DNA from: an uncultured Ruminococcus sp.
GTDB taxonomy: Bacteria; Bacillota; Clostridia; Oscillospirales; Acutalibacteraceae
Length of the DNA stretch: 37,541 bases
Direction: 5' to 3'
NCBI GenBank assembly: GCA_902764235.1
Contig: CACWVH010000044.1
Location: forward strand, 1-37,541
The notes under the pieces: generated by a model
Databases searched by the model: none
What the model saw: only the letters and a program-made list of their open reading frames with translations
What the model was told of the DNA's origin: nothing
Shown: positions 1 to 37,541 of the stretch, piece by piece
Position numbering within the stretch: position 1 is the stretch's first letter
Layout: every line of letters begins with the position of its first letter
Position numbers and translations under genes: made by a program

Positions 1-18
1 TGCTTCCTTGTATTCCAT
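1..18 (-). CDS. 5' end of an unidentified gene
   Basis: Only the first six codons lie in the window (ATG at 18, reading leftward, M-E-Y-K-E-A). A good ribosome binding site, ACGGAGGAACGAAAGT, sits directly upstream, and a TATAAT at 51-56 (reverse strand) could be its -10 box. Nothing can be said about the product. Confidence 0.6.
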
Positions 19-100
19 ACTTTCGTTCCTCCGTTTGGCTTTATATCAATATTATACCATTTTTTAACGGACTTTGCGACTTTTTGCACGGTCTGAATTA

Positions 101-560
101 GGAAATAGGAATCAGAAATTAATTTGCGTATAGCTGCTTTACCGTTCAAACAAAAGTAAATAGCAGAAACGCTCACTTCGTTCGCTCAATGAATAATGAA
201 TAGCGAATAAATAATAATATTTGCGTACAAATACTTCACTATGAATCCCAAATAAACAGCGACACACTAATCTCAGAATCAGCGTAACTAAGCCGCCAAC
301 GCTCACACAGAATTTGCCGCCACGAATAAAGTAAGCGAGCACGCCGCAGGCAGCGCAGCGTGGGAAAGCGAGTGCAGTAAGCGAGCACGCACACTTCAGG
401 CGGTGGGCAGCGCAGCGGGGACGGGGTGGGGTTAAGGAGAGAAGATTTCAAAAGAGGAGAACCTTAAGGGGAGGGGAGTAGCCCATCACCTTATGGTTCT
501 TCTCTTTTGTTGCGTCCGCATCCTGCGGACGCCTGCATCGACAGCAGCGGTCAGCAGGAG
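101..560. repeat. Interspersed repeat R1, copy 1
   Basis: This gene-free stretch closely matches 16474-16910, and a shortened version lies at 6060-6240. Shared blocks include the 'cactTCGTTCGCTCAATGAA' segment, a stretch with two 'gtaagcgagcacgc' motifs, a purine-rich 'aaggagagaagatttcaaaa' block, and a closing hairpin at 512-532 (GCGTCCGCA TCC TGCGGACGC). Open frames through it start only at TTG, lack a ribosome site and exist because the repeat is GC-rich; I do not treat them as genes. The role is unknown. Confidence 0.75.
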
Positions 561-915
561 CATGCAGTAAACGTAAAAACTAACCAATATCATTCCGGAA
601 AATCAAGCCACTGTGTTTCTTTAAGCTCTCTCTCATCGTCCGGAATTACAATACGTGCGAAACCAACCTTTTTCCGTATACTATTATTATGCATTAAAGT
701 GAATCTTCTTACCTGCATCATCTTTAGCTGATTGTAAAACAGATAAATCCTTTACTTTACGCGTTTTCTGTATATAAAATTATAAAAATTTTCTCCGTTT
801 TTTAAGTCTTTTCAGGTTTTTGGCGAGGTGTCCGCCTGCCTGCGGCGGGCGGACGAAATTTCGCCATTTTACAATCGGCTATGCATCATATCGAAATTTA
901 TTGCACTCCCTGCAC
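561..915. other. Gene-free spacer with a two-tier hairpin
   Basis: Mostly AT-rich with no credible gene. At 821-866 there is a nested inverted repeat: TGGCGA pairs with TCGCCA (outer) and GTCCGCC with GGCGGAC (inner). It is followed by TTTTAC on the + strand, so any terminator activity would favour + strand transcripts rather than the sigF operon. Confidence 0.5.
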
Positions 916-1569
916 TCAGATCAGCCGCTGCCTGAGTGCAAGGAGCAGTTTTTTTTCTCTGCGTGAGACCTGAACCTGCGTCATACCGAGGATCTCTGCT
1001 GTGCGGCTTTGCGTGAGCCGCTTGTAATACCTCAGCTCAAGCAACTGCCTGTCACTTTGCTCAAGCCTTTCAAGCTCTGTCCTGAGCGACATATGCTCTA
1101 TCATTTCTGTGTCGTGAGAGGGTACAGGGATATCCGTCTGTATCTCACCGTCCTCGGTTACTGCGGTAAGCGACAGGGGAGAACAGGCTGTGCTGATCGC
1201 TTCGGTTACAGCCTCGCTGCTTGTGCCGAGAATTTCCGCAAGCTCATTTACGGTGGGGTCTCTGCCATGCTTTTTAATGAATTGCTCGGTTTCCCTTGTA
1301 ACTCTGAGAGAAAGCTCTTTGACGCTTCTTGATACCTTTACTGCTCCGCCGTCACGGAAAATCCGCTTTATTTCTCCGATAATGACCGGAACAGCATAGG
1401 TCGAGAATTTATATCCCAGCTTCGGGTCAAAACGAGCCGCTGCTTTGATAAGCCCTATGCAGCCTGCCTGAAAAAGATCGTCATATTCTGCGCCCCTGCC
1501 TCTGAACTTTGCTGCACAGGAATGTACAAGCCCCAGGTTTTCAGTAACAACGCTTTCACGCTCACACAT
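916..1569 (-). CDS. sigF: RNA polymerase sporulation sigma factor SigF
   Basis: Sigma-70 family factor that directs forespore-specific transcription early in sporulation. Region 2 is clear at residues 30-80 (DDLFQAGCIGLIKAA, FSTYAVPVIIGEI, VKVSRS), region 3 follows at about 85-130, and region 4 at about 165-217 ends with the helix-turn-helix LTQSRTAEILGMTQVQVSR. The protein is 217 aa, shorter than the roughly 255 aa of B. subtilis SigF because the N-terminus is abbreviated. It is the last gene of the operon and overlaps spoIIAB by 8 nt (ATGTGTGA), so translation is probably coupled. SigG has similar domains, but the two anti-sigma partners upstream make SigF the better call. Confidence 0.93.
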   Translation of the reverse strand: MCERESVVTENLGLVHSCAAKFRGRGAEYDDLFQAGCIGLIKAAARFDPKLGYKFSTYAVPVIIGEIKRIFRDGGAVKVSRSVKELSLRVTRETEQFIKKHGRDPTVNELAEILGTSSEAVTEAISTACSPLSLTAVTEDGEIQTDIPVPSHDTEMIEHMSLRTELERLEQSDRQLLELRYYKRLTQSRTAEILGMTQVQVSRREKKLLLALRQRLI

Positions 1570-2005
1570 TGTGACACCTCAGACTCAGCTTTTTTCTCAG
1601 TGTTACGGATGTTCCCTTTCCCGGGACTGAACGTACACTCACGGCGTCACAGAAGCTCTGCATTACAGCAAAGCCAAGCCCCGCCCTTTCCTGCTCAGGC
1701 GCAGTGGTGTAAAGCGGCTCCATAGCCTTTTTGATATCACTTATCCCACAACCTTTGTCAGAAATCCTTATATAAACTGTGTTTTCCGGCAGGATGCGTA
1801 TATTGATGCGTATTTTCCCTACGGTGTCACGGTAGGCGTGTACAACGCAGTTTGTGACTGCTTCCGAAACAGCAGTCCTGATATCGTTTATCTCACTGAC
1901 AGTCGGGTCAAGGGAGGCTATGAACATCGCAACAGCCCCTCTCGCATAGGCTTCATTGCATGATCTGCTGTCAAGTGTAATGGTTGTTTCATTAAGTATA
2001 TTCAT
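1562..2005 (-). CDS. spoIIAB: Anti-sigma F factor SpoIIAB (serine kinase)
   Basis: GHKL-family ATPase that binds and silences SigF and phosphorylates SpoIIAA. The ATP site is intact: N-box EAVTN at 48-52, G1-type DKGCG at 83-87, and AGLGF at 108-112. I chose the ATG at 2005 rather than an upstream in-frame codon because GGGAGGAAAAGAAA precedes it and 147 aa matches the family. The start lies inside the end of spoIIAA (14-nt overlap), and the stop overlaps sigF. Confidence 0.93.
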   Translation of the reverse strand: MNILNETTITLDSRSCNEAYARGAVAMFIASLDPTVSEINDIRTAVSEAVTNCVVHAYRDTVGKIRINIRILPENTVYIRISDKGCGISDIKKAMEPLYTTAPEQERAGLGFAVMQSFCDAVSVRSVPGKGTSVTLRKKLSLRCHNV

Positions 2006-2315
2006 TTTCTTTTCCTCCCTCAAGAACATCCAGAGCATTTATGCCCGAAAGCTCCATTATCCTTCTCAGTTCATCAGGCACTCCCGTGACCCTGAGCTTT
2101 CCGCCGTATAGCTGCATTGTTCTGTACCTTCCCATGATAAGTCCGATCCCTGAGCTGTCCATAAAGCCAACATCCGCAAAATTAAGTTTCAGTATTCCCG
2201 GATGTTTTTCCTGAACAAGCCCGTCTGCGGTCTCTCTTATGGCTCTTGCACTGTGATGATCGATATCTCCCGACAAAAACAAGGTAAGCTCATTTCCCTG
2301 CATAACAGTTTTCAT
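1992..2315 (-). CDS. spoIIAA: Anti-anti-sigma factor SpoIIAA
   Basis: STAS-domain protein that releases SigF from SpoIIAB when dephosphorylated. The signature FMDSSGIGLIMGRY at 51-64 holds the serine that SpoIIAB phosphorylates. At 107 aa it is slightly shorter than the usual 115-117 aa. It is first in the spoIIAA-spoIIAB-sigF operon, with ribosome site AAAGGAG about 8 nt before the ATG. A TATAAT-like hexamer lies just upstream, but I cannot identify a convincing SigH promoter or Spo0A box. Confidence 0.93.
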   Translation of the reverse strand: MKTVMQGNELTLFLSGDIDHHSARAIRETADGLVQEKHPGILKLNFADVGFMDSSGIGLIMGRYRTMQLYGGKLRVTGVPDELRRIMELSGINALDVLEGGKENEYT

Positions 2316-2418
2316 TTTTTCAGCTCCTTTGAATTATACTGCTGAAAGGATCAGCTGTGTTTCTTTGTTTATGATAAAACACCGGAGAAGAAAAAAATGA
2401 TGCATCAGGTCGCAGAAT

Positions 2419-2775
2419 CTATGAATTTTCAGCTTTTTTATCAAGACAAATTTCAAGCCCTGAGTATTCCAGAAAAAGTCTGCCGTCCTGAAAACGGTAG
2501 GAAAAGCTGACTGTACCGCAGTCCTTTGTAACAATTGAAAGCTTCTGCTCATCAGCAAAGTATTCTCCTGAGATATTCAGAGCTTCACCACTGCGTTTTG
2601 CTGTAAATGAAGCACTGCCGTCACTGAATGAAAGACAGCAGCTGCCGTCAGCGGTTTGTCTGTCTGCGCTGCAAAGCTCCTCTGCGGCAGTTTCAGGAGA
2701 TGCGCTGCGACAGGCTGAAAAAAACAAAAGCACTGCGGCTGAAAGGATAAGAGAGACTTTTCTGAAATTATACAT
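2419..2775 (-). CDS. Small lipoprotein of unknown function
   Basis: 118 aa with a short basic start, a hydrophobic stretch (LILSAAVLLFF) and a lipobox SAC near residue 22, so it should be lipidated and exported. The remainder is a compact, probably beta-rich domain with repeated SFSDGSASF / VSFSYRFQDGRLFLEYS patterns that I cannot assign. The ATG at 2775 has GGAGGATACAT upstream; a longer in-frame start exists but lacks a site and would bury the signal peptide. It lies 103 nt upstream of spoIIAA on the same strand, so it may be transcribed into that operon. Confidence 0.7.
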   Translation of the reverse strand: MYNFRKVSLILSAAVLLFFSACRSASPETAAEELCSADRQTADGSCCLSFSDGSASFTAKRSGEALNISGEYFADEQKLSIVTKDCGTVSFSYRFQDGRLFLEYSGLEICLDKKAENS

Positions 2776-2904
2776 ATGTATCCTCCATGCTGCACAGAAA
2801 TTGCTCCGTGACCTTGTGTTCCGGGGCAGTATATATTTATTCATATGTGAAATTATTTATTCCGAAGTGCTTGATAACCATGATGCAGTAATATATTTCT
2901 GAGT

Positions 2905-3075
2905 GCATTGAAGAAGCTCTAATCAGCTGACATAAAACTATTTGTCAGAAGAAAGCCAGAACTGCGACTTCGACACTATCGGTCAGTGGGCAAGAGCGCA
3001 GCGCCCCTCGCAAAACTGACACCGGCGACACGCCGGCGAAATTTTGACAGCGGAGGTGCTCCGCCGAGCCGATAT
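2905..3075. repeat. Interspersed repeat R2 (reverse orientation)
   Basis: The block running from 'agctgacataaaactatttg' to the GC-rich 'gacaccggcgacacgccggc' hairpin matches, in reverse orientation, parts of 19170-19535, and in direct orientation the stretch 19915-19990. A short piece recurs at 15060-15080. No gene fits in 2776-3319 apart from this repeat and the glgA promoter. Confidence 0.65.
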
Positions 3076-3140
3076 ATGTTACAAATTTTGACAAACTTTG
3101 AAAAATGTACAAAAATTTTATTGAAAATAAGAAATATGTA

Positions 3141-3169
3141 TTGAATATTAAAATAAAAAGCGTTATAAT
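3141..3169 (+). promoter_or_regulatory. Probable glgA promoter
   Basis: TTGAAT (3141-3146), a 17-bp spacer, then a perfect TATAAT (3164-3169). It lies about 150 nt before the glgA start, leaving a 5' leader of roughly 140 nt. Confidence 0.65.
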
Positions 3170-3319
3170 ATAGTTGGTATTACCATAAGAGTTACAAAAA
3201 AGTAATACCTGACCTGACCCTGCAAAACAGATGTGCGGCCGGCTGTTGCTGTGTAAAAGCTGCAAAATTCTTATTTGACAGAAAGCTCAGGATATCAAGA
3301 ACAGATCAGGAGGAGAAAT

Positions 3320-4774
3320 ATGAGAAAAATATTATTTGTTGCTTCCGAATGTTATCCATTTGTTAAAACAGGCGGACTTGCTGATGTTGTCGGTGCGCTG
3401 CCTAAGATGATAAATAAGGATGAATTCGACGTAAGAGTCGTTATCCCAAAGTATATGTGTATTCCGTGGGAGTACAGACAGCATTTCCAGTATATTACCA
3501 GCTTCTATATGGATCTCGGTCACATACAGGAACATAAGTATGTAGGTATTATGATGTATGAGTTTGAAGGCATCAAATACTATTTCATTGATAACGAGGG
3601 CTATTTCGGCGGAGATTCTCCCTACGGCGAGATCAAATGGGATATTGAGAAATTCACATTCTTCAGCAAGGCGGCACTTGCTATCCTTCCTGTAATTGAT
3701 TTCAAGCCGGATATAATTCACTGCCACGACTGGCAGGCAGCACTTGTGCCTGTATTTCTCAGAACTTTGTTCAAGGACAACGGTTTCTTCTGGGGCATCA
3801 AGACAATAATGACTATCCATAACCTTAAATTCCAGGGTATCTGGGATCTCAAGCTGTTCCGCTATATCACAGCCTTCCCGGAATATGTATTCTCGTCTCA
3901 GAATATGGAATATTTCAAGGACGGAAATATGCTCAAGGCAGGTATAGTATTCTCTGATTATGTAACAACGGTTAGTGATACATATGCAGGTGAAATACAG
4001 ATGCCGTATTATGGCGAGGGTCTTGACGGACTTATGCGCCACAAGAATTATGCGCTCTGCGGTATTGTAAACGGTATCGACTATAATGTCTATAACCCGG
4101 AGCATGATATCCAGATCTTTGAGCATTACACAGCACAGTCTGTTGGCGACAAAAAGGTCATGAACAAGAGAGGTCTCCAGGAGGAGCTGGGACTTCCGGT
4201 CGATGACAATAAGTTTATGATTGCAATAATTTCACGTCTGACAGACCAGAAGGGTCTTGACCTTGTGAATTATGCTATCGAGAGGATAACAGACGAGCAT
4301 ACACAGTTTGTTGTACTCGGCACAGGCGATCAGCAGTATGAAAATACATTCAAATATTATCAGTATAAATATCCGGAAAGAGTATCAGCAAATATCTTCT
4401 ATTCCGATAACAGAGCACATAAGCTTTATGCAGCAGCTGACGCAATGCTTATGCCGTCACGCTTTGAGCCGTGCGGACTGACACAGCTTATCGCTCTGCG
4501 CTACGGCACAGTGCCGATCGTCAGAGAGACAGGCGGACTGCGTGATACTGTACAGCCCTATAACTGGTATGACAACACAGGAACAGGCTTTACCTTTGCA
4601 AATTATAACGCAGAGGAAATGCTCAATGCCATCAACTACGCAAAGACAGTATTCTTCACACAGCGTGACCGCTGGAACGAGATAGCTGCAAGAGGCATGA
4701 GAATGGATTATTCATGGGCAAGATCAGCAAAGCGCTATGAGGAGCTTTACTATAACCTTACAAACTGGTATTGA
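3320..4774 (+). CDS. glgA: Glycogen synthase (ADP-glucose, GT5)
   Basis: Transfers glucose from ADP-glucose to the non-reducing end of an alpha-1,4-glucan in cytoplasmic glycogen synthesis. The N-terminal nucleotide-sugar motif KTGGLADV (16-23), the 'HCHDWQAAL' block, and the C-terminal PSRFEPCGLTQ...ETGGLRDTV (about 378-410) with the catalytic Glu are all present. At 484 aa it has the usual GlgA length. The start is the ATG at 3320, directly after AGGAGGAG; an upstream in-frame start lacks a site. It stands alone with its own promoter and terminator, with no glgB/glgC/glgP beside it. Confidence 0.95.
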   Translation: MRKILFVASECYPFVKTGGLADVVGALPKMINKDEFDVRVVIPKYMCIPWEYRQHFQYITSFYMDLGHIQEHKYVGIMMYEFEGIKYYFIDNEGYFGGDSPYGEIKWDIEKFTFFSKAALAILPVIDFKPDIIHCHDWQAALVPVFLRTLFKDNGFFWGIKTIMTIHNLKFQGIWDLKLFRYITAFPEYVFSSQNMEYFKDGNMLKAGIVFSDYVTTVSDTYAGEIQMPYYGEGLDGLMRHKNYALCGIVNGIDYNVYNPEHDIQIFEHYTAQSVGDKKVMNKRGLQEELGLPVDDNKFMIAIISRLTDQKGLDLVNYAIERITDEHTQFVVLGTGDQQYENTFKYYQYKYPERVSANIFYSDNRAHKLYAAADAMLMPSRFEPCGLTQLIALRYGTVPIVRETGGLRDTVQPYNWYDNTGTGFTFANYNAEEMLNAINYAKTVFFTQRDRWNEIAARGMRMDYSWARSAKRYEELYYNLTNWY

Positions 4775-4803
4775 TCCTGCAAAAAGAAAATAAAAAACTA
4801 AGT

Positions 4804-4848
4804 GGGCTGCCGCATCAATGAAATGCGGCAGCCCTTGAATTTTTATTT
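4804..4848 (+). terminator. Rho-independent terminator of glgA
   Basis: A perfect 12-bp stem, GGGCTGCCGCAT pairing with ATGCGGCAGCCC, with a 7-nt loop, then TTGAATTTTTATTT. Confidence 0.85.
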
Positions 4849-4864
4849 GCGTTTATACTATGCT

Positions 4865-5917
4865 TCATACGATCTGCTTTCCGGTCTGGTCAGATACCCT
4901 GATCGTGACGGTCACATTTTCGTCCGAGGAGAGAGCTGCAAGCTGTTCTCTGAGATCCTCAGCATTTGAGGACAGATCACCGAGCTGAGCAGCGACAGCC
5001 TGTTCTGCACCGTCAGGAACAGTCTGAGAAAGTGTGATGCTGATGATAACATTGTCGCCCTGAACCTCAGCGCTTACCTGAGCGCCGCTGTCGCCGGTCT
5101 GTGCGGCAGCCTGAGAGAAAAGCTTCTGCATAAGCGGACTGCCGACAATAGAGGCGAGATCACGTCCGACAGGCTCAGTATCCGCTTCAGACTCCCCGGC
5201 ATCCTGACGACTGTAAGTTCTTGCGGCAATAATGCTGCCGTTAGCATTTACGATCCTTGCTTTGATCTCGATATTATCTGTAGTAGTCGTACCCTCAAGC
5301 AGAGCAATATAAGAGCCTGCCTGATCGCCTATGGAATCGAAATAGCTGTCAAGAGTCGATTTGTCAATGTCAGCCGGGTCGATCTGCTTTTTCGACCTTG
5401 CGGTCACGATCACTGTGCTTTCTCCCTCAAGGCTTACATCAATGTCATAATCATCGCTTTCGTACTGCTTTTTCGTGTCCTCGATAACATCATTGTATTC
5501 AGAGCTTTCATACAGCTCTCTGAGCGACAGGTCTTTGTTCTCTCCGCTGAAATCAATAAAACCGGTGTCATCAACAGAGCTTTCCTCATGGGATATCTCC
5601 GGCTCAGCGGAGCTGCTTTCAGCCCAGCTCTGTAAAGCTGCGCTGCTTTCATCAGCGGAGCTTTCTGCCTTGCTTTTTTCACTTTGCGAGCTTTCAGCTT
5701 TGCTTTCTGCTGAAGCGGAGCTTTCAGAGCTGCTGCTTTCCTGGGAATTCTCCTGAACGCTGTCCTCAGGGCTGCTCTGAGCTGAGCTGGATGAACCGGA
5801 AGTTTCTTCCTTGTTTTCCTGATCTTTATTTCCTCCGAAAAGACTGCATCCGCCGGCAGCCGATATTATCAGTGCCGCACAAAGCAATGCAAAAAATATT
5901 CCCTTTACCTTTTTCAT
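4865..5917 (-). CDS. Ser-rich lipoprotein with duplicated C-terminal domain
   Basis: 350 aa. It starts MKKVKGIFFALLCAALIIS and has a lipobox around AGGC near residue 24. A low-complexity Ser/Glu/Ala linker spans about 35-115 (many SSAES and SQSE units), as expected for a spacer crossing the cell wall. Two similar modules follow (about 130-235 and 250-350). Each has an alpha-helical start and a beta segment (LEGESTVIVTA; VQGDNVIISIT), resembling DUF4854-type domains of Clostridia. Function unknown. GGGAGGATATAT precedes the ATG. It converges with glgA. Confidence 0.8.
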   Translation of the reverse strand: MKKVKGIFFALLCAALIISAAGGCSLFGGNKDQENKEETSGSSSSAQSSPEDSVQENSQESSSSESSASAESKAESSQSEKSKAESSADESSAALQSWAESSSAEPEISHEESSVDDTGFIDFSGENKDLSLRELYESSEYNDVIEDTKKQYESDDYDIDVSLEGESTVIVTARSKKQIDPADIDKSTLDSYFDSIGDQAGSYIALLEGTTTTDNIEIKARIVNANGSIIAARTYSRQDAGESEADTEPVGRDLASIVGSPLMQKLFSQAAAQTGDSGAQVSAEVQGDNVIISITLSQTVPDGAEQAVAAQLGDLSSNAEDLREQLAALSSDENVTVTIRVSDQTGKQIV

Positions 5918-6059
5918 ATATATCCTCCCTTTCGATCACATAAATCAACGAATAACGAATAGTTAATAATATTTGTGTACAGTTGCATACTCCTTCAGTC
6001 AGCTTCGCTGACAGCTCCCTCGGGGAGGGAGCCATTTTTTTCAGTGTAACAAAGCTGCC

Positions 6060-6240
6060 CATCCTCACATAAAACTAATTGCCGCCACAAAAGTAAGCGA
6101 GCACGCCGAAGGCAGCGCCCCTTCTCTTATGGTTCTTCTCTTTGGCTGCGTCCGCATCCTGCGGACGCATGCGAAGAAATTAGCGGTACGTAAAAATCCA
6201 TGAATCAGCATAAAAATCTGCTCACACCTACGCAATACTA
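6060..6240. repeat. Repeat R1, shortened copy, in the 5918-6310 gap
   Basis: Carries the R1 pieces 'gtaagcgagcacgccg', 'cttatggttcttctcttt' and the hairpin GCGTCCGCA TCC TGCGGACGC, but lacks about 250 bp of the central block of the other copies, as after an internal deletion. The rest of 5918-6310 shows no gene. Confidence 0.65.
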
Positions 6241-6310
6241 ACCACTTGAAAAAAGTAAACGCTTGCCTTATCAGCTGATGTGTAATAGTGATTTCATAAA
6301 GCAGAAAAAC

Positions 6311-7996
6311 TTACTTGATAAATTCAAACCTGGTAACGTCAAAAACACCGCTGTCGGTTATCCTCAGCTCAGGGATAACAGGCAGAGCCATGAATGAAAG
6401 CGTGACAAACGGATCAATGTTTTTGTTTACACCAAGAGTATAAGCCTTGCTGATAACATTGTCAAGCTCCGGGATAAGCTCGTCGGCGCTTTTCATGCTC
6501 ATAAGTCCGCCGAGAGGCAGGGCAAGCTCCCCGATGACCTTTCCGTCACTGATGATGACATATCCTCCGCCGATGCGTCTGAGCTGCTCACAGGCAAACA
6601 GCATATCGCTGTCATTGTCGCCAGTTACAACAATATTGTGGCTGTCGTGTGCGACAGTTGAAGCAACAGCACCGTGTATTTTTCCGTAGTCGCTGATATA
6701 GCCTGTGCCGTGAAAGCCTGTGGCATTGTGCCTTTCAACTACTGCGATCTTGTTGACAGAGCCGTCGGCAATTCCCTTTTCAAGCTGCTCACGGGTGTAA
6801 ATGAGCTTCTGGGTGACGATCTGCCTGTCAACAATGCCGATAACAGCGTTGCTGTCCTTTACAGGAATATCAAAGGCATTTTTGTCAAGGGGCGCAAAGT
6901 TAACAGGAGAAAGAAGCGCACTGTTGTATTTCATGCCCTCAGGCTCCGGAATATCCCTGACGCTGACGCCGTCCTTGTAAACATCAATGATATTGAAGCT
7001 TTCAAGATCCTCAAGCACGACCATATCCGCATGATATCCGCAGCCGATCGCACCGATATTTTTCAGCCTGTAGGTCCTTGCTGCATTGATGGTGGCTATC
7101 TGAACAGCCTTTATCGGATCAAGACCAAGCTCTACGCTGCGTTTTATGCAATAGCGTATCGTGCCGTTTTTGCGGATATCCGCAAGATGCTTGTCGTCTG
7201 TGCAGAAGGCTAAATTTGTTGTGTCGATATTGTTTTTGATAACGCCCTTCATAATGGCATCAAGATTCCTTGACGCAGAGCCTTCCCTTACAAGAACGGT
7301 AAGCCCTGCCCGGAGCTTTTCAATAGCTTCGTCATAGGAAATGCTTTCATGGTCGGTGTGGATACCGGCAGTGATATAGGCGTTCAGTTCATTTCCTGTG
7401 CCGAGAGGATCGTGTCCGTCAATTATCATATCGGAAAAGACATCAAGCTTTTCGAGTATTTCTTTGTCGCAGGCAAGAACGCCCACAGAATTCATCATTT
7501 CCCCCAGCCCTAAAACATGGGGATCGTTTTTGAAATATGAAAGCTGTCTTGCGTCAAGCTCTGCGCCGGAATGTTCAAACGGGGTCGAGGGAACGCATGA
7601 GGGCAGCATTACATAATAATTGCCTGCGGCTCTGTCAGCAGCCTTGAGTATCTCCGCAATAGCAGTCATACCTCCGACATTTGCTATCTCGTGGGGGTCT
7701 GTGATGATCGTGGTAGTGCCCTGCCGCAGCTCCTCCATTGAATATATTTCGGGCATAGACATGGACGATTCAACGTGTACATGGGCATTGATAAAACCGG
7801 GAGCAACATATTTTCCCTTGATATCAATTTCCTTTCTGCCATTGTATTTTCCCACGCCAACGATGATTCCGTCACTTACAGCGATATCGCCCTCAGTAAT
7901 CTCTGCGGTGAAAACATTTATGACCTTTGCATTCTTCAGAACAAGCTCACAGCTGCCGTCTGAAAGGGCAGCGCTTATCAGTTTTTGTCTGTTCAT
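6311..7996 (-). CDS. ade: Adenine deaminase
   Basis: Amidohydrolase-family enzyme converting adenine to hypoxanthine and ammonia in purine salvage. The metal-binding motif GFINAHVHVESS lies at 67-78 (H72, H74). Further hallmark blocks are TDPHEIANVGG, the central LDPIKAVQIATINAARTY, and the C-terminal 'VASTVAHDSHNIVVTGDN' typical of Ade. Its length of 561 aa is in the usual range. Ribosome site CGGAGG is well placed before the ATG. It is monocistronic, with no purine transporter next to it. Confidence 0.93.
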   Translation of the reverse strand: MNRQKLISAALSDGSCELVLKNAKVINVFTAEITEGDIAVSDGIIVGVGKYNGRKEIDIKGKYVAPGFINAHVHVESSMSMPEIYSMEELRQGTTTIITDPHEIANVGGMTAIAEILKAADRAAGNYYVMLPSCVPSTPFEHSGAELDARQLSYFKNDPHVLGLGEMMNSVGVLACDKEILEKLDVFSDMIIDGHDPLGTGNELNAYITAGIHTDHESISYDEAIEKLRAGLTVLVREGSASRNLDAIMKGVIKNNIDTTNLAFCTDDKHLADIRKNGTIRYCIKRSVELGLDPIKAVQIATINAARTYRLKNIGAIGCGYHADMVVLEDLESFNIIDVYKDGVSVRDIPEPEGMKYNSALLSPVNFAPLDKNAFDIPVKDSNAVIGIVDRQIVTQKLIYTREQLEKGIADGSVNKIAVVERHNATGFHGTGYISDYGKIHGAVASTVAHDSHNIVVTGDNDSDMLFACEQLRRIGGGYVIISDGKVIGELALPLGGLMSMKSADELIPELDNVISKAYTLGVNKNIDPFVTLSFMALPVIPELRITDSGVFDVTRFEFIK

Positions 7997-8218
7997 TTTT
8001 TATTCCTCCGTATTAAAAATTTCAGTTTTTTTAGCTGATTGTAAAATCAAAAAAGCTTTTATTTGTGCTGAAAACAGTCATGCTATTTGCTGCCGTTCAC
8101 AGGCATATACCATTCTTCATTTCAAAGCTGTCCAAAAAATTTAAAGATTTTTGTATCGAAATCTGATCTGAGAGATTATATAATAAAACATTAATCAATG
8201 ACCGAGGGGGTACTCTTT

Positions 8219-9052
8219 ATGTTAAAGAATATAAAAGTGATAGTAACAGTCTTTATGCTTGCCGTATGTATGGCAGGCTGCTCAGAGACCGTAGCTGTAT
8301 ATCCTGCGCCGCCTGAGAAAAGCACCTCTGATGAACTGTCCTCAGCAGAGGAAGCATCCGCAGAGGTAACGGAAAATGGAAGCTCTGCAAATGAAAACGG
8401 CTCCGGATCAGCTCAGGAGAAGAATGACGCTGTGAATGAGGAGATATCTTACATAACAGGAGATAACGGTGAAAAAATACCATACGCAACAGAATACAGC
8501 GATCCCGGGACCTTTCAGTATACTGAGCAGATGATTATTGATATGAATGAAGATAACGAGGATTTTGAAGTTTCCAGAGGCGAAAGGGACGGGCAGATAT
8601 ATATTTACGGGCTTATCAATTCTTCAACTGTAAGCAGTGAACGTGATGTGCTTGAAGAGCTGATGCTTGTGCGCTCACTCATCGGAATGACAGACACAAG
8701 GACACAGCTTTACTGTAACAAGAAAAGGAGCCATGACGGCTATTATGCATTCGGTCAGTGCTATGCCGGAATAAAAATGTATTCATCAGGTGTATATGTA
8801 TGGCTTGACGAAGAAAACAGGATATCATCGGTCGATGTAAATGTCATCAGTGATACGGATATCCTGAAAAAAATAAATGTTGACAAATTGTTGGATCCTC
8901 CGGATAAGGACAGCCGTCTTGTGCTCTGGGATGTGAATGAATATAACTCCGCTCCGGTGCCGGCATATATTACAAACAGCTTTGATGATACAACGGTAAC
9001 AGATGCCCATACAGGAAAGGAGATAGACCGCTGGTCGAACATAATGGATTAG
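8219..9052 (+). CDS. Lipoprotein of unknown function
   Basis: 277 aa. The start MLKNIKVIVTVFMLAVCMAG is followed by the lipobox Cys at about 21. A Pro/Ser/Glu-rich linker (about 28-80) precedes a folded region without a family I recognise. The ATG at 8219 has GAGGGGG 8 nt upstream; an earlier in-frame ATG at 8198 has none. Context gives no function; it lies between the divergent ade and the Nudix gene. Confidence 0.75.
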   Translation: MLKNIKVIVTVFMLAVCMAGCSETVAVYPAPPEKSTSDELSSAEEASAEVTENGSSANENGSGSAQEKNDAVNEEISYITGDNGEKIPYATEYSDPGTFQYTEQMIIDMNEDNEDFEVSRGERDGQIYIYGLINSSTVSSERDVLEELMLVRSLIGMTDTRTQLYCNKKRSHDGYYAFGQCYAGIKMYSSGVYVWLDEENRISSVDVNVISDTDILKKINVDKLLDPPDKDSRLVLWDVNEYNSAPVPAYITNSFDDTTVTDAHTGKEIDRWSNIMD

Positions 9053-9060
9053 TGTAATTC

Positions 9061-9279
9061 CTGAATCCGTGAAATTGAATAAAATCGTTTTTTAAAACCT
9101 TCCGGTTTTTTAGTCCCCTGAAGTCTCCCCCTTCCCTTTGGGAAGGGGGACGGGGGGATGGGCGCAGATAAGCTGCACCCTATGGGTGAGCAGCTTAAAA
9201 ACCTGAAATGCATAAACCAATGCATTATCTCTGGATTTTTCAGAAAAATAAATAATGAGTTTCACGGATTCAAGTAATT
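9061..9279. repeat. Structured repeat R3, copy A (MITE-like)
   Basis: 9113-9279 is the reverse complement of 37381-37541 at high identity. It is bounded by CTGAATCCGTGAAA at 9061-9074 and its inverse near 9264-9278, like short terminal inverted repeats. It folds into successive hairpins: CCCCCTTCCC TTT GGGAAGGGGG (9127-9149), a stem around AAGCTG...CAGCTT, and a stem around AAAACCTGAAATGCAT. No gene is credible in 9053-9442. Confidence 0.65.
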
Positions 9280-9442
9280 GTAATAGCAGACAAATATTTT
9301 CAATAACAAGCCTATTATACACCAATATTGCCGTATTCTCAACGGTTTTAAGCGGATATTCTTTACAATCGGTCAGAAATGTTATATACTGTATAGGGAA
9401 AATGCTGATAAGCATAATTATCTGCGGGAGGCCGGAATACAT

Positions 9443-9994
9443 ATGAAGCTTTATGAAAAAACCCTGAAAAGTGAAAGCAAATTCGAGGGCAGGGTCATTC
9501 ACGTCAGGCTAGATGATGTGGAGCTTGAAAACGGTGAGACTGCAAAAAGAGAAATCGTGGATCATCCGGGCGGTGTATGCATTGCTGCACTGACTGAAAA
9601 CAATGAGCTTCTTTTTGTCAGACAGTTCCGCTATCCGTATAAGGAGATAGTTCTGGAGCTTCCGGCAGGAAAGCTTGAAAAGGGACAGACTCCCCTTGAA
9701 AACGGAAAAAGAGAGCTTCTTGAAGAGACCGGAGCAGTGGGCAGGGAATATGTTACCCTCGGTCAGGTATATCCCAGTCCCGGCTACTGCGGAGAGATCA
9801 TACATCTGTATTTCTGCCGTGTCGATCATTTTGAGGCACAGCAGCTTGACAGTGACGAATTTCTCAACGTGGAAAGAATACCTCTTGAAAAAGCTGTTGA
9901 GATGGTACTTGCAAATGAGGTGCCCGACAGCAAGACCCAGATAGCGGTGCTCAAAACGGCAGCGCTTCTCAGAAGATTCGGAAATGACAGATAA
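9443..9994 (+). CDS. nudF: Nudix hydrolase, ADP-ribose pyrophosphatase type
   Basis: 183 aa, matching the NudF/ADPRase family that cleaves ADP-ribose and related ADP-sugars to AMP plus sugar phosphate. The Nudix box runs from G76 to A98 with REL-x-EETG intact (R90, E91, E94, E95, G97). The conserved Glu after G-x5 is Gln here (Q82), an unusual change in the loop before the helix. ELPAGKLE and the downstream 'VYPSPGYCGE' stretch are typical of the subfamily. GGGAGG lies 11 nt before the ATG. Confidence 0.88.
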   Translation: MKLYEKTLKSESKFEGRVIHVRLDDVELENGETAKREIVDHPGGVCIAALTENNELLFVRQFRYPYKEIVLELPAGKLEKGQTPLENGKRELLEETGAVGREYVTLGQVYPSPGYCGEIIHLYFCRVDHFEAQQLDSDEFLNVERIPLEKAVEMVLANEVPDSKTQIAVLKTAALLRRFGNDR

Positions 9995-10078
9995 GAGCCT
10001 TTGCTCAGACCCTCATGCTGTACATCAGGAGGGTAAAGTGATAATCAGAAGCATAATGAAACGGAAAGTGAAAACAAT

Positions 10079-10435
10079 ATGAATCCAATACTGATCGTTA
10101 TTTCAGCGGCAGTTGTATTGTCTGCCCTTTCGATTGCACTTATAAATAAACCGAGGATACCGGTCGTTGCAGGGTCAATTTTACTGGTGCTGATATTTTT
10201 TGTTGTAACGACCTTTTTTATAGATAATGCGATAAGCGATATGATAAATTCAAACGAGCTTTCGGGCTTTGTCCGTTTCGCCGTTATGAAGGACAGACCG
10301 ACCTATGAGGAGCTTGAAGCATCTTTCAGCATATTCTCGTATGTAGATATCGGACTGTTTCTTGCATCGCTTTTTGCCATGTTTGCGGAAACACTGACGA
10401 TACTTCACCAGAATTCAAAGGTAAGAGGAAGATGA
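10079..10435 (+). CDS. Small membrane protein of unknown function
   Basis: 118 aa with three predicted membrane segments (about 3-22, 30-48 and 87-106) and a short extracytoplasmic or cytoplasmic loop containing DRPTYEELEA. Not recognised. Its stop overlaps the hemW start by 4 nt (ATGA), so the two are translationally coupled. Confidence 0.75.
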   Translation: MNPILIVISAAVVLSALSIALINKPRIPVVAGSILLVLIFFVVTTFFIDNAISDMINSNELSGFVRFAVMKDRPTYEELEASFSIFSYVDIGLFLASLFAMFAETLTILHQNSKVRGR

Positions 10436-11532
10436 AAAAAACCGGAATATATGTCCATATACCGTTTTGTGAGAAAAAATGTCCGTACTGCGATTTTTAT
10501 TCAAGATCCGGTACGGATAAGCTTTATAATGAATATACTTCGGCGCTGCTGAGCAGGATTAGCTCCTCGCCGTACAGAAATGAATATACAGCCGACAGCC
10601 TTTATTTCGGCGGAGGTACGCCGGGACTTTTAGGGGCGGAAAGACTTACAGCTCTTGTATCAGAAGTTCGCAGCAGCTTCGGGCTTGATACCGACAGCTC
10701 AGAGGTGACAGCGGAGATCAATCCGTCAAAAAATGAGCTTGATCTTGAGCAGCTGAGAAAGGGCGGAGTAAACCGCATTTCCATCGGCGTTCAGTCGGCA
10801 GATGACGGCGAGCTTGATTTCCTTGGACGTCAGCATAACAGCGCTCAGGCGGCAAGGTGTATAAGCCGTGCAAGGGATGCCGGATTTGATAATATCTCTC
10901 TTGATCTGATGATAGCCCTGCCCGGACAGACAAAGGAAAGTCTGAGCCGTTCGGTGGAATTCTGCGTCAGAAACGGCGCAAAGCACATTTCCGCATATAT
11001 TCTGAAGATCGAGCCGGGTACTGTGTTTTACAGAAAGCGTGACAGCCTTTGCCTTCCTGATGATGACGAGGCGGCAGAGCTGTATTTTCACCTGTGCAGC
11101 CTGATGAAGGAATACGGCTTTGAGCATTATGAGATATCAAATTTCTGCAAAAGCGGCTATGAGGGCAGGCATAACCTGAAATACTGGCATGATGAGGAAT
11201 ATATAGGCTTCGGACCGTCTGCACATTCCTTCATCAACGGCAGACGCTTTTTTACTCCCCGGAGCTTCAGGGATTTTCACAGCGGAGCTGTTACTGACGA
11301 CGGCACAGGCGGCAGCGAAGAAGAATATATCATGCTTGCCCTGAGACTTTCAGAGGGTGTGGGTTTGTCAGATTTCAGAGCACGCTTCGGCTATGAGCTT
11401 CCGGAAAAATACATAGAAAAGAGCAGACCGCTTGAAAAAGCCGGATATCTGAAAATCAGTCAAAGCAGTGTTGCACTGACAGAAAAAGGATTTCTTCTGT
11501 CAAATTCAATAATATCATCCCTGTTGTCCTGA
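10432..11532 (+). CDS. hemW: Radical SAM protein HemW (heme chaperone-like)
   Basis: 366 aa, typical HemW length, related to oxygen-independent coproporphyrinogen III oxidase HemN. The 4Fe-4S/SAM cluster motif is C13-x3-C17-x2-C20 (CEKKCPYC), followed by YFGGGTPGLL, 'GVNRISIGVQS' and 'HISAYILKIEPGT', all diagnostic of the HemW/HemN group. HemW proteins bind heme and deliver it rather than oxidise coproporphyrinogen. The native role in anaerobes without heme synthesis is unclear. Confidence 0.9.
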   Translation: MKKTGIYVHIPFCEKKCPYCDFYSRSGTDKLYNEYTSALLSRISSSPYRNEYTADSLYFGGGTPGLLGAERLTALVSEVRSSFGLDTDSSEVTAEINPSKNELDLEQLRKGGVNRISIGVQSADDGELDFLGRQHNSAQAARCISRARDAGFDNISLDLMIALPGQTKESLSRSVEFCVRNGAKHISAYILKIEPGTVFYRKRDSLCLPDDDEAAELYFHLCSLMKEYGFEHYEISNFCKSGYEGRHNLKYWHDEEYIGFGPSAHSFINGRRFFTPRSFRDFHSGAVTDDGTGGSEEEYIMLALRLSEGVGLSDFRARFGYELPEKYIEKSRPLEKAGYLKISQSSVALTEKGFLLSNSIISSLLS

Positions 11533-11559
11533 TGCTATGAGATGCAGCAGGCAATGGAG

Positions 11560-11950
11560 TCAATTTTAAAAAATTTAAAGTTTCGCCAGCCTTTTCAAAG
11601 GCTGCGGGGTCCATGGGGTGCGGGTGTCCGGTGGACACCTCTGCCGAAGGCGCCCAAAGGAAGTGCCCTCCGCGCGAAATCTTTCGCACGAGAATCGCTC
11701 GTGCGGGGGGTGAATTCAAAAACAGTCCAGTGGACTGTTTTTGAAGAGGGGACGCCCTGCGAAAGAGGGCGTCCCCTTGCAGCGGCGCTCAGATAACCTC
11801 ACTCACTGCCGCAAGGCAGTGCCCAAAAACCTTAAATTGTTGACATTGGGTGTCCGGTGGACACCTCTGCCGAAGGCAGAAGCACCGACCGAGCCGGCAG
11901 GTGAGACCAGAGTCCCTGGTCGCCGACCGCAGTCGGCGAAATCTCCTGAG
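11560..11950. repeat. Cluster of hairpins and a 30-bp direct repeat
   Basis: The gap between hemW and the methyltransferase is GC-rich and packed with perfect or near-perfect hairpins. Examples are AGCCTTT/AAAGGCT (11595-11605), GGTGTCC GGT GGACACC (twice), GCGAAA/TTTCGC, GCACGAG/CTCGTGC, a 14-bp stem around CAAAAACAGTCC (near 11715), GGGGACGCCC/GGGCGTCCCC, CTGCC/GGCAG, and CGCCGAC/GTCGGCG. A 30-bp block containing GGTGTCCGGTGGACACC is exact at 11622-11651 and 11848-11877. No credible gene lies inside. Confidence 0.7.
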
Positions 11951-11966
11951 AAAGGAAGAAGAGAGT

Positions 11967-13196
11967 ATGGCATTTAAAAAGAGGGAATATGTAGTAGCAG
12001 AGGTGACTAAGAAGGGCGAGAAAAGCCTTCAGCTTGGTCATCCGTGGATATATGATGCAGAGGTCGTGTCGCTTGACGGACAGGCAGCGGACGGCGATAT
12101 AGTTGACGTTGTAAGCAGCAAGGGACGCTTTATCGGCTCTGGCTTCTATAACAGCAATTCAAAGATCAGGATAAGACTGATATCAAGAAATGCCAACGAC
12201 AGATTCGATGAGGCATTTTTTGAAAGAAGAATCCGCTATGCATGGCAGTACAGAAAAACCGTAATGGGTGACGATCTCGACTGCTGCAGGGTTATTTTCG
12301 GAGAGGCAGACACCTTCCCGGGACTTACAGTCGATAAATTCCACGATATACTTGTTGTCCAGACCCTGTCCCTTGGAATGGAGCAGAGACGGGATATTAT
12401 TTTTCCGCTGCTTTATAAGGTTCTTACCGAGAACGGCTTTGAGATCAGGGGAATCTATGAACGCAATGACGTGAGGATAAGAGAGCTTGAGGGAATGACT
12501 CAGGGCAAGGGCTTCTATCCCCTTGAGGGCTTGAGCACCCCTGACAGCACATCAGTTATCATAACCGAAAACGGTATCAGGTATACCGTAGATTTTGAAA
12601 ACGGACAGAAAACAGGCTTTTTCCTCGATCAGAAATATAACCGCCTTGCCGTTTCCAGAATCGCAAGGGGCAGAAAAGTGCTTGACTGCTTCACACATAC
12701 AGGGTCCTTTGCAATGAACGCAGTGATGGGCGGAGCAGAGCACGTCTGTGCAGTCGATATATCCCAGGATGCTGTGGATATGGCAAGGGCAAATGCAGAA
12801 ATGAACGGCATATCGGATAAAATGAGCTTTGTCTGCGAAAATGTGTTCGACCTTCTTTCAGGCATGACCGGCAGGGAGGGCTATGATATGATAATTCTCG
12901 ATCCGCCTGCCTTTACAAAATCAAGATCTACAGTAGAGAGCGCAGTCAGGGGCTATAAGGAAATAAATCTGCGTGCGATGAAGCTTCTTCCGCAGGGGGG
13001 ATATCTTGCAACCTGCTCATGCTCTCATTTTATGACGGAGCAGCTTTTTGAAAAAATGCTTCGTGACGCAGCCCATGATGCACACGTATTTCTCAGACGA
13101 ATAGAATACCGTCAGCAGGCTCCGGATCATCCGGTGCTGTATAATGTTCCGGAAACAGAATACCTGAAATTCTACCTTTTCCAGGTCGTAAGATAA
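11967..13196 (+). CDS. rlmI: 23S rRNA m5C methyltransferase, RlmI family
   Basis: 409 aa SAM-dependent methyltransferase. An N-terminal PUA-like RNA-binding domain (about 5-80, GEKSLQLGHPWIYDAEV) is followed by a linker domain and a Rossmann catalytic domain with VLDCFTHTGSFAMNA and the IILDPPAFTKS motif. The Cys in CSCSH near the C-terminus is the expected catalytic residue type. The ATG at 11967 follows AAAGGAAGAAGAGAGT; reading further upstream would run into the hairpin cluster. Exact target base is inferred from the family. Confidence 0.87.
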   Translation: MAFKKREYVVAEVTKKGEKSLQLGHPWIYDAEVVSLDGQAADGDIVDVVSSKGRFIGSGFYNSNSKIRIRLISRNANDRFDEAFFERRIRYAWQYRKTVMGDDLDCCRVIFGEADTFPGLTVDKFHDILVVQTLSLGMEQRRDIIFPLLYKVLTENGFEIRGIYERNDVRIRELEGMTQGKGFYPLEGLSTPDSTSVIITENGIRYTVDFENGQKTGFFLDQKYNRLAVSRIARGRKVLDCFTHTGSFAMNAVMGGAEHVCAVDISQDAVDMARANAEMNGISDKMSFVCENVFDLLSGMTGREGYDMIILDPPAFTKSRSTVESAVRGYKEINLRAMKLLPQGGYLATCSCSHFMTEQLFEKMLRDAAHDAHVFLRRIEYRQQAPDHPVLYNVPETEYLKFYLFQVVR

Positions 13197-13221
13197 GCAG
13201 AAAAAATCATAATCACTCATG

Positions 13222-13260
13222 CAGCGGCATACATTATGTATGACCGCTGTTATTTTGTTT
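13222..13260 (+). terminator. Probable terminator after the methyltransferase gene
   Basis: CAGCGG-CATACAT pairs with ATGTATG-a-CCGCTG around a one-base centre, followed by TTATTTTG. Confidence 0.6.
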
Positions 13261-13398
13261 CATTCTTTTTTTGATAAAAAGCGGACAGCTTTCTGTCAAA
13301 AAACCAATCTCCGTTTCAAAGCTTACCTGTGCGTCTGAAAAAATAAAAAATGCAAAGTCTGTTTTTATTGAAGATCAGTATCAGAGGAAGATGGTGTC

Positions 13399-14244
13399 AT
13401 GCAAAGCTTTCAGGGCAAAAAAATAATACGCTCAGCACTTAGCTTCATTTTGCTTGCGGCAGTGATGCTTTCAATGTGCAGCTGCGGAAAAAATACGCAG
13501 ACCTGTGAGGCGGAGACGCTGACTCTGCCTGTAATAATGTATCACGGTCTGACAGATAAGCAGTCAAGACAGAATCAGTATATGATCTCTCCCGACTGCT
13601 TTGAACAGGACCTGAAATACCTGAAGGAAAACGGCTATGAAACTATCTCGGTCAGCGAGCTTGTCCGGCATTTCAAAGAAAAAAAGCCTCTGCCCGAAAA
13701 GCCGGTGCTTATCACATTTGACGACGGATATCTGAATAATTATACCTTTGCCTTTCCGCTTCTGAAAAAATATAACGCAAAGGCGCTTATCTCTCCCATC
13801 GGGATCTCAGCAGATGAGGCGGAAAACGAAAAATACCGCAGTGCCGACTGGTCGCAGTGCAGATGGAAGGAGCTGAAGGAAATGTGTGATTCAGGTCTTG
13901 TGGAGCTTGGCAATCATACCTATGATCTTCATAAGACAGGCGCAGGAAAAAACGGAGCGGCAAAAATGCCGGGAGAGGATGAAATGGAATATGAAAAGCG
14001 ACTCAAGGAGGATGTGATAAGCGCAAATGAAGCAATAAAAAAAAATACTGGAAAAGAGCCGCTTGCATTTGTATATCCGTTCGGCGCAAAAAGCAGCACC
14101 ACAGAGGAGATCATACACTCACTTGGCTTTCAGGTGATATTTGACTGTGAAAACAAAATGAATACCGTTACAAGCAAGGACGATCTGTATCATCTTCACC
14201 GATTCCTGAGAGGAGAAAGGCTTTGTTTAATGAATAATGAATAA
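13399..14244 (+). CDS. Polysaccharide deacetylase (CE4) lipoprotein
   Basis: 281 aa exported lipoprotein (hydrophobic stretch at 13-25, probable lipobox Cys 29). The NodB/CE4 domain has TFDDGY at 106-111 (catalytic Asp and metal Asp) and the metal-binding NHTYDLH with H173 and H178, plus the YPFG motif near the C-terminus. The family removes N-acetyl groups from peptidoglycan or other N-acetylated glycans. It sits 36 nt upstream of an amidase gene, suggesting a shared role in cell wall modification or turnover. Exact substrate cannot be told from sequence. Confidence 0.85.
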   Translation: MQSFQGKKIIRSALSFILLAAVMLSMCSCGKNTQTCEAETLTLPVIMYHGLTDKQSRQNQYMISPDCFEQDLKYLKENGYETISVSELVRHFKEKKPLPEKPVLITFDDGYLNNYTFAFPLLKKYNAKALISPIGISADEAENEKYRSADWSQCRWKELKEMCDSGLVELGNHTYDLHKTGAGKNGAAKMPGEDEMEYEKRLKEDVISANEAIKKNTGKEPLAFVYPFGAKSSTTEEIIHSLGFQVIFDCENKMNTVTSKDDLYHLHRFLRGERLCLMNNE

Positions 14245-14280
14245 TTATACAGCTGCTGATTTAATGGGAGGTCAGATATT

Positions 14281-15021
14281 ATGCCGATAATTTTTCTGAG
14301 TCCGTCTACACAGGAGTATAATCCGTATGTTGACGGTGGAAACGAAGAATATTATATGAATCTGATAGCCGATGCAATGGAGCCGTATCTGAGTGCATCA
14401 GGGATAGAATATGTGCGCAATGATCCGTCAAAGACTGTGGGCGGTTCGGTCAGGGCATCAAATGCAGGAGATTATGACTTTCACCTTGCAATACATTCAA
14501 ATGCCTCGCCCGAAGAAATGAGCGGAAAAAACAGGGGAGTACAGGTGTATTACTATGCAAATTCTCCGGAAAGCGAAAGGGCAGCACAGATCTATGCGGA
14601 AAACTACCGGAAGATATATCCTCTGCCCGACCTTGTAAGGACTGTCCCCACAACAACTCTGTACGAGCTTGTGCGCACGAGGATACCGGCAGTTCTGATA
14701 GAGACTGCCTACCATGATAATGCTGAGGATGCACGATGGATAAGGGAAAATATAGGCGTCATAGCCGAAAATCTGTCGCAGTCAACGGCACAGTATCTTG
14801 GAGTTGCTTTCCGCCGTCCGGAAGGTGCTGAAAACGGTGTCGTGACGACTCAGACAGGCTCGCTGAATCTGCGCTCAGAGCCTTCCCTCACTTCGGAAAT
14901 ACTTGCAGCCATACCCAAGGGAACAGTGATCCCTATCGCAGGAATGAGCGGAGAATGGTATCTGACAAGATACAACGGACAGCAGGGATATGTGTCGTCA
15001 AGATATGTAAACGTGATCTGA
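14281..15021 (+). CDS. N-acetylmuramoyl-L-alanine amidase (Amidase_3) with C-terminal SH3
   Basis: 246 aa. The Amidase_3 domain (about 2-175) shows E22/E23, H72 in HLAIHSNA and the catalytic Glu141 in VLIETAYHDNAED; a bacterial SH3 domain covers about 187-246 (GSLNLRSEPSLTSEILAAI). The position where most relatives have the first zinc His is S-P-S-T-Q-E-Y (residues 7-13), so one zinc ligand appears to be replaced. There is no signal peptide, which fits phage-lysin-like or otherwise non-classically released enzymes. GGGAGG precedes the start, and the gene follows the deacetylase. Confidence 0.82.
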   Translation: MPIIFLSPSTQEYNPYVDGGNEEYYMNLIADAMEPYLSASGIEYVRNDPSKTVGGSVRASNAGDYDFHLAIHSNASPEEMSGKNRGVQVYYYANSPESERAAQIYAENYRKIYPLPDLVRTVPTTTLYELVRTRIPAVLIETAYHDNAEDARWIRENIGVIAENLSQSTAQYLGVAFRRPEGAENGVVTTQTGSLNLRSEPSLTSEILAAIPKGTVIPIAGMSGEWYLTRYNGQQGYVSSRYVNVI

Positions 15022-15096
15022 ATCGAAATGAGCTTCGTATGCGGAGCAACAGCACGAAATTGACACCGGCGGCACGCCGGTTTACAGTTTTTTTTC

Positions 15097-15149
15097 TTTA
15101 CAAATGAAAAAAATTATGATATATTATAATATAAATAGTAATTGTTACT
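15097..15149 (+). promoter_or_regulatory. Candidate perR promoter and operator region
   Basis: TTTACA (15097-15102) with a 17-bp spacer to TATATT, plus an overlapping TATAAT (15125-15130). The TTATGAT-AT-ATTATAA stretch resembles a Per box with one extra central base. AGTAA TTG TTACT (15137-15149) is a perfect 5-bp inverted repeat. Self-regulation by PerR is plausible but inferred. Confidence 0.4.
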
Positions 15150-15255
15150 GATTTGATGCAATTTTTTTTCATAAACTCTTGACTTGAGCAGAAAGCGGAG
15201 TGAATGTCCCGAAGCAGCAAGGCTGTGTGAGGGTCAGATAAGAGGTGAAAAGAAA

Positions 15256-15660
15256 ATGCATTCCAAACGCAATTTCAGTGCAAAACGAGAGGCGATCTAT
15301 GAAACGCTTTCCTCGACAAATATACATCCGTCGGCAGAATGGGTTTATGAAAAGCTGAAAACCGAGCTGCCGGGACTGAGCCTTGGAACGGTATACAGGA
15401 ATCTCTCTGTATTCAAGGAAATGGGACTGGCAAAATCCATCGGTGTAATAAACGGTCAGGAGCGTTTTGACGCAGTAATGACGCCGCACCCTCATTTCAT
15501 ATGCCGTAAATGCTACCGGATTATGGATGTCCCGAAGGGATATAATATAATTGAGCGCAGTGTTTACGGAAATGTGGAAAGAGAATGTGACGCCACGATC
15601 GAGATGCACAGCATAACCTTTTACGGGTTGTGCAGAAGCTGCTCAGAGGAAGAGCCGTAA
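15256..15660 (+). CDS. perR: Peroxide-responsive repressor PerR (Fur family)
   Basis: 134 aa metalloregulator. The winged helix covers about 5-75. Structural zinc is held by C83-x2-C86 and C126-x2-C129. The regulatory site aligns with B. subtilis PerR H37, D85, H91, H93 and D104 as H24, D72, H78, H80 and D91. An Asp at the last position is the PerR rather than Fur signature. The ATG at 15256 follows GAGGTG. The next gene is a rubrerythrin, a classic PerR target, 59 nt downstream. Confidence 0.9.
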
Positions 15661-15719
15661 AGGCTGATCTGATGAGCAAAAAAATAACAACAAAAAAACA
15701 GAAAACGGAGGAAATCAAA

Positions 15720-16265
15720 ATGAAAAAATTTGTCTGTCAGGTATGCGGATATGTTTACGAGGGAACAGAGGCTCCCGAGCAGTGCCCGGTATGTAAGGCA
15801 CCGAAGGAAAAGTTCAAGGAATCTGTATCAGACGGCTCATATGCAACAGTACATGAGGTAGGCGTTGCAAAGGGCGTTGATCCTGAGATCTATAATGAGC
15901 TTGTTTCAAACTTCAACGGCGAGTGCAGCGAGGTCGGAATGTACCTTGCAATGGCAAGACAGGCTGACCGTGAGGGCTATCCCGAGATCTCGGCAGCATT
16001 CACAAAGTATGCATTTGAGGAAGCAGAGCACGCTGCAAAATTCGCAGAGCTTCTCGGCGAGGTTCTTACAACAAGCACAAAGAAGAACCTTCAGATGAGA
16101 GCAGATGCAGAAGCTGGTGCTTGCGAAGGCAAATTCGAGCTTGCAAAGAAAGCAAAGGCACAGAACCTCGACGCTATCCATGACACAGTTCACGAAATGG
16201 CAAAGGACGAGGCCCGCCACGGTGCAGGCTTCGCAGGACTGCTCAAAAGATATTTCGGTGAATGA
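15720..16265 (+). CDS. rbr: Reverse rubrerythrin (peroxide reductase)
   Basis: 181 aa with reversed domain order: an N-terminal rubredoxin-like iron site (C6, C9, C22, C25) and a C-terminal four-helix diiron domain with paired EEAEH (E101-H104) and DEARH (E164-H167) motifs. Such proteins reduce hydrogen peroxide (and help with oxygen) using NADH-derived electrons in clostridia. ACGGAGG is placed just before the ATG. Co-directional with perR. Confidence 0.92.
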
Positions 16266-16331
16266 TAACTATCGCATCCATTAAGCATGATACCGCACGA
16301 TAGATGCACATAAGAAAACTAAGAATCCGCT

Positions 16332-16373
16332 GGTTGCTGTACTGTATCGGTACAGCAGCCGCTTTTTTCTTTA
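16332..16373 (+). terminator. Terminator of the perR-rbr unit
   Basis: An 11-bp stem, GGTTGCTGTAC with GTACAGCAGCC (one G-T pair), then GCTTTTTTCTTT. Confidence 0.8.
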
Positions 16374-16473
16374 TAAAGCTACAAGCAGATAAAGCAGCAA
16401 TTAACCGGAGCGGCTTGGGCTGCATCCGATAATAATAAACGCAGGAAGTCCGTGCAGACAGTGTGACTCAGGA

Positions 16474-16910
16474 ATGAGGAATTAGGAATTTAATAAACTT
16501 TGTTTTAGCGTTTAGCCGAAAGTAAACAGCGGAAACGCAGAAACGCTCACTTCGTTCGCTCAATGAATAATGTTTAGTGAATAAATAATAATTTATGTAC
16601 AAATACTTCACTGTTCAACCAAAAGTAAATAGCGGTGCGTAAATTTCAGAGTCAGTGTAACGAAGCCGCCCACGCTCACACAGAACTAACCGCTGCCTCG
16701 AAAGTAAGCGAGCACGCCGCAGGCAGCGCAGCGTGGGGAAGGGAATGCAGTAAGCGAGCACGCACACCGCAGGCGGTGGGCAGCGCAGCGGGGGTAGGGT
16801 GGGGTTAAGGAGAGAAGATTTCAAAAGAGGAGAACCTTAAGGGGAGGGGCGTAAGCCCATCACCTTATGGGTCTTCTCTTTTGCTGCGTCCGCATCCTGC
16901 GGACGCCTGC
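16474..16910. repeat. Interspersed repeat R1, copy 2
   Basis: Near full-length match to 101-535 in the same orientation, including the purine-rich block and the terminal GCGTCCGCA/TGCGGACGC hairpin (16886-16906). Fills most of the gap 16374-16996; no gene is seen there. Confidence 0.75.
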
Positions 16911-16996
16911 GAATAAATTAGCGGCACGTAAAATCCCTGAATCAGCATAACAAAGCCGCTCACGCTTCCTGTGAGGTCATTCCCGGTAGCACCCTT

Positions 16997-17782
16997 TCAG
17001 TATTTTTCAAGTGAGTAGATGTAGGCTTCCGCCCAGCTGTACTGATTGATGAATTCACCCTTGTAACGCCTTACAGCATCGGCTTTTCCGGCAAGATGGT
17101 CATAATAATCGCAGCTGACCATTGTGGTGTCAATGGAATAGGAATTGCTGCGGTGTATGAGAAGCTCACCCAGACCATAATTCTCAAGATCTTTTTTAAG
17201 CCCGGAGGCAAGCTTTTTAAAATATGAAAGATTCTTTTCCGGATCAGAGCTTTCGTCAAAGATAACGCTTGTTATCTCAGACCTTGTGGCGGATGCACCC
17301 TTGAGACAGATCAGATATGCAAGCAGCTCCTTTTCCTTTTTTCTCTTGAAGATAACCGGCTTTCCGTCAAAAAAAGCCTCAAAATTCCCGAAGCACATTA
17401 CATCAAGCATTTTCCTTTTCTGCCGTACCGGATGCCTGAGATTGTTCAGGACATCCCTGAGATCATCGTCCATGACGGGCTTTAGCAGATATCCGCTTAC
17501 GAAAAGCCTGAATGCATCAACAGCATAATTGCTGTACGCAGTGACCATGACGATATTTGTCCCGGGGTCGGCTTCTATGATGCTTCGGGCAAGATTCAGA
17601 CCGTTTTTACCCGGCATCTGTATGTCAAGAAAGGCAATGTCGATATGCTCTTTGTTTATAATTTCCATTGCAGAGTCGTAATCTCCGGCAAAAAAGTAAT
17701 CGTTCCCGGGACTGACTCTTTCAAGTGCATCTGCAAGGTCAGTTCTCAGATATTCTTCATCATCTGCTATAAGTATTGTCAT
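16997..17782 (-). CDS. Response regulator with SARP/BTAD-like output domain
   Basis: 261 aa. The receiver domain (1-120) has the acidic pocket DDEE (7-10), the phosphoacceptor Asp in AFLDIQMPG, the switch TAYSNY and Lys in LLKPV. The output (about 135-261) begins DVMCFGNFEAFFDGKPVIF and contains a winged helix typical of OmpR-like/SARP activators rather than LytTR. Start at 17782, 5 nt after the kinase stop, with a weak AAAGGG site. It acts with the upstream kinase; target genes are not evident. Confidence 0.85.
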   Translation of the reverse strand: MTILIADDEEYLRTDLADALERVSPGNDYFFAGDYDSAMEIINKEHIDIAFLDIQMPGKNGLNLARSIIEADPGTNIVMVTAYSNYAVDAFRLFVSGYLLKPVMDDDLRDVLNNLRHPVRQKRKMLDVMCFGNFEAFFDGKPVIFKRKKEKELLAYLICLKGASATRSEITSVIFDESSDPEKNLSYFKKLASGLKKDLENYGLGELLIHRSNSYSIDTTMVSCDYYDHLAGKADAVRRYKGEFINQYSWAEAYIYSLEKY

Positions 17783-17787
17783 TAGTA

Positions 17788-19086
17788 TTACCCTTTCTTT
17801 TTCGGGATCATTATTGTCACAACCGTGCCCTTCCCCGGCTGACTTTCTATCGAAAGACTGCCGCTGCACATAACCTCAAGACGTTTTGATGTGTTTCTGA
17901 TCCCTGTATGAGAGCCGTCCTGATCGTCAGTGCCTGCCATATGTGCATCAAAGCCTGCACCGTTGTCCTCAATCGTTATGATATGGTTTTTTTCATCAGC
18001 ACCTGAGCTTATCCTGATAATCCCGTTTTCGATCCTGCTTGCCCTCAGACCATGCTTGATGGCGTTTTCAACAGTAGTCTGCACAGCAAAGGGAGGGATC
18101 TCAAAATCGGTGTCGGTTATGTCATATTCAACGGAAATGCTTTTTCCGAAGCGCTTTTGTTCCAGAAATATATAATGCCTGACAAGCTCAAGCTCTTTAG
18201 TGACCGGAATACATTCAGGCTCGTTGAAAAAATCAGTGGAGCTGCGCAGATAGCCGGAAAATTCGTTGATGGTCTCAATAGCTTCTTCAGGAGCTTTCAT
18301 GCAAAGATGACGGATGAGAGAAAGACTGTTGAAAATGAAATGCGGCTGAATCTGCTGATTGATAAGAAGAAGCTTTTCTTCCGCAAGCTGTTTTTCCTTT
18401 TCAACATTATATTCCATGTAGCTATGAATATAGCTGATGAAAAACAGCATGGCAGAGATCACAAGCGAAAGATAGATATATGATATTCCGTAGAAAAAAA
18501 TCTGAGCGATAGCAGCGATAAAAATAAGCATCATTGATGCAAGATATGTTATTTTTTCTGATTTGTTGATGTATTTTAAGGAGCTGATGTTTGCGGCAAA
18601 GGAAATAACAAGCCCCAGACATGCAATGACAGCAGGAAGATAAGCATATGTAAGTCTGTAATAAATGTTGTTTTCGTCAAAGGAATACAGGAACGGATAA
18701 AAAATATTGACGGTTATCAGAATAATACCGGTAATGCTGAGTCCCCATTCGATATACAGCCATGCAGCATCTTTATATCCGGAGTTTTTGCTGACTATAT
18801 AAGAAAGGTATTCTGCAACAAGAGGGATAAGCAGAAATGCAAAAAAGAAGGCTGAATAATTTGTGACTCTGACCAGGTAGAAGCCCTCCGGTGTATCATC
18901 GCCCCTGAAGAACCATGCAAGTGAATCATTCAGCATAAGCTCCATGGCACAGAACATCAGAGCAATAAGCTTTCGGGTGCGTACTGAGTCAAAATGCTTG
19001 ATAATGATGCTTACAACAATGAAAACAGTACAGAACAAAGCACCCCATATCTCTGTTGAGCAGTGTAAATATTGTAATGGAGTCAT
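17788..19086 (-). CDS. Sensor histidine kinase (LytS/YesM-type His_kinase domain)
   Basis: 432 aa. About seven membrane segments fill the first 215 residues, with no large extracellular domain, so it may sense a membrane or small lipophilic signal. A short coiled linker leads to the phosphoacceptor motif QQIQPHFIFNSLSLI, then a GHKL ATPase with ENAIKHGL, EDNGAGFD and GIRNTSKRL. The start at 19086 is preferred because a longer reading would begin upstream of its promoter. First gene of the two-gene operon with the response regulator. Confidence 0.85.
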   Translation of the reverse strand: MTPLQYLHCSTEIWGALFCTVFIVVSIIIKHFDSVRTRKLIALMFCAMELMLNDSLAWFFRGDDTPEGFYLVRVTNYSAFFFAFLLIPLVAEYLSYIVSKNSGYKDAAWLYIEWGLSITGIILITVNIFYPFLYSFDENNIYYRLTYAYLPAVIACLGLVISFAANISSLKYINKSEKITYLASMMLIFIAAIAQIFFYGISYIYLSLVISAMLFFISYIHSYMEYNVEKEKQLAEEKLLLINQQIQPHFIFNSLSLIRHLCMKAPEEAIETINEFSGYLRSSTDFFNEPECIPVTKELELVRHYIFLEQKRFGKSISVEYDITDTDFEIPPFAVQTTVENAIKHGLRASRIENGIIRISSGADEKNHIITIEDNGAGFDAHMAGTDDQDGSHTGIRNTSKRLEVMCSGSLSIESQPGKGTVVTIMIPKKKG

Positions 19087-19129
19087 GGATGTATCATACC
19101 TTCTTTCACAAAAAATCCTGATAATATTC

Positions 19130-19158
19130 ATTATACACCATAGAAAATGAGAGGTAAA
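19130..19158 (-). promoter_or_regulatory. Promoter of the kinase-regulator operon
   Basis: On the minus strand, TTTACC (19158-19153), a 17-bp spacer and TATAAT (19135-19130), about 45 nt before the chosen start. Confidence 0.6.
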
Positions 19159-19179
19159 TATTTTTTTGAAAAAGCCGTC

Positions 19180-19535
19180 GCCGGCGTGCCGCCGGTGTCG
19201 CGACGCGCTATCGCTCCGCATACGCTGCGCTCTGGGTTCAGGACTTCCGCTTTTATTCCCGCGACTCTGATTTCATCTGACCAATACTTTCGTGTCGGCT
19301 AATTATAGTTTTCTAAAAACTCCCAAAAATAATTTACACGAACTGCCGGCGTGCCGCCGGTGTCGCGACGCGCTATCGCTCCGCATACGCTGCGCTCTGG
19401 GTTCAGGACTTCCGATACGCTGCGCTCTGGGTTCAGGACTTCCGCTTTTATTCCCGCAACTCTGATTTCTTCTGACCGATACTTTCGTGTCAGCTGATTA
19501 TAGTTTCTTCAAAACTCCGGGATATATGTTACACA
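19180..19535. repeat. Repeat R2, tandem duplication with inner 30-bp tandem
   Basis: Two copies about 165 bp apart (from 19180 and 19345) share the block 'gccggcgtgccgccggtgtc' and the following stretch to the 'cagctgattatagtttt' end. In the second copy a 30-bp unit ending 'ggttcaggacttccg' is exactly repeated at 19385-19414 and 19415-19444. Parts match 2905-3075 in reverse. No gene is seen. Confidence 0.75.
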
Positions 19536-19564
19536 AACCTAAAAAAGTCTTTAAATACTGTATT

Positions 19565-19594
19565 TTGTCACTCTTTTGTCCCCTGTGCTATGAT
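19565..19594 (+). promoter_or_regulatory. Promoter of the predicted non-coding RNA
   Basis: TTGTCA (19565-19570), an 18-bp spacer and TATGAT (19589-19594); start of RNA expected near 19602. Confidence 0.55.
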
Positions 19595-19601
19595 AGAATG
19601 T

Positions 19602-19859
19602 AAATGGGAAAGATTAAAAATATTTGTTTTTGAGGAACACTTGATGTTGTGCTGAGGGTAATTATGTACCGTCAGCAAAAGCATCAGTGTTTCCTCAGAC
19701 CCCATTCATACACAATGCAAATTGCTTTCCCTGAGGCTTCATGTGATCTTTCGGCATATTGTTCTGAAAGATCCGACGAAGCTGAAAAGCCTTCCGAAAA
19801 GGATAATATACCCAGATCATACCGCTTGCTCCCCCAGGCAGGCGGTATATTCCTTTTTT
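19602..19859 (+). ncRNA. Candidate structured non-coding RNA (about 258 nt)
   Basis: A promoter and a strong terminator frame a region without a credible ORF but with clear nested stems. TGAGGAACACTTGATG (19631-19646) pairs with 19682-19697. Inside it GCTGAGGGTA (19651-19660) pairs with TACCGTCAGC (19667-19676). A second domain has GCTTC/GAAGC (19736-19740 and 19778-19782) enclosing GATCTTTC/GAAAGATC (19745-19752 and 19766-19773). A small CCTT/AAGG hairpin precedes the terminator. I do not recognise the family; 6S RNA, raiA RNA or an unassigned sRNA are options. Confidence 0.5.
19819..19859 (+). terminator. Terminator of the candidate ncRNA
   Basis: ATACCGCTTGC pairs with GCAGGCGGTAT (11 bp, one T-G pair) around TCCCCCAG, then ATTCCTTTTTT. 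Confidence 0.75.
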
Positions 19860-19911
19860 GCCTGTACTGTCCTTCTGAATATAAGCGAAGAAGCTTAAAA
19901 GAGCTTTCTTG

Positions 19912-20000
19912 ACTTCGACAATATGTGTCAGTGGACAAGAGCGGAACGTAAGTGAAGCGTCCCCCCTGCGAAACTGACATCGGCGGCAGGAAATAAACTG
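19912..20000. repeat. Repeat R2 fragment
   Basis: The stretch from 'cttgacttcgacaatatgtg' through 'gcgaaactgacatcggcggc' matches 2965-3035 in direct orientation. It lies between the candidate ncRNA and the tRNA gene. Confidence 0.55.
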
Positions 20001-20061
20001 TATTGCAGTATTGACAAAAATAGAAATTCAGGGTATAATAATGAAGTTGAACGACATACAT

Positions 20062-20134
20062 GCTGGAATAACTCAGTTGGTAGAGTACCTCACTCGTAAT
20101 GAGGAAGTCGAGGGTTCAAGTCCCTTTTCCAGCT
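20062..20134 (+). tRNA. tRNA-Thr (anticodon CGT)
   Basis: 73 nt cloverleaf. The acceptor GCTGGAA pairs with TTCCAGC, D arm is ACTC...GAGT, anticodon stem CCTCA/TGAGG encloses CTCGTAA with anticodon CGT, and the T arm GAGGG/CCCTT holds TTCAAGT. Discriminator is T and CCA is not encoded. Its 3' 42 bases plus one base form the integration target of the two elements downstream. Confidence 0.93.
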
Positions 20135-20135
20135 C
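20093..20135 (+). other. attL of element A (tRNA 3' end)
   Basis: 43-bp sequence from CTCGTAATGAGGAAGTCGAG to CCAGCTC, identical at 29936-29978 and 34725-34767. This copy is part of the functional tRNA. Confidence 0.92.
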
Positions 20136-20150
20136 TTAAAAAACATAGAA

Positions 20151-20190
20151 AACAAGCGGCTTTCAGAGTTTCCGGAGCCGCTTGTTTTTT
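20151..20190 (+). terminator. Element-supplied terminator after tRNA-Thr
   Basis: AACAAGCGGCT pairs with AGCCGCTTGTT (11 bp perfect), then TTTTG. The tRNA's original terminator appears to be at 34776, now 14.6 kb away. Confidence 0.8.
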
Positions 20191-20203
20191 GTGAATATGT
20201 GAA

Positions 20204-20224
20204 TTTGGGGACAGTTTGGGGACA
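20204..20224 (+). repeat. Probable integrase A arm sites, left
   Basis: TTTGGGGACA occurs twice in tandem (20204-20213 and 20215-20224). The same motif recurs at the right end of element A (29799-29829) and I saw it nowhere else, as expected for arm-type binding sites of the tyrosine integrase. Confidence 0.6.
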
Positions 20225-20328
20225 CTTTCGGAAAAAATGCAGTATTTTATCTTCAATTTAGCAGTTCAGATCAAAGCAACAAATCAGAACGATGTCCGGA
20301 GATCAATTCTATACCAAACAATACAACA

Positions 20329-20366
20329 GCGGCATACTCCTGTTTTGGGAATGTGCCGCTGTTTTT
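20329..20366 (-). terminator. Terminator of the integrase A gene
   Basis: ACAGCGGCA pairs with TGCCGCTGT just after the integrase stop, with a T-rich flank on the + side (possible bidirectional use). Confidence 0.5.
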
Positions 20367-21563
20367 CTATGCTCTTTTCTGTTGTAGTGATGTAATAGTG
20401 TCGCCTAACGTGTCAGCTATTGTTTTATCAGCTTCCTGTATAGCGTGTACATATCTGTTTGTAGTACTGAGCTGTGAGTGACCCAAGCGGGCGGCGACCT
20501 GCTTTATATTTGCACCGTTAAGCAGTGAAAGTGTAGCCGATGTATGCCGCAGAGCATGAAGCTTTATATGCGGCAGCTTATGACGTTCAAGAAAATCACT
20601 GAATTGTTCTGTCGGTGTGTTCGGGTGCATGACAGAACCGTCTTTTTTTGTAAATATAAAATTATCCGCTATACCGTTCCATGCAGTTCCGAGAGTGAAT
20701 CTCTTTTCCGTTTGCTCAATTTGCAGCTGTCTGAGCAGATCAACACAGTATGCAGGAATAGCAACAACCCTGTTTTTGCCGCTTTTTGTGCTTTTGGTTT
20801 TGGCTTTTTCTCCGGTCAGCTGATACAGGCTTTTTGTTATGGATATTTTATAATTCTTATAATCAATATCACTCCATTTTAAGGAAGTTAATTCCCCTCG
20901 TCTGCAACCTGTTATTATAGCAAGATGTACCAATACTTGAAATTGCAGCGGCTCACTGTCAAGAGCTGAGAGCATAGCGGCAATTTGTTCTTTATCCATT
21001 ATGTCAGTTTTTTGTGTGCCGACAATGGAAGGGAGCTTTATTTTACCGCTGTCTGTCGGATTGGACGGGATCAGCTCAAGCCGATAAGCCGCAGACAATA
21101 CCGACTGCAAAACAGCATAATACCTTTTTACGCTTGCAGGCTTCAAAGCTCCGGTTTTACCGTCCTGCCGGTATTCACCGGATGAAAGCATATTTACAAA
21201 TTCCTGGACGTGTACCGGACGGATATCCTTAAGCTTTTTATGACCGAGTGCAGGAAGTATATACCTGTTTATTACCCTCTTGTATTCCTCTATCGTTGTA
21301 GGCTGTAATGCAAGTTTGGCACTCTCTAAATACTGAGGTATAAAGTCAGCTAATTTCAATCTGCCGTCTGCTGCTACCTCTCCATTCGATACCTTTTCTT
21401 CAAATTCAACAGCGGCTTTATTCAGAGCCTTTTCAAGCTGTTTATCCGTGTATTTTCTGTCAGGCTTCCATGTCATTGTACGCTTTATTCTCTTGCCGTT
21501 TACGTCAAATCCGCATGACACAACTATTCTGTAGCTGTCGCCCCGTTTTTCAATCGTTGCCAT
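20367..21563 (-). CDS. int: Tyrosine recombinase, integrase of element A
   Basis: 398 aa site-specific recombinase of the phage integrase family that recombines the tRNA-Thr att sites. An N-terminal arm-binding domain (1-65), a SAM-like core-binding domain (70-180) and a catalytic domain (185-398) are visible. Catalytic residues are R221 (TGCRRGE), H336-x2-R339 (HALRH), H362 and Y371 (TTNRYVH). The ATG at 21563 follows AGGTG. The gene reads toward attL. It shares family architecture with integrase B but is clearly diverged in sequence, despite using the same att core. Confidence 0.93.
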   Translation of the reverse strand: MATIEKRGDSYRIVVSCGFDVNGKRIKRTMTWKPDRKYTDKQLEKALNKAAVEFEEKVSNGEVAADGRLKLADFIPQYLESAKLALQPTTIEEYKRVINRYILPALGHKKLKDIRPVHVQEFVNMLSSGEYRQDGKTGALKPASVKRYYAVLQSVLSAAYRLELIPSNPTDSGKIKLPSIVGTQKTDIMDKEQIAAMLSALDSEPLQFQVLVHLAIITGCRRGELTSLKWSDIDYKNYKISITKSLYQLTGEKAKTKSTKSGKNRVVAIPAYCVDLLRQLQIEQTEKRFTLGTAWNGIADNFIFTKKDGSVMHPNTPTEQFSDFLERHKLPHIKLHALRHTSATLSLLNGANIKQVAARLGHSQLSTTNRYVHAIQEADKTIADTLGDTITSLQQKRA

Positions 21564-21662
21564 ACAAAACACCTGCTTTCAAAATTGATCTGTTAATTCT
21601 CATATGACACATTATTTGCCGCTTTTGAAGCTTTGTTCTATTCTAATTTGAAATATAATGTT

Positions 21663-22262
21663 CTAATCAGACTTTTTATTATTTTTGCAAAAACCTTTTA
21701 CAAAACCACCGAAAATCCGCTGTATCTCATATGAAATACCATATTCTATCTTTTCTTTCATTTCTTCATCCGAATAATCTCTAAATTTATAATCGTCATT
21801 ATTATTTTTCAAAGAAGAATATAAATACACCAGATCGAGCAAGTCTGTAAAATCCTCACATTTACCACTGCGAGAATACTCTGTAAAAAGATAATTAATA
21901 AAATCTATTGATAGTTTATTAAATCTATAATCACTTTCTTGATCTGTTTTACATTCTTTTACAAAATAGTGTAATAATTCAATGCTTTTTTCATGTAGTC
22001 CTGTAAATTCAGAAATAGCCTGTACTTCAATGTCTACCGTTTTGTTCTCAGTTCGTCCGAGCAAATAATCTGTCGTTGTTTCGAAGTATTGAGCTATAAC
22101 AATAAGCTGTTCTATATTAGGAGTTCTTTTTCCGTTCACGTAATAGCTTATTGTATTTTCAGTTACAGATAATACAGCAGCTAATTCTTTCTGTGTCTTT
22201 TTGCTGTCTGACAGTAATTTGTTAATACGCTCTCCAATTAATCTTCTTAAATCCTCATTCAT
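21663..22262 (-). CDS. XRE-family repressor of element A
   Basis: 199 aa. The N-terminal HTH_3 domain (8-65) contains TQKELAAVLSVTENTISYYVNGKRTP, and the remainder (about 75-199) is a helical domain of unknown type, probably for oligomerisation or signal sensing. There is no visible RecA-type autocleavage motif. It is transcribed divergently from the replication genes across palindromic ATAACA-N4-TGTTAT sites, so it is the likely CI/Stl-like lysogeny switch. Confidence 0.85.
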   Translation of the reverse strand: MNEDLRRLIGERINKLLSDSKKTQKELAAVLSVTENTISYYVNGKRTPNIEQLIVIAQYFETTTDYLLGRTENKTVDIEVQAISEFTGLHEKSIELLHYFVKECKTDQESDYRFNKLSIDFINYLFTEYSRSGKCEDFTDLLDLVYLYSSLKNNNDDYKFRDYSDEEMKEKIEYGISYEIQRIFGGFVKGFCKNNKKSD

Positions 22263-22276
22263 ACCATCAACCCTTT

Positions 22277-22347
22277 ATAACAAAAATGTTATTATCATAA
22301 AACTATATAACATTTTTGTTGACTTGTTATTGTTGTTATGCTATAAT
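22277..22347 (+). promoter_or_regulatory. Divergent control region of element A
   Basis: Two operator-like palindromes: ATAACA AAAA TGTTAT (22277-22292) and ATAACA TTTT TGTTGA (22307-22322). The second overlaps the -35 of a near-consensus rightward promoter: TTGACT (22319-22324), 17-bp spacer, TATAAT (22342-22347). Repression of the early genes by the XRE protein is inferred. Confidence 0.7.
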
Positions 22348-22408
22348 ATAATCATAGCAAAAAAGTTATGATTAGTCAACAACAATTTTTATGAAAGGAT
22401 GAATTTTA

Positions 22409-22585
22409 ATGAATAACACAGAGATTAGAGCCAGGGCAAAAAGCTGCGGTGTAAAGCTTTGGGAAATCGCCGAATGTATGGGAATTGCAGATCATACATT
22501 CAGCCGCAAGCTACGCAAGGAACTGCCGGAAGAAGAAAAAAGCCGTATCCTGTCCATCATTGACAAACTCAGTAATCAAAAATAA
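22409..22585 (+). CDS. Tiny helix-turn-helix protein of element A
   Basis: 58 aa, first gene of the rightward operon, start preceded by AAAGGATG. The sequence contains LWEIAECMGIADHTFSRKLR, an HTH-like pattern, and matches the 62-aa protein at the same place in element B (FWQVAAEIGLNDGNFSRMLR). Probably a Cro/AlpA-like DNA-binding regulator. Confidence 0.75.
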   Translation: MNNTEIRARAKSCGVKLWEIAECMGIADHTFSRKLRKELPEEEKSRILSIIDKLSNQK

Positions 22586-22603
22586 AAACAGCATAAAAAA
22601 GCA

Positions 22604-22632
22604 CCGTCTGACCTGTGGGGCAGATCAGACGG
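22604..22632 (+). terminator. Hairpin after the tiny HTH gene
   Basis: CCGTCTGA pairs perfectly with TCAGACGG; no long T run follows, so it may attenuate rather than terminate. Confidence 0.4.
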
Positions 22633-22738
22633 CAAACAAAGCACGAATACAAAAACAACAGCAAAGCTACTGTATAAATGCTTTATTCTATAATAGCACA
22701 ACAACGGCAATATGTAAATGAAAATGAGGTGTAATTTT

Positions 22739-23059
22739 ATGGAGATCGAAAAGTACACAATTCCCCGTGTTATAGGAGTAAAACAAGCGGCTGCTGAGTT
22801 CGGTATAGCCGAATACGCTTTAAGAACATGGATAAAGTCCGGGCAGCTCCCGGTGATACATTGCGGACGGAAACATCTGATAAACTGCACTGTACTCAGC
22901 CGCTTCCTGTCGGGTGAGTTCATGGAGAACACCAGAGAACCGGAACAGGTGCAGCCTGCCGCTGTAGGTGCAGACGGTGTAATATACACAAAAGTATCTG
23001 CAAAAACAGAAAGGACCCGCAGCGGCAAAGTTTACAAAGTTATGCCGGCGATCAGATAA
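22739..23059 (+). CDS. Excisionase/MerR-like DNA-binding protein
   Basis: 106 aa. The first 60 residues (YTIPRVIGVKQAAAEFGIAE, then RTWIKSGQLPVIHCGRKHLIN) form a winged-helix HTH_17-type domain as in excisionases. The C-terminal tail is Thr/Glu-rich and ends in a basic stretch. ATG 22739 follows GAGGTG. The equivalent in element B is 65 aa and lacks the tail. Likely directionality factor (Xis) or activator. Confidence 0.78.
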   Translation: MEIEKYTIPRVIGVKQAAAEFGIAEYALRTWIKSGQLPVIHCGRKHLINCTVLSRFLSGEFMENTREPEQVQPAAVGADGVIYTKVSAKTERTRSGKVYKVMPAIR

Positions 23060-23071
23060 GGCGGTGACGGT

Positions 23072-23401
23072 ATGAAAGATTACTTTAACGGCGGTACAGC
23101 GTACTACTTTGAAACACCCCCTTACTGTGATATCCTCGCTGCCATTGGTGACGGAGCAGAGAACGCCCGGCATAAATCAGAGCTGATCAGGCTTACAGGT
23201 ATGCAGGATAGGGAGCTGAGAAAAACAATTGAATTTCTCCGCAGACATGGAGTTGTTATAATATCTGATAGTCACGGATATTATTTCCCGTCAAATGAAA
23301 GGGAGCTTGCAGCGTATGTACACCAGGAAGAAAAAAGAGCTAAAAGCGTGTTTGGCACTCTAAGATATGCAAGACAGCTTTTGAAGAAATTTCAATCTTA
23401 A
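23072..23401 (+). CDS. Conserved winged-helix-like protein of element A
   Basis: 109 aa. Residues about 15-75 (AAIGDGAENARHKSELIRLT, LRKTIEFLRRHGVVIISDSHGYYFP) read as a winged helix with a beta-hairpin 'wing'. The element B protein at 32610 matches it through this core. Such small phage proteins often precede replication genes, but the function is not established. AAGGCGGTG before the start. Confidence 0.75.
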   Translation: MKDYFNGGTAYYFETPPYCDILAAIGDGAENARHKSELIRLTGMQDRELRKTIEFLRRHGVVIISDSHGYYFPSNERELAAYVHQEEKRAKSVFGTLRYARQLLKKFQS

Positions 23402-23464
23402 TGATATACCGCTGCCAGAATTTCAACAGATGGCAGCGGCAATTAAATATAAACGGAGGTAAAT

Positions 23465-24265
23465 ATGCCAAGTGTTAAAAAATACTATTGGTTGAAACTA
23501 AAAGAAGATTTTTTTAATCAAAAATATGTAAAAGCATTGAGGAAGCTTCCAGATGGTGATAGTCTGACAATTATTTATTTAAAAATGCAGCTTATGACCT
23601 TAAATACTTCCGGAATACTTGTTTTTGATCATATTATGCCGAATTGCGAAGCTGAAATTGCTTTATTACTGGACGAGGATGAAAACAAAGTTAAATTTGC
23701 TATAGAAGCATTAATAAAAATGGGGATAATCGAAAGACTTGATAACAATGACCTGTATTTATTGGCTATGTCTGAGTTAATAGGCTATGAAAGTGATTCG
23801 GCGGAACGTGTAAGAAAATTCAGAGAAAGAAAAAGAGCGTTACAATGTAACGAAAATGTAACGACAGAGAAAGAGATAGAGAAAGATATAGAGAAAGATA
23901 TAGAGATAGATATAGAGAATAATATGTCGGTTGACACCGACACGCAGGCGCAAATTGATTATAAAAAAATCGTTTCTTTATTCAATGAAATCTGTATGTC
24001 ACTGCCAAAAGTTAAAAATCTTTCTGAAAACAGAAAGCGAAATATAAAAAATGCAAGTAAAAAATTAAACGGTGATTTTGAAATTTTTTTCAAAAAAGTT
24101 GAAAGTTCCGACTTTCTGACAGGAAGAAAAGGGACATGGAGCGGCTGCAGCTTCGACTGGATCATGAAACCTCAGAACCTTATCAAGATCATTGAAGGTA
24201 ACTATGATAATAAAGAGCAACAGGGATATCATATAAACTATGCGGAAGGATTGGAGTACCTATGA
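23465..24265 (+). CDS. Phage-type replisome organizer
   Basis: 266 aa. The N-terminal domain (1-125: KKYYWLKLKEDFFNQKYVKALRKL and following) is the 'phage replisome organizer N-terminal' winged-helix fold. A linker of Glu/Lys/Asp/Ile repeats (about 137-155) is encoded by a tandem purine-rich repeat, and the C-terminus has a DnaD-like SFDWIMKPQNLIKIIEGNY. These proteins bind the element origin and recruit the helicase loader. The stop overlaps the next gene, a DnaC-like loader, by 4 nt (ATGA). Confidence 0.87.
   Translation: MPSVKKYYWLKLKEDFFNQKYVKALRKLPDGDSLTIIYLKMQLMTLNTSGILVFDHIMPNCEAEIALLLDEDENKVKFAIEALIKMGIIERLDNNDLYLLAMSELIGYESDSAERVRKFRERKRALQCNENVTTEKEIEKDIEKDIEIDIENNMSVDTDTQAQIDYKKIVSLFNEICMSLPKVKNLSENRKRNIKNASKKLNGDFEIFFKKVESSDFLTGRKGTWSGCSFDWIMKPQNLIKIIEGNYDNKEQQGYHINYAEGLEYL
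23868..23925 (+). repeat. Tandem purine-rich repeat inside the replisome organizer
   Basis: Repeats of 'gagaaagatata' and variants, about 12 bp each, code for the EKDIEKDIEIDIE linker. In related phages the origin often lies within this gene, so these may be origin iterons as well as coding sequence. Confidence 0.45.
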
Positions 24266-25110
24266 GTATACTTAATAAACTTATCGAAGAAGCCGCCAAA
24301 AGAGCGGAATGTATAAAAAAGGACGGCGACTATGTAACCCCTGATACAGGACTGCTTCATTGTGGTGTATGTAATGAGCCTAAACAGCAGATTGTTAAAC
24401 CCAACTTTCGTGATCCGTTCCTTGCTTTTCGTGAGTGCCGTTGTCAGCGTGAAGAAAGCCAAAAGGAACGGGAAGAGCTTGAACAATATGACAAAGAACA
24501 GCGGCAAAAGAAGCTGAAAAGTAAAGGTATTAAAACCGAAGCTTTCAAAAGCTTTACATTCGACAGTGACGATAAACGGAATATTGAAGTATCAAAGCTG
24601 TGCTGTAACTATATCCGACACTGGGACGAAATGGAAAAGGTATGCGGCGGTCTGCTGTTTTATGGAGATGTTGGCGGCGGTAAGTCGTTTTATGCCGGAT
24701 GTATAGCAAATGCACTGATAAAGAGAGATGTTCCCGTTCTTTTTACAAGCCTGAGAGATTTGGTAGATAACAGACAGGCGGCAAAGTTCAAGGGCGAGGA
24801 ATTGATTGATCTGCATGAATACAGGCTTTTTGTACTTGACGATATCGGAGCGGAAAAATTAAACAGATCGGATATTGATACTGCTTTCTCAGTTATTGAT
24901 GATATTTATTTGCTGAAAAAGCCGCTTATTGTTACTACAAACCTTACTATCTCGCAGCTCACCAAACCCACTAATCAGGAACTGGCAAGAATATACAGCC
25001 GTATTGTTGAACGATGCCCAAAGCCGGTATATGTTGACAATTCACGATACAACAGAACGACAGCGGCAGCCGAAAAGCGTAACCGGATAGATGATATATT
25101 AAGTCACTGA
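24262..25110 (+). CDS. DnaC-like helicase loader ATPase
   Basis: 282 aa. The N-terminal part has a CxxC...CRC metal site (about 34-60), a helical linker follows, and an AAA+ domain has Walker A GDVGGGKS (about 134-141) and Walker B LFVLDDIG (about 190). The arginine-finger region (ARIYSRIVERC) is present. It should load the host replicative helicase onto the origin opened by the upstream organizer. Element B has no counterpart. Confidence 0.88.
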   Translation: MSILNKLIEEAAKRAECIKKDGDYVTPDTGLLHCGVCNEPKQQIVKPNFRDPFLAFRECRCQREESQKEREELEQYDKEQRQKKLKSKGIKTEAFKSFTFDSDDKRNIEVSKLCCNYIRHWDEMEKVCGGLLFYGDVGGGKSFYAGCIANALIKRDVPVLFTSLRDLVDNRQAAKFKGEELIDLHEYRLFVLDDIGAEKLNRSDIDTAFSVIDDIYLLKKPLIVTTNLTISQLTKPTNQELARIYSRIVERCPKPVYVDNSRYNRTTAAAEKRNRIDDILSH

Positions 25111-25117
25111 CAAAAGA

Positions 25118-25183
25118 GCCGCCCCACTATTACAGCAGAACAGCCCTGACCTCAGCATTATTTTATCATGGGAGAGGGGCGGC
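25118..25183 (+). promoter_or_regulatory. Possible SD-sequestering stem before the sigma gene
   Basis: GCCGCCCC (25118-25125) is fully complementary to GGGGCGGC (25176-25183), which overlaps the ribosome-binding purine run before the start at 25189. The loop is about 50 nt. Confidence 0.4.
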
Positions 25184-25188
25184 GGTCA

Positions 25189-26031
25189 ATGGATATTGAA
25201 AATATCACCAATGAAGAATTAGCGACAGCGGCACAGGAAGGCAATAATGAGGTTATGCCGCTGTTGTGGGAAAAGAATGAAAGACTTGTCAAGCTGATAA
25301 TGTTCAAGCACTTGAACAAGCGTAAACTGCCGCCTTGTATTGACGAGGAAGATATTTTACAATGCGGTTATTTCGCTCTGCTTGCCGCTGTAAAGGCTTA
25401 TAAGCCGGGAGAATATAAGTTTACTACATATCTGAATTACAGCATACAGAACGCTGTAAATGAATGTATAAACGGCAGGAAACGCACTCCTGACAATCAG
25501 AGAGAAGTATCTTACAATCAGCGTATAAAAAATGCAGATAATGATGATCTTGAAATGTGGGAGCTTCTGAAAGACGAGGAAGCAGAGTTTGAGATATTCG
25601 AGGATATGGAGCTGTCAGATGAACAGCGGATAGTCCTGGATGCTGTATCAGAGCTTGAGCCTGAACAGCGGAGCATAATACAGCGGCATTACTTCCGGAA
25701 TATGACATTGAAAGAAATAGCCTGTCAGGATAATTGCAGCATAGAGAATATAAGACGTTATGAACGACAAGCTTTCAAAAAGCTCCGGAACAATCCGACA
25801 ATCAGGGCATTGAATGAGGAATTACAGTCCAACAGGTTCATAAAAGCCTTTGACCCTTATCGTATATCTCCGGAGTATTATAATGCTCTTGATGCTGCAC
25901 AGCGGCTTAAAATAAAGCTTTTGAAGCAGAAAAAGTATATATCATACGGTCACAGACAAGCTGAAATATTTCTGCTGCTATACAGAGCCGAACAGGATTT
26001 TAAGCGCAGGAACGAAAAATATTACAGATAA
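25189..26031 (+). CDS. Element-encoded sigma-70-like factor
   Basis: 280 aa. A region 2-like domain (about 10-95: DEEDILQCGYFALLAAVKAY, FTTYLNYSIQNAV), a spacer rich in acidic residues, and a region 4 HTH (about 145-200: LEPEQRSIIQRHYFRNMTLK, then CSIENIRRYERQAFKKLR) are clear. The last 80 residues are basic and unassigned. ATG 25189 is preferred to 25168 because the earlier one overlaps the ribosome site. It could direct late element transcription or take over host polymerase; its promoters are not known. Phage late regulators with sigma-like domains are an alternative reading. Confidence 0.8.
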   Translation: MDIENITNEELATAAQEGNNEVMPLLWEKNERLVKLIMFKHLNKRKLPPCIDEEDILQCGYFALLAAVKAYKPGEYKFTTYLNYSIQNAVNECINGRKRTPDNQREVSYNQRIKNADNDDLEMWELLKDEEAEFEIFEDMELSDEQRIVLDAVSELEPEQRSIIQRHYFRNMTLKEIACQDNCSIENIRRYERQAFKKLRNNPTIRALNEELQSNRFIKAFDPYRISPEYYNALDAAQRLKIKLLKQKKYISYGHRQAEIFLLLYRAEQDFKRRNEKYYR

Positions 26032-26622
26032 AGTCAAAAAAATGTTGGATAATGTTGGATTATCAGCGTTGTTTCTGCATAAAAAGAATGATACAGGGGA
26101 ATATTACAAACTTTTTTAATCAGGATTTGTTGACCGCTTTGTAGTTTTCTTTTTGCGAAATTCTAAATATTTTCTCCGTTTTTGTGGCATGAAGCCGCTT
26201 AATACGGGGGTACGTCAGAAAGTACAGTGTTATCAGGCCTTGACATCGCAGCCCTCTATTCCGTGCAAAAAAATCCGTTTACTCCAAAAGTTTCATTTTC
26301 AAAAACGTTTGTGTTCTATGGAGCTTCTGTTTTGGTGTCGGGCTTTCCCGAATCAGAGGGTACAGGACTGGGGGCGGTTCTCACAGCTGCCATATCCCCC
26401 ATTGTTGACAGATCAACAGCGGCTGAAATACCGTACAGCCTTACCTCACTTTTAACCTGTAAAATTTCTGTATGGGGTGTAGTTGCCACATAAACCCCGA
26501 ATAAGCGTTCAAAGAAACTAAATGTATTCTACCCTAAATAATAATAAATCGTGTCTCACAGCGGCACACAGACGAAAACAGCGGCATACTCTCATCTATT
26601 TGGGAGTTATGCCGCTGTTTTG
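26032..26622. other. Gap with no assignable gene
   Basis: A direct repeat of AATGTTGGAT lies at 26040-26060. Both strands around 26230-26500 are open (a plus frame starting GTG and a minus frame of about 57 codons ending near 26320), but neither has a convincing ribosome site or a family match. It may hold a gene remnant. Confidence 0.4.
26575..26621. terminator. Bidirectional terminator with CAGCGGC stem
   Basis: AAAACAGCGGCATA pairs perfectly (14 bp) with TATGCCGCTGTTTT; T-rich on the + side and directly downstream of the minus-strand DUF2442 gene, so it can serve both directions. Confidence 0.75.
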
Positions 26623-26982
26623 TTATGTTCCTATATTGTCCCAGTCAATATCACTGTCTGAAACAAAGCCGCTGTTTTCTGCTTTGGCTATTCTCTGACG
26701 TTCTGCCGGTGTAACCCTTGTAAAGTCCGGATCCCAGTCAACCGGTTTGCTATCCATGTACATTTTATCGGGACAAATATCTATTTCATTTCCGTCTTGG
26801 TCTTTCCATGTAACAGCACCGTACTCAATATATGCCTTGTTAAAGACACGAGTATCTTTCAGCGGCATGAATACAGGCTTGCACAGAAGCGGAGCGGCGT
26901 TATAGATCCGCTGTTCACCGCTGTCAAACGCAACAAGCATTTTATAGTCATTCTGAGGTATTACGCTGATAACCTTGTGCAT
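26623..26982 (-). CDS. DUF2442-domain protein
   Basis: 119 aa. The first 80 residues (KVISVIPQNDYKMLVAFDSG, PLKDTRVFNKAYIEYGAVTW, IDICPDKMY) match the DUF2442 pattern; an acidic tail follows. DUF2442 and DUF4160 proteins often occur as adjacent pairs that have been suggested to be toxin-antitoxin modules. ATG 26982 sits just after GGGGGTGTGAGT. It is the last gene of a three-gene minus operon. Confidence 0.78.
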   Translation of the reverse strand: MHKVISVIPQNDYKMLVAFDSGEQRIYNAAPLLCKPVFMPLKDTRVFNKAYIEYGAVTWKDQDGNEIDICPDKMYMDSKPVDWDPDFTRVTPAERQRIAKAENSGFVSDSDIDWDNIGT

Positions 26983-26995
26983 ACTCACACCCCCA

Positions 26996-27187
26996 TTACT
27001 TCAAAGGCTCAATCTTGAAAATCTGTTCGCCCTCGCTTGCAAGCTTCCAGTTTGCAAGCAGATCATCTTTGTGTATCTCTATCCATGCTTGTACAAGCTT
27101 ATCCTGCTTTTTGGGAAGTTCGCCCTTAAAAGCTTCACCGTCAAAGTTGTAGCAAGCCTGTTGATCTCCATAAACTACCCCTTTCAT
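26996..27187 (-). CDS. DUF4160-like protein, N-terminally short
   Basis: 63 aa containing the typical DUF4160 second half: FKGELPKKQDKLVQAWIEIH then LLANWKLASEG and IEPLK. The usual first 20-25 residues with the HxPPHFH motif are absent, so it is truncated or a minimal variant. The start overlaps the RHH stop (ATGA), and no separate ribosome site is seen, so translation should be coupled. Pairs with DUF2442 downstream. Confidence 0.72.
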   Translation of the reverse strand: MKGVVYGDQQACYNFDGEAFKGELPKKQDKLVQAWIEIHKDDLLANWKLASEGEQIFKIEPLK

Positions 27188-27393
27188 TCTACAGCGGCAT
27201 TGTCTCCGCTGCCGTCACGCTGCATTGTTTCATCAATGGCACGTTTGATAAAGCCATTCAAACTTTCGCCTTTACTTTCAGCATGGTTTTTTATTTTATC
27301 TTTATCGCCTTTTGGAACTCTGACTTTCAATTCATCATAGTTATCTTTCATATATTTTGCAACTGCTTTTTGTTGTGCTTTGGAAGCTGGCAT
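27184..27393 (-). CDS. Ribbon-helix-helix regulator, copy 1
   Basis: 69 aa Arc/MetJ-like protein: a beta strand (LKVRVPKGDK) and two helices (DKIKNHAESKGESLNGFIKR, AIDETMQRD). ATG 27393 follows AAGGCGGTG; a longer frame lacks a site. Its core is nearly identical to that of the protein at 27891-28085. It heads the DUF4160-DUF2442 operon and is the likely autorepressor or antitoxin component. Confidence 0.8.
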   Translation of the reverse strand: MPASKAQQKAVAKYMKDNYDELKVRVPKGDKDKIKNHAESKGESLNGFIKRAIDETMQRDGSGDNAAVE

Positions 27394-27412
27394 AATAACA
27401 CCGCCTTTTCTA

Positions 27413-27441
27413 TTGACAAATACTTTTTTTAATGCTATTAT
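27413..27441 (+). promoter_or_regulatory. Promoter of the small RNA facing the toxin gene
   Basis: TTGACA (27413-27418), 17-bp spacer, TATTAT (27436-27441). It lies between the RHH gene and the toxin-like gene, reading right. Confidence 0.7.
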
Positions 27442-27447
27442 ATGTGT

Positions 27448-27533
27448 AGACAAGGAACGGTTTTAGCTGTTCCGCATAAGGGTTTATTTTACTAAACCGC
27501 TCTGTATTGCGAGTACAGGGCGGTTATTTCTTT
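27448..27533 (+). ncRNA. Candidate RNA antitoxin
   Basis: Expected transcript of about 85 nt from the consensus promoter at 27413 to the stem CCGCTCTGTA/TACAGGGCGG (27497-27523) and its T-rich tail. It contains stems GGAAC/GTTCC and GGTTTA/TAAACC, no ORF, and overlaps the 3' end of the convergent toxin mRNA. Confidence 0.55.
27497..27533. terminator. Shared bidirectional terminator of toxin and antitoxin RNAs
   Basis: CCGCTCTGTA with TACAGGGCGG (10 bp, one wobble). The + direction is followed by TTATTTCTTT; the minus direction by TTTAGT. It begins immediately after the toxin stop codon. Confidence 0.65.
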
Positions 27534-27604
27534 ATGTAGCTGATAACTTCTTTCATAGCCAATAAGACTATTGCAAAAGCAAGTAATGTCAAAACATCAT
27601 TCAT
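27524..27604 (-). CDS. Type I toxin-like hydrophobic peptide
   Basis: 26 aa, MNDVLTLLAFAIVLLAMKEV then ISYIKK: one membrane span and a basic C-terminus, as in Fst/Ldr or 'holin-like' type I toxins. The purine run AAAGGGGG is 9 nt before the ATG and lies inside a stem, CTCCCTT-GAGA-AAGGGGG (27614-27631), which would hide it from ribosomes. Its own promoter is at 27668-27696. Convergent with the small RNA above. Confidence 0.6.
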   Translation of the reverse strand: MNDVLTLLAFAIVLLAMKEVISYIKK

Positions 27605-27667
27605 CAATACATACCCCCTTTCTCAAGGGAGCTGAAACAGCCGCCACCGTTCCTTACTACGTATATC

Positions 27668-27696
27668 ATTATACCACATAATTATATAGGGTACAA
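27668..27696 (-). promoter_or_regulatory. Promoter of the toxin-like gene
   Basis: On the minus strand TTGTAC (27696-27691), 17-bp spacer, TATAAT (27673-27668). The -35 overlaps an ATATAGGGTAC operator-like site (27684-27694). Confidence 0.6.
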
Positions 27697-27774
27697 TATA
27701 CATATTAAACAATATATCGGGTACATAATTGTTTAATATTCCGTCTTGATATATCGGGTACGATATAGTATAAT
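27684..27774 (+). promoter_or_regulatory. Operator array 1 with rightward promoter
   Basis: Three related sites, ATATAGGGTAC (27684-27694) and ATATATCGGGTAC twice (27712-27724, 27749-27761). The last lies in the spacer of TTGATA (27746-27751)-17 bp-TATAAT (27769-27774). The middle site is bracketed by ATTAAACAAT/ATTGTTTAAT. Likely bound by one of the two RHH proteins. Confidence 0.6.
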
Positions 27775-27890
27775 AAATACAGTAAGGAACACAAACACAC
27801 GATCAGAACGGAAAGGGGCGGCGGGTTATGATCTTCATAGTACATTCTTATAAGTATTCCATAAAACATCGATATCGTGGGCATTATCTC
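27766..27890 (+). pseudogene. Duplicated promoter-leader with a lost or cut-off gene
   Basis: Bases 27766-27799 are identical to 28247-28280 (from TAGTATAATAAATACAG to CACAAACACA), and both run on into a similar purine-rich ribosome site and an ATG (27828; 28309). After 27828 only about 20 codons remain before the frame runs antisense into the second RHH gene, so the gene once served by this leader seems to have been lost. Confidence 0.4.
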
Positions 27891-28085
27891 TTACTCCTTT
27901 CCGCTGTCACGCTCCATTGTTTCATCTATGGCACGCTTGATAAAGCCGTTGAGCGTTTCACCTCTGCCGGTGGCGTGAGCCTTTACCTGTTCGTATTTGT
28001 CAAGCTTTAGATCAAGAGGGACACGCTTCAAGTTATTCTTTGCGTATTCAATATTGTACTGTGTTTTCTTTTCGCTGTTCGCCAT
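27891..28085 (-). CDS. Ribbon-helix-helix regulator, copy 2
   Basis: 64 aa Arc-like protein: YAKNNLKRVPLDLKLDKYEQ then GRGETLNGFIKRAIDETMER. The helix core matches copy 1 almost residue for residue, while the N-terminal strand (the DNA-contact part of this fold) differs. This agrees with the two different operator sequences next to them. Ribosome site AAGGCGGTGAAGG. Divergent from the HIRAN-like gene. Confidence 0.8.
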   Translation of the reverse strand: MANSEKKTQYNIEYAKNNLKRVPLDLKLDKYEQVKAHATGRGETLNGFIKRAIDETMERDSGKE

Positions 28086-28149
28086 ACCTTCACCGCCTTA
28101 TTGTTATATCCGGAGCGGCTCCAATTAAGACACCCTCTCCATTATCTGT

Positions 28150-28255
28150 ATTATACCACAAATGCAATACTATGTACATAGCCAAAATAAACAAAGTTAC
28201 GTACGTAAGTTTGTAGAGTTTACCACTATCTTTTTAGTTACGTACGTAGTATAAT
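28150..28255. promoter_or_regulatory. Operator array 2, divergent promoters
   Basis: GTTACGTACGTA is exact at 28196-28207 and 28237-28248. Rightward TATAAT is at 28250-28255 (weak -35, TATCTT). Leftward TATAAT is at 28155-28150 with TGTACA 17 bp upstream. The second operator abuts the rightward -10. Confidence 0.6.
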
Positions 28256-28308
28256 AAATACAGTAAGGAACACAAACACAGACAGCAAACGGAAAGGCGG
28301 CGGCGATT

Positions 28309-28731
28309 ATGTATAACAGATCAGTAATATGCAGAGTAGCAAACAATCTCAGGAAACAGGGCTATACACTGTCGGCTGCTTTCCGTGCAGCGTGGAGACT
28401 TGCAAAGAGCAAAGCCGCTGTAAAGGTTGCCGGAGTAAGCAAGTACAACAGGCAGAAAGCTCTTGACCATCTCCGCAGCTACTCCGCTGAAAGTGTGCAG
28501 ATCACCTTACAGAGAGAGAGCCGCAACACATACGACAGCAACGCTATATCCGTACTGGTAAGCGTGAACGGCAGCAAGGCTTATAAAATGGGCTATATTC
28601 CCGCCGCTGTGGCTGCTTTACTGAGTGAGGTAATAGATAACATTACCGAGATAAAAGCGAGCTTGCAGGCGATTACAGGCGGCTTCTACGCTGATATGAT
28701 GTCAGGGCTGAGGCTCAATCTCTCAATCTGA
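28309..28731 (+). CDS. HIRAN-like domain protein
   Basis: 140 aa. After a basic helical N-terminus (1-40), residues about 42-125 resemble a HIRAN domain: YNRQKALDHLRSYSAESVQI with RESRNTYDSNAISVLV and MGYIPAAVA. HIRAN domains bind DNA ends or stalled forks in helicases such as HLTF; stand-alone forms are common in mobile elements and are of unknown role. Expression is driven by the operator-controlled promoter at 28250. Confidence 0.7.
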   Translation: MYNRSVICRVANNLRKQGYTLSAAFRAAWRLAKSKAAVKVAGVSKYNRQKALDHLRSYSAESVQITLQRESRNTYDSNAISVLVSVNGSKAYKMGYIPAAVAALLSEVIDNITEIKASLQAITGGFYADMMSGLRLNLSI

Positions 28732-28770
28732 GGGCTGCGGTGAAATACCGTAGCTAAGAATCTAATAATA

Positions 28771-28804
28771 GCCGCTGTAGCGGTCAGAACGGCACTACAG
28801 CGGC
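28771..28804 (+). other. Intergenic hairpin with CAGCGGC arms
   Basis: GCCGCTGTAG pairs perfectly with CTACAGCGGC (28771-28780, 28795-28804). No T run, so a processing, attenuation or DNA-level role is possible. Confidence 0.5.
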
Positions 28805-28826
28805 ACAATGAAAGAAGGTGAATAAC

Positions 28827-28997
28827 GTGCAGGAACGTACATTTGCAATTAGTACCGCTGATATGGCGAGTTTGTTAATGCTGCTGACTGATATTGATGA
28901 AATAATAGACAGCGGCGGTGCTGTTTCAGACGAAATTATAGACGAACTCAGGTTTATACAACCGGAACTCGAAAGGATCGTTATATCTGAAGCATGA
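28827..28997 (+). CDS. Small acidic protein of unknown function
   Basis: 56 aa from a GTG start preceded by AAGAAGGTG; rich in Asp/Glu/Ile (TDIDEIIDSGGAVSDEIIDE). An in-frame GTG at 28818 is an alternative. Too small to assign. It lies between the HIRAN-like gene and the 99-aa gene with the same orientation. Confidence 0.5.
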   Translation: MQERTFAISTADMASLLMLLTDIDEIIDSGGAVSDEIIDELRFIQPELERIVISEA

Positions 28998-29143
28998 ACA
29001 CAACATATCAGAACGAAAACGGCGGCAGTTCCAAAGCCCGCAAAGCATGAACCGCCGCCACCAGATACCGGAGCAAAGCCCCATAGTGTAAGTATAGCAC
29101 AGCGGAGCAGCTCCGGCAAGTACAAAATGAAAGGAAGTAAAAC

Positions 29144-29443
29144 ATGAAGGATATTTTTAACCCGGACAACTACACGGAGGAAGCAATGCCGTTATCATCT
29201 GCATTATGCAATGCCATTAATGATATGGGTAATCTTGATCATAATTCTGCCGCTGTCAACGCTTGTATTGAAAAGTACAAGGAAATAAACGATAAATTTT
29301 ATAGTACGCTTACGGAAGAACAAATCAAACTTCTTATTGATATACAATGGGGAGAGATGGAAGAAACAGGCATTGTTGCAGGAGAATATTTTAATAGAGG
29401 TTTTCGCTTTGGAATGCTGCTCATGAAGGAGCTTTTCGGTTGA
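29144..29443 (+). CDS. Hypothetical protein, 99 aa
   Basis: Helical, acidic protein (KDIFNPDNYTEEAMPLSSAL at the start, GIVAGEYFNRGFRFGMLLMK near the end). The last segment resembles the C-terminus of small phage or plasmid proteins of unknown function. AAAGGAAG precedes the ATG. Last gene of element A. Confidence 0.65.
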   Translation: MKDIFNPDNYTEEAMPLSSALCNAINDMGNLDHNSAAVNACIEKYKEINDKFYSTLTEEQIKLLIDIQWGEMEETGIVAGEYFNRGFRFGMLLMKELFG

Positions 29444-29935
29444 AACTACATACTTATCATTAAGGCTTGAAGTCAAGTGCTTTGAGCCTGTTTTATTATG
29501 AGTACAGCGACAGAGATCAGAGCGACAGCATAAAGCTCTACTGTTCCGCTGTTGTGAACAATAAAAGAAAAATGTTGCTTTCTCTATCTCATTTACTTCA
29601 CTTATGTTGTGAGCATTTCAATAAAATTCTGTGGATTTTCAGAGGTAGCAAGCTTAGATTTTGTACTCCCATTGTACGTACAAAATCGGTTGTCGGTGAA
29701 AATAAATCGCTGTCGCTCTCCTGTACAAAAATGCTTTATACTATACAGCGGCATACTCTCAGCGGTTCGGGAGCTTACCGCTGTATCCGATGATTATCTT
29801 GGGGACACTTTGGGGACAGTGTCCCCAAAAAGCAACTGAATAATACTGCTTTAAATTCGTTATGATTAAGCTGAAAGCCGCATTAATTCAGCGTTTTTAG
29901 AAAACAGTAATAATCACAAAATGTACTTTTTGTCC
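29444..29935. other. Right-end non-coding region of element A
   Basis: No credible gene. Contains a 9-bp stem ATTTTGTAC/GTACAAAAT (near 29658-29688), a CAGCGG-armed hairpin at 29752-29787 (TACAGCGG...CCGCTGTA), and the integrase arm-type repeats below. Confidence 0.5.
29799..29829 (+). repeat. Probable integrase A arm sites, right
   Basis: TTGGGGACA (29799-29807), TTTGGGGACA (29809-29818) and its inverse TGTCCCCAAA (29820-29829), matching the left-end pair at 20204-20224. Confidence 0.6.
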
Positions 29936-29978
29936 CTCGTAATGAGGAAGTCGAGGGTTCAAGTCCCTTTTCCAGCTC
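29936..29978 (+). other. attM, junction of elements A and B
   Basis: Exact 43-bp copy of the tRNA 3' segment. Only this part of the tRNA is present, so it is an att remnant, not a gene. Confidence 0.92.
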
Positions 29979-30042
29979 CAAAAAATGGCTTTACAATGCG
30001 GTTTTTGAAACTTTGATAAATCACAAATTTTTCGAGGGTTTA

Positions 30043-30066
30043 AAAAGTACAGGCAAAAGTACAGGC
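30043..30066 (+). repeat. Probable integrase B arm sites, left
   Basis: AAAAGTACAGGC repeated exactly in tandem (30043-30054, 30055-30066). The motif recurs at the right end of element B (34559-34600). Confidence 0.6.
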
Positions 30067-30085
30067 ATTGTCAAAAAATCAAAAT

Positions 30086-30128
30086 AAAAACAGCGGTTAT
30101 TTGTAAAAGAATAGCCGCTGTTTTTGTG
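30086..30128 (-). terminator. Terminator of the integrase B gene
   Basis: AAAAACAGCGG pairs with CCGCTGTTTTT immediately beyond the integrase stop codon; symmetrical A/T tails allow either direction. Confidence 0.65.
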
Positions 30129-30131
30129 TTT

Positions 30132-31325
30132 TTATGAAGTTTCTGCTATGAGGTTACGGACAGTATCACCGACTTTTTTAATTGATTCTTGATTAGCGTG
30201 TGCATAAAATCGTAATGTAGTGCTAACGTCTGAGTGTCCGAGACGAGCTGCAACAGATGTCACGTCTGCACCATTTGTAATTGAAAGTGTCGCTGATGTG
30301 TGGCGTAAAATATGTGGGTGAAAGTTTTCTACTCCATATCTTTTACCGAAACTATCAAAATACCCTGTTGGTGAATTAAAAAACATTCTTTCAGCATTGC
30401 TGTCCTGAGTAAATACCCACTGAGACAAAATACCGTTGTTTAATTGCTCTTTGTGAAGTTCTTTTAATAGTGATAAGCTTTTTGCACCTATATCAACCGT
30501 CCGGGATTTACCGTTTTTGGGCGTTGTTAGATACTCGCCGGATTCGGGTGTATATCCTACTGATTTACTGATTTGCACTAAACCTGTATCAAAATCAATA
30601 TCCGTCCAGTTAAGGGCGAGCAATTCAGAACGGCGACAGCCTGTATCAAAAAGCAAATAAACGTATGTTTGCCATTTTAACGGCTCTGAGTTCAAGCATT
30701 TCAGAACGTGTTTAAGTTCATCCAGCGACAGAGATTTAACAGTATTGTCATTATCCAGTCTTTTTTCTTTTTGCTCTTTTGGGCGTGTGACTTTCTGCAT
30801 TGGATTTATTTCAATAGTATCGTCCATAATAGCCATATCAAAAAAGGTACTCAAAATAACATAAAGTTTAATCGTGCTGCCGTGTTTATGTGTTTTGCCA
30901 AATTCAAGCAGTCGAGCCGTAATCATACGAGGTGTTATTTCATTCAATGTAAATTCACCAAAATACGGCAAAATATGAAGCCTGAAATATGAGCAATAAT
31001 CCGAGTATGTTTTTTGAGATAGAATGCGTTGCTTTGTAGGTGAATACACGTCTGTAAAATACTGACTGAAAGTTTTAATTTTTGCCCGTTCAAGTTCTTC
31101 TTGATGGGCTTTTTGTTTTTTCATCTTTCTGTTTTCAACTTCACCGTTTTTACACTTGTTTTCAAAATCAGCGGCAAATGAAGCTAATTTTCTTTCTATG
31201 ACTTTTCTACTCCACGTCTTTTCGGGATAATACCGTGTTGTAAATTGCTGATCATGACTAACAGATACCACTATCTTATAAAACAGTCTGCCGTCTTTTG
31301 TGTACATCTCTTTTGTGCTTGCCAT
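30132..31325 (-). CDS. int: Tyrosine recombinase, integrase of element B
   Basis: 397 aa phage-type integrase. Arm-binding N-terminus (1-65), core-binding domain (85-185) and catalytic domain (195-397) with R231 (TGCRRSE), H338-x2-R341 (HILRH), H364 (RLGHSDVSTT) and Y374. Ribosome site AAGGAGTG before the ATG. It recognises the same tRNA core as integrase A, but its likely arm sites are different (AAAAGTACAGGC), so the two systems should be independent at the level of synapsis. Confidence 0.93.
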   Translation of the reverse strand: MASTKEMYTKDGRLFYKIVVSVSHDQQFTTRYYPEKTWSRKVIERKLASFAADFENKCKNGEVENRKMKKQKAHQEELERAKIKTFSQYFTDVYSPTKQRILSQKTYSDYCSYFRLHILPYFGEFTLNEITPRMITARLLEFGKTHKHGSTIKLYVILSTFFDMAIMDDTIEINPMQKVTRPKEQKEKRLDNDNTVKSLSLDELKHVLKCLNSEPLKWQTYVYLLFDTGCRRSELLALNWTDIDFDTGLVQISKSVGYTPESGEYLTTPKNGKSRTVDIGAKSLSLLKELHKEQLNNGILSQWVFTQDSNAERMFFNSPTGYFDSFGKRYGVENFHPHILRHTSATLSITNGADVTSVAARLGHSDVSTTLRFYAHANQESIKKVGDTVRNLIAETS

Positions 31326-31340
31326 TATTTTTCACTCCTT

Positions 31341-31847
31341 TTATACATTTGGATTGTATTGTACGTCTGCACCCGTTATTTTATATTCGCATATCATATA
31401 ATCTTTTTTGCTGCCGTCATTAATTAAACTGCCGCTGTATTTAGCAAATACATCTTTTTTCATACTTTCAATCGTTTCTTTTGAAATAAAATCAGAATTA
31501 CTTTGAATTTTTTCAATTTCATCCAGCGATTGTAAAATTTTCATAAGATTATCACTGATTGAAACAAACATAGTGTTTTTTTCAAAACGAATACTGAAAT
31601 ATCTTTTCAAGTTGTTGATAATTTCAGCGGCTTTGTTACCTGTTTCAGTACGTCCAAGCAGAAAATCAGTTGATGTATCAAGATAATCTGCAAGCATACA
31701 CAAAGTATCAAATGTTAATTTGCCCTTTTCTGCTTCAGCTATTGTTGAACGTGATACAGCAACATTTTCTGCAAGTTCATCCTGAGTTAATCCACGCTGC
31801 ACACGTAAACTCTTAATTCTTTGTCCGACTGCCTTTTTATCAAACAT
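31341..31847 (-). CDS. XRE-family repressor of element B
   Basis: 168 aa. HTH_3 domain at 5-62 (LRVQRGLTQDELAENVAVSR, then EKGKLTFDTLCMLADYLDTS). The C-terminal part is helical and different from the element A repressor, as expected for distinct immunity. ATG 31847 follows GGAGTGG. Faces the rightward replication genes across a 390-bp control region. Confidence 0.82.
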   Translation of the reverse strand: MFDKKAVGQRIKSLRVQRGLTQDELAENVAVSRSTIAEAEKGKLTFDTLCMLADYLDTSTDFLLGRTETGNKAAEIINNLKRYFSIRFEKNTMFVSISDNLMKILQSLDEIEKIQSNSDFISKETIESMKKDVFAKYSGSLINDGSKKDYMICEYKITGADVQYNPNV

Positions 31848-32237
31848 TATAACCACTCCATTTATTGTTGTTGTTATCATAATATAGTTTAACATAGCGA
31901 TTGTCAAAAATCAATATTTTTGAGTGAATAATCAATAATCTGTACAAAAAATGTTATAGACTTGACATTGTACAGATATCTTATACATTTACGTGCAAAA
32001 ATGGCATTATACAAAACATATATAAAATATATCTGTACATACAAGGCGTAATAATTAACACTTATTCAAGTATTTAATACAATTAATAATAAATGCACAC
32101 AAATCAAGTCGTTTTTTGACATATCAGAGAATTTCATAACGTGAAATTTATACAAATTTCTTTTGTTTTATCTATTTTAGACAAACTGATAAAATGCTAT
32201 CATAAACACAACAACAAAACGAAGGAGTTGAAATTGT
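31848..32237. promoter_or_regulatory. Divergent control region of element B
   Basis: AT-rich, no gene. CTGTACA occurs at 31940-31946 and 32033-32039, with the inverse TGTACAG at 31969-31975 just after a TTGACA (31963). These are the best operator candidates for the element B repressor. A second TTGACA lies near 32117. I cannot pick a single rightward promoter with confidence. Confidence 0.5.
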
Positions 32238-32426
32238 ATGGCGAATGAGAAAATCAAGTCATTGATTCGAGCAAACCACTTGTATTTTTGGCAGGTTGCA
32301 GCAGAAATTGGACTGAATGACGGAAATTTCAGCAGAATGTTACGCCGTGAGTTATCACCTGACAAAAAGCTGATAGTCGAGCAAGCTATTGAAACACTGA
32401 GCAAGGAGAAAAACAATGGAAACTGA
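32238..32426 (+). CDS. Tiny helix-turn-helix protein of element B
   Basis: 62 aa, counterpart of the 58-aa protein of element A: LYFWQVAAEIGLNDGNFSRM then LRRELSPDKK. Probably Cro/AlpA-like. GAAGGAGTT before the ATG; its end overlaps the next gene by 11 nt. Confidence 0.75.
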   Translation: MANEKIKSLIRANHLYFWQVAAEIGLNDGNFSRMLRRELSPDKKLIVEQAIETLSKEKNNGN

Positions 32427-32613
32427 AAAAATTTATTTGACGATCAACGAATTTGCAAACATAACCGGATTGAGCCGCACTTTTATCCGGGAATGCTGCA
32501 GAAATGAAAAAATACCAACTATCCGAGTTGGCAGCGGTACAAATAAAACATATATGATACACGTTCAAAAGGCGTTATCTCAATTCGAGAAAATGACAGG
32601 GGGAAAATTATGA
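32416..32613 (+). CDS. Excisionase-like HTH protein of element B
   Basis: 65 aa winged-helix protein (YLTINEFANITGLSRTFIRE, then KIPTIRVGSGTNKTYMIHV) of the HTH_17/Xis type. Stop overlaps the next start (ATGA). Likely directionality factor for integrase B. Confidence 0.78.
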   Translation: METEKIYLTINEFANITGLSRTFIRECCRNEKIPTIRVGSGTNKTYMIHVQKALSQFEKMTGGKL

Positions 32614-32936
32614 GTGAAAAGACAGCAAAATATTATCAGGTCGAGCCATACGCCACCATTCTTTCAGCAATCGGAAACGGCAGCCAGAATGCACGACACA
32701 AAAATCAATTAGTCCGCTTAACTGGCATGAGCGAACGAGCTTTGCGGAAATCTATTGAGCATTTACGGCGAGAGAATTTTGTTATTATTTCAGACGAAAA
32801 CGGATATTATTTTCCGCAGTCGCAAAAAGACCGCACGGCAGATGTTGAAGGCGATGCAAGAAATGCAATGAATAATAAAGAGCCGCTGTCCTTTACGGCG
32901 GCGGCAAGGATATTTCACGAATTTCAAAAACCATAA
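32610..32936 (+). CDS. Conserved winged-helix-like protein of element B
   Basis: 108 aa, clear homologue of the 109-aa protein of element A. Shared core: AIGNGSQNARHKNQLVRLTG then ALRKSIEHLRRENFVIISDE and GYYFPQ. The conservation between two otherwise diverged elements suggests a central role, perhaps replication control or activation. Confidence 0.75.
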   Translation: MSEKTAKYYQVEPYATILSAIGNGSQNARHKNQLVRLTGMSERALRKSIEHLRRENFVIISDENGYYFPQSQKDRTADVEGDARNAMNNKEPLSFTAAARIFHEFQKP

Positions 32937-32943
32937 AAAAGAG

Positions 32944-33438
32944 GTGAGGGAGACGGCACAAAGGCGAATGTTCAGCAAAAACATTGTAGAATCTGACGAT
33001 TTTATTGACCTATCAAAAGGAGCTAAATTGTTATATTTTTTGTTAGGCGTTGCGGCAGACGATGAGGGTTTTATCCTGAACTGCAAAGCGATAATGCGAG
33101 TTCACGAAATTGATAAATCCGAGCTTGATGAATTAATTGAAAAAGGTTTTGTAATCCCCTTTGATAAATCATTATGTATCAGACATTGGACTATGAATAA
33201 TCAGCTACGTTTTGACAGGTTCAACAAATCTGAATGTAAAGATCGGGACAAAATTCGCATAAGCCCAACAGGAAAAGTATATTATACCGTTGAAGAAATA
33301 GAGCAACAATCTGATTTGATAACGGTGACACTTGATGAGTTTATCGAACAAAGAAAACAAGGCAAATCTAATTCAACAGCACAGCGAGACGAGAAAACAG
33401 CGGCACTTAGAGACGCATTTAATCGACAGTACTGTTAG
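32944..33438 (+). CDS. Replisome-organizer-like protein, probably cut short
   Basis: 164 aa from a GTG start; the RRMFSKNIVESDDFIDLSKG opening with GVAADDEGFI and FVIPFDKSLCIRHW is typical of phage replisome organizers, which are usually 250-300 aa. The stop is TAG at 33436, but the same frame stays open for 42 more codons with a Thr/Gln/His/Lys-rich linker like that of family members, then meets a second TAG at 33565. So the gene is truncated by an amber codon, or read through. The DnaD-like C-terminus is missing. Confidence 0.75.
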   Translation: MRETAQRRMFSKNIVESDDFIDLSKGAKLLYFLLGVAADDEGFILNCKAIMRVHEIDKSELDELIEKGFVIPFDKSLCIRHWTMNNQLRFDRFNKSECKDRDKIRISPTGKVYYTVEEIEQQSDLITVTLDEFIEQRKQGKSNSTAQRDEKTAALRDAFNRQYC

Positions 33439-33449
33439 TATTTATTGTG

Positions 33450-33531
33450 GTTTACCATTGGTAAACCAACGGTAAACACAGTACAGCACAGTACAGCACA
33501 GAAAAGCACAGAAAAGCACAGAAAAGAAAAG
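33450..33531 (+). repeat. Origin-like repeat cluster after the replication gene
   Basis: GTTTACC ATT GGTAAAC is a perfect inverted repeat (33450-33466) followed by a third GGTAAAC (33471-33477). Next come short tandem units 'cacagtacag' (two) and 'cacagaaaag' (three) to about 33531. Iteron-like layout; also reads as a plausible protein linker. Confidence 0.5.
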
Positions 33532-33657
33532 TTTAGCTTAATTCAGAATAAAAAAGATAAAACTTAGGAAAGGGGAGAATCCAAAGAGGGGAACCTTAAA
33601 AAACAACCTCAATTAAAAAATCAAACAACACAATTTAGTGAAAAGGAGCAAATAAAA

Positions 33658-33876
33658 ATGAGAAAAATAACACCAATGAAAGCAATAAGATTGAAATGCC
33701 TTGACTGCTGCTGTTATCAGCTGAAAGAAGTCTCACTCTGTACAGCTGAAAACTGCCCACTTTACCCATACCGAAAGGGTAAACGCCCGAAAGAAAATTA
33801 TATTACTAATCCAAGTAATAACGAAAAAACCGGCCGTACAGCGGTCGAAAGGGGGGTGCTTTATGAAACCACTTGA
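33658..33876 (+). CDS. Small Cys-rich phage-type protein
   Basis: 72 aa. The motif MKAIRLKCLDCCCYQLKEVS then CTAENCPLYPYRKG holds six Cys (C-x2-CC...C-x4-C), probably binding zinc. Such proteins are frequent in Firmicutes prophages and satellites with unknown role. Strong AAAAGGAG site. The frame is the same as that of the upstream replication gene. Confidence 0.75.
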   Translation: MRKITPMKAIRLKCLDCCCYQLKEVSLCTAENCPLYPYRKGKRPKENYITNPSNNEKTGRTAVERGVLYETT

Positions 33877-34099
33877 AATATTAATTTTGGATTTGTATGA
33901 ACGGCACATCGCAAACAAAGAAATGGCCTTGAAATGTATTGACCCTGTTTCAAAAAAGGAAATTATTTGTGATTATAATACAGCCATCAAAAACCGATAT
34001 GACTTTCTTTATTTGGCAAACAATAACTTGACGTTCGACGATATTTTGACAATTATCCGAATCAACAACCGCCTATCCGAAACAGGCGAAAAGGAGTGA
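33863..34099 (+). CDS. Small helical protein of unknown function
   Basis: 78 aa, mostly helical (LEILILDLYERHIANKEMAL, LTFDDILTIIRINNRLSET). Overlaps the previous gene by 14 nt, with GAAAGGGGGG before its ATG. Not recognised. Confidence 0.65.
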   Translation: MKPLEILILDLYERHIANKEMALKCIDPVSKKEIICDYNTAIKNRYDFLYLANNNLTFDDILTIIRINNRLSETGEKE

Positions 34100-34103
34100 C
34101 GAA

Positions 34104-34247
34104 GTGAAACTCATAAACAAGATTCTCGAATTTGAGAATAAACTTGCTGAGATAATCGAAAACGGCAGCCGTCAAGATCAAAAAAAGGCAATCGAAAAGC
34201 TTGCATTTCTTGACAGTTTGCTTGACTATTGCACAGCCGTTGAATAA
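34104..34247 (+). CDS. Very small helical protein
   Basis: 47 aa from GTG, 4 nt after the previous stop, with AGGAG 7 nt upstream of the start. Sequence pattern: KLINKILEFENKLAEIIENG then QDQKKAIEKLAFLDSLLDYC, a likely amphipathic helical hairpin. Too short to assign, but the tight spacing and ribosome site support it. Confidence 0.6.
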   Translation: MKLINKILEFENKLAEIIENGSRQDQKKAIEKLAFLDSLLDYCTAVE

Positions 34248-34264
34248 CAGGTAAAAACAGGGCG

Positions 34265-34305
34265 TTACAGCGGCTTTTTTGCAACATTTGTAAAAGCCGC
34301 TGTAA
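34265..34305 (+). terminator. Terminator of the element B rightward operon
   Basis: TTACAGCGGCTTTT pairs perfectly with AAAAGCCGCTGTAA (14 bp) around a 13-nt loop. Confidence 0.75.
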
Positions 34306-34724
34306 TTCAGCTGAACTGTAGAGGAACTGTAGAAAACAGAAAAAATGTACCTTTGCAAGCGTTTTAGACCGAAAAGGTAATCAGGAATATAGTTTTATAC
34401 CCTTTAACTTTTTGCAAAAAATTCAAGCGTACAGCGACATTTTAGAGCTATTCTTCAATGCCGCTGTTTGGTGCTTTAATATTTACCCACATATAAAAAG
34501 GCTATTTTTCGTCTTATGAATTTTAATCACAGTAAATGATAGACACAAACACTAATAAAAAAGTACAGCAAAAGTACAGGCGCACACACTAAAAGTACAT
34601 ATAACCATGTATGATAAACTATCACAAACTATAACACATATATAGCCTGAAACCCGCATTATAAGCGGTTAAAATACCAAAAACTGCAATAAGCTGTAAT
34701 GAGGTAAAATAGTCACAAAAATTT
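34306..34724. other. Right-end non-coding region of element B
   Basis: No gene seen. Apart from the arm-type repeats (34559-34600) it is AT-rich with a weak CCGCTG-containing stretch near 34460. Confidence 0.5.
34559..34600 (+). repeat. Probable integrase B arm sites, right
   Basis: AAAAGTACAGC (34559-34569), AAAAGTACAGGC (34570-34581) and AAAAGTACA (34591-34599), matching the left-end tandem pair at 30043-30066. Confidence 0.6.
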
Positions 34725-34767
34725 CTCGTAATGAGGAAGTCGAGGGTTCAAGTCCCTTTTCCAGCTC
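34725..34767 (+). other. attR of element B
   Basis: Third exact 43-bp copy of the tRNA 3' segment, marking the return to chromosome. Confidence 0.92.
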
Positions 34768-34775
34768 TTGAAAAG

Positions 34776-34806
34776 CCCCGTCATTTATTTAAGTGACGGG
34801 GTTTTT
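34776..34806 (+). terminator. Original tRNA-Thr terminator, displaced
   Basis: CCCCGTCA pairs with TGACGGGG, then TTTTTGC. In the uninterrupted chromosome it would sit about 8 nt after the tRNA att core. Confidence 0.75.
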
Positions 34807-34930
34807 GCTATTCTTTGATATAAATTAGTCTGCTTTTTTAATGAATATCAGTATTAAATAATCAGGAAGAAAGAATAAATAAGAAAAGCTTCCGATGTGC
34901 AATTGTTTTTCTTGACAAACTGCTGATTTG

Positions 34931-34975
34931 TACAAAAAAGGGTATACTTCCCGGAGCTGACCGGAGAGCATACCC
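34931..34975 (-). terminator. Terminator of the CobW-family gene pair
   Basis: On the minus strand GGGTAT...ATACCC encloses an inner CTCCGG/CCGGGA-type stem and is followed by CTTTTTTGTA. The rest of 34807-35003 holds no gene. Confidence 0.6.
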
Positions 34976-35003
34976 CTGTTTTAATTTTGAGTCCGTTCAG
35001 GTA

Positions 35004-35954
35004 TCAGCCGAAGAATACGGTTTCTTCTTCCGGCTTCTGGGCGGATTTTACTTCTTTTACATAAAGCATGGGACCTGTTTCGCCGTTGAACATTTTGTCC
35101 TTGACAGCTTTGACCTCAGCTGTAACGTAATACCAGCCCTTGTTCTTCACGCTGTCTGCCTTTTTCCAGTTGCACATGAAGCCCACATACTGTATGTCCT
35201 CAGCACAGCAGGTCATAGCAAAGCGGCCGCCGACAAATGTGCCCTTTGGAAGTCTGGGACTTCTTGCAGTCAGTGCCTTGAAGCGTATCGTTTTGCCGTC
35301 ATAGTTTTTAGGATTTTCCATAGCGTCCATATACAGAAGTCCGAAATCCTCGTCCTTGACCTCAACGACAGGAGCATCCATATCATAGGGCAGAGGATCA
35401 ACAATATCATCGTTTTCCATTGTACCGTCCTCATATTCATATACAATGGAGGTACGTCTGCTGACCTGTCTTACAAGAGCATGGAGAGGCATTTTGTCAA
35501 CATCAGGCCTGCATCTGTTGAAGAAAACCACCTCGGAATTATTGAGCTTGTCATAAACGAGCTGACGCATATTATTATTGTATGAAAGGATCGAATTTGC
35601 ATCTGCAAACATCATTATCTGATAGATCTGCCAGTTTCTTGGCAGCACCATTGCAAGCTCCTGGATCGTCCACATACCGTTGTATTCGATCATCACACGC
35701 TCAGCGCCGCTTTTTTTCAGACTGTCGGTCAGGAATTTCTGAGTAAGGTTTTCCTTGCCGTCAGCAATTACGACAGTTACATTTTCGCCGCCCTTGTATT
35801 TTGATGTATCAAGCTCCTCATCGCCGTCCTCAAAGAGAATGCATAGAGTCTTGTCGCCGTCCTGAAAACGCTCATCACAAAGCGTATCATGTATGAATTT
35901 TGTTTTGCCTCCGTCAAGAAAGCCTAAAAACAGGTATACAGGAATATCAGCCAT
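35004..35954 (-). CDS. CobW/COG0523-family GTPase with DUF1980-like C-terminus
   Basis: 316 aa. The P-loop variant LGFLDGGKTKFI (about 8-19) replaces the usual GxxGAGKT. Further GTPase blocks are 'VMIEYNGMW' and 'FFNRC' at the NKxD position, so nucleotide binding may differ. The C-terminal 90 residues (TARSPRLPKGTFVGGRFAMT, then CCAEDIQYVGFMCNW) resemble the DUF1980/YcgQ domain found with metal-linked permeases. ATG 35954 follows GGGGTGAT. It follows the His-rich GTPase on the same strand, so a joint role in metal (likely zinc) delivery is inferred. Confidence 0.75.
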   Translation of the reverse strand: MADIPVYLFLGFLDGGKTKFIHDTLCDERFQDGDKTLCILFEDGDEELDTSKYKGGENVTVVIADGKENLTQKFLTDSLKKSGAERVMIEYNGMWTIQELAMVLPRNWQIYQIMMFADANSILSYNNNMRQLVYDKLNNSEVVFFNRCRPDVDKMPLHALVRQVSRRTSIVYEYEDGTMENDDIVDPLPYDMDAPVVEVKDEDFGLLYMDAMENPKNYDGKTIRFKALTARSPRLPKGTFVGGRFAMTCCAEDIQYVGFMCNWKKADSVKNKGWYYVTAEVKAVKDKMFNGETGPMLYVKEVKSAQKPEEETVFFG

Positions 35955-36093
35955 TTTTATATCACCCCGGAAATAATTAAAATAAAGCTTCTCACATAAA
36001 AAGGTGTCTGACCTTTCAGTCACAGCTTTCAATAATATGTTTAAGGTATGAAAGCTGTGTTACAGATCAATAATCATAACGCACAGCGGAAGC

Positions 36094-37221
36094 TCAGATG
36101 CCGAAAAGCTCTTTGAGGGCGTCCTCCTTGAGCTTTGAGCCTATTACACAGATCCTTCCTGTATAATCTGCTGCGCCGTTTCTTACATCTGCTTCGCCCG
36201 GAACAAGATCGTAATGGATCCACTGACCGTTCTTGCCTGCAACGATTCCCTTTGCACGGAGTACAGTGCCGTATTTTTCACTGTCTGAAAGAGCGTCAAG
36301 TATAGCTTTTATCTCGTCTGTATCATATTTCTTTGCGGTTTCAACGCCCCAGCTTGTAAATACCTCGTCTGCATGATGGTGGTGATGGTGTCCGTGTTCA
36401 TGGTCATGCTCGTGATGATGCTCGTGGTCGTGATCGTGGCAGTGACATTCTTCACCGTCCTCATGGTGATGATGGTGCTCATGTTCGTGGTCATGCTCGT
36501 GCTCATGTTCGTGATGGTGCTCATGGTCATGCTCGTGATCGTGATCGTGGCAGTGGCATTCCTCGCCGTCCTCGTGATGATGGTGATGATGCTCATGCTC
36601 AGGCTTTACATCGTCAACTGTAAGCAGTGCCTTGCCGTCAGCAGCGGAAAGTATCTGCTTGCCTGTCAGCTCATCCCAGGGAGTAGTAACAACAGAAGCC
36701 TTGGTATTATGCTCTCTGATAAGCTCAAGAGCCTTTGCAAGCTTTTCGTCAGAAACATTCTGAGTACGGCTGAGAATAATAGTGCTTGCGAATTCGATTT
36801 GATTATTGTAGAATTCGCCGAAATTCTTCATATAGCTTTTTACCTTTGAAGCATCTGCAACAGTGATAAAGCTGTTGAGGATGACATCATCGCTTGTAAC
36901 TGATTTTACGGCATTGATAACATCCGAAAGCTTACCGACACCGGAAGGCTCGATAAGTATCCTGTCCGGATGGTACTGTTCAAGCACCTTGTTGAGAGCT
37001 TCTCTGAAATCACCGACAAGAGAGCAGCAGATACAGCCTGAATTCATCTCGTTGATCTGTATTCCTGCTTCTTTAAGAAAGCCGCCGTCAATGCCGATCT
37101 CGCCGAATTCGTTTTCGATAAGCACGAGCTGTTCATTTTCATAGCCCTCTTTGATAAGTTTCTTTATAAGCGTAGTTTTGCCTGCACCAAGGAAGCCTGA
37201 AAAAATATCGATTCTTGTCAT
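36094..37221 (-). CDS. CobW/COG0523 metallochaperone GTPase with His-rich linker
   Basis: 375 aa G3E GTPase. Walker A GFLGAGKTT (9-17), the metal motif GCICCS (62-67) and the family pattern ENEFGEIGIDGG are present. Residues about 207-284 form a very His/Asp/Glu-rich linker made of two long repeats of the EDGEECHCHDHDHEH type, which should bind several zinc, nickel or cobalt ions. The CobW C-terminal domain (about 288-375) includes VLRAKGIV. These proteins hand metal to client enzymes, often under zinc limitation. Ribosome site AGGAGAG. Confidence 0.88.
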   Translation of the reverse strand: MTRIDIFSGFLGAGKTTLIKKLIKEGYENEQLVLIENEFGEIGIDGGFLKEAGIQINEMNSGCICCSLVGDFREALNKVLEQYHPDRILIEPSGVGKLSDVINAVKSVTSDDVILNSFITVADASKVKSYMKNFGEFYNNQIEFASTIILSRTQNVSDEKLAKALELIREHNTKASVVTTPWDELTGKQILSAADGKALLTVDDVKPEHEHHHHHHEDGEECHCHDHDHEHDHEHHHEHEHEHDHEHEHHHHHEDGEECHCHDHDHEHHHEHDHEHGHHHHHHADEVFTSWGVETAKKYDTDEIKAILDALSDSEKYGTVLRAKGIVAGKNGQWIHYDLVPGEADVRNGAADYTGRICVIGSKLKEDALKELFGI

Positions 37222-37380
37222 TTTCTTTTCTCTCCTTCTTTAAATTATCCGACTGATAAAAAATTAACATATTCTATGTCAACATACATTATACAACCTT
37301 TATCCCAAAAAAACAACCCGGTAAATTTCTCAAAGTCCGGAGCAGAGGATGGGTGGTAAAATATTAATGAAAGTTTTTAA

Positions 37381-37541
37381 CCTGAATCCGTGAAACTCAT
37401 TATTGATTGTTCTGAAAAAACCTGAGATAATGCGTTGTTTTTTGCATTTCAGGTTTTTAAGCTGTTCACCCATAAGGTGTAGCTTCTCCTGCCCATCCCC
37501 CCGTCCCCCTTCCCAAAGGGAAGGGGGAGAATTCAGGGGAC
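37381..37541 (+). repeat. Structured repeat R3, copy B
   Basis: Inverse match to 9113-9279. Hairpins CCCCCTTCCC AAA GGGAAGGGGG (about 37504-37527), AAGCTG...AGCTT with an inner CACCC/GGTG, and AACCTGAGATAATGC/GCATTTCAGGTT are kept despite base changes. It runs to the window end. The rest of 37222-37380 holds a TATAAT (minus, near 37289) that may serve the GTPase gene. Confidence 0.65.

Follow-up and report, generated by a model that had tools for sequence, protein, structure and literature searches.

Two small candidate phage satellites in tandem at a tRNA-Thr gene of an uncultured Ruminococcus sp.

Results

Two elements integrated at one tRNA gene

The window, which is the whole 37,541-nt stretch of contig CACWVH010000044.1 analysed here, contains an intact tRNA-Thr(CGT) gene (20062-20135, plus strand; ARAGORN) as the integration target of two elements, A and B, which lie in tandem and at each boundary carry an identical 43-nt copy of the 3' end of the tRNA. 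The three copies are on the plus strand at 20093-20135 (left end of A), 29936-29978 (A/B junction) and 34725-34767 (right end of B). As three exact copies of this length rule out chance, A (9,843 bp, 20093-29935) and B (4,789 bp, 29936-34724) are real elements; the first-pass annotation was correct on their sizes, 9.8 and 4.8 kb, but the extents are wider than the interval 20367-33438 that it covered. Paired repeats inside both ends of each element, at plus-strand pattern positions 20204-20224 (TTTGGGGACA twice) and 29799-29818 (TTGGGGACA twice) in A and 30043-30064 and 34559-34579 (AAAAGTACAG twice at each) in B, look like arm-type sites of the integrases. An imperfect empty-site comparison is provided by genome G446, with the tRNA gene, one att copy and no integrase, and with 2 kb and two other ORFs before the CobW-like gene. 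The sequence behind the tRNA resembles the left end of A over about 55 nt in G446 and about 200-230 nt in G015, which may represent relics of old elements or an element-borne terminator.

In both elements the integrase and XRE repressor genes read leftward, while a tiny HTH protein, a Xis-like protein, a winged-helix protein (wHTH) and a replication protein are encoded divergently, a common order already read by the first-pass annotation and confirmed by ORFs, Pfam and PHROGs (E-values in brackets). In A, these are a tyrosine integrase of 401 aa (20367-21572, minus strand; Phage_integrase 4.9e-26, Phage_int_SAM_3 2.5e-17), an XRE/CI-type repressor (21663-22262, minus; HTH_3 4.5e-11) and, all on the plus strand, the 58-aa tiny HTH protein (22409-22585; phrog_17740 4.7e-14), a Xis-like HTH_17 protein, 113 aa as an ORF (22718-23059; phrog_66 excisionase 1.4e-6; HTH_17 6e-6, slightly below its cut-off), the 109-aa wHTH (23072-23401; phrog_2113 6.5e-15) and a replisome organiser (23465-24265; Phage_rep_org_N 2.3e-23), followed by a DnaC-like helicase loader (24262-25110; IstB_IS21 1.5e-12, phrog_50 2.1e-39) and a sigma-70-like factor (25168-26031; Sigma70_r4 4.2e-12, phrog_351 3.3e-30). 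Further to the right lie, on the minus strand, a DUF2442 and DUF4160 gene pair (26623-26988 and 26996-27187; Pfam) and two RHH/Arc-like small proteins (27184-27453, Arc 1.4e-4, and 27891-28085, without family) that share a duplicated stretch consisting of a 61-nt repeat at 84% and an exact 34-nt repeat, and, on the plus strand, a HIRAN-domain protein (28309-28731; HIRAN 2.5e-10) and a DUF6809 protein (29144-29443; Pfam 4e-6). PADLOC, run on eight A and B proteins, returned nothing except the HIRAN protein as candidate PDC-M03B (1.3e-11).

Element B encodes a tyrosine integrase of 397 aa (30132-31325, minus; Phage_integrase 1.7e-30), an XRE repressor (31341-31907, minus; HTH_3 5.3e-11) and, on the plus strand, a 62-aa tiny HTH protein (32238-32426; phrog_17740 1.4e-11), a 65-aa Xis-like protein (32416-32613; phrog_575 Cox-like excisionase 2.3e-5), a 108-aa wHTH (32610-32936; phrog_2113 6.7e-13, with a marginal match to the DNA primase profile phrog_3022, E 0.03), a 164-aa DnaD-like replication protein (32944-33438; phrog_8489 5.6e-32, no Pfam family) and two Cys-rich ORFs of 72 and 78 aa without PHROGs family (33658-34099), whose counterparts precede a TerS-like gene in relatives. 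The absence of capsid, terminase, relaxase and transfer genes stated earlier holds for the scanned A and B proteins (Pfam and PHROGs, covering all but B's last small ORF, 34104-34247, 47 aa), with one chance-level match, of B's Xis-like protein to the terminase small subunit phrog_141 (E 0.046); virion, lysis and transfer genes were not recognised in either element.

Global comparison of the A/B protein pairs, with z computed against 200 shuffles, bore out the proposed homology of the wHTH (46% identity, z 42) and the tiny HTH proteins (33%, z 16). The integrases and repressors, which had been regarded as the diverged parts, are homologous as well (37%, z 66, and 33%, z 12) and are not the most diverged; the Xis-like pair is marginal (26%, z 2.3). 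A replication gene is present in both elements as claimed, but the two proteins are unalignable (z -0.2), A combining Phage_rep_org_N with a DnaC-like loader and B using a different, DnaD-like family, and the two elements thus have a common plan in which the replication genes are replaceable. The structure model of the wHTH (pLDDT 70) is a winged helix and nothing more specific, with no PDB match at E <= 0.001.

Relatives across the order of the host

Relatives of A and B were found across the host's order, and the host genome itself holds four loci of the family and, in an element C, a TerS-like gene. A search for the wHTH beside integrases, as proposed by the first-pass annotation, located an integrase (matched by own HMM) or a serine recombinase (recognised by eye) adjoining it at 18 of the 22 places opened, and the same holds for the TerS-like gene at 9/10 further places. 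Own HMMs were built from 1 to 8 sequences each. Chosen through wHTH or TerS-like matches, 24 bounded elements were compared, for which counts are lower bounds since the simple gene caller missed wHTH and Xis genes found by profile (for example A's Xis and the wHTH of L109-L111); integrase and early genes lie on opposite strands in all 22 in which both were called. In several families this small plan is found next to rpsI as well as at various tRNA genes. HMMs of B's 72-aa and 78-aa proteins (CYS and 83aa) matched in 5/24 elements each. Several relatives' contigs end at the tRNA.

A near-twin of A resides in G440, another species, with 97.8% identity over 4,053 bp, whereas the CobW-like proteins of the two hosts are 84% identical, which argues that A is mobile. 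The repressor/tiny-HTH block is swapped between the two copies, and the G440 copy continues into B-type late genes including a TerS-like gene. Taken together, eight A genes yield a pN/pS of 0.14 in this comparison, which shows purifying selection. Early genes of phage families, distant wHTH relatives in full-length phages and relic-like related loci (G436 and G434; L119 and L123 with the integrase called in two ORFs) would fit decayed prophages of which the early region is left and the virion genes are gone; we nevertheless consider this origin highly improbable, as A and B are intact at both ends and in their main ORFs, the small plan is repeated at varied integration sites in several families, the A genes are under constraint and no recognisable half-deleted prophage was seen in 32 regions inspected visually and with small HMMs.

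Among 81 extra ORFs of at least 100 aa listed from the 24 bounded elements, 79 were scanned. Pfam, with all 24 matching families considered, returned a single match to a tape-measure family along with families of the terminase large subunit, and no capsid, portal, tail-tube, lysis, relaxase or T4SS family; from the PHROGs scan the best 25 of 113 families were considered. Relatives that contain a structural or conjugation module, as might be expected of decayed prophages or ICEs, were accordingly not found among these comparable elements (24 bounded, 79 ORFs, Pfam). In a look for prophages at the attachment sites, two small TerL and portal HMMs gave no match in 11 relatives' loci, several of them short.

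The wHTH alone is no marker of such elements, since distant relatives occur in phages, some full-length, and in three regions (L038-L040) that by eye look like ICEs and were not accepted as satellites; a further wHTH match, MT839241.1, looks like an ICE fragment. Relaxase-free integrative elements mobilised by conjugation exist, and A and B might be such CIMEs or relaxase-less IMEs, providing int/xis and replication themselves but for transfer carrying only an oriT and mobilised in trans by a resident ICE, to which these regions and an ICE-like gene seen by eye on a contig of the host genome (L009) would lend support. We regard this as unlikely: no relaxase or coupling-protein family occurs among the 79 scanned proteins, relatives carry TerS-like, Terminase_2 TerS, TerL-like and tape-measure genes, and the database relatives of the TerS-like protein are mainly satellite phages.

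Packaging-related genes of the relatives

The TerS-like protein was called in at least 10 of the 24 bounded elements, three of the ten having been fetched on account of this protein. Its 30 phage-database records comprise 26 Streptococcus satellite phages (by name), three human faecal virome contigs and one 30.7-kb phage. Its family placement is weakly supported by phrog_2538, matched by the protein of element C at 1.6e-7, by five of six others at 3e-8 to 7e-5 (none for L122) and by that of L201 at 7e-4. The AF2 model (pLDDT 85) combines an HTH with long helices, and its top PDB match is a phage protein, 2ao9, with no match at E <= 0.001. One relative, L106, carries a Terminase_2 TerS, with no TerL seen in its 19-kb region; some relatives carry TerL-like genes, and a tape-measure gene is present in five related chromosomal loci and one virome contig, though not in A or B. 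For two contigs of the host genome with a TerL match, L009 and L010, the matches to A, B or C are only 13-19 nt long, so that a common packaging site was not found and no helper identified.

For the virome check suggested by the first-pass annotation, IMG/VR, searched with wHTH alignments, a TerS-like alignment and the B integrase, gave no close relative and yielded two wHTH proteins, both distant, from phage contigs (L043 and L044). A relative was present in a human faecal virome record as a circle of 11,334 bp that has one attP, a TerS-like gene and an integrase 42% identical to that of B. As a relative only, in a deposit in which two other contigs look chromosomal, the circle is no proof of packaging. 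Those contigs, MT837627 and MT839957, were not counted as satellites, and neither was MT837302, which looks like a phage early region.

Discussion

Bounded ends, the recurring plan, small sizes, the TerS-like records, the attP circle, the signs of mobility and the low pN/pS together make it likely, in our judgement, that A and B are phage satellites of small size (9.8 and 4.8 kb), each integrated independently of the other and organised like Gram-positive PICIs, and that they probably travel in the particles of other viruses. Weighing against this are the weak placement of the TerS-like protein with one homologue in a 30.7-kb phage, the occurrence of wHTH relatives in full-length phages and in regions resembling ICEs, the lack of a close IMG/VR relative and of an identified helper, and the fact that neither A nor B encodes a TerS or a known interference gene. 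As satellites, A and B would be kept silent while integrated by the XRE repressor acting on the early operon, until an infecting or induced phage lifts repression; Xis and Int would then excise the element as a circle joined at attP, the replisome organiser, assisted in A by DnaC, would load the host helicase and amplify it, its DNA would enter helper-built particles through a helper-like packaging site (A and B) or a satellite TerS (relatives), and Int would insert it at the tRNA-Thr gene of the next cell.

According to PMC12946183, small capsids in Ruminococcaceae and Oscillospiraceae are filled with 4.6-8.9 kb of DNA. The 20 repeat-bounded elements, A and B included, measure 4.8-12.0 kb with a median of 7.2 kb, and size and host group thus overlap with such gene-transfer-agent-like particles, as the cargo of which the elements could spread without a true helper phage. 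This seems improbable to us, as 7/20 elements, A among them, exceed 8.9 kb and the presence of TerS-like and tape-measure genes speaks for phage-specific hijacking. A bolder reading of the satellites, which we hold to be rather doubtful as a whole, would be a distinct, unrecognised clade of tiny satellites, present in the rumen and the human gut in Ruminococcus-like bacteria and in the order they belong to, forming hybrid virions from a modular kit (none in A and B; TerS; TerS and TerL; TerS/sigma with tape-measure and perhaps a tail chaperone), whose tape-measure members would build PLE-like chimeric tails and which would ride in or shape part of the 4.6-8.9 kb "GTA" particles.

If true, a satellite family across the order of Ruminococcus, one of the dominant groups of the rumen and of the human gut, would open a hidden route of gene transfer to testing, in the very families from which the release of small DNA-filled particles has been reported; satellites as small as 4-5 kb narrow the minimum gene set, and the lone tape-measure genes of relatives offer a second setting for tests of tail hijacking. 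In line with the first-pass annotation, which knew of no such family in Ruminococcus-like bacteria, none was found in searches confined to CC-licensed literature, and the consulted sections of PMC12946183, PMC7113391, PMC11318856 and PMC11792537 describe no such elements; satellite families in the literature portions covered are mostly from Staphylococcus, Streptococcus, other Firmicutes, Enterobacteria and Vibrio.

Among known systems, ICEs and mobilisable elements are set apart by a relaxase, with a T4SS in ICEs, and neither was matched by the scanned proteins of A and B or by the 79 from the bounded elements. PLE of Vibrio cholerae (PMC12987554) encodes a tape-measure protein, as do relatives of A and B, but has different hosts and core genes, and a PLE-like action of the relatives' proteins is putative. 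PICMIs of Vibrionaceae, according to the sections of PMC10803314 used, are likewise minimal (6.7 kb on average; integrase, regulator and replication gene), but lie beside fis with an int, alpA and prim core and never more than one per genome, whereas A and B rely on tRNA-Thr as their site and on an XRE/tiny-HTH switch, show no match to AlpA or primase bar the marginal one to phrog_3022, and have a family with four loci in the host genome. Gram-positive PICIs, in the sections consulted (PMC6092414), carry integrase and master repressor leftward and xis with the replication module divergently, have attachment sites never occupied by prophages, sometimes a terS or else a helper-like pac/cos site, and genes unique to them, and interfere with helper reproduction; A and B have the same divergent arrangement, but fall below the size of around 15 kb (A 9.8, B 4.8, the 20 bounded elements 4.8-12.0 kb), a typical value and no hard rule. 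From Streptococcus satellite phages and PICIs such as Javan245 (MK448382, 6,450 bp), on which the tiny-HTH and wHTH HMMs found no match, the family differs in its Ruminococcus-like hosts, in the lack of TerS in A and B and in sizes of 4.8-9.8 kb against about 15 kb. The earlier comparison with the PICIs of Firmicutes is sustained by the leftward integrase and repressor, the divergent small regulator, the replication gene and the lack of structural genes common to these satellites and A and B, and by the TerS-like protein that the relatives share with them (26/30 records).

Ends and gene content of the two elements

The att core is the final 43 nt of the tRNA-Thr(CGT) gene (20062-20135), and exact copies of it, located by a repeat search of the window, recur at 29936 and 34725, setting the extents of two tandem integrated elements, A (20093-29935) and B (29936-34724, with the right att copy in addition). 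Just within both termini, pattern positions place paired short direct repeats, TTGGGGACA in A and the different AAAAGTACAG in B. These repeats look like integrase arm sites and, as they are distinct, each element appears to possess its own recombination system, from which we infer separate arrivals.

A encodes, leftward, an integrase and an XRE repressor and, divergently, a tiny HTH protein, an Xis-like protein, a winged-helix protein (wHTH, 109 aa), a replisome organiser, a DnaC-like and a sigma-like protein; beyond these lie DUF2442/DUF4160, two RHH-like genes containing a duplicated 34-nt sequence, HIRAN and DUF6809. B encodes an integrase and an XRE repressor and, divergently, a tiny HTH, an Xis-like protein, a wHTH (108 aa), a DnaD-like, a Cys-rich and a 78-aa protein. 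The parallel gene order proposed in the first-pass annotation, up to and including a replication gene, is thus present in both. Its distinction between recognisably homologous small proteins and diverged integrases and repressors holds for the former (tiny HTH 33%, wHTH 46% identity), but not for the latter, as integrases (37%) and repressors (33%) are likewise similar well beyond shuffled sequences. Similarity of the Xis pair is marginal against shuffles, and alignment detected no relatedness between the replication proteins.

An octamer, ACAGCGGC/GCCGCTGT, has 24 copies in A and seven in B (20093-34724) versus one in the 20-kb flank (1-20061), and in pieces of the same genome 40 copies fall in 22.8 kb of element DNA versus eight in 53.9 kb of chromosome. 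Positions are coding and intergenic on both strands, some inside terminator-like hairpins; enrichment extends to the family members L034, L035, L037, L046, L102 and L103 and is weaker or absent elsewhere. The flanking chromosome carries long exact repeats (424-476 and 16797-16849) spaced by 16.37 kb.

Family members across the order

In the same draft genome, which comprises 254 contigs with the window as C44, two further family loci are truncated by contig ends: element C at the start of contig C23 (G000:C23:1-4600) with integrase, Xis, a 103-aa wHTH, DUF6291 and a TerS-like gene, and the end of contig C3 (G000:C3:46140-49698) with serine recombinase, repressor, tiny HTH and wHTH. Across Oscillospirales, the order of the Ruminococcus-like host, 48 of 394 genomes contain wHTH profile matches (E <= 1e-4) and 20 of 394 TerS-like profile matches. 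Among the wHTH matches listed, 22 places were inspected, together with 10 more from the TerS-like profile; an integrase or serine recombinase adjoins 18 of the 22 and nine of the 10. No recombinase was seen beside L107 or L115, nor beside L108, L121 and L130, which reach contig ends.

In 19 elements, among them A and B, both termini carry a perfect repeat (17 to 61 nt) copying a tRNA 3′ end, and L037 has a terminal repeat of tRNA type with the tRNA itself outside the view. The 20 repeat-bounded spans measure 4,789 to 12,017 bp (median 7,217), with tRNA-Thr, Met, Pro, Cys, Arg, Ala and Leu as targets; L034, L035, L103, L112 and L131 adjoin the 3′ end of a gene which, by eye, we take for rpsI. 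Among 24 bounded elements, our own HMMs called, as lower bounds, the integrase in 24, wHTH in 18 and TerS-like proteins in 10, and small TerL and portal HMMs matched none. In L110, an AbiD/Abi_2 gene (14379-15347) lies immediately past the element's right att copy.

Mobility and recombination

A twin of A resides in L048 (RUG10851), with 97.8% identity over 4,053 bp, 97.7% over the integrase gene and 94.0% over 1,852 bp, the repressor and tiny HTH block being without match. Since the CobW-like proteins of the two hosts are only 84% identical, A probably moved between species recently. Pooled over eight A genes, pN/pS between the twins is 0.14 (33.7/4,021 versus 61.3/1,058 sites, uncorrected). 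Single-gene values are 0.06 (int), 0.19 (rep) and 0.32 (dnaC), the few substitutions in sigma, wHTH and HIRAN permitting no estimate. L048:1-13066 is an A/B hybrid with an exchanged repressor block: the A part continues into B/C-type late genes including the TerS-like gene, and the right end shares 85.6% identity with that of B over 341 bp, showing that element modules recombine. In other members of the genus, tRNA-Thr(CGT) is followed by an A-like left end (G448) or a B-like left end without integrase (G436), or is unoccupied (G446).

Terminase-like and tape-measure genes

The TerS-like protein matches phrog_2538 for element C (E 1.6e-7) and for five of six others tested (3e-8 to 7e-5), L122 being the one without match. 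The AF2 model built from three sequences (pLDDT 85) predicts an HTH followed by long helices; its best PDB match is the Bacillus phage protein 2ao9, with Sf6 TerS at rank 20 and every E > 0.1. Of the 30 records that the TerS-like protein matches in the phage collection, 26 carry Streptococcus satellite phage names, three are contigs from human faecal viromes and one is a 30.7-kb phage; no record bears the name of a full-length Streptococcus phage. The Streptococcus satellite Javan245 shares the layout, with integrase, XRE, a 62-aa regulator, a 59-aa protein, an annotated primase of 237 aa and the TerS-like protein. A Terminase_2 TerS is encoded in L106 and a second one in L108 at the contig edge. 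TerL-like proteins with 62% mutual identity are encoded at L119:8479-9840, found by family scans despite no match to the small TerL HMM, and L201:489-1871, each adjoining a TerS-like gene, and no capsid gene was recognised in these elements.

Tape-measure families are matched in five related chromosomal loci (L109:12600-14507, L113:14739-16379, L121:5291-7039, where no integrase was seen, L128:11942-14053 and L131:2877-5495) and in the human faecal virome contig L200 (4583-6736; phrog_1535, 2.8e-34). No further virion gene was recognised in these satellite-like loci. A Pfam scan of 54 proteins encoded in L113, L121, L128, L131, L200 and L201 returned 21 families, none of them capsid, portal or tail-tube. 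One protein matched Phage_Gp15, presumably indicating a tail chaperone role; we take it for the 194-aa protein directly preceding the L200 tape-measure gene.

A circular virome relative

The record MT836267.1 (11,458 bp; Bacteriophage sp., human fecal samples, Mexico) has the same 124 bases at its start and end and so closes into a circle of 11,334 bp. The circle contains a single 45-nt core, which agrees at 39 of 45 positions with the att copy at tRNA-Thr(GGT) in L104, with the repeat GTATGGGTTTT on each side, which by sequence is attP, and no chromosomal flank. Its integrase is 42% identical to that of B and 51-54% to those of L116, L124, L041 and L104; the other genes are XRE, primase-like, RHH, weak TerS-like and TerL-like, and no capsid gene was recognised. 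Its source may be PMC8361208, a study of particles that were obtained from children in Mexico by filtration and treated with chloroform and DNase; the text of that paper lacks the accession link. As other contigs of the deposit look chromosomal, packaging is only suggested, while excision of this relative is indicated.

Comparison with known satellites

As the first-pass annotation recognised, A and B resemble phage-inducible chromosomal islands (PICIs), having the gene order, and lacking the virion genes, as set out for Gram-positive PICIs in PMC6092414, but are smaller than the typical 15 kb given there. The Vibrio satellites PICMIs are equally small, but possess a fis site, AlpA and a primase (PMC10803314). 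Most StCIs of S. thermophilus belong to PICI type C and some to type D, and their ends are direct repeats (PMC13376191). According to PMC12987554, the Vibrio satellite PLE builds chimeric tails with its own tape-measure protein, and no other satellite had been reported with such a gene; putative tape-measure proteins in PLE-like elements and cf-PICIs are shown there. The view that no family of this type is described in Ruminococcus-like bacteria agrees with a search of openly licensed literature, in which no such satellite was found described for Ruminococcus, Clostridia, Firmicutes gut bacteria, Oscillospirales, rumen or Faecalibacterium. Particles released by Ruminococcaceae and Oscillospiraceae contain 4.6-8.9 kb of DNA (4.6 kb in R. 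callidus; PMC12946183), a range close to the sizes of many of these elements.
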